Below, one piece after another: positions 1 through 52,291 of a stretch of 52,291 bases of DNA. The notes below the pieces were generated by a model. It was not told the origin of the DNA, did not search any database, and was given only the letters and a program-made list of their open reading frames with translations. Origin of the DNA: Lachnospiraceae bacterium. GTDB lineage: Bacteria > Bacillota > Clostridia > Lachnospirales > Lachnospiraceae. A program made the translations under genes and the position numbers. The stretch spans positions 1 through 52,291 of the forward strand of contig JAFYZH010000046.1 of NCBI GenBank assembly GCA_017548765.1, given 5' to 3'. The first letter of the stretch is position 1. Every line of letters begins with the position of its first letter.

Positions 1-670
1 TCAGGTCCGCCTGAAACACGGACACCGGCAGTTTGAAATATGGTTCGCGCAGCGCCTCGCGGTTGTCGTTCCACAGCTTCCAGATGCGCTCCGTCTGTGC
101 GGCAAATTCCTCGGGAAGCCCGTCCGCAACAGTCTTCCAGTCCTGCGCATATTCCAAAACCTCATCGGTCTCGTAGCTCGGGCAGAACGTCTCGAACAGA
201 CAGTAGCCCGACGGAAAATCCGCATATGCAAACCTCTTCGCCGCGATCTTCGCGGTCATGGACCAGATGTCCTCAAAATATGCGGTGCTGTCCGCGTTCC
301 GGCCATTTTCATCCACAGCCGCCCGCTCTTCAAACACCCTATGCTTCGAATATTCCTCCGCGTAGGCAACACATTCTCGCCCTTCGTAGGTGATGGTCGG
401 AAAGCCTCCGCTTTTATCGTTGTAGATCCTCGGGCAATAATACCCGAGCGCGCGATACTCTTCGATCGTACGCTTCCAAACGCGGAGCCTCCCGGCGTCT
501 GTGTAGTCATTCGCCGCGACCTTGATGACGTATCGGTTTCCTTCCTTTGTCTCAATGATGATCGCATTCCGGAAATCCTCATCTCCGAGACTCGAATCGA
601 CTACCTTCGCAGAAACCGGTTCCTCATCAAAGAAGAGTCGAACTATACTCTGTATCTCCTTAGTAACCAA
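1..670 (-). CDS. Kinase-fold phosphotransferase-like protein, C-terminus cut by window edge
   Basis: About 223 residues are visible before the frame runs off the left edge. No ATG suits the start; a TTG at 668-670 sits 7-8 bases after an AGGAGG (revcomp of 678-683) and is the likely initiator. The N-terminal part reads as an aminoglycoside phosphotransferase/choline kinase type lobe: a strand ending in YVIKVAAND supplies the usual ATP-binding lysine, followed by a helix with a conserved-looking tryptophan and EEYRALGYYCP. The catalytic loop and DFG-like motif are not recognisable before the edge, so activity cannot be judged. It lies downstream of a GNAT, a Nudix/kinase fusion and an APH(3')-like gene on the same strand, but a 188-bp gap with a possible -10 element suggests its own promoter. 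The substrate is unknown. Confidence 0.62.
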   Translation of the reverse strand, partial: MVTKEIQSIVRLFFDEEPVSAKVVDSSLGDEDFRNAIIIETKEGNRYVIKVAANDYTDAGRLRVWKRTIEEYRALGYYCPRIYNDKSGGFPTITYEGRECVAYAEEYSKHRVFEERAAVDENGRNADSTAYFEDIWSMTAKIAAKRFAYADFPSGYCLFETFCPSYETDEVLEYAQDWKTVADGLPEEFAAQTERIWKLWNDNREALREPYFKLPVSVFQADL

Positions 671-757
671 ATATACTCCTCCTGAAATGTGTCATCATAA
701 AGATGGCCCATAGTTTCCGGGAGGCGACTGGACATACTCCCACAAACTATCTGGGTC

Positions 758-763
758 ATTATA
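758..763 (-). promoter_or_regulatory. Possible -10 element of the phosphotransferase-like gene
   Basis: A perfect TATAAT on the minus strand lies about 90 bases upstream of the TTG start. No good -35 hexamer stands 16-18 bases before it, so this is a tentative promoter for the gene at 1-670. Confidence 0.35.
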
Positions 764-858
764 TCACGTATATGATGGCACTTTAGTATTCTTTCAAAAT
801 TGTAAACTTGACTGTATAAATTCCAGTGTTACATCCTTCGCGATCGCCGACGCTTCGA

Positions 859-1368
859 TCAGTTCTTGCTGAGCACATAACGGATCTCGCGCTTATTCCA
901 GCGACGGAAGATCTTCTCCTGCCCATCGAGCCGGTAGCCGTGCTTTTCATAGAACTTCCGTCCCTTCTCGTTCTCTTCCAGCACCCAGATCACAAAGTCC
1001 GTGCAGCCCTGCGCCATGCCTTTTTCTTCATAGAACGCCAGCATTTCCGAACCGATGCCCATCCTCACATAGTCAGGATCGACATAGATAAAATGCAGCT
1101 CAAACGCGTTCGTTTTATCCTCGTCTTCGCACATGCCGATGCCCATCATTCCCAGGACCTTCCCGGTTTCGGGCTCTTCGTACACATAGAGTGCAAAACG
1201 CTTTTCGGATAACCATCTTTCATAGACAGGGATGCGGCCTTCGACCGACAGATTCTGATATAAGTGTTCGTCCGCAACGATATTCTTGTAGGCATATCGA
1301 CTGCTTTCGACTTCGATCTGTGCGATCCGGCGTGCATCATTTACCGTAGCTTCACGTATCATTTTCAT
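859..1368 (-). CDS. GNAT family N-acetyltransferase
   Basis: A 169-residue protein, normal length for a single GNAT domain. The acetyl-CoA pyrophosphate-binding motif A is clear (FIYVDPDYVRMGIGSEML, residues about 94-111, with the RxGIG core), followed by the typical C-terminal NEKGRKFYEKHGY segment. It probably transfers an acetyl group from acetyl-CoA to a small amine or a protein N-terminus; the substrate cannot be read from sequence. Its start overlaps the stop of the upstream Nudix/kinase gene in an ATGA arrangement, so the two are translationally coupled. Antibiotic acetylation is possible given the neighbours but is inference only. Confidence 0.85.
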   Translation of the reverse strand: MKMIREATVNDARRIAQIEVESSRYAYKNIVADEHLYQNLSVEGRIPVYERWLSEKRFALYVYEEPETGKVLGMMGIGMCEDEDKTNAFELHFIYVDPDYVRMGIGSEMLAFYEEKGMAQGCTDFVIWVLEENEKGRKFYEKHGYRLDGQEKIFRRWNKREIRYVLSKN

Positions 1369-2501
1369 TTCTCCTTTATTCCAAATGCCTCTTCGGCCAA
1401 TGCGAGTGTCTGTTCGATCGTTCTTCCCTCATCCCGCAGGATCACATGAAAACCTGAGTTAAGCAGTGTATCGTAGGACTCCTGTGAGTTGATCAGTTCG
1501 AGGCCTTGACGATAGTTCTGCATGGCTTTCTCGGTGTCCGGTTCGTCCAGGATCAGGCGGTACAGGAACTGCTTCTCCGGATCGGGACGCTCGAAGAAAC
1601 GACGCACGGAGATCCGCGGATCCGCAAGCATCACCAGAACGTGATCCTCCGGCGAGATCTGCCGCAACGTTTCGATGCTGATATTCGTGTCCACAAAAAC
1701 CGGTTTTCCCTGCGCGCAGATCTCGGGGAGCATGCGCAGCTCCAGGATCTCGCACTCTTTCTTCACGCCATCGATCCAGGCCTTATACTCCTGCGGCGAC
1801 CGGCGGATGAAATCATGCCAGTCCACCAGATCCCTGGTGTAGGTCAGGCACGGAAACTCTTTCGCGTCCAGTTCTTTCGGGTAATTATCGTGATAATTCT
1901 CCGTACACGCGATGCCGTCATGCTTTTTCGCCAGCTCCTTCACTGTGGTGGATTTCCCGGCGTAAGCATTTCCGATGATGAAATACGCATTTTCAAAAAA
2001 CAGTCCTTTCGACCGTACCATTTCGCGGTACATCTCGAAGCGGACGCCGCACGTGTAAACGAACTCGCCGTTCGCGATCCGCTGCAAGATCTCCTCCTCC
2101 GTCGCCCAGGCGACATCGATCGCCTCCTCGGGCTGAAGCACGATATCCTTAATATCCACATCCTTGCAAAGCAGGTAGAGGTCCTGGAAGTAATTCTTCC
2201 GCTGGTAGGTCGCGAAGAGCGTAAACTCCTCCTCTTTCACGACGATGCCCGTCTCCTCCCCGACCTCGCGCACAGCCGACTGCAGCGTAGTCTCACCCGC
2301 GACCGTGCCGCCGCCGACGAACTCCCAAAGATTTCCGGCCTTCTTATCCGGGTGGCGCTTCTGGATCAAAAACTCACCCTTTGAGTTGCGGATCCAAACC
2401 TCCACGCACACGTAGTATTCTCCCTCGGCAAATGCCTCCCCGCGCACATGCGTGCGCCCCAGAGTCCTTCGCTCACTATCATATAAATCCCATAATTCCA
2501 T
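1365..2501 (-). CDS. Nudix hydrolase fused to a P-loop kinase-like domain
   Basis: A 378-residue two-domain protein. Residues about 64-86 are a complete Nudix box matching GX5EX7REUXEEXGU, so the N-terminal half should hydrolyse a nucleoside diphosphate linked to another group, in the manner of the IPP isomerase-like Nudix subgroup. Residues 177-185 (GNAYAGKST) are a Walker A P-loop, followed by a C-terminal half resembling small-molecule or nucleotide kinases. The gene starts 10 bases after the stop of the APH(3')-like gene and overlaps the GNAT gene by 4 bases, so the three form an operon. Such fusions occur in Firmicutes, but their substrate is not known to me. Both motifs are intact. Confidence 0.82.
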   Translation of the reverse strand: MELWDLYDSERRTLGRTHVRGEAFAEGEYYVCVEVWIRNSKGEFLIQKRHPDKKAGNLWEFVGGGTVAGETTLQSAVREVGEETGIVVKEEEFTLFATYQRKNYFQDLYLLCKDVDIKDIVLQPEEAIDVAWATEEEILQRIANGEFVYTCGVRFEMYREMVRSKGLFFENAYFIIGNAYAGKSTTVKELAKKHDGIACTENYHDNYPKELDAKEFPCLTYTRDLVDWHDFIRRSPQEYKAWIDGVKKECEILELRMLPEICAQGKPVFVDTNISIETLRQISPEDHVLVMLADPRISVRRFFERPDPEKQFLYRLILDEPDTEKAMQNYRQGLELINSQESYDTLLNSGFHVILRDEGRTIEQTLALAEEAFGIKEK

Positions 2502-2511
2502 ATTCTTCCTC

Positions 2512-3300
2512 CTAAAACAACTCGTCCAACAAAATATAATAATTCAGTTTCTCCCGGTCCGGTTCGATCCCGAGCGCCTCAAACAGCATGTCCGGGTCGA
2601 AGTCGGGATAAACCTTGCCGCCGAAGGTTCCGTCGAAGTTGTGGCGAAGGCTTCGGTAGCCCAGGGCGATGTCCCGCCACTTATCCGCAACGCCGGTGTC
2701 CCCGAGGTCAATGAATCCGCTGATCTTTCCATCCTGAATGAGGATGTTCGGCAGACAAAAGTCGCCGTGGGACAGCACGGGCTCGTACTCCGGTTTGTTA
2801 TCGATGAGCCACTGAAGCAGCTCTTGCGGGTCCTTGAAACCTCCCTCGCCGAAGGTCGTCGGCTCGGCATCGCTGACGTCGACCAGACCATGCTCGACGC
2901 GATACGCCGCCTCCGCCAGTTCCGCATCCAGGCTTCGCTCTCTCGGGCAGTCCGTGATATCGACGCTCCACAGCATGCGGAGGGCCTCCGCCAGAAGCGC
3001 CAGCAGTTCCTTCGGATGCTCCAGGAAATACTCGTCACAACTCACCTGGCCCTGCACCTTACTCATGAGCAGGTACTGATATTCTTCATTCTTCTCGTAG
3101 GCGAGCACCTTAGGCGCCGGGAGTTTCCCGTCCAGCCAACGCATAACACCTACGGTGGCGGCCTCGTCCTCGTACCCGTTTTTCATGATCTTCAGAACAC
3201 AGTCGTCAAAGATCATGATCTGCGAACCGGATTTCCCGAGGTCGTCCAGTGTATATTCTTTTCCGTCGATCAAAGTCCGGATCGTTTCCGGAATAACCAT
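2512..3300 (-). CDS. APH(3')-like aminoglycoside O-phosphotransferase
   Basis: A 262-residue protein resembling APH(3')-IIIa along its whole length, including WLDGKLPAPKVL, SVDITDCP, the catalytic loop SHGDFCLPN (Asp180, Asn185), the metal-binding GFIDLGDTGVADKWRDIA (Asp198) and the C-terminal YYILLDELF that the APH(3') family shares and uses at the aminoglycoside site. The ATP-binding lysine is about residue 37 (VLKIMK). Expected reaction: ATP-dependent phosphorylation of the 3'-hydroxyl of kanamycin/neomycin-type drugs. It has a good AGGAGG site and is first of a three-gene operon with Nudix/kinase and GNAT genes. There are no transposon ends and base use matches the neighbours, so it looks chromosomal. 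Actual resistance is not proven. Confidence 0.85.
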   Translation of the reverse strand: MVIPETIRTLIDGKEYTLDDLGKSGSQIMIFDDCVLKIMKNGYEDEAATVGVMRWLDGKLPAPKVLAYEKNEEYQYLLMSKVQGQVSCDEYFLEHPKELLALLAEALRMLWSVDITDCPRERSLDAELAEAAYRVEHGLVDVSDAEPTTFGEGGFKDPQELLQWLIDNKPEYEPVLSHGDFCLPNILIQDGKISGFIDLGDTGVADKWRDIALGYRSLRHNFDGTFGGKVYPDFDPDMLFEALGIEPDREKLNYYILLDELF

Positions 3301-3325
3301 ATCGACACCTCCTTAAACAAAATAT

Positions 3326-3350
3326 GGGAGCATCTGTAGCAGATACTCCC
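3326..3350 (-). terminator. Hairpin between trkA and the APH-like gene
   Basis: An 11-bp stem (GGGAGTATCTG paired with CAGATGCTCCC, 3-base loop) lies just after the trkA stop. On the minus strand it is followed only by ATATTTTG, so it may be a weak terminator or a transcript-stabilising hairpin that separates the rfb-trkA operon from the downstream cluster. Confidence 0.55.
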
Positions 3351-3368
3351 AAGAAAAAATCTATGAAA

Positions 3369-4736
3369 CTATGCTTCCAGGATATCGTCCAGGCAGCGGA
3401 TCTTCACCGCTGCGGTGGAAACGACGATGACTTCATCGCCCGGCTCGATGGTGCTTTTGCCGTTGGGGATGTGCACCACGCCGTCGCGGATGATGGTCGC
3501 CACCAGGATACCCGGATGCAATTTGAATGCCGGATCCATGAAAGGAACACCGAACTTCGTGAAATTATCCGCTGACAGTTCCAACACCTCGACCTGGTTG
3601 TCTGCCATGCGGTAGAGCTTCTGGATCTGCTCCGCATGCTCTGTGTTGTTCAGTACACGGATATAGCGGAGAATGCTGTTCGCACTGATGACATACGGAG
3701 ATACCGTATTATCCAGTTCTACGCCGCGCAGGACGGATGCATAGCTGACGTTGAGGACCTTCGTGATGATCTTCGGTACGCCAAGCGACCACGCAAACAT
3801 CGAAACGACGAGGTTGCGGTCATCTGCTCCGGTGAGGGAAACGCAGGCATCGCACTTCGCGAGGCCTTCCTCCGCCAGGATCTTCTCCTCGATACCGTCG
3901 CCGTAAGCGATGGAAACATCGGGCAGCAGCCGCGCCAGTTCCAGGCAGCGTTCTTTATCAAATTCCACGATCTTAAGTTTCATGTCAGATCTCTGCAGCA
4001 GTTCGCCGAGATACAGTCCGATGCTTCCGCAACCGACCATCATAACGCGCTTCACTGTACGCTGCACGACCTTTAATTCTTCTAAGAGTTTCTCCATCTG
4101 CTGCGTCTGGGCCAGGATACTGATCTTATCGCCGGGCTCCAGGACGAAATCGCCGCGCGGCACCAGGGCTTTCTTCCCACGGGTGACCGTTGCGACCAGC
4201 ATGGAGATGCCAAATTTCCTATGTACATCGATGAGGGACAGGCCCGCCATCGGATGATGTTCTGTGATATTCTGCTCTGCGAGGAGCACGTTACCGTCCA
4301 TGAAGGACTGTACATTTACCGCCATGGGCATCTTCAGGAGACGCATGATCTCATTTGCCACGGCCAGCTCGGGATTGATGATATGGTCAATGCCGACCTT
4401 TTCGCGGAACACATCGATGTCCTCCAGATACTCGCGGCCACGTACACGCGCGATCGTGTGACCCGCGCCGAGCTCCTTCGCGATCATACAGGCCATGATA
4501 TTCGCTTCGTCGGTCGATGTGATGGCGAGGAAAACGTCCACTGCCTCCATTCCGACCTTCTTCAGCACGCTGTAGCTCGCGCCGCTGCCGCAGATACCGG
4601 TAACGTCATATTTATCCGTCATGGCCTCAACCACGCGCGGTTTCGAATCGATCACGGTGATCTCGTGATGTTCTTCTGCTAAAAAATTGATCAAACAGGA
4701 GCCGATACCACCGGCGCCTACGATAACTATCTTCAT
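3369..4736 (-). CDS. trkA: TrkA: NAD-binding regulatory protein of potassium/cation transport
   Basis: A 455-residue peripheral cytoplasmic protein with the duplicated TrkA layout: an RCK_N Rossmann domain beginning VGAGGIGSCL, an RCK_C domain, a second Rossmann domain beginning VGCGSIGLYL (about residue 232) and a second RCK_C domain ending in EPGDEVIVVS. Such proteins bind NAD(H) or nucleotides and gate a membrane partner. Here the partner encoded immediately upstream, 6 bases away, is a CPA1-type cation/proton antiporter rather than the usual TrkH/TrkG channel, so a regulated cation/proton exchange role is likely. Its ribosome binding site lies in the end of the antiporter gene, which implies coupling. 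Confidence 0.9.
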   Translation of the reverse strand: MKIVIVGAGGIGSCLINFLAEEHHEITVIDSKPRVVEAMTDKYDVTGICGSGASYSVLKKVGMEAVDVFLAITSTDEANIMACMIAKELGAGHTIARVRGREYLEDIDVFREKVGIDHIINPELAVANEIMRLLKMPMAVNVQSFMDGNVLLAEQNITEHHPMAGLSLIDVHRKFGISMLVATVTRGKKALVPRGDFVLEPGDKISILAQTQQMEKLLEELKVVQRTVKRVMMVGCGSIGLYLGELLQRSDMKLKIVEFDKERCLELARLLPDVSIAYGDGIEEKILAEEGLAKCDACVSLTGADDRNLVVSMFAWSLGVPKIITKVLNVSYASVLRGVELDNTVSPYVISANSILRYIRVLNNTEHAEQIQKLYRMADNQVEVLELSADNFTKFGVPFMDPAFKLHPGILVATIIRDGVVHIPNGKSTIEPGDEVIVVSTAAVKIRCLDDILEA

Positions 4737-4742
4737 CCCTTA

Positions 4743-6062
4743 TCAATCCTCCGTGATCGTTTTTCCCTGCACAGCCTGATGCTGTTTTCTCTCCTCGATG
4801 TTCCGCTTCAGTTTCTGCTTCTCGATGATGCGGTAGACCTTTCCGGTCGTGAGACCCTGGACCAGGATCGTAAAGAAGACCGTCAGATAGGTCACATTCA
4901 GCAGGATGAGGTAGACATCGGCCGCCAGGAACTCCTTACAGCCCAGAACCAGGGCCAGCGACAGGCCTCCGCGCAGCGCGCTCCATGTCATCAAAGAAAC
5001 AAATTCCACGAGGGAATAATTACTCGGGAGACGGTTGCGACCGACGATCAGCGACGATGCAGTCACGCCGAAGAGGCGCGCGCACAGCGAGATCAGGATC
5101 GACGCAGGGATCAAAATGATGGCATATTCGGAGAACTCGTGCGAGAACGCCGTGATGCCCAAAAGCACAAACAGGATGCTGTTTAAAAGCGTATCGATGA
5201 TGTCCCAGAATTCCTGGTACAAGTGGTTGTGATCGTACACTTCGCGCTCGCGCTTGATGCGCTCGCAACGGAAGGCGTAGAACATACCGCAGACCACGCT
5301 CGCCAGGATGCCGGAGAAACCGCAGTGCTCACAAAGCACGTAGACGGATGCAACATTTACCAGACTGATCATGATCTGCTGCACCGGATCCTTCGTACGC
5401 TTATACAATTCAAAGGTCAGGAACGAGATTCCGAAGCCGACGGCAAATGCGCCGAGGACTTCCTTACCCAGCAGGACGATGAAATTCTCCTGCGCGCCGG
5501 CGCCGACCATGCTCTTCACGAATACGAAGAGAACAACGCCGGTACCATCGTTGAACAGGCTCTCGCCCTCGATAACGCTCGTCACGCTCTTCGAGAGGCC
5601 CAGTTTATTCAGAATACTGGTCGCCGCGATGGGGTCCGTCGGGGAGACGATACATCCCAGGAGCACACAGGTCCAGAAATCCATGGGCAGGTGCGCGATC
5701 TGGGCAAACAGGAAAAACAAAAGTCCGTAAAATGTGGACGAAAGCAAGGTCGTAAGCAAAGCCAGCAAAACGATGGGCTTGATGTTCGAGATGAACTTCG
5801 AAAAATGGACCTTGCTGGCGCCGGAGAACAGCATGAAGCACAGAACGCCCTCCAGCAGGAAGTGCTCGATATCCACTTCGGTGATGAATTCGACGTCCCA
5901 GTCCCACCAGCCGAAATGCTCAGGAGCCACCAATATGATCCCGATCACCAGCGAAAACGCGACCAATGCGATGTCGGCCGGCATCTTGAAAAACTTCGTA
6001 TTCACCATTCCGATGATGACGATCAGGCTGAGCAGGATCACGAGAAGTAAAAGCAATGTCAT
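4743..6062 (-). CDS. CPA1-family cation/proton antiporter (NhaP-like)
   Basis: A 439-residue, highly hydrophobic protein with about 12 predicted membrane segments. Diagnostic CPA1 features are CIVSPTDPIAATSIL in the mid membrane region and FNDGTGVVLF, which carries the Asn-Asp pair of electroneutral exchangers. It should exchange Na+ or K+ for protons across the cytoplasmic membrane for pH and ion homeostasis. The C-terminal tail is short and basic and carries no fused RCK domain; instead trkA follows 6 bases downstream, presumably providing that regulatory ring as a separate subunit. It starts 25 bases after hisC with a GGAGG site. Ion specificity cannot be read from sequence. Confidence 0.9.
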   Translation of the reverse strand: MTLLLLLVILLSLIVIIGMVNTKFFKMPADIALVAFSLVIGIILVAPEHFGWWDWDVEFITEVDIEHFLLEGVLCFMLFSGASKVHFSKFISNIKPIVLLALLTTLLSSTFYGLLFFLFAQIAHLPMDFWTCVLLGCIVSPTDPIAATSILNKLGLSKSVTSVIEGESLFNDGTGVVLFVFVKSMVGAGAQENFIVLLGKEVLGAFAVGFGISFLTFELYKRTKDPVQQIMISLVNVASVYVLCEHCGFSGILASVVCGMFYAFRCERIKREREVYDHNHLYQEFWDIIDTLLNSILFVLLGITAFSHEFSEYAIILIPASILISLCARLFGVTASSLIVGRNRLPSNYSLVEFVSLMTWSALRGGLSLALVLGCKEFLAADVYLILLNVTYLTVFFTILVQGLTTGKVYRIIEKQKLKRNIEERKQHQAVQGKTITED

Positions 6063-6087
6063 GACTTATCCTCCGTTTCCGACTCCT

Positions 6088-7164
6088 CTATCGGTTTTTA
6101 TATGCCTCGATGATCTTCTCGATCTCTTTATATACGGTCTCCATCTCAGCGTCGGTACCGATGGTGATGCGCAGGCGATTCTTGATGCGCTCCTTCGGCC
6201 ACCAGCGAACGTAGATATTGCGCTTCTTCAGTTCGGTGAAGATGTACTCGCCGGGCACGCCGGGATACTCTGCGAACAGGAAGTTCGTCTTCGAATCGGG
6301 GACAATGAATCCCATGGCGCGCAGGCGCTCTTTCGCAGCCTCGCGGGTCTTCGTGACCTTCGCCAAAACGTCTCTGAAGTAGGACTCATCTTCCACGGAT
6401 GCAACGCCGAGCGCGATCGTGATGTGGTTCATGGTGTACGAGTTGATGGACTGCTTCACCGCGTTCATCGTCGCGATCAGCTTCGGGCTGCCGACCGCAT
6501 AACCGATGCGGATACCCGCCATACTTCTGGACTTGGAAAATGTCCGTACGACCAGAAGGTTCTCGTATTTTTCGGTCAGCTCGAGCACGCTCTCCGCTCC
6601 GAAATCCACGTATGCTTCATCGACCACAACGACGCTGTCGGGATTGTGGCGAATGATATCTTCGATAAATGCAGCGCTCTCGGCGATGGATGTCGGAGCA
6701 TTCGGGTTCGCGATCACCACGCCGCCGTTCGGCTTCACATCCCCGTAGTAATCCTCGGGGCGGATGCGGAAGTTCTCATCGAGCGGGATCTCGGTGAACG
6801 GGATGCGATACAACGTCGCCCATACCGGATAGAACGCGTACGTAATGTCCGGGAACAGGATCGGCAGATCGCTGTCAAAGAATGACAAAAAGGCCACAGA
6901 CAGAACATCATCGGAACCGACGCCGGAGAACACCCGTGACTCGTCGACACCATGATATTTTGCAAGGGCCGCATTTAAAAGATGGATATCCGGATCCGGA
7001 TACTTTTTCAAGATATCGGTCACAAATTCCCGGCTCTTCTCCTGGACTTCAGGCGCCGGCGGATACGGATTCTCATTCGTATTCAACTTTATTACATTCT
7101 CCTGCTGCGGCTGTTCGCCGGCAACGTAGGGCTTGATCTTTCTCAGTTTGTCTTCAAAACTCAT
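6088..7164 (-). CDS. hisC: Histidinol-phosphate aminotransferase
   Basis: A 358-residue fold-type I PLP enzyme that converts imidazole-acetol phosphate and glutamate to histidinol phosphate and 2-oxoglutarate in histidine synthesis. Visible motifs are VIANPNAPTS (phosphate and substrate site), VVVDEAYVDF (cofactor Asp and Tyr) and the Schiff-base lysine in RTFSKSRSMAGIRIGY. The start was set at the ATG of MSFEDKL because an AGGAGG stands 9 bases upstream; an ATG six codons earlier lacks such a site. The gene overlaps the VanZ-like gene by 11 bases. No other his genes are nearby, so a related amino acid or amino sugar aminotransferase role is possible, though full-length similarity favours HisC. 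Confidence 0.85.
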   Translation of the reverse strand: MSFEDKLRKIKPYVAGEQPQQENVIKLNTNENPYPPAPEVQEKSREFVTDILKKYPDPDIHLLNAALAKYHGVDESRVFSGVGSDDVLSVAFLSFFDSDLPILFPDITYAFYPVWATLYRIPFTEIPLDENFRIRPEDYYGDVKPNGGVVIANPNAPTSIAESAAFIEDIIRHNPDSVVVVDEAYVDFGAESVLELTEKYENLLVVRTFSKSRSMAGIRIGYAVGSPKLIATMNAVKQSINSYTMNHITIALGVASVEDESYFRDVLAKVTKTREAAKERLRAMGFIVPDSKTNFLFAEYPGVPGEYIFTELKKRNIYVRWWPKERIKNRLRITIGTDAEMETVYKEIEKIIEAYKNR

Positions 7165-7645
7165 CGGTATTTCCTCCTGCACGGTCGCGCTTTTGTTTCT
7201 TCCGCATGCGCATCACCAGATAGCAAAGGAATACTCCGAAGAGTGCTCCCGAGCTGTCCACGCAAACGTCAAGCGCTGCTCCCACTCTCCCCGCCACGAA
7301 GCTTTGGTGGACCTCATCGGTGATCGCGTAGACCGTGGCAAAAATCCACGAAAACACATACGCGCCCATGCATACATAATACGAGGAAATGAAGAAAAAA
7401 GCAAGTACCGCGAGGATCAAATATTCCGTAAAATGGGCTGTCTTCCGAACAATTAAGGAAAATGTAAGAAAAATCTCCGCCTCCCGGTCGTTCGGATCGC
7501 CCAAAAAAGGAAAGAGGGAAAAGAGCTTCGAAACGATCTTGTTGCTCAGTGACGAAGACTCTCCTCCCTGCTGCGATGACATGTAAAAGATCAGGCCCAT
7601 CCACGCCAAAAGCAGGATCGGGGCTATTATCTTTTTTACTCGCAT
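7154..7645 (-). CDS. VanZ-like integral membrane protein
   Basis: A 163-residue protein with four hydrophobic segments. It carries the VanZ family pattern: FYMSSQ near the N-terminus, VRKTAHFTEYLILA in the middle, then ITDEVHQSFVAGRVGAALDVCVDSSGA with the conserved Asp-Glu-x-His-Gln and Gly-Arg. VanZ gives low-level teicoplanin resistance in enterococci, but most members are of unknown function and associated with the cell envelope. Its place directly after rfbD (9 bases) and overlapping hisC suggests cotranscription with the rhamnose pathway. The C-terminus is basic and probably cytoplasmic. Confidence 0.85.
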   Translation of the reverse strand: MRVKKIIAPILLLAWMGLIFYMSSQQGGESSSLSNKIVSKLFSLFPFLGDPNDREAEIFLTFSLIVRKTAHFTEYLILAVLAFFFISSYYVCMGAYVFSWIFATVYAITDEVHQSFVAGRVGAALDVCVDSSGALFGVFLCYLVMRMRKKQKRDRAGGNTDEF

Positions 7646-7654
7646 TGTATGTCC

Positions 7655-8515
7655 TTAAATAGTTCCGTTTTCCTTTAAAACTTCGATGTAACGCTTCAGC
7701 GCGTCCTGCCAGCTGGGCAGGCGGTTGAAACCTGCGCGGTCCAGCGCCGTTTTATCCATGCGGCTGTTCGCCGGGCGCTTCGCCTTTACGGGAAATGCAT
7801 CCGAGGTCAGCGGGCTTACCTTTACCTGGTCCATGCCTGCTGTCTTAAAGATCTCGCATGCGAACTCGTACCAGCTGCAGTAACCCTCGTTCGTCGCATG
7901 ATATACGCCGTACTTCTCGGTCGTGATCATGTCGACCAGAAGCACTGCCAGATCCGGCGTGAAGGTCGGGGAACCGATCTGATCGGCAACCACGCCGACC
8001 GCACCGCGCTCCTGACCCAGGCGGAGCATCGTCTTCACGAAGTTCTTACCATTGACACCGAATACCCAGGAGATACGAACGATGAAATACCGCTCCAGAA
8101 ACTCCTGCACGGCGAGCTCGCCTTCGTACTTCGTCAGGCCGTAGAAATTCAGCGGCGCCTTCGCGTCGTCCGGCTCCCAGGGACGCTCGCCCTGGCCGTC
8201 GAATACGTAGTCCGTGCTGATGTACAGCATCTTCGCGTCGATGTTTTTGCACACGCGGGCAATGTTCCGCGTACCCACTGCATTGACCTTGCGGCACAGC
8301 TCCTGCGCATCTTCGGCAGCGTCCACCGCGGTGTAAGCCGCACAGTGGATGACCGCGTCCACGTTCTTCGTCGTGATCACGCGCTCGACCGCCACCGGAT
8401 CGGTGATATCCATGTCTTCGATATCCACGCCGACCGCCTCGATCTTCCGCTTCGCCAGTTCCTTCATAACGTCATAGCCGAGCTGGCCTTTGACGCCTGT
8501 TACCAATACTCTCAT
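7655..8515 (-). CDS. rfbD: dTDP-4-dehydrorhamnose reductase
   Basis: A 286-residue extended short-chain dehydrogenase that performs the last step of dTDP-L-rhamnose synthesis, NADPH-dependent reduction of the 4-keto group. The nucleotide-binding VTGVKGQLGYDV lies at the N-terminus, the catalytic YGLTKYEGE (Tyr-x-x-x-Lys) around residue 130, with the family signatures YISTDYVFDG and RISWVFG. The length is normal. It follows rfbB by 21 bases in the compact rfbA-rfbC-rfbB-rfbD block. The product feeds rhamnosylated wall polysaccharide in the cytoplasm. Confidence 0.95.
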   Translation of the reverse strand: MRVLVTGVKGQLGYDVMKELAKRKIEAVGVDIEDMDITDPVAVERVITTKNVDAVIHCAAYTAVDAAEDAQELCRKVNAVGTRNIARVCKNIDAKMLYISTDYVFDGQGERPWEPDDAKAPLNFYGLTKYEGELAVQEFLERYFIVRISWVFGVNGKNFVKTMLRLGQERGAVGVVADQIGSPTFTPDLAVLLVDMITTEKYGVYHATNEGYCSWYEFACEIFKTAGMDQVKVSPLTSDAFPVKAKRPANSRMDKTALDRAGFNRLPSWQDALKRYIEVLKENGTI

Positions 8516-8536
8516 GTTAGTAAACCTCTCCGAATA

Positions 8537-9559
8537 TTATAATCTATTGCCGTACATCTTCTCGAAATAATTCTGATATTCACCGCTCAGGATGTTCTCC
8601 CACCACTCGCGGTTCTCCAGATACCACTGGATGGTCATCTCGATACCGGTATCGAAGGTGTAAGTAGGCTTCCAGCCGAGCTCGGTCTCGATCTTCGTGG
8701 GATCGATCGCGTAACGCATGTCGTGACCGGGACGGTCGGTAACATATTTGATCAGGCTCTCCGGCTTTCCCAGAGCGCGCAGGATGGTCTTAACGACTTC
8801 GAGGTTGGTGCGCTCGTTGTGTCCGCCGACGTTATATACCTCGCCGACCTTACCATTACGTACGATCAGGTCGATCGCTACGCAGTGGTCCAGTACGTGC
8901 AGCCAGTCACGAACATTCTCACCCTTACCATATACGGGCAGTTCTTCATTTGCCAATGCACGAGAGATCATGAGCGGGATCAGCTTCTCCGGGAACTGAT
9001 AAGGGCCGTAGTTGTTCGAGCAACGGCTGATGGTCACCGGAAGCTTAAATGTGCGGTAGTACGCCATAACGAAGAGGTCTGCGCTCGCCTTCGAAGACGA
9101 ATACGGGCTGGATGTGTGCAGCGGGGTCGTCTCGGTGAAGAACAGGTCGGGACGGTCCAGAGGCAGGTCGCCGTAAACCTCATCGGTGGAAACCTGATGG
9201 AAACGCTTTACGCCGTAAGCGCGGGAAGCATCCAAAAGTACCTGGGTACCCAGAACGTTCGTAACTACGAAGATGCCCGGATCCGAAATGGAACGGTCTA
9301 CGTGGCTCTCTGCAGCGAAGTTGATGACAACATCGAACTTCTCCTTCTCGAACAGATCCATGATGAACTTACGGTCTGCGATGTCGCCGCGAACGAAACG
9401 ATAGTTGGGCTTATTCTCTACGGGCTTCAGGGTCTCCAGATTACCCGCATAGGTCAGCAGATCGAGGTTAACGATCTCATCCTCAGGGTATTTATTGACC
9501 ATATAATGTACAAAGTTACCGCCGATAAATCCGGCGCCGCCGGTTACTAAAATCTTCAT
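8537..9559 (-). CDS. rfbB: dTDP-glucose 4,6-dehydratase
   Basis: A 340-residue extended SDR enzyme that converts dTDP-glucose to dTDP-4-keto-6-deoxyglucose with bound NAD. It shows TGGAGFIGGNFV (NAD site), FAAESHVDRSI, the characteristic VSTDEVYGDL and the catalytic YSSSKASADL (Tyr-x-x-x-Lys), with RCSNNYGPYQFPEKLIP after it. All family landmarks are intact and the length is typical. It is the third gene of the rhamnose block, 26 bases after rfbC. The reaction intermediate is shared with other deoxysugar pathways, but the neighbours define rhamnose. Confidence 0.97.
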   Translation of the reverse strand: MKILVTGGAGFIGGNFVHYMVNKYPEDEIVNLDLLTYAGNLETLKPVENKPNYRFVRGDIADRKFIMDLFEKEKFDVVINFAAESHVDRSISDPGIFVVTNVLGTQVLLDASRAYGVKRFHQVSTDEVYGDLPLDRPDLFFTETTPLHTSSPYSSSKASADLFVMAYYRTFKLPVTISRCSNNYGPYQFPEKLIPLMISRALANEELPVYGKGENVRDWLHVLDHCVAIDLIVRNGKVGEVYNVGGHNERTNLEVVKTILRALGKPESLIKYVTDRPGHDMRYAIDPTKIETELGWKPTYTFDTGIEMTIQWYLENREWWENILSGEYQNYFEKMYGNRL

Positions 9560-9585
9560 GTGTTTATCTCCTTATCCTTTTTCGA

Positions 9586-10143
9586 TCATTCGAAGGAAAA
9601 TGTTTCCTTGATGCCTTTCCAAACCTTATCCTTATCGGACAGGCAGATCTCCATGTCCTCGGTGATGGGCCAGTCGATGCCGATCTCCGGATCGCTCCAG
9701 AGCACGCCGCCCTCATCGCCCGGATGATAGAAATCCGTTACCTTGTAGGCAAATTCCGCCTCGTCGCTCAGTACCAAAAATCCGTGCGCGAAGCCCTCGG
9801 GGATGTAGAACTGCTTCTTATTTTCCGCCGAAAGCACAACGCCGAACCACTTGCCGTAGGTCTTCGAGCTCTTACGAAGGTCGACTGCAACGTCGAACAC
9901 CTCGCCTGCGATCGCGCGGACGAGCTTACCCTGCGGGAACTGCTTCTGATAGTGCAGGCCGCGCAGAACGCCCTTTTTGGATTTGGACTGGTTATCCTGA
10001 ACGAATACCATGTTCAGGCCTTCCGCCTCCATATCTCTCTGATTGTAGGTCTCTACGAAATAGCCTCTCTCATCGTAAAAAACGGTAGGCTCGATCACAC
10101 AAAGGCCTTCGATCTCACAACGTGTTACTTTGATCTTTCCCAT
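9586..10143 (-). CDS. rfbC: dTDP-4-dehydrorhamnose 3,5-epimerase
   Basis: A 185-residue cupin-fold enzyme that epimerises C3 and C5 of dTDP-4-keto-6-deoxyglucose. Recognisable features are FYDERGYFVETYNQRD, the GVLRGLHYQ segment carrying the catalytic His, the VDLRKSSKTYGKW loop and FYIPEGFAHGFLVLSD. The length is normal. It lies 16 bases after rfbA and 26 bases before rfbB, so it is certainly cotranscribed with the other rhamnose genes. Confidence 0.96.
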   Translation of the reverse strand: MGKIKVTRCEIEGLCVIEPTVFYDERGYFVETYNQRDMEAEGLNMVFVQDNQSKSKKGVLRGLHYQKQFPQGKLVRAIAGEVFDVAVDLRKSSKTYGKWFGVVLSAENKKQFYIPEGFAHGFLVLSDEAEFAYKVTDFYHPGDEGGVLWSDPEIGIDWPITEDMEICLSDKDKVWKGIKETFSFE

Positions 10144-10159
10144 GATTCATATCCTCTTT

Positions 10160-11044
10160 TCAAGTGTTGCTTAAGAATTTACCTTCCATCAGGTCCTTCA
10201 GATAAGCACCGTACTGGTTCTTCTTATAGATCTCATAAACCTGCATCAGTTCTTCTTTGCTGATCCAGCCGTTCAGATAGCCGATCTCCTCCAGGCACGC
10301 GATCTTACGGTGCTGGTGGGTCTCCACCGTCTTAACGAAGTTCGTCGCATCCACGAGCGACTCATGTGTACCGGTATCGAGCCAGGTGAAGCCCTGACCG
10401 AGCAGGCTCACTTCCAGTTCGCCGTTCTCGAGGTAAATGCGGTTCAGGTCCGTGATCTCCAGCTCGCCACGCGCCGAAGGCTTCAGGCCCTTCGCGTACT
10501 CAACGACCTTATTATCATAGAAATACAGACCGGTCACGCAGTAGTTGCTCTTCGGCTTCGCGGGCTTCTCCTCGATGGAGATCGCCTTACCATCCTTATC
10601 GAATTCCACGATACCGAAACGCTCCGGATCGTCTACATAGTAACCGAAAACGGTAGCTCCCGTCGTCTTCGCAGCCGCATTGCGCAGAAGCTTCGTAAGG
10701 CCGTGGCCGTGGAAGATATTGTCCCCGAGGACCATGGCTACCGGCTCGTTGCCGATGAACTCTTCACCGATGATGAAAGCCTGTGCCAGACCGTCCGGGC
10801 TGGGCTGGATCGCATACGAAAGCGAGATGCCGAACTGCTTTCCATCGCCCAAAAGGGACTTAAAACGCGGCGTATCATCCGGCGTGGAGATGATCAAAAT
10901 GTCGCGGATGCCTGCATTCATGAGAACCGATAAGGGATAATAGATCATCGGCTTATCATAGATGGGCAAAAGCTGCTTACTGGTTACTTTTGTGAGGGGG
11001 TACAGACGTGTTCCGCTTCCTCCTGCTAATACGATACCTTTCAT
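10160..11044 (-). CDS. rfbA: Glucose-1-phosphate thymidylyltransferase
   Basis: A 294-residue nucleotidyltransferase that forms dTDP-glucose from dTTP and glucose-1-phosphate, the first step of dTDP-rhamnose synthesis. It starts with the signature [18 protein letters not shown] and continues with [27 protein letters not shown]-type VLGDNIFHG and [19 protein letters not shown], all standard for the short RmlA type. It is the first gene of the long operon that runs through rfbC, rfbB, rfbD, vanZ-like, hisC, antiporter and trkA. The merR gene ends 51 bases upstream; that gap holds a small GCCGC/GCGGC hairpin and a GGAGG site but no clear promoter, so readthrough from merR is possible. Confidence 0.97.
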
Positions 11045-11095
11045 GTTTCCTCCGTTTCCGCCGCTATCTGCGGCTTCGCTGTATCTCTCTTTTCT

Positions 11096-12289
11096 CTACA
11101 TAAAACACCGGAACATGCCGGCTTGCTTGGTTATCTTAAGATATCCTTTAGTCTTCAGTTTCTTCTCCACGAATTCCCGAAACTCCGCATAGCGTTCGTT
11201 CAGGTACTCGTGCTGGTTGCCGTGGCAGGACAGGATGTAGTCTAAAAGCGGCTGTGCATCCGTGACCTTCAGACTGTCTTCATGCTCCAAAAGTTGCACT
11301 TCTTTAAATGATTTCGACAGGATCGCCTCGCCATTTTCCAGTCCGAATACGTCGTACAACGCGACCTCGGACAATGCGACCCTGGCGTCGAATTCTTTCG
11401 CCAGCAAGGATATCTCCTTCATGTGCTCGCGCCCGTAGGTCGAGGCGTAGAAAACGCCGTTCGGCTTCAGGACCCGCTTCACTTCTTTCAACACCTGGTC
11501 GATATCTTTGAGGTAAAAGAGTAAGTGGTTCGCGATGACGATGTCACAGGAAGCATCCGGTAACGGTAACGCTGCGGTGCAGTCGAAGTTCAGGAACGTG
11601 CACTGTTTCGCCAACATCGGAAGGTTATCCTTCGCATCTGCAAGCATGCCCGCCGAGATATCCGACAAAAGCAGTTTGCAGGGCGGAACGAGCGCCGCAT
11701 TGGTGCGCCACAGTTCCCCGTTTCCACATCCGAGTTCCAGCACGGTCATGCCTTCGCGGACATCCAGGTTTCGGTATATCCAGGAAAACCAGGACTCCGG
11801 GTTCGTCGCGTACCGCTGATGCAAGCCGATACGCGTGCGGATATTTGCAGAGTTCTTATACTGCTCCACCAGCGATTTCTCTAAGCTGATCATGTGGATC
11901 AGGTGCAGCATCCGCTGCCAGTTGACTCCGCCCTCGGCGCCGGCATCCATCATCTCCTGCGTCTTCGTGAGCGCTTCTTCAACGACCTGAAGACTCTCGC
12001 GTTTCTTCTTCACCAGTTCCAACTGCAAAGCCAGCGAGGAACGAACGTAGTCTTCATCGTCATCATTGACCGTGATATCCATGATCTCCTCTAAGGAAAA
12101 TCCGAGATATTTCAGGGTCAATACCTTCTGGAGCTTCGCGAAGTCCGCATCCGTGTATAAGCGGTAACCTGACTCGCTGATGTGCGACGGCTTCAGGATG
12201 CCCTGCTTATCGTAGAAGCGAATGGTGCGGATGGAAACATTTGCCTTTTTCGCAAACGCACCGGTCGTATAAAATGAGGCGTGTTCCAT
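11096..12289 (-). CDS. MerR-family regulator fused to a SAM-dependent methyltransferase
   Basis: A 397-residue protein. Residues about 6-75 are a MerR winged-helix DNA-binding domain (YTTGAFAKKANVSIRTIRFYD, then GYRLYTDADFAKLQKVLTLKYLGFSLEEI), followed by a long dimerisation helix. Residues about 195-310 are a class I methyltransferase with VLELGCGNGELW (SAM motif I), LLLSDIS (motif II) and DIVIANHLLFYLKD (motif IV region). The ATG at 12287-12289 was chosen because AGGAG lies 5 bases upstream and the fold starts there; the frame extends 43 codons further with non-conserved sequence. The methyltransferase may serve as a ligand sensor or modify a toxic effector. A MerR-type promoter upstream suggests autoregulation. 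Confidence 0.86.
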   Translation of the reverse strand: MEHASFYTTGAFAKKANVSIRTIRFYDKQGILKPSHISESGYRLYTDADFAKLQKVLTLKYLGFSLEEIMDITVNDDDEDYVRSSLALQLELVKKKRESLQVVEEALTKTQEMMDAGAEGGVNWQRMLHLIHMISLEKSLVEQYKNSANIRTRIGLHQRYATNPESWFSWIYRNLDVREGMTVLELGCGNGELWRTNAALVPPCKLLLSDISAGMLADAKDNLPMLAKQCTFLNFDCTAALPLPDASCDIVIANHLLFYLKDIDQVLKEVKRVLKPNGVFYASTYGREHMKEISLLAKEFDARVALSEVALYDVFGLENGEAILSKSFKEVQLLEHEDSLKVTDAQPLLDYILSCHGNQHEYLNERYAEFREFVEKKLKTKGYLKITKQAGMFRCFM

Positions 12290-12392
12290 GTGGCTCCTTT
12301 CTCTCTGCGTGAGGGCTCGTCGCCGGTCTCCCATCGCGATCGTGGAAGGATGTGTGCCGTTATCGGTCACACTATGACGTTTTCGGTCCAAC

Positions 12393-12456
12393 TTGACACA
12401 ATACGTCACCCCTCTCATGTTGCCATTATAAGGGGTGACGTAAGGTTAGTGTCAAG
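12393..12456 (-). promoter_or_regulatory. MerR-type promoter with 19-bp spacer and inverted operator
   Basis: On the minus strand, TTGACA (12451-12456) and TATAAT (12426-12431) are both perfect but separated by exactly 19 bp, the hallmark of promoters twisted into activity by MerR proteins. The spacer contains AGGGGTGACGT (12432-12442 on the plus strand), whose inverted copy ACGTCACCCCT lies at 12403-12413, preceded by another TTGACAC at 12393. This is probably the autoregulated promoter of the MerR-methyltransferase gene. Confidence 0.8.
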
Positions 12457-12533
12457 CGTTTTTTTGAATTTTTTTCAAATATTTTTTTGAATCGCGTTTC
12501 GCCTTGATTTTATCAGGGTTTGACGTAGCTTCT

Positions 12534-14072
12534 TCAGGCGGGATCTCCGGTCACGCTGCTTACGGCAGCCTTCCATCCGGCCAGTTTTTCCGCCCGTTCT
12601 GCATCTTCCATCTTCGGTTCGAAGGTTTCGGTCGACGCATCCTGACCCGTGACCGCATTCATATCCCAGAAGCCTACGAAGAGGCCGGCCAGCAATGCCG
12701 CGCCCAGCGCCGTCGTCTCGATGCAGGCAGGCCGAACGACAGGCCACCCCAGGATATCCGCCTGGAACTGCATCAAAAAGCGGTTCGCGCTCGCGCCTCC
12801 ATCCACCTTTAGTGCCGGCAGGCCGGGAGCATTTTGCACAGCATCTCCTCCTTCGGCAAATGCCTGCTTAAGGTCCTGCTCCATCGCGATCACGACATCC
12901 TGCACCTGGTAGGCGATCGCCTCAAGCGTTGCACGCACGAGATGTTCCTTTCGGAAACCACGTGTCATGCCGACCAGGGCGCCACGCGCATACGGATCCC
13001 AATAAGGGGCACCCAGTCCGGTAAATGCAGGCACGAGGTAGGCGCCCAGCGTATCCGGAACGGACTTCGCGATCTCCTCACTCTCTGCCGCCGTCTTCAG
13101 GATCCCCAGCGAATCCCGCAACCATTGCACGCAGGCTCCGCCCATAAAGACGCTGCCTTCCAGTGCATACTGCACCTGGTCGCCTACGCCCGCTGCGACG
13201 GTCGTGAGCAGGCGATGCTTCGAATCTACCGCCTTAGACCCGGTATTCATAAGCAGGAAGCAACCGGTTCCATAGGTATTCTTCGCCTGACCGGCCGACA
13301 GACACCCCTGTCCGAACAGCGCCGACTGCTGGTCGCCGGCCACGCCGCCGATCACTACGCCGTTGAGCATCAGGTCAGCGATCGTACAGGTTCCGTAGAA
13401 ATCGCAGCTCTTCTTCACTTCGGGAAGCATGGCCCTCGGGATCTTGAAATACGCGAGGAGTTCCTCATCCCAGCGCATCGTGTGTATGTTGAACAGCATG
13501 GTTCGGGACGCATTCGTAACGTCCGTCGCATGGATCTTCTCTTTCGAAAGGTTGTAGACCAGCCATGAATCGATCGTGCCGAAGCAGACGCGGCCCGCTT
13601 CCGCCTCTTCACGCAGGCCGGAAACGTTATCCAGCAACCATGCCAGTTTCGACGCGGAGAAATACGCATCCGGTATGAGGCCGGTCTTCTGACGGATCAC
13701 CTCGCCGAACGGATCCGCCTTCAGCGCCTCCAAGGCGTCAGCAGTGCGGCGGCACTGCCAGACGATCGCCGGCGCCAGCGGCTTCCCGCTCTCACGGTCC
13801 CAGACCACCACGGTCTCGCGCTGGTTCGTGATGCCGATCGCGCGCACCTGCGCCTGCGGATCGAACTCACGCAGGCGCACCGCACAAGCATGCATCACAC
13901 GTAGCGACGAGTGCAGGATGTCCATCGGATCATGCTCGACCCAGCCCGCCTTCGGAAAATGCTGGGGAAACTCCTCCTGCTCGCTCCAAACGATCTTCTT
14001 ATCCTCGTCAAACAGGATGCAGCGGGACGACGTCGTCCCCTGATCCAGTGCCATTACATAACAATTACCCAT
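12534..14072 (-). CDS. glpK: Glycerol kinase
   Basis: A 512-residue FGGY-family carbohydrate kinase that phosphorylates glycerol to sn-glycerol-3-phosphate in the cytoplasm. The N-terminal YVMALDQGTTSSRCILFD phosphate loop, IGITNQRETVVVWD, the FGTIDSWLVYNLS signature, VAGDQQSALFGQ and the GLGAPYWDPYARG/VDGGASANRFLMQ adenosine region are all present. The length is slightly over 500, as usual. It begins one base after the stop of the cyclase-like gene, with its GGAGG inside that gene, so the two are coupled. No glpF or glpD lies next to it. The glpK stop is followed by an AT-rich gap before the MerR promoter. Confidence 0.96.
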   Translation of the reverse strand: MGNCYVMALDQGTTSSRCILFDEDKKIVWSEQEEFPQHFPKAGWVEHDPMDILHSSLRVMHACAVRLREFDPQAQVRAIGITNQRETVVVWDRESGKPLAPAIVWQCRRTADALEALKADPFGEVIRQKTGLIPDAYFSASKLAWLLDNVSGLREEAEAGRVCFGTIDSWLVYNLSKEKIHATDVTNASRTMLFNIHTMRWDEELLAYFKIPRAMLPEVKKSCDFYGTCTIADLMLNGVVIGGVAGDQQSALFGQGCLSAGQAKNTYGTGCFLLMNTGSKAVDSKHRLLTTVAAGVGDQVQYALEGSVFMGGACVQWLRDSLGILKTAAESEEIAKSVPDTLGAYLVPAFTGLGAPYWDPYARGALVGMTRGFRKEHLVRATLEAIAYQVQDVVIAMEQDLKQAFAEGGDAVQNAPGLPALKVDGGASANRFLMQFQADILGWPVVRPACIETTALGAALLAGLFVGFWDMNAVTGQDASTETFEPKMEDAERAEKLAGWKAAVSSVTGDPA

Positions 14073-14073
14073 A

Positions 14074-14694
14074 TCATTCCTCCGATATCAGCGTCGCCCT
14101 GCAAGGCGCTCCGTCACAGCCGCCCAGGTTGATCGGTGCCGCATGCAGGATGTAGATGCCCTCCGGCACCGCTTCCAGACGTATTCCTTCGAGTAACACG
14201 ACCTGTGCCCCGAGTAGTGTCAGGTGCACTTGCATCGGTGCATCCATGGGCCCCACGGTCTGGGATTCATTGCCCAAAAGGTAGATCTTGCGGTCGCGAA
14301 ACGCTACGGCGGCCTCCTCGCTCACCACCGTGTCGGCCCCCTTGATCAGGATGCGGCGATAGGCATCGCAGTCCGGCTTTTTACTCAGTTCGGACGCCGT
14401 CCGCGCCTTCTCGACGATCTGCTTCGCATCTTCCGCCGTCACGACGCCGTTGTGGTCCGCCACGAATGCATAGCCGATCAGTCGCTGAAGATCCATCTCG
14501 TCGACCTTCTTCCCCTCATCCAGAAAATGGTAGGGCGCATCCACATGGGTCCCGTTATGCGCACACATGGTAAGCTTCGTCAGGTTGCAAATATCGCCCT
14601 TTCGGATCGCCATCACCTGCTCTCGCTCCGGCTGCGGGTCGCCCGGAAACACCACACACGAAAACACTTCCTGTGAAATATCGTAGATCTTCAT
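14074..14694 (-). CDS. Cyclase-family protein (kynurenine formamidase-like metal hydrolase)
   Basis: A 206-residue protein of the putative cyclase family (PF04199 type). The metal-binding signature is intact: CAHNGTHVDAPYHFL gives the HxGTHxDxPxH pattern at about residues 45-56, with further ligands expected in the GNESQTVG and HAAPINLGG segments. Family members hydrolyse N-formylkynurenine, isatin or related amides, or act on polyketides; the substrate here is unknown. The gene is directly upstream of glpK with 1 base between them, an unusual partnership, and has a TATAAT about 45 bases upstream. Confidence 0.82.
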   Translation of the reverse strand: MKIYDISQEVFSCVVFPGDPQPEREQVMAIRKGDICNLTKLTMCAHNGTHVDAPYHFLDEGKKVDEMDLQRLIGYAFVADHNGVVTAEDAKQIVEKARTASELSKKPDCDAYRRILIKGADTVVSEEAAVAFRDRKIYLLGNESQTVGPMDAPMQVHLTLLGAQVVLLEGIRLEAVPEGIYILHAAPINLGGCDGAPCRATLISEE

Positions 14695-14737
14695 ATTCTA
14701 CCCCCGATCCATCTGCATAAGCAGACTCATTTGTTTC

Positions 14738-14743
14738 ATTATA
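14738..14743 (-). promoter_or_regulatory. Probable -10 element of the cyclase-glpK operon
   Basis: A TATAAT on the minus strand, in GGTATAATG, stands about 45 bases upstream of the cyclase-like start. The -35 region (TGGCGT at 17 bp) is poor, so an activator or a weak promoter is possible. Confidence 0.45.
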
Positions 14744-14777
14744 CCATACCACGGCTCTGCACGCCACCGCAGGCAAC

Positions 14778-14805
14778 AAAAAACCTGCCATCTTACGATG
14801 ACAGG
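14778..14805 (-). terminator. Rho-independent terminator, original end of the tRNA operon
   Basis: On the minus strand the stem CCTGTCATC/GATGGCAGG with loop GTAA is followed by six T. It lies outside attL, on the host side. Before the element inserted it would have stood about 30 bases after the tRNA-Arg 3' end, so it was probably the terminator of the tRNA operon now at 28970-29294. It now ends transcription from the integrase. Confidence 0.82.
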
Positions 14806-14835
14806 CTGTCCTCTCTCATAGACATTTCGTGCTTC

Positions 14836-14858
14836 GCGTGCCCGAAGGGATTCGAACC
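14836..14858. repeat. attL: 23-bp copy of the tRNA-Arg 3' end
   Basis: Identical over 23 bases to 28969-28991, which covers the last half of the T-arm, the acceptor 3' strand and the discriminator of tRNA-Arg(UCU). The match stops sharply on both sides. This is the junction distal to the tRNA, created by integration. Confidence 0.92.
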
Positions 14859-14861
14859 GTA

Positions 14862-16196
14862 CTAACGCGTTTCGAAATCCCTGTTTTTCGGCTTGGAGCG
14901 TGTTTTGTTTGGGGTTACCTGGGTTACCTGATTCACCATGGGCTTGAAGATGCTGTTGATCTTGTCTACATTGTCCTCGGAGCCCCGATGATAGTAGTAA
15001 TGTTCACGGGTTACCTGTGCGTCCACATGCCCCATTTGCTTGATGATTGCCTTCTCGGTAAGGAGTCCGGCATCCCAAAGAATGGTAGCATACGTCTTTC
15101 GGATCTTGTGAAGACTCCGTTTCGGAATTCCGACATACTTGCAGATCCGAAACAGTTTTTTCGAAAACGCGTCACCAATCAGTCGGTGGTCACCGTACAT
15201 GAAAAGATACTCACCGTTGGGATTGAGAAGCCGGATCCTTTTGACGATTTCCAACGCTTCATCCGGTATTGCTATCCTTCTGTACCCGGCTTTTCCTTTC
15301 GTGTGCTCCCTTACGATATAATCGTATCCGTCATGATCCTCACTTTTGTGTCTCGTCTCAGTCCGGCGCACATGCAGCTCATTTCCGACAAAGTCTGTGA
15401 ACTTGAGCGTTGCCAATTCACCGGCCCGAAGCCCTGTGTAGAAATCCAGAAGGATCCCCAGGTTGGAAAGGGATGATAAATTCGCCGGAGAAGATGTGAT
15501 CCAGTCTGCGATCTTTCGGATCTCATCATCCGTGAATATCTGTTCCTCATCTTTTACGATCACCTTGCGAAAGATGGTCTTCGGAAGGTGAAAGTCTCCG
15601 AAAAAGGATGAAATACTGAAAGAGGTGTATTTCTTTTCCTTTGCAAACCCGAATAACCCGATCAAAATTCCTTTCAGACTGCTCCATGCTTTTGCAGTCA
15701 GTTGATGATCATGGATCGTGCTTTTGATAAAAGGGATCAGTATATCCTCGTTGACATACTGAATGTCCTTATTCTCCAGAGAAGTCCCGCCGATAAACCG
15801 CTCAAATTCACTACGGGTTTTGTCTATGGTCCCCAGCTCCACTTCTCCGTACGTTATTCGTTCCTTGATCCATTCTTCAAACACATCCCGGATGGTAGGT
15901 CTCTCTGCCATCTGCTTATAGTGGGCAATGATGCGCTTTTCCAATGCCTCACGGGTTGTTGCATGGTGCAGACGGTACTTTCCGTCTGACCCCTTTACTT
16001 TAGTGTAGAAGTCACCATCCTTCCCTTGCCAGATCGACCGATTGTGCATCTCTAGATATTTTCTGTCTTTTTCCATCTCGTACTCTTTGTGAGAGCCCTT
16101 CAGGAACATACTACCATGCTCGGCCAGATATTTCAAGAAATTCGGATCACTTTGCAGTAATTCAAGTGTTTCATTTTCTGTTGTTGTACTCATCAT
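14862..16196 (-). CDS. Tyrosine recombinase / integrase of the tRNA-Arg element
   Basis: A 444-residue site-specific recombinase. The C-terminal catalytic domain shows the conserved residues: Arg in YTGLRAGELATLKF, HKIRKTYATILWDAG (His-x-x-Arg), the GHVD histidine and the tyrosine nucleophile in THYYYH-like REHYYYH. The middle part (about 105-200) is a SAM-like core-binding domain (IRDVFEEWIKERITYGEVELG), and the N-terminus looks like an arm-binding domain. It catalyses integration and probably excision of the element at the tRNA-Arg site; the gene ends 4 bases from attL, as expected for such elements. It follows the RepA-like gene by 108 bases. No separate excisionase is seen. Confidence 0.94.
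   Translation of the reverse strand: MMSTTTENETLELLQSDPNFLKYLAEHGSMFLKGSHKEYEMEKDRKYLEMHNRSIWQGKDGDFYTKVKGSDGKYRLHHATTREALEKRIIAHYKQMAERPTIRDVFEEWIKERITYGEVELGTIDKTRSEFERFIGGTSLENKDIQYVNEDILIPFIKSTIHDHQLTAKAWSSLKGILIGLFGFAKEKKYTSFSISSFFGDFHLPKTIFRKVIVKDEEQIFTDDEIRKIADWITSSPANLSSLSNLGILLDFYTGLRAGELATLKFTDFVGNELHVRRTETRHKSEDHDGYDYIVREHTKGKAGYRRIAIPDEALEIVKRIRLLNPNGEYLFMYGDHRLIGDAFSKKLFRICKYVGIPKRSLHKIRKTYATILWDAGLLTEKAIIKQMGHVDAQVTREHYYYHRGSEDNVDKINSIFKPMVNQVTQVTPNKTRSKPKNRDFETR
14913..15015. repeat. Repeated GGTTACC motifs near attL (possible arm-type sites)
   Basis: GGTTACC occurs at 14913-14919, 14922-14928 and 15009-15015, within the integrase coding end. Two more copies lie close to attR (28857-28863, 28869-28875). 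Lambda- and Tn916-type integrases bind short direct repeats near both ends, so these are candidate arm sites; the left copies also encode protein, so this is tentative. Confidence 0.35.
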
Positions 16197-16207
16197 TCAA
16201 AGAAGGA

Positions 16208-16231
16208 ACCTGCAGGTTTACGTGGCCACGT
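16208..16231. other. Two adjacent palindromes upstream of the integrase
   Basis: ACCTGCAGGT (16208-16217) and ACGTGGCCACGT (16220-16231) are perfect palindromes in the 108-bp gap between the RepA-like and integrase genes. They may bind a regulator or form a structured leader; no function is recognised. Confidence 0.4.
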
Positions 16232-16304
16232 CCTATGCCTCCTTCCTTTGGTGTTTTGTCGACCTTTACAGTCTAACTTGATGAAACTGACGCCATTCGG
16301 CTGA

Positions 16305-17513
16305 TCAGGCCGAAAACGGGTTATCATCATCATTATCATCAATAGGTATCCAACCGACCGACGAGACTTCTTCTGTCCCTGGTGACGGTAGTGACGATGG
16401 TGACGGTCTCAGAGGGAACGAAAGCTGACCGTCACGACCTGCCATCATAGTCATATACAATTCCTGATACGTTTCTTTTGCGACGGGTGACGATTGGTTC
16501 TCGTCCCCCACAGTAGCGTCATAACCGTCACTATCGTCACTTTCCCGCCACATGTTGATCACCCGGCCTTTGTTGCTCCGATGTGATTCGTAATGAAGCC
16601 CGAGAGGTTTTAATTCAGCTTCGTAGTATTTGGTAAGATACCTGCTCACCACGTTCGGCTGCAGATCCTTTACGTCCAACTCCTTCACGAAGTCCGTCAT
16701 CAGACCGTTGAACGAATAATTCGAAAGAAAGTACTCAGCGATGCGGTAGATCGCTATCGGGATTTCATTCTTTCTCAGAAGCTTTGGATCCAGTTCCTCC
16801 GTGACGATCCATACGTTATGATCCATCTTCATATGAATGACCCGTTCCTCAATGTCACGACCGGTGATTGAGAGGATCGCCTCATCACTGAAATGATTTT
16901 CTTTTTGAAGGACCATCAGCGTATCTGCAACTCCGGCGATGCCTGTGGAGCCTGTGATGTTTTGAAATACGTTTGACCCATCCCTTTCCTTTCTGGTATG
17001 GTGCACCAAGAAAATGCAGATCCTGTGTTCATCGGCGATCTGCTTCAATGCGCCAAGATCCTGATAATCCTTCGCATAGGCATTTAACTTAGCCGAAACG
17101 TTCTCTCGGATCTTCTGTAACGTGTCGATAAAGATGATCCCGACCGTCGGCATCTCTTTGAGCAGCTTCTTGATCTGGCATTCCAATTCCTGACCAATCA
17201 AGCCGCAACAGAAACCTATGTGAAGATTCGCCGGAGGATCATCCGTGAGCAGCTGCATCCGATCCTGGATCCTCCAATCTCGGTCTTCTAGCGCCAGATA
17301 GACAACGTCCGTTTTCTTTGTAGGTATCCCCCATACCGGTTCGCCTTTCGCGATCTTAATACTAAGCCAGAGCACCAGCCAGCTTTTTCCAATCTTGGAG
17401 TCCCCGGACAGGATCGCAAGTCCTGAACAGAGGATACCCTCGATCAGCATCTCCGGATGAGGAAGCGGTTTGTAGTAAAGATTGTCCGCATTGATCAGTT
17501 CAAGCGGTTTCAT
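16305..17513 (-). CDS. RepA-like P-loop ATPase (AAA_25 type), probable replication helicase
   Basis: A 402-residue protein. Walker A is GDSKIGKS at residues 37-44, Walker B is VGIIFIDTLQ, followed by IFLVHHTRKE, the pattern of hexameric RepA/DnaB-like helicases of plasmids and integrated elements. The C-terminal third contains a putative winged-helix segment (LMTDFVKELDVKDLQPNVVSRYLTKYYE) and ends in an acidic tail. The likely role is unwinding the element's origin after excision. The ATG at 17511-17513 was chosen because AGGAGG stands 9 bases upstream; an ATG two codons earlier is only 3 bases from it. It is transcribed towards the integrase and divergently from the XRE repressor. Confidence 0.82.
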   Translation of the reverse strand: MKPLELINADNLYYKPLPHPEMLIEGILCSGLAILSGDSKIGKSWLVLWLSIKIAKGEPVWGIPTKKTDVVYLALEDRDWRIQDRMQLLTDDPPANLHIGFCCGLIGQELECQIKKLLKEMPTVGIIFIDTLQKIRENVSAKLNAYAKDYQDLGALKQIADEHRICIFLVHHTRKERDGSNVFQNITGSTGIAGVADTLMVLQKENHFSDEAILSITGRDIEERVIHMKMDHNVWIVTEELDPKLLRKNEIPIAIYRIAEYFLSNYSFNGLMTDFVKELDVKDLQPNVVSRYLTKYYEAELKPLGLHYESHRSNKGRVINMWRESDDSDGYDATVGDENQSSPVAKETYQELYMTMMAGRDGQLSFPLRPSPSSLPSPGTEEVSSVGWIPIDDNDDDNPFSA

Positions 17514-17570
17514 TTGCATATACCTCCTTTTGGGTTTTTAATTCCGATCCCTTCTGTTCAGTGGGAAAAC

Positions 17571-17666
17571 AAAAAGACCGGGATCTACATAACGGTACAC
17601 TCAGAAGACCATCTCCGATTTCTCGGATACAGCCTTTTCTAAATGTTACGGCTATGTAAATCCCGG
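17571..17666 (-). ncRNA. Structured leader or small RNA upstream of the RepA-like gene
   Basis: On the minus strand a 14-bp closing stem with one mismatch (CCGGGATTTACATA at 17653-17666 with TATGTAGATCCCGG at 17578-17591) encloses about 60 bases, including a TCCGA/TCGGA hairpin, and is followed by TCTTTTTGTTTT. This has the form of a complex terminator or attenuator about 60 bases before the RepA-like start, as in plasmids that control Rep synthesis. It could instead be an origin structure. Confidence 0.5.
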
Positions 17667-17823
17667 CCTAACAGCAATATAGCTGATGCCGTGACCGGCT
17701 GCGAAGAATACACTTGCAGTCAATATGTTCTCGGTCCAATCAAATACATTCGAACCGGTTCAGGAGAACCCGCAACAACTTTTCTACGGATCCTCACGTC
17801 TCCTTCGAGGCGCTTCGTTCAAG

Positions 17824-17899
17824 AGTTCATCTTTGAACTGATTACAGTATATCAGTTCATTTTCGTTCTGTCAATAGGTTTTTGTTTCATTTCTGAACT
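17824..17899. promoter_or_regulatory. AGTTCA/TGAACT operator cluster before the XRE gene
   Basis: AGTTCA-4-TGAACT forms a perfect inverted repeat at 17824-17839; further half-sites lie at 17854-17859 (AGTTCA) and 17894-17899 (TGAACT). They stand just upstream of, or overlap, the -35 region of the XRE gene, as expected for operators of its own product in the divergent rep/XRE region. Confidence 0.65.
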
Positions 17900-17922
17900 G
17901 TTTGTGATATAATTAGTATAAT
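17894..17922 (+). promoter_or_regulatory. Probable promoter of the XRE repressor
   Basis: TATAAT occurs at 17908-17913 and again at 17917-17922. The second has a weak -35 (TGAACT) at 17 bp that overlaps an operator half-site. An TGGAGG ribosome binding site precedes the ATG at 17944. Confidence 0.45.
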
Positions 17923-17943
17923 CAACCGATTGGAGGTTTTACC

Positions 17944-18507
17944 ATGCTTGATTCCTTTGAGGCGACATTAGGCGAACGGATCCGATATTACAGAAAGAGA
18001 AAAGGCATGACCCAGAAGCAACTTGCAGATCTCTGCCAGATCACGGAGCCTGCCATCCGCAATTACGAACTTGATAACCGCATTCCTGGATATGACACAT
18101 TGAACACGATCGCATCGGCACTTGACGTGAATTACTTCACTCTAGCTGAACCGGATCTCTCTTCTCTTCCCGGAGCAATGCACGTACTATTCCGCATGGA
18201 GTATGCTCATGGGCTAACGCCAAAAGAAATAGACGGTAAGGCCGTGTTAATGATCGATAAACAGAATCAAAACGCTAAGGATGATCTCTTTCAGCAGATG
18301 ATGAACAACTGGCTGAAGGCAAGAAAAAGATTCGGCAGCGGGGAATGGACGGAGAAACAGTACGAAGACTGGCTGATCCAATACCCCACTGTTTTACCAC
18401 ACGACCCGGTCGAAGAAAGTAATAAAGTTGATAACCGGGACGTGACACGATCGACAAAAAAGAAACATCCCAGAAAAAAATCAAAGAGATCATTAACAGA
18501 TCAATAG
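17944..18507 (+). CDS. XRE-family helix-turn-helix repressor of the element
   Basis: A 187-residue protein. Residues about 9-66 are an HTH_3 domain (LGERIRYYRKRKGMTQKQLA, then ITEPAIRNYELDNRIPGYDTLNTIASALDV). The C-terminal 120 residues have no recognised fold and end in a very basic tail (TKKKHPRKKSKR). It is the only plus-strand gene in the left half of the element and stands divergent to the rep-int operon, so it probably represses it and itself through the AGTTCA/TGAACT sites. A truncated second copy of its 3' end lies at 24774-24917. Confidence 0.85.
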   Translation: MLDSFEATLGERIRYYRKRKGMTQKQLADLCQITEPAIRNYELDNRIPGYDTLNTIASALDVNYFTLAEPDLSSLPGAMHVLFRMEYAHGLTPKEIDGKAVLMIDKQNQNAKDDLFQQMMNNWLKARKRFGSGEWTEKQYEDWLIQYPTVLPHDPVEESNKVDNRDVTRSTKKKHPRKKSKRSLTDQ

Positions 18508-18572
18508 AAACACAAAAGCACCCAAAAGAGCATTTTCTCTTCGGGTGCTTTTCGTCCACTGTTACATCCTCA
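18410..18572. repeat. Cargo-boundary repeat, copy A (3' end of XRE gene, terminator, flank)
   Basis: This segment contains the last third of the XRE gene, its terminator and the following 20 bases. The part from 18537 to 18572 is repeated exactly at 22815-22850; the part from 18410 to about 18550 is repeated with changes at 24774-24917. Confidence 0.85.
18514..18552. terminator. Bidirectional terminator after the XRE gene
   Basis: AAAAGCACCC pairs with GGGTGCTTTT around an inner AAGAG/CTCTT stem. T-rich and A-rich flanks let it act for the XRE gene and for the convergent lipoprotein operon. Confidence 0.8.
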
Positions 18573-18629
18573 TGGCCTCGGGGCTTTTAAAAATTCCTAT
18601 GTTTGAATCTATGCCATACTTGACTTAGT

Positions 18630-19901
18630 TCAGTTCTCCTGTTCCATACATATTGCATTATCAAAATTCCCATTCCAAAAATCCGCGGACGAAATGTAGT
18701 ACAATTGGCCATTATTCTTCAGATTCTTAGCATAATAACTATCTCCCACAGCCGCGATAGGATAGAACTGATCATCGCTGATATCCGCTGAATTCAACAT
18801 CTTATCCTCTACCGGATCATACAGATAATACATGTTTTTCCCGTCCGCATAGTACTGGGCAAATATATAACGATCACTGCGAACCAGTCGTTGAACCGAA
18901 AACGGCAATTCGTGAACCCGATTTCCGGACAGATCATATAAGGCTCCGGGTTCATCAGCGTCTGAACATTTTACGATGTAACCGTCCACAAAATCGTATC
19001 CGACGGGTCCCTGCTCCGAAATTATCAGGTTCAGTTTGCTGTTCGCTATATCGTAATCGTATACTCTTGTGAAGTCATGCTCTTTCTGTGCCTGAACATA
19101 CGCTTCCCAGTCTTCCGCAATATTGGGAAGTTGGTCATATGGGATATCAAGACCGATGCAAGTGAATAACAAATGATCATTATACTCTGCCAGATTTTGA
19201 ACCCACAGATCATAGAGATCGTCTGCGCTGAATATCTCTTCGATCTTCCCGTTATCCAAGCCCATTCGGAAAATGCCGACCTTTTGTTTCTCCAACATTT
19301 TACCGAATACCCACTGCTCCACACCGGTATTTTCGTCGGTCACTTTGAGCAATTCTGTATTACAGATGTATAAGCGAAAATAACTGTCCTCTGTATATAG
19401 TTCGTCTTTGCACGACGGAAATCCAAAATCCAATTCAGCTATGATACGACGGTTCGCCCCCTCTCGGTCTGCCCGATAAAGGATCGGATATGAAAAGAAA
19501 TAACTGCAATCATCGCGTAAGCTAAACGCTTTGCCACCGAGATCATAGGCCATACAAAACTTAGTAAGCAACTCTCCGAATTTATCACGTTTTGGACGAA
19601 TATGCTCACATCCGGGATCCAGACAGTATGGTAAGCTTTTACCTGAAGAGACGTTAAAAACATACAGCGCCTCTTTACTAAATAAAGCATGATCCTCAGA
19701 AAATACATTGCCATCAACATATAACTCTTTATCGTGCTTCTCTGTCGGTGCAACCGATATTGTAGTTTGTTGTTCGATAGTCGATGAACGAGTATTCGCG
19801 TCGGCTGTATTTGAAGAATCTTCTTCTGTATCGGAATGCTTACATCCAAAAGGAACCAGCAGGATAAATACTGTCAAAACATATGCTAAATAGCGCTTCA
19901 T
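18630..19901 (-). CDS. Lipoprotein with probable beta-propeller fold
   Basis: A 423-residue exported lipoprotein: the signal peptide ends in the lipobox LVPFGC with the lipidated Cys at residue 20, followed by a Ser/Thr-rich linker to about residue 55. The rest carries repeated strands of the type LYVFNVSSGKSLPYC, then CEHIRPKRDKFGE, and several Asp/Tyr-rich segments, resembling the propeller-like lipoproteins frequent in Lachnospiraceae; the fold is inferred. It should face outward from the membrane. Its start overlaps the stop of the upstream solute-binding lipoprotein gene by 4 bases, so they are coupled. The function is unknown. Confidence 0.68.
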   Translation of the reverse strand: MKRYLAYVLTVFILLVPFGCKHSDTEEDSSNTADANTRSSTIEQQTTISVAPTEKHDKELYVDGNVFSEDHALFSKEALYVFNVSSGKSLPYCLDPGCEHIRPKRDKFGELLTKFCMAYDLGGKAFSLRDDCSYFFSYPILYRADREGANRRIIAELDFGFPSCKDELYTEDSYFRLYICNTELLKVTDENTGVEQWVFGKMLEKQKVGIFRMGLDNGKIEEIFSADDLYDLWVQNLAEYNDHLLFTCIGLDIPYDQLPNIAEDWEAYVQAQKEHDFTRVYDYDIANSKLNLIISEQGPVGYDFVDGYIVKCSDADEPGALYDLSGNRVHELPFSVQRLVRSDRYIFAQYYADGKNMYYLYDPVEDKMLNSADISDDQFYPIAAVGDSYYAKNLKNNGQLYYISSADFWNGNFDNAICMEQEN

Positions 19902-21340
19902 GAAGCTCCTTTCGACTGATAATATGCATCAAGCTGTTTATTTAATTCTTCGATCAATTCTTGATATTGGGGTGCTTCCATCTCCTCAAGAATCGCATCC
20001 ACATCATATTCATCATTTATCATCCATCGATACGTCTTGATTTCCTCATCATATGCATACACCAATATATCCTTGAATAATTTCGTATATGGATATTCCA
20101 AAAAAGCCGCTTTCATCTCATCTGACAGTTGCGGAATAAAATCATGTACTTCGCCGACTTCGATCTGGGAAAGTAGTTCCCTTCGTTTGGCGATCTTCTC
20201 CTTTCCTTCCAACGCCGGAAGGAGATATTCCTGAATGTCAGGATCCGTGTAACAAACAGCAAGGATCTTGAATGCCAGATCTTTCTGTTCTGATTTCTTT
20301 GAGATACCATAAGACATATTCAGATTCATGTATGCGGATGTTTTCTGCAAAGGGATTTCAACGTATCCCGGCAACTCAGATCTTCCACTTTGGATGATCG
20401 CGAAGGTACGATCTGTGGATACGTCTTCCATTACCGGATAAGATAGCACACCATTTCGAACATCCTCCGCCATGACAGATATCAAATCTCTTAGTTCTTT
20501 TTCTTCGGAAAGGTCTACAAAACGCTTGCGTTGCAGATCGAAGGGAATACTGTATAAGTATCTACTATAATCCGTAAAAGCCTCCAAGAGATCTAAACTT
20601 TGAAGTATGATCATCTTATCTTTCTGCCCTGATCGATCATATATCTCCCTAAACATCTCGTACGAACCATCATAATCTGAAAACAGATCAGCATGATCCT
20701 CCGGCACATACATATATTTTGATAATCCTATGGACGTCGAAGGACTGACCGTAAGCGGTATAGCATATACATTTCCGCTCACAGTTGTAAATGCCCACTC
20801 ATAAGGAGTAAAGAAATCCTTCAACGCTCGTCCATCATCGGAATTCAGATAGTCTGAAAGAGGAACATACCTCTCCTGAACGAAATCCATAGCCTTAAAC
20901 ACATCATAATTCCAACTTCCCGTGAACAATACATCGAAAGGCGGATTTTCCGACTCATACTTCTCCAACCATGGAATCCTATCCTCAATTTTAAAAGCAC
21001 CGGTACTGACAAACTGGATCTCACAATCGTACCCCTTCTCCATGAGCAACCGATTGATCTGCTTCTGTCCTTCTAAATTCGGAACGCCATAGGACCCCAA
21101 CTCCCAAGTAATATGATTGCCGGCGGCCGGATAATCAACAGTTTCCGTCGATGCGATTATTTCTGCCTGCCCGGCTTTTGTCACTGCATCACTACTCTCT
21201 ACCGACGTATCCGCAGAACTATGAAGCTCAGAAGATACCGAACTATGAGGTTCAGAAGATACGGTGGAATCCTCAGAAGCGCATCCAAATAAAGCAATTG
21301 AAAATATAGAAAATATTACCAAACCTATTATCCTTCTCAT
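19898..21340 (-). CDS. Extracellular solute-binding lipoprotein (family 1-like)
   Basis: A 480-residue lipoprotein with a lipobox ALFGC (Cys20) and a Ser-rich linker. The body resembles sugar-type ABC solute-binding proteins: NPPFDVLFTGSWNYDVFKAMDFV, VSGNVYAIPLTVSPSTSIGLSKYMY and a C-terminal helix-rich lobe with AFKILAVCYTDPDIQEYL. The start was placed at the ATG at 21338-21340 because AGGAGG lies 9 bases upstream. No ABC permease or ATPase is nearby, so it is an orphan binding protein, perhaps acting as a sensor or decoy with the coupled downstream lipoprotein. It is part of the element's first cargo block. Confidence 0.75.
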   Translation of the reverse strand: MRRIIGLVIFSIFSIALFGCASEDSTVSSEPHSSVSSELHSSADTSVESSDAVTKAGQAEIIASTETVDYPAAGNHITWELGSYGVPNLEGQKQINRLLMEKGYDCEIQFVSTGAFKIEDRIPWLEKYESENPPFDVLFTGSWNYDVFKAMDFVQERYVPLSDYLNSDDGRALKDFFTPYEWAFTTVSGNVYAIPLTVSPSTSIGLSKYMYVPEDHADLFSDYDGSYEMFREIYDRSGQKDKMIILQSLDLLEAFTDYSRYLYSIPFDLQRKRFVDLSEEKELRDLISVMAEDVRNGVLSYPVMEDVSTDRTFAIIQSGRSELPGYVEIPLQKTSAYMNLNMSYGISKKSEQKDLAFKILAVCYTDPDIQEYLLPALEGKEKIAKRRELLSQIEVGEVHDFIPQLSDEMKAAFLEYPYTKLFKDILVYAYDEEIKTYRWMINDEYDVDAILEEMEAPQYQELIEELNKQLDAYYQSKGAS

Positions 21341-21417
21341 CTCAGGCTTCCTCCTGGCTAACATAAATATCGGGATTGATCCCCATCAATCCCGATACAA
21401 CAAAAATCAAGACCTTA

Positions 21418-21840
21418 TTACGGAATTGTCACTAAGCTAGGGACATAGAAATCCACTTGCTGATAATAGGCGTGGTGCGTTGACTCTGCTCTGTAAAATC
21501 TAAAATTATTACTGGGTACATTCATATGATAATTGCAACCATATTGCCCTACGGTGCCGCCATAATAGGATGCATCAACACCAATGTCCGGTCCGTCTAC
21601 ACCAAGATAATAAAATGTAGCCGAAACTGAAGTAGATGTGCCATACTGAGATCCTGATATTGTAGTCTCCGCCTCAGCGTACTTACGATCTTCTGATATC
21701 TTGTTTCTAGCCACAACGTGGCAGTTCCCAATGTAGCCTTCCTGCGAAGACACATAATCATCAGCAAATACAACACATACCTGAACCGCAAAAACCAAAG
21801 CCATGCATAAAAGTGTAACCATTTTCTTCTTTCTTGACAT
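21418..21840 (-). CDS. Small secreted protein of unknown family
   Basis: A 140-residue protein with a basic N-terminus, a hydrophobic stretch (VTLLCMALVFAVQVCVVFA) and a likely signal peptidase site after about residue 26. The mature part of about 114 residues is rich in Tyr, Ser and Gly, has few charges and two cysteines, and suggests a beta-rich fold. It is not anchored. It precedes the two lipoprotein genes with 78 bases between, in one orientation, and has an AAGGAGG site. I do not recognise the family. Confidence 0.7.
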   Translation of the reverse strand: MSRKKKMVTLLCMALVFAVQVCVVFADDYVSSQEGYIGNCHVVARNKISEDRKYAEAETTISGSQYGTSTSVSATFYYLGVDGPDIGVDASYYGGTVGQYGCNYHMNVPSNNFRFYRAESTHHAYYQQVDFYVPSLVTIP

Positions 21841-22023
21841 AATGAAACCTCCTTAAAATACATTTGAAATAATACTAATGCGGCAACTTATTCTACTTAG
21901 TAAGAACAATTACTCGGTCTGCAAACACATATTCAGTTGTATCACAAAATGCGAATAAATCAGCTGTGCATTTTCGGAAGACTTTTAAGACATGCATTCA
22001 GACTGAGCCAATTCGTCTTACTA

Positions 22024-22058
22024 ATTATAGCAATATCACATAATTGCATTGCTGTCAA
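22024..22058 (-). promoter_or_regulatory. Possible promoter of the secreted/lipoprotein genes
   Basis: On the minus strand a perfect TTGACA (22053-22058) and a perfect TATAAT (22024-22029) are present but 23 bp apart, too far for each other. Either pairs with a weaker partner, for example TATTGC at 17 bp from the TTGACA. The 247-bp gap 21841-22087 holds nothing else I can recognise. Confidence 0.35.
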
Positions 22059-22087
22059 GTATTTATGGTAATATTATTTATTTTTTT

Positions 22088-22377
22088 CTACTCGACGGTC
22101 CATTCGATATAATTGTATTGCATCACATCATCCGAAAACTTCATTCCGAGTTTTTGATAAAAACGGAACTGCGTTTTCATTTGCGATCAGATAAACTGCT
22201 CTGCCTTTTTCGCCCCCTGCCAGTTCGTGAGCCTGCTTCATCATCTTCGTAGCTATGCCACGTCTCTCATAGTTCCGATCGACACCCAAATCGGTGACAT
22301 AAAGCCAGTAGCAGTAATCCGTAAGCCCAAAAAGGATACCTACGATATCACTATCCCGGCTTGCTTTAGCTGTCAGT
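22088..22377 (-). pseudogene. GNAT acetyltransferase remnant (5'-truncated, frameshifted)
   Basis: The minus strand encodes the C-terminal part of an acetyltransferase: GLTDYCYWLYVTDLGVDRNY, then ERRGIATKMMKQA (motif A) and NENAVPF. The frame then breaks in a run of five A on the plus strand (22159-22163); after dropping one base it resumes as YQKLGMKFSDDV and ends WTVE-stop at 22088. A stop codon interrupts the frame upstream and the first half of the domain is missing, where the flavodoxin gene ends. It is therefore a dead fragment. Confidence 0.82.
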
Positions 22378-22388
22378 TTATACCGACA

Positions 22389-22796
22389 CTAAATGTATTG
22401 TCTCGCAAACTCGACCGCAGCAGCGATATCCTCCTCATTTGGTCTGCCCTTATGAATGCCCTTAAACTCACCTTTGCAATGGAACTCTTTCCCGTCCATG
22501 GGGATTCCGACTTTATCAGCTACTTTCTTCACCTTCTTATAGGTCGAGTTGAGCATCGCAGCAGATCCGAAATTGATGATCTTTCCGATCTTCGTTTTAT
22601 CTAGGGACGCAACAAATGCCTTTACTTCCGGATCGATTGTGAAAGCATAGTATGAATTTCCGAGGAACAGATAGTCCACTGCCTCATTGACAGGTTCGCT
22701 GATGGGAAGCGCCTCTACGCCTAACTCTTTGGCGATCGCCTCTGCAAGTCTTTTCGTGTTTCCGGTTTTGGTGTAATACCTTACTGCAAATGTCAT
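22389..22796 (-). CDS. Flavodoxin-like protein
   Basis: A 135-residue protein with the flavodoxin FMN phosphate loop YYTKTGNTKRLAEAIA at residues 7-22 and a following YLFLGNSYYAF loop. It is shorter than classical flavodoxins and resembles the small flavodoxin-family proteins of Clostridia. It would carry electrons as a bound-FMN protein in the cytoplasm. Its AGGAGG site is intact, but the cargo-boundary repeat B begins about 19 bases upstream, so whatever promoter it once had has been replaced. The 3' end abuts the GNAT remnant. Confidence 0.8.
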   Translation of the reverse strand: MTFAVRYYTKTGNTKRLAEAIAKELGVEALPISEPVNEAVDYLFLGNSYYAFTIDPEVKAFVASLDKTKIGKIINFGSAAMLNSTYKKVKKVADKVGIPMDGKEFHCKGEFKGIHKGRPNEEDIAAAVEFARQYI

Positions 22797-22814
22797 AAAA
22801 AAGCCTCCTTTTCA

Positions 22815-22850
22815 CTCTTCGGGTGCTTTTCGTCCACTGTTACATCCTCA
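22815..22850. repeat. Cargo-boundary repeat, copy B (36 bp)
   Basis: Identical over 36 bases to 18537-18572, the second half of the XRE terminator plus its flank. It separates the lipoprotein/flavodoxin block from the ATPase/TOPRIM-like block. Confidence 0.88.
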
Positions 22851-22948
22851 GTTTCGCCAGGAGTGGTATAAGATTCTCTACTTTCCGAAACGCTGAAGGC
22901 TGTAACGATGTCTGTTGACTTCTTCGGAAGAATAATACGTTTTGAAAC

Positions 22949-23470
22949 TTACAGTTTCAAAATATCTAACAGCGTATATTCGCCCTTTCGAATCTTTGAA
23001 ATCTCATGGTATTTCTTGATTGCTGCCAAAAGTATATCAGGATTTGAAAAATAATCCTTTACGAAGCTGTAAGACTTCACACTAGACATCCTTAGGTCTT
23101 CCTTACAGAAATCACTGGGTTTCTTTCCGGACTTCTTAAACTCTTTGTACTTATCTTCATTGAAAATAATCAACATCTCGATCTCTGGAGCCGTGATTAC
23201 ATTGATTACATCCACTTTGTGCTCGTAAGCCTTGCTAAGTTTAAAATTCTCATGTCTGGAATCAAGAATTCTAATAACCGATATCTTCTCCAAGAAACCT
23301 TTTCTTAAGTATTTCTCTTCAAATCGTTTGCCATCTCGACAGCGTATGACCTCTTCTTCCAACATTTCCTCTCGGGTGAAAATCAGAAAATCATTATCCA
23401 GAAGAATGTCCATGATAGCATTCTCAGCTGAGCCCTCACATATACAGGCCTTGTACTTCGCTAATTTCAT
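22949..23470 (-). CDS. Putative TOPRIM-like partner of the AAA ATPase
   Basis: A 173-residue protein starting with a strand and an acidic helix (YKACICEGSAENAIMDILL, residues about 5-23) that looks like the first TOPRIM glutamate motif, then ISVIRILDSRHENFKL with a possible metal-binding Asp, and VINVITAPEIEMLIIFNEDK, which fits a later TOPRIM strand. It resembles small proteins paired with ATPases in the RloA/RloB, AbiL and PARIS-type systems. It starts 9 bases after the ATPase gene with a strong AGGAGGGG site. A nuclease effector controlled by the ATPase is the likely role; catalytic residues are not certain. The hairpin GTTTTGAAAC/GTTTCAAAA overlaps its end. Confidence 0.58.
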   Translation of the reverse strand: MKLAKYKACICEGSAENAIMDILLDNDFLIFTREEMLEEEVIRCRDGKRFEEKYLRKGFLEKISVIRILDSRHENFKLSKAYEHKVDVINVITAPEIEMLIIFNEDKYKEFKKSGKKPSDFCKEDLRMSSVKSYSFVKDYFSNPDILLAAIKKYHEISKIRKGEYTLLDILKL

Positions 23471-23479
23471 AAACCCCTC

Positions 23480-24634
23480 CTACTTGAGCGCTGCAGCCAT
23501 ACTTTTCTTCAGCCGTATATACGCTTCATACATAGGAGTTGTTCCCTCCAGGAATCCGCTCTGATAGGCATCACTCTTCTTTATATCATTTCTTTTCAAA
23601 ATCGTACTCAGGTTTTCAACTGTGATCCCGTGTCTGTTCCTGATTACATAAATACTGTCATTTCTGTCATATTCATCCAATAATTCAGGATAGTGTGTTG
23701 AATAGATCAATGTACCACCGTACTTATTTAACTTGCTATCCATAAAGAAGCGCATCAATGTCGTTACAATCTCTTTATTAAAGTGGTTTTCCACCTCATC
23801 AACGACAAGGTACCCACCCTTTTGCAACACTTCCTGAGCCAGCGTAAACGTGATCATACCCTTTACAGTACCTGAAGACAAATAATTATTCAGCTGAATC
23901 GGATCATTCATTACGATCTCTTCTTTCCCCTTAAACTTCAGGCGAATGACTGACTTTTGATCCATCTCATCAAACTGCAGACTTTCAACCGTCGGATCTA
24001 AATAAGTAATGACCTCTGCCGGTATATTATCCGAAAAAGGAAGTACATTGATATTCGTGAATTGCAGCAAATTCACCACCCTCATGTTTTCCCCGGTCTT
24101 CTTATTATGTGCGATCATAATACTGACATCATCAGGCAGAAAATCCTCCTGTCCACTTCTAAGCATAACAGGTTCCTTTCCAGCAAAATCAAACAGAGCC
24201 TTACGAGTAATCACCTCAGCAGCCTGCTTCGACCATAAGTTTTCTGACAGGATACTATATACGATTCCCTCCGTCTTTGTCTGCCTCGAAGTGATCATGG
24301 TTTCAAGACGGCATATCTCCTGCTTTGTCTCTGAGTAGAAGAAGATGTTTAAAACTGCCTTTGGAGCATTTCCCAAGATATCCTTGTTTTCAATGTGATT
24401 GATCGGCTCATTATTTAGTATCCCCAGCGACAAAAGTATAACCTTTAATACTGATGTCTTTCCTGAAGCATTAATTCCTATAAAGCCATTAGCCGGATTC
24501 AAATATATATTTGAAAACAAGGGATAAAGGCTTTCTTTCTGGTCCTCTGATACTCTCTGCTGTGCATATAAGCTTATTTCAAGCTTCTCCTTAAAAAGCG
24601 GTAAACCGTCCGCTGTGATTTTCAGAAGTTTCAT
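23480..24634 (-). CDS. AAA ATPase of OLD/RloA type, probable phage-defence sensor
   Basis: A 384-residue ABC/SMC-like ATPase. Walker A GINASGKT is at residues 53-60; a long insertion follows; the C-terminal part holds GGYLVVDEVENHFNKEIV (Walker B with catalytic Glu) and LIYSTHYPELLDEYDRND (switch His), the pattern of AAA_21/OLD-like proteins. The ATG at 24632-24634 was chosen because GGAGG stands 8 bases upstream; the frame extends 37 codons further without support. It is followed by a small TOPRIM-like gene, the layout of two-gene abortive infection systems. The block is bounded by cargo repeats B and C, which supports acquisition as a unit. Confidence 0.78.
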   Translation of the reverse strand: MKLLKITADGLPLFKEKLEISLYAQQRVSEDQKESLYPLFSNIYLNPANGFIGINASGKTSVLKVILLSLGILNNEPINHIENKDILGNAPKAVLNIFFYSETKQEICRLETMITSRQTKTEGIVYSILSENLWSKQAAEVITRKALFDFAGKEPVMLRSGQEDFLPDDVSIMIAHNKKTGENMRVVNLLQFTNINVLPFSDNIPAEVITYLDPTVESLQFDEMDQKSVIRLKFKGKEEIVMNDPIQLNNYLSSGTVKGMITFTLAQEVLQKGGYLVVDEVENHFNKEIVTTLMRFFMDSKLNKYGGTLIYSTHYPELLDEYDRNDSIYVIRNRHGITVENLSTILKRNDIKKSDAYQSGFLEGTTPMYEAYIRLKKSMAAALK

Positions 24635-24773
24635 ACCAAGTGCCTCCATAATTAAAAACGGTTTTTGTGTTAATAAATCCTTCCTGCAGCAAGTATACCA
24701 CAGGCCCGGAGAATTATCAACGGGTTTTTCGTTTTTAAATCTCAATCAGTACATACATTATCACACTTTCCAA

Positions 24774-24917
24774 TCGAAGAAAGTAATATAATTGAAAACC
24801 GGAACGTGACACGATCGACAAAAAAGAAACATCCCAGGAAAAAAGCAAAGAGAACTTTGACAGATCAATAGACCCACAGAAGCACCCAAAAGAGCATTAT
24901 CTCTTCGGGTGCTTCTC
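24774..24917 (+). pseudogene. Cargo-boundary repeat copy C: 3' remnant of an XRE gene plus terminator
   Basis: Closely similar, with scattered substitutions, to the end of the XRE gene and its hairpin at 18410-18550. It keeps the reading ESN, NRNVTRSTKKKHPRKK-like and the TDQ-stop, then the GAAGCACCC/GGGTGCTTC hairpin (24879-24915). The 5' part of the gene is absent. It marks the right border of the ATPase/TOPRIM block and shows that a second, diverged XRE gene end was brought in. Confidence 0.8.
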
Positions 24918-24935
24918 ATTATTCTCGGATGTCAT

Positions 24936-25048
24936 TGCACGGCTAGTGCACATGTTTCGAAGAAACATCAGCCATCGCTCCGCGATGATTTGGTAGAGTT
25001 TGGGCGAAGCCCAACAAGCACGCGTGTAAGATGTGACCATCTACACGC
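24936..25048. other. Cluster of five consecutive hairpins, no coding
   Basis: Five tight stem-loops follow each other: TGCAC/GTGCA (24936-24950), ATGTTTC/GAAACAT (24952-24968), CATCGC/GCGATG (24973-24987), GTTTGGGC/GCCCAAC (24998-25015) and GCGTGTAAGATG/CATCTACACGC (25022-25048). Loops are 3-5 bases. No open frame of note crosses them. The block could be a structured RNA, an oriT or another single-strand processing site. Function unknown. Confidence 0.55.
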
Positions 25049-25134
25049 CCTGCTTGCCACTATATAATTGTTTCGGAAATCGGTACCGATAAATGCTGTA
25101 TTACAACTCATACATGAAATCAGTCTGCACCACG

Positions 25135-26373
25135 TCACTCCCTCAAATCTCCTGAGTAGAGGTCGTGAAAAATATAAAGAGTAGAATAATACAAGTCTTC
25201 CATGGTTTCGAGGTCGTTCAAACCAGGAGTGAGAAAAAAGCATTCATCCTCGTCCGCATCTTCATCATACTCCTTTTCCGGTTTTTGTCTCGCAGGTATC
25301 TCACGCGGAATAATAAGACATGCACTTCGAATAAACAAACACATCCAATACGCCAATTCTTCTTCCGAACAGTTTAATAAATTAAGATGTTCTATCATCC
25401 AGTCAAAAGGTGGGACATTGACATATTTAAAGTATTTTTCATTGTCCTTGTAATAGAGATACTCGTCTATATAGCTTAGCAGATCACCTTTATCAATTTG
25501 TTTAGAAATCATATCTCGCGGTACAATTGGAAAAATCCGAGGATTTACGTTTCTAAAGACTATTTTAGGATAATTCCTAGCGCGATGAAAATACTTACCA
25601 CCTTCATACAGTAAATCCTTCTCCGTTACAAGTTTCAATTCCCTTATATCATTTCTAAACACATCCAAATAATCATATTCCCAGTCTTTCTCAAACTGAA
25701 GAAGAGGAATGTTATTCAGCACCATAATAGCATTTTTCACTTCATCGTTCTGTCGCAAATATTCCGTATATAGAGAACGCACATGTTGATGGAGCGGATC
25801 AATGTAATCCGCTATTTGACACAGAATAAACAGTCTTTTCTCATTCTCATGATCAATACAAAAGTTTCGAGCAAGCTCCATGGTTTTCGAATCAAAAATC
25901 AGTTTTGTCTTCTTACTACTATGAGCTTCTTCGGGGGTGGTGCATGCAGAATGATCATTCTTTTTCGATTTATGCACCATTTTTCGGGACATCTCATCCA
26001 TATATCCACGAAACAAATCACACATCACATCTGAAAGGTTCCATATATCTGCATCGATACCGTGATCTGTTAATTCATCAGCCAGATTCTGCTGAACATG
26101 CTCCTCTAAATCGTTGATCTTCTCTATAAGAGCTTCTTCATTAAAATGTGTCTTCATATAGTAAGCATCCGTACGTGTCATTGGCCTTTCACCGTAATAC
26201 ACCTTAGATGACTTTCTGTAATTAGTTTCTTTTTGAAATGGACACGCCTCGCTTTCATCATCTACATCTTCCGATGAAGCCAAATCGCAGAAGAAATTCA
26301 TCATGAACTCCGGTACCGTCATTTCACTCATAAAGAAAGTCTTACATATTTTCAAATAGTCTTTAAATTCCAT
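25135..26373 (-). CDS. Orphan 412-residue protein of unknown function
   Basis: I do not recognise this protein. It is soluble, without signal peptide or membrane segments. Three parts can be seen: an N-terminal alpha-helical domain (about 1-150: FKDYLKICKTFFM, ERPMTRTDAYYMKTHF), a charged linker with HSACTTPEEAHSSKKTK, and a C-terminal helical region with many aromatic and acidic residues, ending with a very acidic patch (EKEYDEDADEDE). The ATG at 26371-26373 follows GAGGG by 5 bases; the frame extends upstream across the repeat GTACCCAAACGTACCCAAAC, which looks regulatory. It is divergent from the DUF4417 operon and alone on its strand. Its position among defence-like genes suggests an accessory or defence role, unproven. 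Confidence 0.65.
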   Translation of the reverse strand: MEFKDYLKICKTFFMSEMTVPEFMMNFFCDLASSEDVDDESEACPFQKETNYRKSSKVYYGERPMTRTDAYYMKTHFNEEALIEKINDLEEHVQQNLADELTDHGIDADIWNLSDVMCDLFRGYMDEMSRKMVHKSKKNDHSACTTPEEAHSSKKTKLIFDSKTMELARNFCIDHENEKRLFILCQIADYIDPLHQHVRSLYTEYLRQNDEVKNAIMVLNNIPLLQFEKDWEYDYLDVFRNDIRELKLVTEKDLLYEGGKYFHRARNYPKIVFRNVNPRIFPIVPRDMISKQIDKGDLLSYIDEYLYYKDNEKYFKYVNVPPFDWMIEHLNLLNCSEEELAYWMCLFIRSACLIIPREIPARQKPEKEYDEDADEDECFFLTPGLNDLETMEDLYYSTLYIFHDLYSGDLRE

Positions 26374-26408
26374 ATTTGCCCTCATTTTTCCCCAAAAAAC
26401 GGGGATGT

Positions 26409-26480
26409 ACCCAAACGTACCCAAACTGACGTAGGCCACTTCGGGTTTTTTGATATTCTTCAGTCATGGATTGCGCAATC
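26409..26480. promoter_or_regulatory. Divergent control region with tandem GTACCCAAAC and a 12-bp palindrome
   Basis: Two direct copies of GTACCCAAAC lie next to the start of the 412-residue gene, and the palindrome GATTGCGCAATC (26469-26480) lies 26 bases before the DUF4417 start. Both are candidate operators for the two divergent units. Confidence 0.4.
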
Positions 26481-26505
26481 TAAGTACATTATAAAGGAGG
26501 ATGTT

Positions 26506-27240
26506 ATGAAAAACAACTCTAATTCGCAGCCTCGTAAGGGCTGCAAAGATATGTGGAACGCTTTTATGGTTGAAGGCGCGGAATTTGTAATCGGTTCAGA
26601 TATCCCCATCTGTCCCTGTACAGCCCAAAACGTTCCAAAACAACTCATTTCCTATGTTGAAGCGAAACATCTCTGTAAACTCCACCGAGCAGAGGGCGCG
26701 GATTACCATGTGGATGCATTCGTGCATTTCTACATCGACGATCAGAAATTTGATGGTCCGCAATCCGGAATTTGGATTAAACCTTATGAAGCCCTGGAAA
26801 TCATCCGTCATTTTTCCGGTGCCATCACACCTGACTTTTCAACCAATGCGGACTTTCCGGATCCTATAAAGCGAAATAGCACCTATAAGATGCGCGCTTT
26901 CGGAAGGTGGCTCTCTGAAAACAGTCTTCAGGTTATCAATAACGTTCGCTGGGGGACCGAGGAAACCTGGGAATACTGCTTCGATGGAATTCCGTATAAC
27001 AGCATAGTTGCCATCGGAACAGTCGCAAGTGGTATTAATATTCTTGAAAATCGGCCTGATTTCGAAAAAGGCCTCTTCAAAATGGTTGAATTACTTAAGC
27101 CTCACACTATCTTGGTTTATGGTTCGGCCAACTACGAGTGTTTCAGGGCTTTATCAGCCATGGGCATACGCATTGTACCATTCATGAGCGATACAAACAT
27201 CGCTTTCTCCGTCAAGAAAGGAGGTGAAAAAAATGAGTAA
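26506..27240 (+). CDS. DUF4417 family protein
   Basis: A 244-residue protein with the features of DUF4417 (PF14386 type): a Cys-containing segment IPICPCTAQNVPKQLISYVEAK near the N-terminus, FVHFYIDDQKFDG, a WIKPYEALEIIRHFSGAITPDFS block, and a C-terminal region with NSIVAIGTVASGIN and TILVYGSANYECF. The family is found mostly in phages and mobile elements of Firmicutes; its biochemical role is unknown to me. It has a perfect AAAGGAGG site 5 bases from the ATG and is the first of a three-gene operon; the next gene begins inside its last codons (8-base overlap). Confidence 0.83.
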   Translation: MKNNSNSQPRKGCKDMWNAFMVEGAEFVIGSDIPICPCTAQNVPKQLISYVEAKHLCKLHRAEGADYHVDAFVHFYIDDQKFDGPQSGIWIKPYEALEIIRHFSGAITPDFSTNADFPDPIKRNSTYKMRAFGRWLSENSLQVINNVRWGTEETWEYCFDGIPYNSIVAIGTVASGINILENRPDFEKGLFKMVELLKPHTILVYGSANYECFRALSAMGIRIVPFMSDTNIAFSVKKGGEKNE

Positions 27241-27790
27241 ACCGGAAAGCGGTCATTTCAAGGGTACAATGGGGCAAAGAAAGTCGCATAAAAATATCTT
27301 CAACACCCCGGATAAACATGATATAATCGTTCCAGAAGGAATCGATACCCGGGAGCATCCCACAAAGTACAAGCAAATGAGTTCAAAAAAGCAGAAGGAA
27401 CTCAGAGCAAAAAGGGAAGCTCGCACCATTACAAAAGAAGAGTATAAGCGGCTTGAATGGCAAAGGCGTTTAAATATACGTCGAAAAGCAGGTATTGATG
27501 ATTTTTGGGAACGTGAGCAGGCTCTTATCGCTTTAAACCTGCCAACGACCCGCAACTGGTCAGCCGAACAAAGAGCCGATATATTAAAAGGTAAGCGGCC
27601 AAAATTCAAGGGTGTTACGATTCAAAGCCACCACAAGTACAGCGTAGCAAGATATCCTCATCTGGCAAATAATGGAAAGCTTATCTATCCGGCGACATAC
27701 TCGGAGCACTATAATCGTTGGCATGGGAAGAACTATAAAAACAGTCGACCCGGAAAACCTGTTAATCCACAATACAAAGAAGAATTCTAG
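27233..27790 (+). CDS. Putative HNH/GHH-type nuclease of the DUF4417 operon
   Basis: A 185-residue basic protein. The N-terminal 60 residues are polar and probably flexible; residues about 45-90 form a charged helix (MSSKKQKELRAKREARTITK). The C-terminal 65 residues read as a His-Me finger toxin-type nuclease core: TIQSHHKYSVARYPHLAN, IYPATYSEHYNRWHGKNY, with the paired His, the YPHLA and the EH...HG.N pattern seen in GHH/LHH toxin domains. The assignment is by eye. The ATG at 27233 follows AAAGGAGGTG by 6 bases, within the end of the DUF4417 gene, so the two are translationally coupled. No signal peptide is seen, so it probably acts inside the cell. Confidence 0.55.
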   Translation: MSKPESGHFKGTMGQRKSHKNIFNTPDKHDIIVPEGIDTREHPTKYKQMSSKKQKELRAKREARTITKEEYKRLEWQRRLNIRRKAGIDDFWEREQALIALNLPTTRNWSAEQRADILKGKRPKFKGVTIQSHHKYSVARYPHLANNGKLIYPATYSEHYNRWHGKNYKNSRPGKPVNPQYKEEF

Positions 27791-27801
27791 GAGGTATTTA
27801 C

Positions 27802-28158
27802 ATGGAGTATGAATTCAAACCAGGAAAGATCGGTCTCAAAATCAAATCTACACACTCGATGGCAAAATGCATAGCCATTATTCGGAAATATAACCCTATT
27901 TCAATGGGAGAGATTAAAAAGGCAATAGAATCATCTGAATACGTTTTGACATGCCCATACATAAGTCATCCGGGTGTTCGTATGATCCGCAAATGTTATG
28001 ATGAGCTGTCAAAAGCAGGCATTGAGGTTGATATCTACGAGCATGAGCGCCTCACCGACCGGGAATTATTGTCAAACCTTATAGCCTCTCATCGGCAGAC
28101 CGAGCGAGAGGTAAGAGCCCAAGTCGATGCAGAGGTTGCATCCGAGGAGAGTGACTAG
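27802..28158 (+). CDS. Small acidic protein, third gene of the DUF4417 operon
   Basis: A 118-residue soluble protein starting 11 bases after the nuclease-like gene with a good GGAGG site. Its first 75 residues have an alternating strand-helix pattern (IGLKIKSTHSMAKCIAIIRK, MGEIKKAIESSEYVLTC, GIEVDIYEHERL), compatible with a small alpha/beta fold; the last 40 residues are a highly charged helix. I do not recognise the family. Its size and position directly after a toxin-like nuclease would suit an immunity or regulatory partner, which is inference. A strong terminator follows about 150 bases downstream. Confidence 0.6.
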   Translation: MEYEFKPGKIGLKIKSTHSMAKCIAIIRKYNPISMGEIKKAIESSEYVLTCPYISHPGVRMIRKCYDELSKAGIEVDIYEHERLTDRELLSNLIASHRQTEREVRAQVDAEVASEESD

Positions 28159-28310
28159 TAAACCGCTCTGCATACAAGCACATGATTCTGTAGAAAGGAT
28201 GATATTGTGTATCAATGACTTACGAGCACTTTTACTAGTTTCAGCGCATAATAATTCCCCGTCCGACGTGCGAGGCGAGTTCACGTTTTTTCTAATTCGT
28301 ATATACGATC

Positions 28311-28345
28311 AAAAAGAGCCGGCACAGATCTGTCGGCTCTTTCAT
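28311..28345 (+). terminator. Terminator of the DUF4417 operon
   Basis: AAAGAGCCG pairs with CGGCTCTTT around an inner ACAGATCTGT. T-rich on the plus side and A-rich on the other, so it can act in both directions. Confidence 0.8.
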
Positions 28346-28435
28346 TAGTGTTATTTCTTTGAAGTTATAGGAACACACAAATGCAATCTAGGGCCCTTCA
28401 TAAACAGGCCTCCTATATTATTCTGCAGTTGTATT

Positions 28436-28648
28436 CTACACGCCCTTCTTTGCGCTTCCATATTTTTCCGTTTCTTCAGCAACCATCTGCGTGGGTGCAG
28501 TACCCGTGTCGTAGACAACCTCCGACTCAAGACAGCGGGTTAATACTTTTCAACCGTTACATACTTACTCAGTCTGGCTTCTTCACACAAGGCTACCAGA
28601 CTCCCATAAATGGGCGTCTCTATACAACCATCCAGATTTATGTCGTTC
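28436..28648 (-). pseudogene. Frameshifted gene remnant at the right end of the element
   Basis: The minus strand encodes NDINLDGCIETPIYGSLVAL, then CEEARLSKYVTVEKY, after which a stop occurs; in another frame the protein-like sequence continues as LTRCLESEVVYDTG and ends EKYGSAKKGV-stop. A stop codon also precedes the first part. It looks like the C-terminal end of a lost gene broken by a one-base shift. The family is not recognised. Confidence 0.5.
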
Positions 28649-28774
28649 TATTTCGGTAGGGCCATTATTTATTTCTCTGTCAAAACAATCATCAAGAAAA
28701 GTATACAACAATCCACCACGTTTTTCAACCTTCCACCACGTTTTGAGGTATTAGGTTTTCTCCGGTTTCAGCAC

Positions 28775-28804
28775 TAAAAAAGAGCACGATTTCGTGCTCT
28801 TTTC
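28775..28804. terminator. Strong hairpin terminator facing the tRNA operon
   Basis: AAAAAAGAGCACGA pairs with TCGTGCTCTTTT. On the minus strand it reads GAGCACGAAATCGTGCTC followed by six T, about 170 bases after the tRNA-Arg gene, so it can replace the terminator displaced by integration. Confidence 0.8.
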
Positions 28805-28856
28805 GCCTGAAAAAACGATTATTTACTACGCCTTGAACGTCTTTTTCATCCTTAGG

Positions 28857-28875
28857 GGTTACCATCGAGGTTACC
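28857..28875. repeat. GGTTACC pair near attR (possible arm-type sites)
   Basis: GGTTACC at 28857-28863 and 28869-28875, noncoding, matching the copies near attL. Candidate integrase arm-binding sites. Confidence 0.38.
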
Positions 28876-28969
28876 TTTCTTTTCCACCGCATTCGAAAGG
28901 CTCTCACACTCCTTTCGCTTCATGTAGGTTTCATGCGGCTTTGCGACGTTTCATATAAGCATAAAATAG

Positions 28970-29043
<74 letters not shown>

Positions 29044-29115
29044 AAACTGCTGAAACGCAGCGTCCACTTTTGAAAAACGAAAGTCCCGTCGCCGGGACAA
29101 TGTTTACAAAAGTAA

Positions 29116-29189
29116 TCGGGGCGACAGGATTCGAACCTGCGACCTCTCGGTCCCTAACCGAACGCTCTACCAAACTGAGCCACGCTCCG
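29116..29189 (-). tRNA. tRNA-Pro with anticodon AGG
   Basis: Acceptor CGGAGCG/CGCCCCG (one A-C mismatch at pair 4-69), D-stem GCTC/GAGC, anticodon stem TTCGG/CCGAG with loop TTAGGGA, T-loop TTCGAAT. The anticodon is AGG, the proline box. A34 in a bacterial proline tRNA is unusual and would normally be deaminated to inosine to read several codons. Confidence 0.9.
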
Positions 29190-29221
29190 AACTGATTGTG
29201 TATGAGATCGATGATCTCAAG

Positions 29222-29294
29222 CTCCCCGAGTAGGACTTGAACCTACGACAGCGCGGTTAACAGCCGCGTGCTCTACCGACTGAGCTATCGAGGA
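29222..29294 (-). tRNA. tRNA-Asn(GUU)
   Basis: Acceptor TCCTCGA/TCGGGGA, anticodon loop CTGTTAA (anticodon GTT), T-loop TTCAAGT, discriminator G. First gene of the tRNA operon, 18 bases after the TATAAT. Confidence 0.96.
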
Positions 29295-29311
29295 AAATTG
29301 TTACCTTGCAT

Positions 29312-29340
29312 ATTATAGCGACTTTGCAAGGGATTGTCAA
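29312..29340 (-). promoter_or_regulatory. Promoter of the tRNA operon
   Basis: TTGACA (29335-29340) and TATAAT (29312-29317), both perfect, with a 17-bp spacer, directly upstream of tRNA-Asn. A consensus strong sigma-A promoter. Confidence 0.92.
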
Positions 29341-29360
29341 CCGTTTTTTCAAACTTTCGC

Positions 29361-29397
29361 AAAAAGGTCGGCCGTGGTGCCAAAGCGCCACAGCCGA
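29361..29397 (-). terminator. Terminator of the infC-rpmI-rplT operon
   Basis: TCGGCTGTGGCGC pairs with GCACCACGGCCGA (loop about TTTG), followed on the minus strand by CCTTTTTG. It lies 20 bases after the rplT stop and just upstream of the tRNA promoter. Confidence 0.85.
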
Positions 29398-29416
29398 ATA
29401 CTATGCGAACGATCGA

Positions 29417-29773
29417 TTAAGCCAGTTTAGCCTTAGCTACCTCAGTCAGCTTTGTGAAGCCTTCTGCATCGTTGATCGCCATATCCGCAAGGATCTTACG
29501 GTTCATCTCAACGCCTGCAAGCTTAAGGCCATACATGAACTTGCTGTAGCTGATCTCGTTCATACGGCAAGCCGCATTGATACGAGCGATCCAAAGCTGT
29601 CTGAACTGTCTCTTCTTCTCTTTTCTGCCTGCGTATGCGGACGTAAGTGCGCGCATAACAGACTGCTTCGCTACTCTATACTGTTTGGATCTGGCACCTC
29701 TGTAACCTTTTGCCAGCTTCAAAACTTTATTATGCTTCTTCTTAGCGTTTAAGCCGCCCTTAATTCTAGCCAT
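29417..29773 (-). CDS. rplT: Ribosomal protein bL20
   Basis: A 118-residue, very basic protein of exact family length. It begins [20 protein letters not shown] and contains [20 protein letters not shown] and [19 protein letters not shown], the bL20 signature. It binds 23S rRNA early in assembly of the large subunit, and in Firmicutes also binds the leader of its own operon to repress it. It is the last gene of infC-rpmI-rplT, 19 bases after rpmI. Confidence 0.98.
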
Positions 29774-29792
29774 TTTTGATTCCTCCTAATTC

Positions 29793-29990
29793 TTATAAAT
29801 ACGGTAAAACCTTCTTCATATTCTTAACGTTCGTCTCATCCATGATAGCGGACTGTCTGAGATTTCTCTTTCTCTTCGTAGACTTCTTGGTTAAGATATG
29901 TCTCTTATAAGCCTTATTTCTCTTCAAAAGACCGGATGCGGTTTTCTGAAAACGCTTAGCAGCTGCTCGCTTTGTCTTTAACTTGGGCAT
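29793..29990 (-). CDS. rpmI: Ribosomal protein bL35
   Basis: A 65-residue basic protein with the full bL35 pattern: [45 protein letters not shown] and a C-terminal MKKVLPYL. It is a structural component of the 50S subunit. It lies between infC (39 bases) and rplT (19 bases). Confidence 0.98.
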
Positions 29991-30029
29991 GATTTAAATC
30001 CTCCTATACTAATGAATGTACCGATCGCG

Positions 30030-30539
30030 TCAGGAACGCTTTTCGGCCAATACCAAGCTGATGCTTCTTCCTTCGATTTTTGCCGGTTTCTCGATGACTG
30101 CGATATCCGAGAGCTCTTCAGCACACTGATCGAGAAGCTTCTTCGACTTCTCCATGTATGCCATCTCACGGCCACGGAAACGCATCGACATCTTTACCTT
30201 ATTTCCTTTTTCCAGGAACTTCTTCGCGTCACTTACCTTGCGAACGAGATCGTTGGTATCGATATTCGGCCGGATCTGGATCTCCTTGATCTCGATTACC
30301 TTCTGCTTCTTTCGCGCTTCTTTTTCTTTGCGGGCAAGTTCATAACGATACTTACCGTAATCGATGATCTTGCAAACCGGCGGCTTCGCCATCGGAGCGA
30401 TCTTGACTAAGTCAAGCTCAGCTTCTTTTGCAAGCTTCATTGCGTCCTTTGCGGACATAATACCAAGCTGGGAACCGTCCTCTGCAACGACACGGACTTC
30501 CTTATCCCTGATCTGTTCGTTAATAAATAATTCGCTGAT
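30030..30539 (-). CDS. infC: Translation initiation factor IF-3, probable AUC start
   Basis: About 169 residues: N-terminal domain FINEQIRDKEVRVVAEDGSQLG, then the basic linker (YRYELARKEKEARKKQKVIE) and the C-terminal domain with EIQIRPNIDTNDLVRK and GREMAYMEKSK. IF-3 binds the 30S subunit, checks the initiator tRNA-start codon pairing and prevents premature joining. A GTG at 30546-30548 could start a frame 3 codons longer, but the AGGAGG (30548-30553) overlaps that GTG by one base; the ATC at 30537-30539 stands 8 bases after it, the ideal distance. Rare AUU/AUC starts are known for infC and allow autoregulation. First gene of the operon, behind an L20-type leader. Confidence 0.95.
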   Translation of the reverse strand: MSELFINEQIRDKEVRVVAEDGSQLGIMSAKDAMKLAKEAELDLVKIAPMAKPPVCKIIDYGKYRYELARKEKEARKKQKVIEIKEIQIRPNIDTNDLVRKVSDAKKFLEKGNKVKMSMRFRGREMAYMEKSKKLLDQCAEELSDIAVIEKPAKIEGRSISLVLAEKRS

Positions 30540-30553
30540 GTCTGACACCTCCT

Positions 30554-30755
30554 AACGATGCAGTCTCCGAAAACGGAGCAAAAATAGAATTAAAAAAAGC
30601 CTGCATAACAATGCAAGCCATCCACTCATAACAGCCGAAAAGACACGCGCCCAAGCGCTTCTTCGGGATATGAACCGTAGTCACAGTCTATGTGATCTTT
30701 CGACACATACGTGCTATGGTGAGAGATGAACTCTGCTTGCTTGTTAATTCAACGT
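30554..30755 (-). promoter_or_regulatory. L20-type leader of infC-rpmI-rplT with attenuator
   Basis: An approximately 200-base untranslated leader runs from the promoter to the infC ribosome binding site. It contains several hairpins and ends in an intrinsic terminator (30592-30618) ahead of infC. In Firmicutes such leaders bind bL20, which favours termination when the protein is in excess. The assignment rests on position, length and the attenuator; the bL20-binding fold was not checked base by base. Confidence 0.78.
30592..30618 (-). terminator. Attenuator terminator in the infC leader
   Basis: GCTTGCAT/ATGCAGGC with loop TGTT, followed by seven T, about 40 bases upstream of the infC ribosome binding site. 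Confidence 0.85.
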
Positions 30756-30759
30756 GAGT

Positions 30760-30788
30760 ACTATACCACGTTTCTTTTCGGCTGTCAA
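30760..30788 (-). promoter_or_regulatory. Promoter of the infC operon
   Basis: TTGACA (30783-30788), 17-bp spacer, TATAGT (30760-30765) on the minus strand; near consensus. Confidence 0.9.
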
Positions 30789-30828
30789 GCGGTAAATGTA
30801 ATTTTTTTGTTTTAATTGCGGATGACCT

Positions 30829-32256
30829 CTAGTGCGTGTACAGATCTGCATTGACCCTAACTTCAAATCCCTGATCATCCACACGGATCTCGATCGCATC
30901 CTGATACCATTTGCGATTGGAATAGCACGATAACAGGATCACCTGCTCGTCCTCCTTCAGCGTATAATACTGCGGCTCGATCCGATTATAGAAGGTCGCG
31001 AGGTCTTCATAGCACCTCATTCCATAGGTATCTTTCCAGGAATACTTCGTCGGTTCGACGCGGATCGGCGACTCGGCGTCGGCACGGATGGGCAGGATAG
31101 CCGCTACCTCGTCCTGGGAATATGCCGCCAGGACGGGCAATATGCCGTAGCAAGCCATCTCGCGGCATAAGAAGACTATATCAGAATCCTCGATATCCGA
31201 TATCATTTCGATCGTAAAGTAACGATAGTTATAGTAGAGAACATACGTCCCGGTCTCAACGAGTACTCTTGAGTTGTCGTGGTCGACCGAGTACAGGTAG
31301 GACGGGCTTTTTTCGATGAATTTCGTAAACAACCTGTTTTTCTCGGAAGGCATGAGGTGCAATTCGTAATTATGCTCATCCGTCTTTTCATACATTTGCC
31401 GGTCCAGATTATGCGTCACCTCTCGGATCACTAATTCCGAGGTTTGGTCAAAACTGAAAATGCGGATATCCTGTGCTTTCGACTGCATCCACATATACAG
31501 CACCCCCATAAAGCCCAAAATGACGAGCAGCGGAACCAGCACGATCATAGATACACGGGTGAAACGAGCGGTCTTTCCGCCCCTCGCAGCTGTCCAACTG
31601 TCAAACAGCCCCGCCCTCTCTTCTGACGAATGGATCTGTGCAATGTCCTCGAGATCCTCCGTTTTCTCATGGGCTTTGCCGGAATATGCCCGCCGGATCT
31701 CAACACTCACATAATTCGAAGAATGCATCAGGTAATCGATCATGACACGCTGCGAGCGCACCGTGAGTTCGGGAGTGACCTTCTCTTCATAGAGATTCCC
31801 GGGACAGATATCCAGTTTCTCCCGGATATTCTCCGGGATACCGATCACTTCCATCAGTTTCTTCCAGAGACGCTTCGAACGGATCATCGTCATATGCGAT
31901 CCGAAACCATACAGATAGATCTGGTCGCCGTTTTTCTCCTTTGAAGTCGAACAGATGGTGATGTCAGATCGTGCGATGGTGCTCGAAACGAAGAAAAAGT
32001 GCGTACGGTAAATGCTCTCCGGTCCGATGATGACCAGATCCAGAAAATCTCCGATAAAGGCAACCGTAGCCGCAAAACATAACAGGCCGGCGATCGTATT
32101 TCCGTTTCTCAGGATCAAGCATCCCAAAAGCAGGAAGAAGGCGGCGCCCAGAACGGCCACGATATGGTTCATGCGGGAAGCTGCAAAATAAACGGAGGGG
32201 AATTCCTTCTCCTTCTTCTCCACTGAATGATCATTTTCGTTCATGGTTTCGGGCAT
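30829..32256 (-). CDS. Membrane protein of unknown function, three predicted segments
   Basis: A 475-residue protein. Two membrane helices lie near the N-terminus (about 31-49, HIVAVLGAAFFLLLGCLIL; about 53-75), followed by a cytoplasmic-type domain of about 155 residues with YLYGFGSHMTMIRSKRLWKK, a third helix (about 233-255, VSMIVLVPLLVILGFMGVLYM) and a 220-residue C-terminal domain, possibly extracellular, rich in strands and acidic residues. No enzymatic motif is seen and I do not recognise the family. It starts 21 bases after the M28 peptidase gene, so the two are probably cotranscribed, suggesting a shared envelope role. No paralogue is visible in the window. Confidence 0.72.
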   Translation of the reverse strand: MPETMNENDHSVEKKEKEFPSVYFAASRMNHIVAVLGAAFFLLLGCLILRNGNTIAGLLCFAATVAFIGDFLDLVIIGPESIYRTHFFFVSSTIARSDITICSTSKEKNGDQIYLYGFGSHMTMIRSKRLWKKLMEVIGIPENIREKLDICPGNLYEEKVTPELTVRSQRVMIDYLMHSSNYVSVEIRRAYSGKAHEKTEDLEDIAQIHSSEERAGLFDSWTAARGGKTARFTRVSMIVLVPLLVILGFMGVLYMWMQSKAQDIRIFSFDQTSELVIREVTHNLDRQMYEKTDEHNYELHLMPSEKNRLFTKFIEKSPSYLYSVDHDNSRVLVETGTYVLYYNYRYFTIEMISDIEDSDIVFLCREMACYGILPVLAAYSQDEVAAILPIRADAESPIRVEPTKYSWKDTYGMRCYEDLATFYNRIEPQYYTLKEDEQVILLSCYSNRKWYQDAIEIRVDDQGFEVRVNADLYTH

Positions 32257-32277
32257 AGTCTTCTCCTCCGTATATAT

Positions 32278-33801
32278 TTATTTCTTATCTCTGCGGTTCT
32301 GTGCGCGACGCTCCTGGATCATGGAAAGCGCGAACAGGAAGATCAGGAAGCCGACGAGCAACAAGATCACAACTGCGATCAGGATCGCTATCCAATTGAT
32401 GCCGCCTTCGTTCTCTTTCTCTTCGGACGCGGTCGTAGTCTCCTCTACGGTCGTCTCCTGCGCCGTCGTCGTGTCCTCTAGAGTCGTCTCAGCCTCCGTG
32501 GTCGTTTCCGCCTCCGTGGTCGTCTCCGCCTCCGTGGTCTCCTCTTCCGTGGTCGTTTCCGCCTCGGTCGATGTCTCTGCTTCCGAAGTCTCCGTGCTCA
32601 CATCCGAGCTCGACTCTTCAACAGCCGTTGTCTCCTGCGCCGTCGTAGTCTCCTTTGTCGGCTCGGTAGGCTTCTGCGTCTCCGGCACTTCATCTGTCGG
32701 AGCAACAGTAGGATCTTTTACCGTCTCAGTCGGAGCTTCCGTCGTCGGCTCGACGATATCCTTAAACGCTTCCTTCGGAATGTTCATGTGGCCGATCATG
32801 GTCGCATAAACAAGCTGGGAAACTTCCTTCAAATGCTTCTGGATACGATCTTTGAAATTCGCCTCCAGGAACTCGATATTGTCGTAAGGCTCATTATGCA
32901 TGATCTTACCGTTTTCAACCAGCGGCGAGTCGGTCTGGTACATATTGTCCCAGTCGCCTCCCATCCAGTTTGACGCCTCAAAGTAGATGTAAGGCTTGCC
33001 TGCCGCGGCAAATGCGGCGTGATCGCTGCCGGTCATCTTCGTCGGGGTCGGCCACTGGCCGTTAACCTCCGGGTGGATGGACAGTTTCACATCGTACTCA
33101 TCAGCCAGCTCCATCATGCTGGTCAGAGGCCACATTTCGGTAAATGTTTTTGTATCGTCATGATAGTTGCCGCTGTAGATCATCAGGTTATCGCCTGCAG
33201 CCACACTGTCGACGTTGATAACGCAGATGATGCGGTCCATCTCTTCCTGCGACAGGGATGCCACATAAGCGGTGCTTCCCAAGCAACCGGGTTCCTCGCC
33301 GTCAAACAGAGCGAAACGCACGCTGTACGGCAGGTCCATCTTCGCGACACGCTCGGCATTTTCCAGAAGGACGCCGACGCCGGAACCGTTGTCATCACAG
33401 GCAGGCGACCAGGCGCCGTCATAGTGCGCACAGATCAGCAACATGTAGTCTGAGTTTCCCTTTTTGTCGAAGATCAGGCTCTCACCGGAGAACGGTCCCC
33501 AACCATGCGTACTGTCTGCTGCAAACTCGCAGGTCGAAACCTTATAACCCCAACCGCTCACCAACTTCTTCAGCCACGCGCGGCAGTCTGCATTTGCCGG
33601 GGTGGTCGAAATGCGGAACGAGTACTCCTGACTCAGTTTTTTCATGTATTCATAGGCCTTCTCGCCGAATGCCTCATCCGCATAAACTTTACTTGCGCCG
33701 CCCAAAGCGCCGAGCAGGCCGGTCCCCTGAAGGATCATCGCCATCGCCAGCACCAACGATAAGGCCGCCGTCGCAAGTTTTGTCTTCATCCCATATTTCA
33801 T
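32278..33801 (-). CDS. M28-family metallopeptidase, exported and membrane-anchored
   Basis: A 507-residue protein. Residues 1-41 are a signal peptide (LATAALSLVLAMAMILQGTG). The catalytic domain shows the M28 zinc ligands and base: CAHYDGAW (His), CDDNGSGVG (bridging Asp), LFDGEEPG (catalytic Glu-Glu), INVDSVAAGD (Asp) and TGSDHAAFAA (His). Then comes a low-complexity Thr/Glu/Pro stretch of about 115 residues made of ETTT/EAETTT repeats, a C-terminal helix (IAILIAVVILLLVGFLIFLF) and a basic tail. It should be an aminopeptidase held on the outer face of the membrane by a flexible stalk. The ATG at 33799-33801 follows AAGGAG by 9 bases. Confidence 0.88.
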   Translation of the reverse strand: MKYGMKTKLATAALSLVLAMAMILQGTGLLGALGGASKVYADEAFGEKAYEYMKKLSQEYSFRISTTPANADCRAWLKKLVSGWGYKVSTCEFAADSTHGWGPFSGESLIFDKKGNSDYMLLICAHYDGAWSPACDDNGSGVGVLLENAERVAKMDLPYSVRFALFDGEEPGCLGSTAYVASLSQEEMDRIICVINVDSVAAGDNLMIYSGNYHDDTKTFTEMWPLTSMMELADEYDVKLSIHPEVNGQWPTPTKMTGSDHAAFAAAGKPYIYFEASNWMGGDWDNMYQTDSPLVENGKIMHNEPYDNIEFLEANFKDRIQKHLKEVSQLVYATMIGHMNIPKEAFKDIVEPTTEAPTETVKDPTVAPTDEVPETQKPTEPTKETTTAQETTAVEESSSDVSTETSEAETSTEAETTTEEETTEAETTTEAETTTEAETTLEDTTTAQETTVEETTTASEEKENEGGINWIAILIAVVILLLVGFLIFLFALSMIQERRAQNRRDKK

Positions 33802-33868
33802 CCTTTTAAGCTCCTTTTTTGAAAGCAGTGCAATCCACACCATCCGTAAGATCACGGTCCTACCCCGC

Positions 33869-33903
33869 AAAAAAACTTAGAGGCGGAAAACACCACCTCT
33901 AAG
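33869..33903 (-). terminator. Terminator after the PD-(D/E)XK-like gene
   Basis: CTTAGAGGTGG pairs with CCGCCTCTAAG (one mismatch) and is followed by seven T on the minus strand. Its 5' arm overlaps the -10 of the promoter at 33902-33930. Confidence 0.82.
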
Positions 33904-33930
33904 TATAACTGAAGCATTATTTTTTTTCAA
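33902..33930 (-). promoter_or_regulatory. Promoter of the M28 peptidase operon
   Basis: TTGAAA (33925-33930), 17-bp spacer, TATACT (33902-33907). Transcripts starting about 7 bases later lack the first part of the terminator's 5' arm, so they could escape termination while readthrough from upstream is stopped. Confidence 0.65.
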
Positions 33931-33945
33931 GTCATTTCTTCATCG

Positions 33946-34752
33946 TCAATATCCCAGATCCGCCTTCAGATCTGTCAACATGATCCGGATCGCTTTCGTA
34001 TTCAACGGATATCTTTCGGTCTCAAACGTCCAGATCAATGAACCTCGTCGGAATGTCGATTCATATTTCCGTATCTTCATAAATGCATTATTTCGGTATT
34101 CCATGTCATCCATCATACCGAAATGTTCCCAGTACAACTCTCTTCGTTCTCTTATGTTCAACAGTGTAAAATCCGGATGGACCGTGCCCGAGCCGATCTG
34201 TAGCGGCTTTTCATATAAAAACGGTATGGACATTTCATCCAGGATCTCTGCTATGATCACCTCTGACTTCGACCGAACGCGTAATCCCTGTCTCGTATAA
34301 TACTCCGGTGCTTTTTCGCCAAACTCCAGCCTATCATAGTCTTTATTCTTCCATTCTCGAATGTAAGCTTCATCCGGCAAACGATGTGGTCGGATCAATC
34401 CCCTTTTTCCTAAAACCATCTGATCTAAAGCATCTTCAAATGGATCCGCCGAAGAAGCGCTTAGCTGTTTCAATCTCGCGATCCGCTGTTCTATACTATT
34501 TATCAGTTTTCGATCATATTCGATCTGAGCTAAAGTTTCCGCTTTCTCCCTATCCTTTTTGGGTATATAGTCTCCTGTTGGCTTTGATCCACGATGCCTC
34601 ATAAAAAATTGATAGCCTTCACCACGACTGATCACGCGAAGACCGGCACCATCAGGAACCAATGAAGTGATTTTTCCCAATTCGGAGGAAACCCTCCTCA
34701 ATTGGCTCTCCAAAAATTCTATTTCTTTTTTTACATCTACTTCCCGAAACAT
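33946..34752 (-). CDS. PD-(D/E)XK nuclease-like protein
   Basis: A 268-residue soluble protein. The N-terminal half is a coiled-coil type region (DVKKEIEFLESQLRRVSSEL, later IEYDRKLINSIEQRIARLKQL). The C-terminal half resembles a small PD-(D/E)XK fold: VRSKSEVIIAEILDEMSIPFLYEKPL, then HPDFTLLNIRERRELYWEHFG, giving the helix Glu, the PDF aspartate and an E-x-W/H segment. Members of this type are frequent in Clostridia with unknown targets. The ATG at 34750-34752 follows GGGAGG by 4 bases; a TTG directly before it is an alternative. It stands alone, ended by the terminator at 33869-33903. Confidence 0.65.
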   Translation of the reverse strand: MFREVDVKKEIEFLESQLRRVSSELGKITSLVPDGAGLRVISRGEGYQFFMRHRGSKPTGDYIPKKDREKAETLAQIEYDRKLINSIEQRIARLKQLSASSADPFEDALDQMVLGKRGLIRPHRLPDEAYIREWKNKDYDRLEFGEKAPEYYTRQGLRVRSKSEVIIAEILDEMSIPFLYEKPLQIGSGTVHPDFTLLNIRERRELYWEHFGMMDDMEYRNNAFMKIRKYESTFRRGSLIWTFETERYPLNTKAIRIMLTDLKADLGY

Positions 34753-34890
34753 CAAACCTCCCTATTATTTCGAATTATCATGAGTCGACCCCTTCACGAT
34801 GCCGGCTCTCCCCTATGACGACCTCCCCAAATATCAATGTGGATAGATGATTATCCCTCTGTATCCTGTTTTGTCACCTCCTTCTACACC

Positions 34891-35224
34891 TTTGTTCGCT
34901 TTTTCTGCCTTCCGTCGGGCTATTTTCGGCTCAACAGGCGAACAAAACCGCCTTTTCGGCCTCGTTTGTTCGCTTTTTCTGCCTTCCCTCGGGTAATTTC
35001 CGGCTCGTCAGGCGAACAAAGCTTCCATTTTTGGCTCTTTTGTTCGCTTTTTCTGCCCTTCCTCGGGCTATGTAAGGCTCAACAGGCGAACAAAACCCTC
35101 TTTTTCGGCCCTTTTGTTCGCTTTTTCTGTCCTTCCGCGGGCTATGTAAGGCTCAACAGGCGAACAAAACCGCCATTTCTGGCTCTTTTGTTCGCCTATT
35201 GCATCCTGCCGAGTATTTGTTCGC
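34891..35224. repeat. Four 74-bp tandem units plus partial copies, each with an inverted repeat
   Basis: TTTGTTCGC begins at 34891, 34965, 35039, 35113 and 35187, an exact 74-base period; one more copy is at 35216. Inside each full unit GCGAACAAA follows about 47 bases later, so each unit can fold into a stem with 9-bp ends. Unit sequences differ at scattered bases between the conserved ends. Position: between convergently unrelated minus-strand genes, right after the ABC exporter operon. Confidence 0.9.
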
Positions 35225-35235
35225 TTTTCAAGGTC

Positions 35236-35261
35236 GGCCATGCATGCAAGCATGCATGGCC
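35236..35261. terminator. 26-bp near-perfect palindrome after the ABC exporter operon
   Basis: GGCCATGCATGC, AA, GCATGCATGGCC: 12-bp arms. It lies 22 bases after the exporter stop. No T-run follows on the minus strand, so it may be a weak terminator or a stabilising hairpin. Confidence 0.5.
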
Positions 35262-35283
35262 GCCTTTTCGAGCCTTGTATCAT

Positions 35284-37125
35284 TTACGTCTCCAACCCTG
35301 CGAACTGTGACTGGTAGAGTTCGGCGTAGCGTCCGCCGAGTTCGAGGAGTTCATCGTGGGTTCCTGTCTCGACCACGCGTCCCTGGTCCATAACGACGAT
35401 CTTATCGGCGTCCATGATGGTGGACAGTCGGTGGGCAATGATCACACTCGTACGGTTCTTCATGAGCTGCGCCATCGCATCCTGGATCTTCTTTTCAGTG
35501 CGGGTATCGACCGAACTGGTCGCCTCATCCAGGATCAGGATGGACGGATCCGAAAGCACGGCGCGAGCGATCGTGAGGAGCTGCTTCTGGCCTGCCGACA
35601 GGTTCGCTCCTGCCAGTTTCAGGTAAGTGTCGTAACCCTCGGGCTGGCGGGAAATGAAAGACTCGCAGTTGGAGATCCGCGCAGCCTCGACCATTTCCTC
35701 GTCGGAAGCTTCCTGATTACTGTATTTGATATTTCCGGCGATGGTATCGGAGAACAGGACGGTATCCTGCAAAACGATCGCGGTATGATCACGCAGGTCG
35801 TCTCGTTTGTAATCGAAGATATCCACGCCGTCGATTTTGATCGAGCCGGAATCCGGCTTGTAAAAACGCATCAGCAGGTTAACGATGGTCGTCTTTCCGC
35901 TTCCGGTCGCGCCGACCAGGGCTACCTTCTGTCCCGGGCGGACTTCCATGTTGAAGTCCTTCAGCACCTGCTTGCCGGGTACGTATGAGAAATCGATATG
36001 CTCAAAGGTGATATTGCCCTCGACCTTCGTCATCGGGATCTCACCTTCGTTGTTTTCGTCCGGAAGATCCATGATCTCAAAGACACGCTCCGCACCGGCC
36101 AGCGCTGTCTGTACGTTGCCGTAAAGCTGCGCGATCTCATTGATCGGACGCGAGAACTGCTTTGCATACAGGATGAACGCCGAGATCGTACCGATGGTGA
36201 TCAGGTTATGGTAGGCGAAGAAACCGCCGAATGCCGATACGATAACGAAGCCGATGTTGGAGATGCAGTTCATGATGGGGCCCATGGAACCACCGAGGAT
36301 CTCCGCGCGGATGCTCACGCTGCACAGTTCATCCGACAAGTCGTTGAACTCGCGGATGACATCCTCTTTTTTGTTGTATGCCACGATGGAACGGTATCCG
36401 GTGATCATCTCCTCCGAATGGCCGTTGAGTTTACCTTGCACGATCGAACGGTGCTTATACGTGCGACGCATGACCTTCGACAACACCTTCGTAACTACGA
36501 CCGTGATAAGCACGGTAAAGAAGGTGATCAACGTCAGCTGCCAGCAATACCAGAACATGATGGCCACGGTTCCGATGATGGTCATGACGCCGGAGAACAG
36601 CGAGCCGATGCTCTGCGAGATCGTCTGGGAGATATTCTCGACATCGTTCGTCATGCGGCTCATGATATCGCCGCCCGAGTGCGTATCCAGGTACGCGATC
36701 GACAAATGGTCGATCTTCTCGAACAAGTCGTGACGCATCTTCCGCACGATCCGTTGGGACAGGCGGGCCGACAAAAGCGACTGGCCCAGCATGAAGGCAG
36801 TATTCACGGCGTAGATGCCAAGCATGGCGAGAAGCAAAGCAGGAAGGATGCCAAACTCCTTATTGAAGATCGAATCGATCGCATTTCCCTGCATGCTCGG
36901 TCCTGCCAGTGTCGACAGAGAAACGACCACAACGCAGATGAACAACATGATCAGCAGGGTCTTCTCTGTGCGGAAATAAACCAGGAGGCGGCGCAAGATG
37001 TTCTTCATATCCTTCGGCTTCTCGACTTCGCGCATCATTCCGCGCGGGCCGCCGCCTGGACGACCGCCGAAGCGCACCATCTGCTGCTGTTGCGGCTGTG
37101 CGGGGGCTTTATTCGGTTCACTCAT
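35284..37125 (-). CDS. ABC exporter subunit (fused membrane and ATPase domains), catalytic site subunit
   Basis: A 613-residue half-transporter. After a Pro/Gln/Gly-rich N-terminus come six membrane segments (about 50-340), then the ATPase domain with Walker A GATGSGKTTIV, signature LSAGQKQLLTIARA, Walker B ILILDEATSSVD with the catalytic Glu and IAHRLSTI. The signature has Ala in place of the first Gly of LSGGQ. It overlaps the upstream exporter gene by 8 bases. With that partner, whose Walker B Glu is replaced by Asp, it forms a heterodimeric exporter of the BmrCD/TM287-288 type with one active and one degenerate ATP site. Substrates of such pumps are drugs, lipids or peptides. Confidence 0.93.
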   Translation of the reverse strand: MSEPNKAPAQPQQQQMVRFGGRPGGGPRGMMREVEKPKDMKNILRRLLVYFRTEKTLLIMLFICVVVVSLSTLAGPSMQGNAIDSIFNKEFGILPALLLAMLGIYAVNTAFMLGQSLLSARLSQRIVRKMRHDLFEKIDHLSIAYLDTHSGGDIMSRMTNDVENISQTISQSIGSLFSGVMTIIGTVAIMFWYCWQLTLITFFTVLITVVVTKVLSKVMRRTYKHRSIVQGKLNGHSEEMITGYRSIVAYNKKEDVIREFNDLSDELCSVSIRAEILGGSMGPIMNCISNIGFVIVSAFGGFFAYHNLITIGTISAFILYAKQFSRPINEIAQLYGNVQTALAGAERVFEIMDLPDENNEGEIPMTKVEGNITFEHIDFSYVPGKQVLKDFNMEVRPGQKVALVGATGSGKTTIVNLLMRFYKPDSGSIKIDGVDIFDYKRDDLRDHTAIVLQDTVLFSDTIAGNIKYSNQEASDEEMVEAARISNCESFISRQPEGYDTYLKLAGANLSAGQKQLLTIARAVLSDPSILILDEATSSVDTRTEKKIQDAMAQLMKNRTSVIIAHRLSTIMDADKIVVMDQGRVVETGTHDELLELGGRYAELYQSQFAGLET

Positions 37126-38890
37126 TTGCCGTCACCCCCTTCTTATCTTCTTTTAACTGCGACCGATAGATATCCTGGTACAGGTCGCAACTCTCCATCA
37201 ATTCATCGTGCGTACCGATGGCCAGGATCTTTCCGCGATCCAGCACCATGATACGGTCCGCATTGCGGACGGACGCGATCCTCTGGGCAATGATGATCTT
37301 CGTCATCTGACTGTACTCCGTCCCCATCACACTACCCTGTGCGCGCAGTGCTTTGTGGAGTGCCGCCTCAGTCTTCAGATCCAGTGCGCTGGTCGCGTCA
37401 TCGAAGATCAGGATCTCACCCTTACGCACCAAGGCACGGGCGATGGAAATACGCTGCTTCTGTCCGCCCGAAAGGGAATGACCGGACTCAGTAACGTGAG
37501 TGTCGTAGCCGTCCTTCGAAGCACGGATGAAATCATCCGCCTGCGCCACACGGGCTGCCTCGTAGATCTCTTCATCGGTAGCATCCTCACGTCCCCAGCG
37601 AATGTTTTCGCGGATGGAGCGGGAATACAATTCCGCTTTCTGCATGACGGTGACTACGCGCTCGCGCAGCTCATGCAATTCATAATCTTTGACATTGATG
37701 CCGTCCACGTAGACATTGCCCTCCGTCACGTCGTAGAAACGCGGAATCAGGTTGACGAACGAAGACTTACCGCTTCCGGTCGTTCCCAAAATGGCAAATG
37801 TCTCGCCGGGATGGATCTCCAGGTCGATGTCCTCCAAGACCTTACGGTCCGGAGAGGACGGGTAGGCAAAGGAAACCTTCTCGAAACGAATGGTTCCGCG
37901 CGCTACGTCGCCGACCACTGCTTTCGCAGCTTCAAAATCGCCGTCGCCGATGAGGTCGGGACAGTCGAGCACCTCGTTAAGACGCGCTACGGAAGCACGT
38001 GCACGCGTAATGCTCTGGAATATATTGGCCACAAAGGTCACACTATGCAGGATCATCGCAACATAGGTCAACGCAGCCATCAGATCGCCGATCTGCAGCT
38101 CCGCGCCGTCTTCCACCTTAATCGCTCCGATGTAGAGAAGCAGGATCACGACGAGGTTCAGGATGATGTTCATGTACGGCATCATGAAGGCGAGCAGCGT
38201 CTGCACGCGCAGGTTGATGTCGACGAGGTCATCATTTGCCTTATCAAAACGGTTCAACTCATACTCTTCGCGAACGTACGCCTTTACCACGCGGGCGCCG
38301 GCAACGTCCTCCTGCATGACATGGTTCACCTGGTCGAGCTTCTTCTGAACGACCGCGAACATCGGGGTCGCCTTCTTCAGGAAGAAGAACACGCCGACCA
38401 TGACGAACGGCAGGGCGCCGATAGTCAGCAGGGCGAAATGCGTCGAGATCCGGTACAGCATGTAGATACCGCCGATAAACATGCACAGGCTTCGCACAGC
38501 CATGCGGAGCGTCAGCATGACCATCATCTCAACTTGGTTGACATCGTTGGATAAACGGGTGATCAGGGAACCGGTAGAAATACGGTCCGTTTGGGAAAAT
38601 GACAGGTTCATGATCTTCGAAAAGACAGCCTTACGCACATCGTTTCCGAAGCGGCGGGTAGCCAGGTTCGCGAAGACGCCGCACAGAGTACCGCAAAGGC
38701 CGCCGAACAGGACCAGAAGGATCATACGGATACCGAGATCCAGGATGAGTTCGACATCGCTATTGAGTACGCCGTCGTTTACGATGGATGACATGATCTT
38801 CGGTTGGATCAGGTCCATCGCGATCTCTCCGAACATGAATACCGGCGCCAGCACACACCAATACCAATACTTCTTCAGATACTTCAGCAT
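37118..38890 (-). CDS. ABC exporter subunit, degenerate-site partner
   Basis: A 590-residue half-transporter with six membrane segments and an ATPase domain: Walker A GTTGSGKSSFV, canonical signature LSGGQKQRISIARA, Walker B ILIFDDATSALD, in which the usual catalytic Glu is Asp, and IIAQRIASVRNAD, in which the switch His is Gln. These changes identify the non-hydrolysing half of a heterodimeric exporter. It is the first gene of the pair; its last 8 bases overlap the start of the other subunit. A LytTR regulator is divergent upstream, so the regulator may control the pair, though no operator is visible. Confidence 0.93.
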   Translation of the reverse strand: MLKYLKKYWYWCVLAPVFMFGEIAMDLIQPKIMSSIVNDGVLNSDVELILDLGIRMILLVLFGGLCGTLCGVFANLATRRFGNDVRKAVFSKIMNLSFSQTDRISTGSLITRLSNDVNQVEMMVMLTLRMAVRSLCMFIGGIYMLYRISTHFALLTIGALPFVMVGVFFFLKKATPMFAVVQKKLDQVNHVMQEDVAGARVVKAYVREEYELNRFDKANDDLVDINLRVQTLLAFMMPYMNIILNLVVILLLYIGAIKVEDGAELQIGDLMAALTYVAMILHSVTFVANIFQSITRARASVARLNEVLDCPDLIGDGDFEAAKAVVGDVARGTIRFEKVSFAYPSSPDRKVLEDIDLEIHPGETFAILGTTGSGKSSFVNLIPRFYDVTEGNVYVDGINVKDYELHELRERVVTVMQKAELYSRSIRENIRWGREDATDEEIYEAARVAQADDFIRASKDGYDTHVTESGHSLSGGQKQRISIARALVRKGEILIFDDATSALDLKTEAALHKALRAQGSVMGTEYSQMTKIIIAQRIASVRNADRIMVLDRGKILAIGTHDELMESCDLYQDIYRSQLKEDKKGVTANE

Positions 38891-39055
38891 AGATATCTCC
38901 TCTCTTAAAAACAGATTCTATTTTACTACATTGCCCGGAAAATATCCACCCGATATTATACTGTTTTCAACCTGTTTCTTGCGTCTTTTCACATTACGCT
39001 CACAAGTATATTCTATGCAAAAGGGCGATTTTGGTGAAAATTCCTGAATTTGTAC

Positions 39056-39083
39056 TTGAGTTTTGCCCTATTTATGCTATACT
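39056..39083 (+). promoter_or_regulatory. Promoter of the LytTR regulator
   Basis: TTGAGT (39056-39061), 16-bp spacer, TATACT (39078-39083), 69 bases before the start codon. Confidence 0.75.
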
Positions 39084-39152
39084 TAAAAAGGAAGGTTAGC
39101 TCATGTGATCGATCTATCTTCGGTCGTTCACATTATTGGGAGGTATGTATTT

Positions 39153-39893
39153 ATGAAGATTGCGATCTGCGACGACAGTAAGGTCGACATCAAAGCATTG
39201 TACACGATGCTTCACGACTGGTTTTCGTCTCACGACTCGGATGTACACGTTGAGGTTTACGACAGCGGGCAGAAACTGCTTCTGTCCTATGAACAGCAGA
39301 AATTGAAGAACCGTCCGGATTGGGACATCGTCTTTCTGGACATTTATATGGCCGACATGAATGGTATCGACACCGCACGCAAACTGCGTGAGAAGGCTCC
39401 GAATACCATGATCATATTCGTGACCTCGAGCGAGGAGCATGCCATCGAAAGTTACGATCTGATGGCGGAAGGCTACCTGGTGAAGCCCGTGGCCCGGCCG
39501 CGTCTCTACCAGCTTTTGGAGCGTCTGGAAGGCCGCATGGATCTCCAGTACGCCACCCTGAACGTCACCTCAGACCGCATTCCGGTGTCGCTTCCGATCG
39601 CGAAGATCCGCTACATCGAAGTCTTCAACTGGATGTGCATGGTGCACACCGTCGGTAAGGACTTCCAGGTCAATGTACCCCTGAAGGACATCGAGGAGCA
39701 GCTATCGCAGCACCCGAACTTCATTAAGTGCAACCGTTGCTACCTGGTGAACCTCGACTACGCGAAGAGCGTCGACGATAATTCCATCGTCATGGACCAG
39801 GGCGAAGAGATCAGCATCAGCGTCCGCAACAAACAGAAAACAAAGCAAGCTTACATCAACTACTACGCGCAGCAAAAAGGCGCAGAGAAATAA
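39153..39893 (+). CDS. LytTR-family response regulator (orphan)
   Basis: A 246-residue two-domain regulator. Residues 1-125 are a receiver: acidic pocket CDDSKVD (Asp8, Asp9), phospho-acceptor in VFLDIYMADMNG (Asp about 61), Thr/Ser in IFVTSSEE and Lys in GYLVKPVARP. Residues about 145-240 are a LytTR DNA-binding domain (RIPVSLPIAKIRYIEVFNW, CNRCYLVNLDYAKSVDD). The ATG at 39153 was chosen because GGGAGG stands 9 bases upstream and the fold begins there. No sensor kinase is encoded nearby. The divergent ABC exporter is a candidate target; AgrA-like peptide-signal control is possible. Confidence 0.92.
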   Translation: MKIAICDDSKVDIKALYTMLHDWFSSHDSDVHVEVYDSGQKLLLSYEQQKLKNRPDWDIVFLDIYMADMNGIDTARKLREKAPNTMIIFVTSSEEHAIESYDLMAEGYLVKPVARPRLYQLLERLEGRMDLQYATLNVTSDRIPVSLPIAKIRYIEVFNWMCMVHTVGKDFQVNVPLKDIEEQLSQHPNFIKCNRCYLVNLDYAKSVDDNSIVMDQGEEISISVRNKQKTKQAYINYYAQQKGAEK

Positions 39894-39933
39894 AAAACAG
39901 GCAGAGGGAATATCCTCTGCCTGATCTTTTTTT
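39892..39933. terminator. Bidirectional terminator between the LytTR and ZIP genes
   Basis: CAGGCAGAGG pairs with CCTCTGCCTG (6-base loop), with seven T on the plus side and six A on the other, serving two convergent genes. Confidence 0.88.
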
Positions 39934-39958
39934 ATTGGTTTATCATCTTCTGTCCGAA

Positions 39959-40741
39959 TTATCCTAATGCAACATCCAGCGCCATCATCAGTGTGAAGCC
40001 TGTTGCGAACATGAGCACGCCGATATTGGAGTGTTCGCCGGAGGACATCTCCGGGATCAGTTCTTCGACTACGACATACATCATGGCGCCGGCCGCGAAA
40101 CTCAGCAGGTACGGCATCGCCGGCAGGAAGAAGCCGGTCGCGAGGATCGTCAGAGCCGCGCCGATCGGTTCCACCGCGCCCGACAGGGCGCCATAGCCAA
40201 ACGCTCTCTTCTTACTCGCGCCTTCCGCGCACAGCGGCATCGAGATGATGGCGCCCTCCGGGAAGTTCTGGATCGCGATACCCAAAGCCAGGGCCAATGC
40301 AGCGCCGGACGTGATGGCTACATTGTCCGAAAGGAAACCGGCGTAAACCACGCCGACCGCCATGCCCTCCGGAATGTTGTGGAGCGTAACGGCGAGGACC
40401 ATCATGGTCGTCTTCTTAAGGCTGGACTTCGGGCCTTCCGCCTTCTCCGCGTTCAGGTGCAGGTGTGGGATGACCATGTCCAGAGTCAGCAGGAACAGGA
40501 TGCCGATCCAAAAGCCGACGAAGGCGGGCAGGAAGCTCAGCCGCCCCATATCTTCGCTCTGCTCCATCGCGGGGATGATCAGGCTCCAGATCGAAGCCGC
40601 CACCATGACGCCGCTCGCGAAGCCCATGAGCGCCTTCTGGACCTTCGGCCCCAGCTCCCCTTTCATGAAAAATACGCAGGCCGATCCGAGTGCCGTTCCG
40701 GCAAATGGGATCATCAGCCCCGATAAAACTTGCATGTTCAT
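39959..40741 (-). CDS. ZIP-family divalent metal transporter
   Basis: A 260-residue membrane protein with about eight segments. The ZIP metal-binding helices are clear: VLAVTLHNIPEGMAVGV (HNxPEG in helix IV) and GIAIQNFPEGAIISM (QNxPEG in helix V), with SGAVEPIGA further on. Between segments III and IV is a His-containing loop (IPHLHLNAEKAEG). It should import Zn2+, or Fe2+/Mn2+, along the gradient. The ATG at 40739-40741 follows GAGG; two more in-frame codons could serve. A palindrome in the promoter region suggests metal control. Confidence 0.92.
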   Translation of the reverse strand: MNMQVLSGLMIPFAGTALGSACVFFMKGELGPKVQKALMGFASGVMVAASIWSLIIPAMEQSEDMGRLSFLPAFVGFWIGILFLLTLDMVIPHLHLNAEKAEGPKSSLKKTTMMVLAVTLHNIPEGMAVGVVYAGFLSDNVAITSGAALALALGIAIQNFPEGAIISMPLCAEGASKKRAFGYGALSGAVEPIGAALTILATGFFLPAMPYLLSFAAGAMMYVVVEELIPEMSSGEHSNIGVLMFATGFTLMMALDVALG

Positions 40742-40772
40742 ATATCTACCTCGATTTCGATCGATCATTAGT

Positions 40773-40790
40773 GGTTAGTCACTACTAACC
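40773..40790. promoter_or_regulatory. Probable metalloregulator operator of the ZIP gene
   Basis: GGTTAGT, 4 bases, ACTAACC: a perfect 7+7 inverted repeat 31 bases before the start codon. A TTATAC -10-like hexamer overlaps its upstream edge on the minus strand. The half-sites resemble DtxR-type boxes, with different spacing. Confidence 0.6.
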
Positions 40791-40800
40791 AGTATAACAC

Positions 40801-40838
40801 AAAAAACGGCAAGAGGATAGTCCTTTTGCCGTTTTTTG
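40801..40838. terminator. Bidirectional terminator after the surface-protein gene
   Basis: ACGGCAAGAGGA pairs with TCCTTTTGCCGT, flanked by six A and six T, 18 bases after the stop of the gene at 40856. Confidence 0.88.
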
Positions 40839-40855
40839 CTTAAATCTATGCGATC

Positions 40856-43800
40856 CTATTTAACTCTCCGTTTTTTGCCGGAGAAGCCCATAACTGCCAT
40901 CGATGCAAGGGATGCGCCCAATGCGTAGATCCACAGCCACAGATAACCGTCGTTTCCGGTCGGCGCTGCGATCGGTGCATCCGGCTCCGGTGCAGCCTTT
41001 ACAGTCAATTTTGTCTCCACGAAGCCATCGTCGAACTCGACCTTGATGGTGTGTTCACCCACGCTGAGTTCTTTCAGCGTCTCCGGAGCGATCGTGATAA
41101 TGATGCTACCTTCCTTAGTGGATACGGGAACCTTCTTCTGGTCGATCCAGGTGCTCACATAGTGATCGGAACACTTCTGGGCGTCGCCGATGCGATCTGC
41201 AGTAAGCGTATAACCTTTCGAGTTATTCTGCGTCCAGATTCCATCCGCTCCGCTCTTCACGATATAGGAGATGACCGGAGGCGCTATGATCTCTTCAGCC
41301 TCATACGTTGCCACGTAGGTAATGTCGCCTGTCACTACATTGATCTCCGGTGTCCAGCCTGCAAATGTATAGGTGTACTGTTCGGTTGCCTGCTTCGTCG
41401 GATCTTCCGGTTTTACGATATCTTTCTCTGCAGTACCGTAATCATACTCAACGGTATCCTTCAGGATCGTAGTCTCGTCCTCATCCACGAAGGTGACTTT
41501 GTACTTGTTTACTACACTGCTATAGGTCGCTGTATAAGTGATGTCGCCCGCGACCATATCGATCTTCGGTGTCCAACCAGCAAATGTATAGGTGTACTGT
41601 GCGGTTTCTGCCTTTGTCGGTACTTCGGGCTTAGCAATGTCTGAAGCCGCCGTTCCATAATCATATGCAATAGCATCCTTCAGGATCGTCTTTCCATCCT
41701 CATCCACGAAGGTGACTTTATACTTATTCACTACACTACTATAGGTCGCGATGTAGGTAATATCACCCGTCGTAGTATCGACCTGAGGTTTCCAGCCAGT
41801 GAAATGATACGTGTACTGCGCGGTAGCTTTCTTCTCAGGATCTGCAGGCTTCTCATAGTCGGCAGCTGACGTTCCGAACGCATACTCAATGGCATCCTTC
41901 AGGATCGTGATACCGTCGTCATCCACGTAGGTTACTTTGTACTTATTTACCACAACGCTGTAGGTGGCAATGTAGGTAATGTCACCTGTCACCGCATCGG
42001 TCTCAGGAGTCCATCCGACGAATGTAAATGTGTTCTCTTTAGTCGCTGCCTTCGTCGGATCCGCAGGTTTCTCAAAGTCTGTAAATGTCGTTCCATAGTC
42101 ATATGCAGCGGTAGCCTTCAAGACTGTACTTCTGTCTTCATCTACGAAGGTGACTTTGAACTTATTCAGAACGCTGCTATAGGTTGCCTTATAGGTGATA
42201 TCTTCCGTTACTTTACCGATCTCCGGTGTCCAACCTGCAAATGTGTAGGTGTACTTCGCGGTTGCTTCCTTCGTAGGATCAGCCGGTTTTTTGATCGCCG
42301 ATGCGGCTGTTCCATAATCATACTCGGTTGCCGCCTTCAAGATCGTCTTTCCATCTTCATCCACGAAAGTAACTTTGTACTTGTTTACTACACTGCTGTA
42401 GGTCGCCGTATAAGTAATATCACCCGTGACCGTATCGATCTTCGGTGTCCAGCCTGCAAATGTATAGGTGTACTGTGCGGTTGCTTTCTTCGTCGGATCT
42501 GCAGGTTTTTCGATCGCCGATGCAGCTGTTCCGTAATCATATTCAGTTGCTGCCTTCAGGATCGTCTTTCCATCTTCATCCACGAAAGTAACTTTGTACT
42601 TATTAACTTTGCTGGTATATGTTGCCTTATAAACGACATCACCCGTGACCGTATCGATCTTCGGTGTCCAGCCTGCAAATGTATAGGTGTACTGTTCGGT
42701 TGCTTTCTTCGTCGGATCCGCCGGTTTCTGGATCGCCGACGCCGCGGTGCCGTAATCATACTCCGTCGCTTCCTTCAGAACGGTTTTTCCGTCCTCATCC
42801 ACGAAGGTGACTGAGTACTTTTTCAGTTTATATGTGGGGGAAACAACTACTCTTTCTGCTGGCATAGCGAACGTATATTTTCCGTTTTCTCCTGGAGTTA
42901 CAGGGATCTCTGTTCCGCTCGCGGAGTTCATCACTTTATCCAATTCGTAGTTGAGAGCAGGTGTGATGGTCAAAGTTACGGTCTCATCCGTCAATGCAAT
43001 TGTTTTATCCACGGAAATCGTTCCGTTTTCAATATTCTTATCTACAGCGATTTCATAGGACAGCGCCTGAAAGATGGCTTCCCCAGTTTGATTTAATATG
43101 ATATCGTAACCGTTTCTATTGCTGAAAAAATTTAAGGCTGTCCCTTTTCCACTCAAGTCAGATGTGATCACAAAATTCATGTTATCTGCGTTCACTCCAA
43201 TCATTCGGGTCAATGGCTTGTTTACTTTGATATTATGATCTTTGCACAAATATACATCATCTGCCTTAGTGCCGACCACATTTCCTTGGATAAAAACGTC
43301 GCCTGATACCGTGACAGAGGTATCTGCATATACTCCTCCTCCCTGGTATGCTGCCATATTTTGGGTTATTGTTCCGCCGTACAACCTTAATGATCCCCGG
43401 GAGTAAATACCGCCTCCAAACCCATCCGTATAGGTTACTTTCGCATCTCCTTCTTCGTTGATCCATTGGATAGCTGCTCTCTGCTTAACAGAATTAAAGA
43501 TGACCTCTCCGGATTGTAATTCAAATTCAGCACCACTTTGTACATAAACTCCACCACCCAAATATGTTGCTGTATTGCCATGAATCTTTCCACCTGACAG
43601 GAGTATGCGTCCAACTTTGTTATCTTCATTTGGTGCCGCATATACTCCTCCACCGTAATTCGCCTCATTCCCTGTTATAAGTGAATTTGCATAAATGCTT
43701 ATTCTTCCATGAGCACATACACCACCGCCATCATGATATGCTTTGTTCCCTGAGATGGTTCCACCGTTCATATTGCAGTCGCCATTCTTTGCAATAAAAA

Positions 43801-44875
43801 TCCCACCTCCTCCGCAGTATGGTTCTTCTGAATATGCTATATTATTGGAAATAGTCCCACCATTAATGTAAAGCCAGTTTTGATCCACATATAAACCACC
43901 ACCGAGTTGAGCTTTGTTATTGTCTATAACTCCCCCGTTCATGGTTACGTTATAGCCTTCTGTAACTGAGTATATGGCGCCTCCCTTGTCACTGGCTTCA
44001 TTGTCACTTATTGTTCCTCCGTTAATCCTCAACCTCCTGCAATAGATCGCGCCACCGCACACGGCTCTATTGCCCGATATCGATCCTCCAGTGATCGTAA
44101 GACTCGCCGAACTGACGATTGCCCCACCATTATTGGCTCGATTATTTGATATCGTTCCCCCGGATATTTTCATCACATTAGCATTCCATACCGCTCCGCC
44201 ATTAGCATTCGATTTTGCGACCTCATTACCGGATACAAGCCCACCCTGCATGTCCATAGTGGCCACATTCTTGATGGCTCCACCATGGGAAGAAGTGGAA
44301 ACATTACCCAATATCGCTCCACCGAGTAAATAAAACGTCGCAATATCCTTCGAAGCGGAAGTACCATTAAGGATCGCCCCGCCTGCATATCCTTTATTTC
44401 CACAGAGGGTTCCACCTTGGAGGAACAATAATCCCTCATTATGGATCGCGCCGCCGTCGCCACTATTGTACCCTCCGGTGATGATTCCACCATTCACTGT
44501 TACGGTTTTATTTTCGACCGGATCGGTATAAGTGATCGCAGGATCATGCGTGGCGTTTGGATTGCTGTCGATGATGACCAATCCACCCAACACCTTAACA
44601 ACGTATCCGTCTTCCTTTGCCTCTGTTAATCCACGATCGAGGATGTGGCCATTTAGATCCAAGGTCACTGGTTTGGCGAAAGGAACATATAAGGACACAC
44701 TGTCAGCGTCTCCTTTAATATCCGCAGTCAGAATGACCCTATCCGCATTCACTAACGCTTCGCCAAGGCTCTCCCAGGAATTCACCTCAATAACAACTTC
44801 CTCCGCCTCAACGTTCAAGGGAAGCATTACCACAGTCAACAAAAAAAACACCATTACCGAAAGCAGTTTCCTCAT
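40856..44875 (-). CDS. Very large cell-surface protein: beta-helix plus seven InlB B-type repeats
   Basis: A 1339-residue exported protein. A signal peptide (LLSVMVFFLLTVVMLPLNVEA) is followed by a right-handed beta-helix type region to about residue 590, built of repeated GGTISGN, GGAIxN and GGGVY motifs, as in polymorphic-membrane/adhesin-like proteins. Residues about 686-1196 are seven 73-residue repeats (YKVTFVDEDGKTILKAATEY, then FAGWTPKIDTVTGDITYTAT) of InlB B/Listeria-Bacteroides type. A final Ig-like domain precedes a C-terminal APTGND, a helix (WLWIYALGASLASMAVMGF) and a basic tail, like a sortase signal without a clear LPxTG. The ATG at 44873-44875 has GAGGAG 8 bases upstream. Likely adhesin. 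Confidence 0.88.
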   Translation of the reverse strand: MRKLLSVMVFFLLTVVMLPLNVEAEEVVIEVNSWESLGEALVNADRVILTADIKGDADSVSLYVPFAKPVTLDLNGHILDRGLTEAKEDGYVVKVLGGLVIIDSNPNATHDPAITYTDPVENKTVTVNGGIITGGYNSGDGGAIHNEGLLFLQGGTLCGNKGYAGGAILNGTSASKDIATFYLLGGAILGNVSTSSHGGAIKNVATMDMQGGLVSGNEVAKSNANGGAVWNANVMKISGGTISNNRANNGGAIVSSASLTITGGSISGNRAVCGGAIYCRRLRINGGTISDNEASDKGGAIYSVTEGYNVTMNGGVIDNNKAQLGGGLYVDQNWLYINGGTISNNIAYSEEPYCGGGGIFIAKNGDCNMNGGTISGNKAYHDGGGVCAHGRISIYANSLITGNEANYGGGVYAAPNEDNKVGRILLSGGKIHGNTATYLGGGVYVQSGAEFELQSGEVIFNSVKQRAAIQWINEEGDAKVTYTDGFGGGIYSRGSLRLYGGTITQNMAAYQGGGVYADTSVTVSGDVFIQGNVVGTKADDVYLCKDHNIKVNKPLTRMIGVNADNMNFVITSDLSGKGTALNFFSNRNGYDIILNQTGEAIFQALSYEIAVDKNIENGTISVDKTIALTDETVTLTITPALNYELDKVMNSASGTEIPVTPGENGKYTFAMPAERVVVSPTYKLKKYSVTFVDEDGKTVLKEATEYDYGTAASAIQKPADPTKKATEQYTYTFAGWTPKIDTVTGDVVYKATYTSKVNKYKVTFVDEDGKTILKAATEYDYGTAASAIEKPADPTKKATAQYTYTFAGWTPKIDTVTGDITYTATYSSVVNKYKVTFVDEDGKTILKAATEYDYGTAASAIKKPADPTKEATAKYTYTFAGWTPEIGKVTEDITYKATYSSVLNKFKVTFVDEDRSTVLKATAAYDYGTTFTDFEKPADPTKAATKENTFTFVGWTPETDAVTGDITYIATYSVVVNKYKVTYVDDDGITILKDAIEYAFGTSAADYEKPADPEKKATAQYTYHFTGWKPQVDTTTGDITYIATYSSVVNKYKVTFVDEDGKTILKDAIAYDYGTAASDIAKPEVPTKAETAQYTYTFAGWTPKIDMVAGDITYTATYSSVVNKYKVTFVDEDETTILKDTVEYDYGTAEKDIVKPEDPTKQATEQYTYTFAGWTPEINVVTGDITYVATYEAEEIIAPPVISYIVKSGADGIWTQNNSKGYTLTADRIGDAQKCSDHYVSTWIDQKKVPVSTKEGSIIITIAPETLKELSVGEHTIKVEFDDGFVETKLTVKAAPEPDAPIAAPTGNDGYLWLWIYALGASLASMAVMGFSGKKRRVK
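41288..42820 (-). repeat. Seven in-frame 219-bp repeats in the surface-protein gene
   Basis: Seven consecutive 73-codon units. Units 1-3 and 6-7 are closely similar at DNA level (long shared stretches around the FAGWTPKID codons), units 4 and 5 more diverged, so the array probably expands and contracts by recombination. Confidence 0.9.
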
Positions 44876-44993
44876 ATGATTTCTCCTCTTCTTTCGCGTC
44901 GCATCTCCTTCGATCTCTCCAGCCGATGCTTCATTTTTTCGATCCGCTATACATCGGACGAACCGCAGGATAATACTCTTTAAGGATATCAAA

Positions 44994-45028
44994 AAGATGT
45001 CGGAAAAGCAATCTTTCTCCGACATCTT
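44994..45028 (-). terminator. Terminator of the P-type ATPase gene
   Basis: AAGATGTCGGA pairs with TCCGACATCTT (13-base loop), followed by TTTG on the minus strand, 33 bases after the ATPase stop. Confidence 0.75.
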
Positions 45029-45040
45029 TCGTTATTAACG

Positions 45041-45060
45041 ACCTTACAATATTGTAAGGT
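45041..45060. promoter_or_regulatory. Perfect 20-bp palindrome
   Basis: ACCTTACAATATTGTAAGGT lies directly after the stop codon of the P-type ATPase gene and before its terminator. Fully self-complementary. It resembles a regulator operator more than a transcript hairpin, since the fold would have no loop. Confidence 0.55.
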
Positions 45061-47412
45061 TCATACTGTTTTCATTCGGTTCATGCACCACCGTAAAAAC
45101 GGGATGAAAGCGACCGTAAATGCGGCCAATGCGACCTGCACGAGCCACTGGGTTCCGGACAGCGCGGACAGGAAGAAGAAGTCCCGGAAGAAGAGGATCG
45201 CGATCACCATGGCAATGCAGGAACCTGCGAATACGAAGGCTCGCATCTTCGAGAACGGGAAGCAGGTCACGAACAGCGTTACCAGGCCGGCGACGGCGGC
45301 GGACTGGGTCGCCAGAGTCGAACAAACCTCATGGCTCCAACCGAAGTGCTCCATCACCGCAGCAAATAACGCACAGAGTGTAACTGCCAGCGCTCCGGGG
45401 ATGGCCCGCATGAGCACCGAGCGCAGGAAGTTTCCGCGCACACGCTCGCGGTTCGGTTCGAGCGCCAGGAAGAACGACGGCGCGCCGATGGTCAGCGTGG
45501 ATACCAACGTCAGCTGGATGGGCTGGAACAGGTAGGCCGCCGGCAAAAAGATGAAAAACAGTCCCAACAGGAACGAGTACAGCGTCTTCACCAGGAAGAG
45601 GGAGGCTGCGCGGTTGATGTTGTTGATCACGCGGCGTCCTTCATCTACGACCGCGGGCAATGCTGCGAAGTCGGCTCCCAACAAAAGCAACTGAGCTGCA
45701 TGGCGCGCCGCATCGGAGCCGCCGGGCATGGCGATGGAACAGTCCGAAGCTTTCAGCGCCGGTATGTCGTTGACACCGTCGCCGGTCATCGCGACCGTAT
45801 GGCCTGCCTCTTTCAGAACCTCGACCAGGGCACGCTTCCGCTCGGGCGTCACACGGCCCAGGACCGTGTTTTTCTCCACAGCATCCTTCAGCTGCTCGTC
45901 GGTCAGTTCGGAAACATCTACCCATCGATCCGCGCCTTTCATCTGTACGCGGGAAGCGATGGCCGACACCGTGCGCGGATCGTCACCGCTGATCAGTTTC
46001 AAGGTCACACCCTGCTCGGCGAAATAACCCAGCGTCTGCTCGGCATTGGCCCGCAAGGTATCATTCAGTGCCACCAGGCAGAGCGGGCGGCTCACAGGCG
46101 GCAGTTTTCCATCCTCGATGGTGCCCTGCGCCTCGCAAAGAAGCAGCACGCGCAGACCCTGCGCCGTCGCCTCGCCGGCAGCCGCGCGCCACATGTCGCT
46201 CTCCGGCCACACGAAATTCGGCGCACCCAGGATGTATGTATTTCCGTCGGCAAATGAATATGCCGATTTTTTCACGGTTGAATCAAAGGGGAATACGGCC
46301 GTCGGCTGCTCCGTCGCAGTTCCGACCGCATGCTCCAGCGCCCGCAGCGTCGGGCTGAGGTTCTCGCCCGCGCCCAGGAAACGACGCAGGATGTTCCGGC
46401 AGTCCTCCTCCGATGCATCCGACAGCGGCAGGATCTGCTCCATGGTCATGTCGCCGGTGGTGATGGTGCCGGTCTTATCCAGGCACAGCACATCCACGCG
46501 CGCCAACGTCTCGATGCCGTACAGTTCCTGCACCAGCGTCTGGCGCCGTCCCAGACGCACCACTCCTACGGCCAATGCAACGCTGGTCAGCAGGATCAGT
46601 CCCTCGGGGATCATGCCCACCATCGCCGCCACCGCTCCGGTCACCGCCGTCGCGAGGTCCTCATGCATGATGACCAGTTGTTTCACCAGAAGCGCGATAC
46701 CGATCGGGATCAGGGCAATGGATACGAAGCGCACGATGCGGTTCAGGTCGTTCATCAGCGCCGACTTCGGCGGCTTGATCTTCCGCGCATTCTTCGTCAG
46801 GCGGTTGGCGTAGCTCGCCTCGCCCACATAAACCAACTGTGCAGTGAAACTGCCGGAAACGATCACGCTTCCGCTCAGGAGCCAGTCGCCCTCACTCTTC
46901 GACACGGGATCACTCTCACCGGTCAGCAGACTTTCATCCGTGCTTCCGTAGCCGGAACGCACGTAGGCATCCGCCGGGATCTGATCACCGGCGTGTAACA
47001 CGATCAGGTCGCCGCGAACCAGCGCCCGCGGCGAAACCGTCTTCGACGCGCCATCACGCAGCACGGTCACATCGGTCTCCGCCAGCAGTTTCAGCTGCAT
47101 CACGGTCTTCCGCGCCCGCATCTCCTGAATGGTACCGATCAGCGTATTGGAGACCACAACGCCCATGAACAGCATGTTTCTCCACGCGCCCACAAATGCC
47201 AGCGCCACCGCCAGCAAAACATTCAACAAATTAAACCAGGTAAACAGGTTCTTCGCGACGATCTCCGCCACGGTACGCCCGTCATCCCGGACCGCATCAT
47301 TGCCCTCGCCGCCGGCCAGCCTCCGCTCCGCCTCCTGCGACGACAATCCGCTAAGATCCGTCAAAACCTCAGGAGCCCCCGACGGGATCCCCAAATGATC
47401 TCTCTCATCCAT
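45061..47412 (-). CDS. Cation-transporting P-type ATPase (CtpE-like)
   Basis: A 783-residue P2-type pump. Seen in order: actuator loop LLTGESDPV, the M4 motif MIPEGLILLTSVALAVG, phosphorylation site CLDKTGTITTGDM, and hinge MTGDGVNDIPALKASDCSIAM. The run RRQTLVQELYGIETLARVDV next to the phosphorylation site resembles mycobacterial CtpE, reported to move Ca2+, so Ca2+ or another divalent cation is the likely cargo. About eight to ten membrane segments are predicted. The ATG at 47410-47412 follows GGAG by 9 bases; the frame extends 23 codons upstream into the leuS terminator region. It is a single gene with its own terminator. Confidence 0.9.
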   Translation of the reverse strand: MDERDHLGIPSGAPEVLTDLSGLSSQEAERRLAGGEGNDAVRDDGRTVAEIVAKNLFTWFNLLNVLLAVALAFVGAWRNMLFMGVVVSNTLIGTIQEMRARKTVMQLKLLAETDVTVLRDGASKTVSPRALVRGDLIVLHAGDQIPADAYVRSGYGSTDESLLTGESDPVSKSEGDWLLSGSVIVSGSFTAQLVYVGEASYANRLTKNARKIKPPKSALMNDLNRIVRFVSIALIPIGIALLVKQLVIMHEDLATAVTGAVAAMVGMIPEGLILLTSVALAVGVVRLGRRQTLVQELYGIETLARVDVLCLDKTGTITTGDMTMEQILPLSDASEEDCRNILRRFLGAGENLSPTLRALEHAVGTATEQPTAVFPFDSTVKKSAYSFADGNTYILGAPNFVWPESDMWRAAAGEATAQGLRVLLLCEAQGTIEDGKLPPVSRPLCLVALNDTLRANAEQTLGYFAEQGVTLKLISGDDPRTVSAIASRVQMKGADRWVDVSELTDEQLKDAVEKNTVLGRVTPERKRALVEVLKEAGHTVAMTGDGVNDIPALKASDCSIAMPGGSDAARHAAQLLLLGADFAALPAVVDEGRRVINNINRAASLFLVKTLYSFLLGLFFIFLPAAYLFQPIQLTLVSTLTIGAPSFFLALEPNRERVRGNFLRSVLMRAIPGALAVTLCALFAAVMEHFGWSHEVCSTLATQSAAVAGLVTLFVTCFPFSKMRAFVFAGSCIAMVIAILFFRDFFFLSALSGTQWLVQVALAAFTVAFIPFLRWCMNRMKTV

Positions 47413-47484
47413 CCTATAACACTCCAAAAACTCTTTTTCCAACTTGCTAAATCGCACGCCCACCGCATACCGGGGCGTCATAGC

Positions 47485-47518
47485 AAAAATGGGGGTGTCT
47501 TAGTCCGACGCCCCCATT
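47485..47518 (-). terminator. Terminator of leuS
   Basis: AATGGGGGCGTC pairs with GACACCCCCATT, followed on the minus strand by TTTTGC, 20 bases after the leuS stop. Confidence 0.85.
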
Positions 47519-47538
47519 CGCATGTCTATATGCAGCAA

Positions 47539-49944
47539 TTACTTTGCTACGATGTTGATGATCCTGCCGGGCACGTAGATCTCTTTGATGATGGTGCCTG
47601 CCAGTTTATTGCCGAGGGCTTCCTTACCTGCTGCGATCGCCGTATCCTTATCGCTATCCTTTGCGATATTGATGGTCGTACGCGTCTTGCCGTTGATCTG
47701 AACCGCGATCTCCACGGTGTTCTCGACGGTCTTCGCCTCGTCGTACTCCGGCCAGGTGTTCTGGTAGAGACGCTTCTCGAAACCGCAGATCTCCCACAGT
47801 TCCTCGGTGATGTGCGGTGCCACCGGGTTGAGCAACTGGAGCAATGTCTTGAACTCACCGCGGGTAACCTTCTCCGCCTTAAAGAGGTCATTGACCAGAG
47901 CCATCATAGCCGCGATCGCTGTGTTGTACTTCAGCGACTCGTAGTCGGAAGAAACCTTCTTAATGGTCTGGTGAACCTTCGTCACCATCTCCGGCGAATA
48001 CTCATCGCCATCGACCAGCATATCCTGCAGTTTCCAAACACGCTCGAGGAAACGGCGGCAGCCCTTAACGCCTTCCTGTGACCAGGAAGCGGCCAGGTCG
48101 AACGCACCGATGAACATCTCGTAGGTACGCAGGGTGTCTGCGCCGAATTCGTTGATGATATCGTCGGGGTTGACAACATTGCCACGGGACTTACTCATCT
48201 TCTCACCGTTCGAACCGAGGATCATACCGTGAGAGGTACGCTTCTGATACGGCTCGGGGCACGGAACTACCTGATTATCGTACAGGAATTTGTGCCAGAA
48301 ACGGCTGTAGAGAAGGTGAAGGGTGGTATGCTCCATACCGCCGTTGTACCAGTCTACGGGCAGCCAATATTTGAGTGCTTCCGGAGAAGCCAGTGCTTCG
48401 TTGTTGGTAGGATCGGTGTAGCGCAGATAGTACCAGGAAGAACCTGCCCACTGAGGCATGGTGTCGGTCTCGCGCTTCGCCTTACCGCCGCAGCAAGGGC
48501 AGGTGGTCTCCACCCAGTCAGTCATCGCAGCCAGCGGTGACTCGCCGTTGTCGGTCGGCATGTAGCTCTCTACCTCCGGCAGCTCGAGCGGAAGCTCGCT
48601 CTCCGGGATCGGAACGTAGCCGCACTTATCGCAGTGCACGATCGGGATGGGCTCGCCCCAGTAACGCTGACGGGAGAATACCCAGTCACGCAGCTTGTAA
48701 TTTCTCTTGGAATGGCCGATGCCTTCCTTTGTCAGGAACTCGATGATGGCCTTCTTCGCCTCGGCAACTTCCATGCCGTTCAGGAAGCCGGAGTTCACCA
48801 TGATACCGGTCGCAACATCGGTAAATGCTGCGTTCTGAACGTCACCGCCGGCTACTACCTCGATGATAGGCAGGCCGAACTTCTTCGCGAACTCCCAGTC
48901 TCTCTCATCGTGCGCAGGAACAGCCATGATGGCGCCGGTTCCGTAGCTCATGAGTACATAGTCGGAGATCCAGATCGGGATCTCTTTTCCATTGACCGGA
49001 TTGATGGCCTTGATGCCGTCCAGAAGCACACCGGTCTTATCTTTTGCAAGCTCGGTACGCTCGAAATCGGACTTGCGCGCCGCCATCTCGCGGTACGCCA
49101 GGATCTCGTCCATGTTTTTGATCTCGTCCTTGAACTTATCGATGTACGGATGCTCGGGCGACAGAACCATGTAGGTCGCGCCGAAGAGCGTATCCGGACG
49201 TGTTGTATAAATGCGAAGGGTCTCTTCCTTACCGGCGAGTTTGAACTCTACCTCAGCGCCCTCCGAACGGCCGATCCAGTTCTTCTGGGAAACCTTTACC
49301 TTCTCGATGTAGTCGACCAGCGCCAGATCATCGATCAGTTTATCGGCATACTCGGTGATCTTGAGCATCCACTGGCTCTGCATCTTACGGATGACAGGGC
49401 TGCCGCAACGCTCGCAAACGCCGTTAACGACTTCCTCGTTCGCCAGGCCGACCTTACAGGAAGTACAGAAGTTGATGGGCATCTCGGTCTTATAAGCCAG
49501 GCCCGCTTTAAACAGCTTCAGGAAGATCCACTGCGTCCACTTATAGTAGTTCGGATCGGTGGTATTTACCTCGCGGTCCCAATCGAAGGAGTAGCCGATC
49601 GACTTCAGCTGATCCTTGAAGTGCGCCACGTTGTTCTTCGTAACGATCCTCGGGTGAATGTGGTTTTTGATCGCATAGTTCTCGGTAGGAAGGCCGAACG
49701 CATCCCAGCCCATGGGATACAGAACGTTATAACCCTGCATGCGGCGCTTTCTCGCTACGATGTCGAGTGCGGTGTACGGACGCGGGTGACCTACGTGCAG
49801 GCCCTGACCCGACGGGTACGGGAACTCTACCAAAGCATAATACTTCGGCTTCGTGTAGTCGGTCGTCGCGGCAAATGCTTTCTCATCCTCCCAGATTTTC
49901 TGCCATTTTCCCTCGATGTTTTTCGGGGAATAAAGCTCGCTCAT
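47539..49944 (-). CDS. leuS: Leucyl-tRNA synthetase
   Basis: An 801-residue class Ia aminoacyl-tRNA synthetase that charges tRNA-Leu. The HIGH-type motif is HVGH in [17 protein letters not shown] (about residues 42-58), the KMSKS loop is [10 protein letters not shown] (about 570), a zinc-type pair CTSC...CERCG lies in ZN1, and the CP1 editing domain is complete ([20 protein letters not shown] and [18 protein letters not shown]). The length is normal for Firmicutes. It begins with a strong AGGAGG. guaB lies 98 bases upstream; no T-box is evident in the gap, which holds only a 13-bp hairpin. Confidence 0.98.
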
Positions 49945-49983
49945 ATGTATGTCCTCCTGTTTCGGCTCTTTGCTTTAGCAATG

Positions 49984-50020
49984 CCTAAGGAAGCACGGAT
50001 GATTCCAGTGCTTCCTCAGG
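49984..50020 (-). terminator. Hairpin between guaB and leuS
   Basis: CCTGAGGAAGCAC pairs with GTGCTTCCTTAGG (one mismatch, 11-base loop). It follows the guaB stop by 23 bases. No T-run is present, so it may be a partial terminator or an RNA-stability element. Confidence 0.55.
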
Positions 50021-50042
50021 ACGTATCAGCCTAAGCTGCCTA

Positions 50043-51521
<1,479 letters not shown>

Positions 51522-51553
51522 CTATGAGATTGATATTTGTATATATGTTCTAT

Positions 51554-51582
51554 ACTATAGCAAACGGGGCCGAAGGTGTCAA
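51554..51582 (-). promoter_or_regulatory. Promoter of guaB
   Basis: TTGACA (51577-51582), 17-bp spacer, TATAGT (51554-51559), about 57 bases before the start codon. No guanine riboswitch is seen: the leader is only about 50 bases long. Confidence 0.9.
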
Positions 51583-51646
51583 CCCCCATTTTTATCTTTT
51601 TTTCGTCCGTTTTTTCACGGCCGAACACCCTCGTAAATCCATGCGC

Positions 51647-52153
51647 TTACTGTGCTACCGTGACCTTTCGCGGCGAGTATCTGCGAAGCGCCTTCAGCAT
51701 CTTATCATCCGGCTCAAACAGGATGACTTTTCTGGACTTTTCGTCGGAATACAGAATGCCGTAAACCTTATTTGAGTCCCCGGTCTGCGACGAGCAATCC
51801 ACCTTCGTAAAGCCGGGATTATTCAAGTTACGTTTGATGTCGTCGTGATCCAGCGGCGCGATCGCATCCACGCGGTCGAACAAAAGCACGAGGAAGCGCT
51901 TTCTGGAGCTCTGGGAGAAGATCTTATCTATGCGGAGTTCACCGTCCAGGAACGTGTATTCCCACTCCAATTCAAAACGCGGCATCATGAAGTACATGAA
52001 AACGCCGAAGCCTAAGGTGACCACGAAGATGATCGGATTGATGATGATCGCCGCCAATATCGTGATCGTCAAAAACAGGCTCATACCGATCTTCGCGGGC
52101 AATGCATATACCGGCGTCTTTCGGGCTACGATACATTCAAAAATTCCATCCAT
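51647..52153 (-). CDS. DUF6106-like membrane protein
   Basis: A 168-residue protein with two closely spaced hydrophobic segments (about 22-60, SLFLTITILAAIIINPIIFV and GFGVFMYFMMP) and a soluble C-terminal part (EWEYTFLDGELRIDKIFSQS; ILYSDEKSRKVILFEPDDKM) with a beta-rich PH-like pattern. It resembles the DUF6106 group of Lachnospiraceae, recalled from memory; the function is unknown. It is a single gene with a clear promoter (TTGAAC-17-TACAAT) and a GGAGG site. The C-terminal LRRYSPRK may contact the membrane. Expression and role cannot be inferred further. Confidence 0.72.
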   Translation of the reverse strand: MDGIFECIVARKTPVYALPAKIGMSLFLTITILAAIIINPIIFVVTLGFGVFMYFMMPRFELEWEYTFLDGELRIDKIFSQSSRKRFLVLLFDRVDAIAPLDHDDIKRNLNNPGFTKVDCSSQTGDSNKVYGILYSDEKSRKVILFEPDDKMLKALRRYSPRKVTVAQ

Positions 52154-52198
52154 GGAATGAATCCTCCAAATATGTCAAGTGAAATTGTATTAAACTAT

Positions 52199-52227
52199 AT
52201 TGTACCAAAAACGGCGTGGGAGTTCAA
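52199..52227 (-). promoter_or_regulatory. Promoter of the DUF6106-like gene
   Basis: TTGAAC (52222-52227), 17-bp spacer, TACAAT (52199-52204), about 45 bases before the start codon. Confidence 0.8.
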
Positions 52228-52291
52228 GGGCTAGAGGAAAAAAAAGCAAGGTCAGGCGCCTCCCCCGGATTTCAATCGACTCGACCGAAAA

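Follow-up and report, generated by a model that had tools for sequence, protein, structure and literature searches.

A probable integrative element with mosaic cargo at the 3' end of a tRNA-Arg(UCU) gene in a Lachnospiraceae genome

Results and Discussion

Features of the locus

The window, a stretch of 52,291 nucleotides (contig JAFYZH010000046.1, assembly GCA_017548765.1), comes from a gut bacterium and contains an intact tRNA-Arg(UCU) gene next to an island bearing an integrase, a replication-type ATPase, a divergent repressor, an inserted operon and several defence-type genes. The coordinates of all features are collected in Table 1.

Table 1. Features of the island and its borders (position 1 is the first letter of the window).
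Feature	Position	Strand	Basis
Hairpin and T-run, 11-pair terminator-like site	14782..14807	-	Terminator scan, folding
Distal attachment repeat, duplicating the tRNA-Arg 3' end	14836..14858	-	Exact 23-bp repeat
Tyrosine integrase (int), 444 aa	14862..16196	-	PF00589 7.8e-13; phrog_1 6.7e-42; alignment A1
Three GGGTTACC candidate integrase arm sites (14912, 14921, 15008) within int 3' end	14912..15015	+	Motif search
AAA_25 RepA-like ATPase, 404 aa	16305..17519	-	PF13481 3.7e-24
Very stable hairpin then U-run, leader of AAA_25-int genes	17577..17673	-	Folding z -7.88 minus, -2.95 plus
Palindrome TGAACTGAT-N8-ATCAGTTCA	17834..17859	.	Overlaps -10 of promoter-like site
XRE/Cro-type repressor, 187 aa, divergent	17944..18507	+	HTH_3 4.6e-12
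Block R: XRE 3' end and bidirectional terminator	18394..18572	+	Repeat search, folding
Inserted operon	18573..22814	-	Identity to G004:C228
Lipoprotein-like ORF of operon	18630-19901	-	Named by eye, without Pfam match
Solute-binding-like ORF of operon	19898-21364	-	Named by eye, without Pfam match
140-aa ORF of operon	21418-21840	-	ORF
Flavodoxin-like gene of operon	22389-22796	-	Sole Pfam match of operon
Exact 36-bp copy of 18537-18572	22815..22850	+	Repeat search
173-aa partner of AAA_21 ATPase, motifs EGxAExxI / RIxDS / PEIExL	22949..23470	-	Conserved neighbour
AAA_21 ATPase, AbiLi/AriA-like	23480..24745	-	PADLOC AbiLi 3e-29, AriA 1.2e-13
Block R': truncated second XRE 3' end and terminator	24758..24917	+	88% over 160 nt
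113-bp intergenic block common to G001 island	24967..25079	.	95.6% identity
434-aa protein, residues 23-172 like LmuA N-terminus	25135..26439	-	PADLOC 1.4e-13
DUF4417 protein	26506..27240	+	PF14386 3.6e-36; phrog_940 nuclease 2.6e-33
GHH-type HNH/Endo VII nuclease-toxin domain protein	27224..27790	+	PF15636 3.4e-14
118-aa protein	27802..28158	+	No Pfam match; weak HTH_IX 0.0026
Right-arm pair GGGTTACC + AGGTTACC, 95 bp from core	28856..28875	+	Motif search, comparison with congeners
Intact tRNA-Arg(UCU); last 23 bp (28969-28991) = proximal attachment repeat	28969..29043	-	ARAGORN and repeat

Boundaries and attachment repeats

The direct repeat GCGTGCCCGAAGGGATTCGAACC is present in two exact copies, is maximal at 23 bp with a mismatch on both sides, and has no further copy on either strand of the 52-kb window. 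When 141 bp spanning the left junction were searched against the whole genome (106 contigs), only two matches appeared, corresponding to the two repeat copies. ARAGORN identified a single tRNA-Arg(tct), thus confirming the intact gene and the tRNA 3'-end repeat proposed in an earlier sequence-only reading, and found nothing at 14836, so the left copy represents no recognisable second tRNA. The derivation of this copy from a decayed tRNA gene, which that reading had named as a possible objection, was therefore rejected on the basis of ARAGORN and the repeat search. The island had also been described as AT-richer, which holds on the left, where GC content is 0.597-0.606 in 1-kb intervals between 12501 and 14500 versus 0.374-0.485 in those wholly inside the island, but not on the right, where no step occurs (0.454-0.465 for 29001-31000). 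The hairpin to the left of the distal repeat probably once terminated the tRNA-Pro/Arg transcript, and the insertion would have moved it 14 kb away.

Integrase and candidate arm sites

The integrase adjoins the left repeat as had been claimed, with a gap of 3 bases instead of 4. The gene looks intact, since its reading frame is open and the family residues are conserved: the alignment (n = 12) shows no variation at R257, K300, R366, H390 and Y400 and almost none at H363, and we take these six to be the catalytic residues. The Pfam match and the conserved R, K, HxxR, H and Y bear out the integrase motifs noticed previously.

The octamer GGGTTACC occurs four times on the plus strand of the window and never on the minus strand, every copy lying at most 160 bp from an island end. 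In a random control, 24 of 18,496 pairs of 250-bp stretches had any common 8-mer at four or more copies, a frequency to be read bearing in mind that the octamer was picked post hoc, after inspection. Congeners G001 and G004 each carry two exact copies 94 bp from the same tRNA core, with differing bases between them. The arm-plus-core pattern was detected in one of 397 family genomes, its own, G001, G004 and G005 lying outside that sample. Such distribution and conservation fit candidate arm-type sites common to both ends, which would speak for the two ends being those of a single element. The earlier note had not picked up these arm-like sites, the internal repeats or the mosaic nature of the cargo.

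The tRNA-Arg site in congeners

In the five congeners compared, 14859-28968 is never retained as core, a favourable outcome for an inserted element, and the reading of this interval as chromosomal core was rejected by the comparison. The element's species is represented by one assembly. The element is absent from G003, in which 0.88 kb separate the cyclase gene from the tRNA and no integrase match was found; these 880 bp have little in common with the left flank of the window past the first 50 bp. The empty tRNA-Arg site expected in a relative was thus found as a site lacking the element, but not as a base-perfect one. About 45 bp adjoining the core are common to G000, G001, G004 and G005 and absent in G003, hence this stretch could be old chromosome and not part of the element.

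The site behaves as a hotspot, with different islands having one end in common in four of six congeners. Neither the G001 nor the G005 island contains an integrase or a second core copy, and the pieces that G001 has in common with the window lie at the right end (28757-28968 and the 113-bp block, which within the genus occurs only in G001 and the element's own genome). The retention of the right end alone in G001 and G005, together with the truncated XRE copy and the lack of a relaxase, would agree with a degraded and immobile island that kept its integrase, lost its transfer genes and now evolves as a fixed hotspot for cargo, like that of G001. We consider this possible but rather unlikely, as the integrase is open and conserved, both core copies are exact, both arm sets are present and the operon is just 3-7% diverged from a congener.

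The right-end pieces of G001 and the XRE 3'-end scar at 24758 might also indicate at least two adjacent islands, the part after 24758 coming from another element and the outer ends being a chance pair. This is very improbable, since the two ends carry an identical arm 8-mer and there is a single exact core pair; whatever its history, the island is today delimited by one att pair.

Replication-type ATPase and control region

The RepA-like ATPase and the XRE repressor, both recognised in the earlier note, were substantiated by their AAA_25 and HTH_3 matches. Relatives of the ATPase were found in 68 of the 397 genomes of the family sample, own included, and in Lachnospiraceae they adjoin relaxases or recombinases. 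An integrase of this family adjoins AAA_25 in two of 80 kept loci, with Mob_Pre between them in one; the L090/L193 element carries AAA_25, Mob_Pre and int consecutively. The leader hairpin is a candidate attenuator, for which a known Rfam identity was rejected as no Rfam match was returned; relatives of the leader DNA occur in two of 397 family genomes including its own, the other being a 31-bp match at 87%. On the minus strand, the top-scoring promoter-like site lies at 17874-17846 (score 11/12), and the palindrome is a candidate XRE operator. Promoter-like sites are not enriched in the island (35 versus 33.0 in shuffles).

Captured operon and internal repeats

The inserted operon is framed by the exact 36-bp repeat and matches the ordinary chromosome of G004 (contig C228) with 97.1% identity over 2819 columns and 92.6% over 921 columns. 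Since the core genes adjoining the G004 locus are only 84-85% identical to contig C70 of G000, the element's own genome, these values argue for a recent transfer, although core-gene identity varies and 332 bp of highly conserved sequence near infC reach 92% between G004 and G000. The G001 flavodoxin is 97.8% identical at the amino acid level and adjoins an acyltransferase with a complete terminator; window position 18575 carries half of this acyltransferase-side terminator, which indicates capture from chromosome to element. Sequence comparison thus supports a recent past movement of the operon between the G001/G004 lineage and the element. No solved structures were found by sequence for the lipoprotein-like and solute-binding-like proteins.

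An operon nearly identical to that of another genome, in a draft of 106 contigs with 1.94% contamination, might suggest that a metagenome assembly or binning chimera generated both the operon and the 36-bp repeat. However, the extra 140-aa gene, absent from the G004 copy, and the 3-7% divergence indicate that the operon is not G004 DNA, and 36 bp is short for an assembly misjoin with the usual word sizes, so we regard a chimera as most unlikely, though an assembly error at the 36-bp repeat is conceivable.

A 160-nt part of block R recurs at 24758, and the terminal 36 bp of the block are found again at 22815. The codons of R' differ from those of R by nine non-synonymous and three synonymous changes, thus showing no sign of upkeep as a working gene, and R' as a selectively kept gene was rejected. 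Its sequence may mark the seam of a sister element.

Defence-type pair and other cargo

The AAA_21 ATPase and its 173-aa partner form a conserved two-gene module, kept together in L248, L249, L251, L253 and L254 and occurring also in viral contigs and plasmids. The pair is probably a phage defence system. The partner returned no family match in Pfam, NCBIfam, PHROG or PADLOC, and no solved structures were found by sequence for either protein; from its motifs, a Toprim/RloB-type protein can be guessed. The module resembles AbiL and PARIS (AriA/AriB) in its ATPase scoring to AbiLi/AriA models and its small downstream partner gene, but differs in that the partner lacks a family match and its Toprim nature is a motif-based guess. 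In PARIS, according to PMC10568477, ATPase and Toprim are located on separate genes.

The 434-aa LmuA-like protein has no relatives in viral contigs; among plasmids, two records match 44% of its length. The GHH protein was not found in phage records, and its position suggests the 118-aa protein as a possible partner.

Nature of the element

The 14.1-kb integrative element of tRNA-Arg with boundaries at 14836 and 28991, as first proposed, is well supported, and we hold it very probable that this interval represents a single element integrated at the tRNA-Arg(UCU) 3' end, namely an IME-like, non-autonomous composite island with mosaic cargo. Pfam and PHROG revealed no relaxase, conjugation/transfer or virion domains in the main ORFs, nor were the type IV secretion and coupling protein genes that feature in ICEs recognised there, in agreement with the earlier statement that structural, relaxase and conjugation genes are lacking.

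The suggestion that the island might be a satellite gained no support. A PICI-like, repressor-controlled island packaged by a helper phage would share its size, divergent XRE repressor and promoter layout, integrase, replication-type ATPase and defence genes, and viral contigs likewise carry the ATPase-partner pair. Nevertheless, no terminase, packaging, capsid-remodelling or capsid-interference family was found among the PHROG matches to 10 ORFs, and no integrase or AAA_25 relative was confirmed in viral contigs. The satellite reading was therefore rejected as highly improbable, and the occurrence of this kind of AAA_25 protein beside relaxases and recombinases in Lachnospiraceae better fits an IME-like origin.

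The island shares with the IMEs of Bacillota at tRNA genes the tyrosine integrase, the tRNA 3'-end core, a size of 10-15 kb, XRE regulation and the RepA-like AAA_25 protein, while differing in that no relaxase was recognised; PMC5704250 allows for IMEs devoid of relaxase and describes decay to CIMEs and tandem accretion. Mosaic cargo, a sister-element seam and att-side remnants in neighbouring genomes recall CIMEs and accretion islands, but CIMEs have lost the integrase that is kept here. The IME-like island is a fresh example of an already known kind of mobile island, whose current mobility we infer; our literature search found no paper plainly about it.

In the mechanism we propose, the integrase would bring together the 23-bp core of the tRNA and an attP whose arms presumably bind it through GGGTTACC sites, three on the int side and two on the other. 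Integration would restore an intact tRNA at one end, and the 23-bp copy would remain next to int at the opposite end. The genes for AAA_25 and int would share a leader under the divergent XRE repressor, acting through the palindromic operator on the promoter, and the strong hairpin could serve as an attenuator, so that excision and replication would normally be off. Since we recognised no gene for a relaxase, transfer or packaging, the island, if mobile, must borrow a transfer system, as a relaxase-less IME would. Its mosaic cargo would derive from two or more sister elements, with the leftover XRE 3' end marking one seam, and the chromosomal operon would have been acquired from the G001/G004 lineage.

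The locus offers a fully bounded, testable integrative element in an uncultured-type Lachnospiraceae, with an attP predicted as core plus arm sites, and a sequence-dated gene capture from the chromosome of a sister species (3-7% versus 15-16% core divergence). It shows defence genes and host-type operons becoming joined on one element.

Terminator-like sites are enriched in the island (20 versus 10.7 in shuffles). At three of six inspected junctions (window 18573, window 22815 and the G005 distal end), a hairpin that a relative or the neighbouring copy has in full is reduced to its 3' half. The hotspot cargo might conceivably be swapped by a recurrent process that breaks in intrinsic-terminator loops and leaves the T-run half behind, which we consider improbable; if true, such breaks would let the element capture a foreign operon whose transcription would enter from the resident defence genes and end at the resident terminator.

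Boundaries and Occupancy of the tRNA-Arg Site

The island is a bounded insertion with a conserved integrase and shared arm-like sites, is absent from the congener G003 and contains a recent foreign operon. The 23-bp repeat proposed in the sequence-only reading was confirmed to be exact and maximal and was found only at the two borders, and the tRNA-Arg described there as intact was recovered. The island had also been called AT-richer; a clear GC step was seen at its left end only. It contains 13 main ORFs. A mechanically called ORF (MPEGIRTPDP...), which runs antisense to two of the tRNA genes, is almost certainly spurious. Outside the island, a direct-repeat array with a 74-base step was observed, which the congener G005 has too.

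Coordinates of features in the window and in viral contigs
Feature	Position	Strand	Remark
Cyclase-family gene (PF04199), FGGY kinase			other flank of island
Tyrosine integrase	14862-16196	-	
AAA_25, RepA-like ATPase	16305-17519	-	
AAA_25 leader	17577-17673	-	predicted hairpin
Promoter-like site	17874-17846	-	upstream of AAA_25
XRE repressor	17944-18507	+	
R	18394-18572		XRE 3' end and terminator
Inserted operon	18573-22814	-	
Partner, 173 aa	22949-23470	-	
AAA_21 ATPase, AbiLi/AriA-like	23480-24745	-	
R'	24758-24917		second, truncated copy
434-aa protein	25135-26439	-	N-terminal part resembles LmuA of Lamassu
tRNA-Arg(tct)	28969-29043	-	
Antisense ORF	28971-29195	+	
tRNA-Pro, tRNA-Asn			upstream of tRNA-Arg(tct)
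rplT, rpmI, infC ORFs			beyond tRNA-Pro/tRNA-Asn, upstream of tRNA-Arg; names by eye
Direct-repeat array	34882-35195		
ATPase-partner pair, L251	1750-3444		viral contig
ATPase-partner pair, L253	3058-4763		viral contig
ATPase-partner pair, L254	35-913		viral contig

The genus sample consisted of six genomes, our own included, with one draft genome per species; the tRNA/rplT region was matched to some extent in all six and the cyclase gene in four. The comparison with related genomes suggested by the earlier reading showed the element to be absent from G003, where the cyclase gene and the tRNA lie 880 bp apart on one contig, the tRNA is identical to that of the window (75/75) and the integrase has no match. 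In G001 the tRNA and the cyclase gene are separated by 10.5 kb, which are common with the window only at 28757-28968, adjoining the tRNA, and in one 113-bp block; this stretch lacks the integrase, and the sole integrase-like match of the genome is weak and on another contig. G005 carries another island of about 4.6 kb with other genes at the same tRNA (L095 376-5130), and no integrase match was found anywhere in its genome. The G004 contig stops within the tRNA and shows the right end of the island. The G002 contig stops 25 bp beyond the tRNA 3' end and is uninformative.

Integrase Relatives and Candidate Arm Sites

The integrase was matched at 1e-20 in 59 of 397 family-sample genomes, the best match reaching 44%. 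In the genome collection, integrase relatives are encoded in 152 candidate stretches, of which the best 80 were retained; AAA_25 occurred in 2 of these 80 loci, many of which are shortened by contig ends. Of the best 80 loci, 26 were scanned for tRNAs: in 13 a tRNA encoded on the other strand lies no more than 200 bp from the integrase 3' end, in 2 it lies elsewhere and in 11 it is absent. An adjacent tRNA was found at 7 of 14 family-search loci, a set overlapping the 26. None of the tRNAs beside integrase relatives in these 26 and 14 overlapping loci was a tRNA-Arg. In relatives (L129, L134-L137, L139, L143, L146-L150, L184) the intact tRNA lies beside the integrase, whereas in the window the distal copy does; the core is therefore turned relative to the integrase.

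The AAA_25 family is common (68/397 family-sample genomes at 1e-15), and the 10 neighbourhoods viewed held relaxase-like, ParB-like and serine-recombinase-like ORFs, as judged by eye. At locus L090 a Mob_Pre domain (PF01076, 4.6e-13) lies between AAA_25 and the integrase; the corresponding gap in the window is only 108 bp.

Tyrosine integrases use arm sites, and we take GGGTTACC as a candidate arm site of the island integrase. It occurs at 14912, 14921, 15008 and 28856, always on the plus strand and never on the minus strand of the window, with a one-mismatch copy at 28868. Any shared 8-mer reached the observed count of 4 in 24 of 18,496 random pairs of 250-bp stretches, and the 7-mer version its count of 5 in 24 of 18,424. 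G001 and G004 each have two exact copies (spacing 12 and 13 bp; 94 bp from the core) separated by differing bases. G005, which has about 45 core-adjoining bp in common, shows by eye a different repeat pair at the same position, TTTGTACTC twice.

Proposed Regulation of AAA_25

The best minus-strand promoter-like site of the island (11/12) is overlapped by a palindrome with 9-bp arms. Promoter-like sites in general show no enrichment in the island (35 vs 33.0 in shuffles). The leader is predicted to form an extremely stable hairpin (about 97 nt) with the U-run UUUUUGUUUU after it, with a folding energy of -83.6 kcal/mol over 201 nt (z -7.88; 0/200 shuffles equally good) and no match in Rfam. The opposite strand gave z -2.95. 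This asymmetry stems from numerous G-U pairs and speaks for a minus-strand RNA, which may be an attenuator. In the element as a whole, the integrase would bind the arm sites, XRE would act as repressor, the hairpin would attenuate, AAA_25 would serve replication and a helper would supply transfer.

A Captured Operon and Its Junctions

In G004:C228 the operon genes, minus the 140-aa ORF, reside in ordinary chromosome next to an acyltransferase-like gene (this name, like solute-binding-like, lipoprotein-like and terminase-like, was given by eye). Identity to the island operon is 97.1% (2819 columns) and 92.6% (921 columns); the genes flanking the G004 operon are 84-85% identical to our genome's own copy on G000:C70. 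The G001 flavodoxin gene (97.8% aa) directly adjoins the same acyltransferase-like gene, and in G002 a counterpart of the 140-aa ORF (83.6% identity) lies upstream of the solute-binding-like and lipoprotein-like genes, whose amino acid identities are 76% and 67% in G002 and 72% and 67% in G005. Hence the genus carries this set natively, and the island copy came from the G001/G004 lineage, the donor being a relative that retained the 140-aa gene.

The operon is framed by exact 36-bp copies, each made up of the latter half of the XRE terminator plus a further 18-20 bp, and the donor terminator, as present in the window, is likewise cut in the loop. With terminator halves at the junctions, the ATPase operon could read into the captured genes, for which the XRE terminator would then mark the end. 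At 18573 and 22815 of the window and at about 5085 of L095, an intrinsic terminator is reduced to its T-run half; the other three junctions viewed (24758, the G001 distal end and the G004 insertion beside a terminator foot) showed no loop break.

R' consists of the final 38 codons of a second XRE gene, counting the stop, together with its terminator. It is 88% identical to R overall, with 15 of 114 coding bases differing, and its upstream sequence is unlike that of R (28/100). One simple reading is that two related elements lay in tandem and a deletion occurred between them. The island fits what PMC5704250 describes: IMEs that lack a relaxase, decay into CIMEs and accretion in tandem.

Probable Defence and Possible Toxin Cargo

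Four viral contigs carry the AAA_21 ATPase, accompanied in three by a 173-aa-type partner (71/83%, 57/58% and 78/82%); the fourth stops just past the ATPase gene. In L251 the pair precedes ORFs that look terminase-like by eye. Four plasmid records also carry the ATPase, and the two that were viewed each encode a 180-183-aa partner (identities of 47% and 31%). The small partner had no match in family libraries, and the two genes probably form a defence module. No other Lamassu genes were recognised near the 434-aa protein. Finally, the DUF4417 and GHH nuclease-toxin ORFs overlap by 17 bp and, with a 118-aa ORF of the same set, may represent a toxin-partner set.
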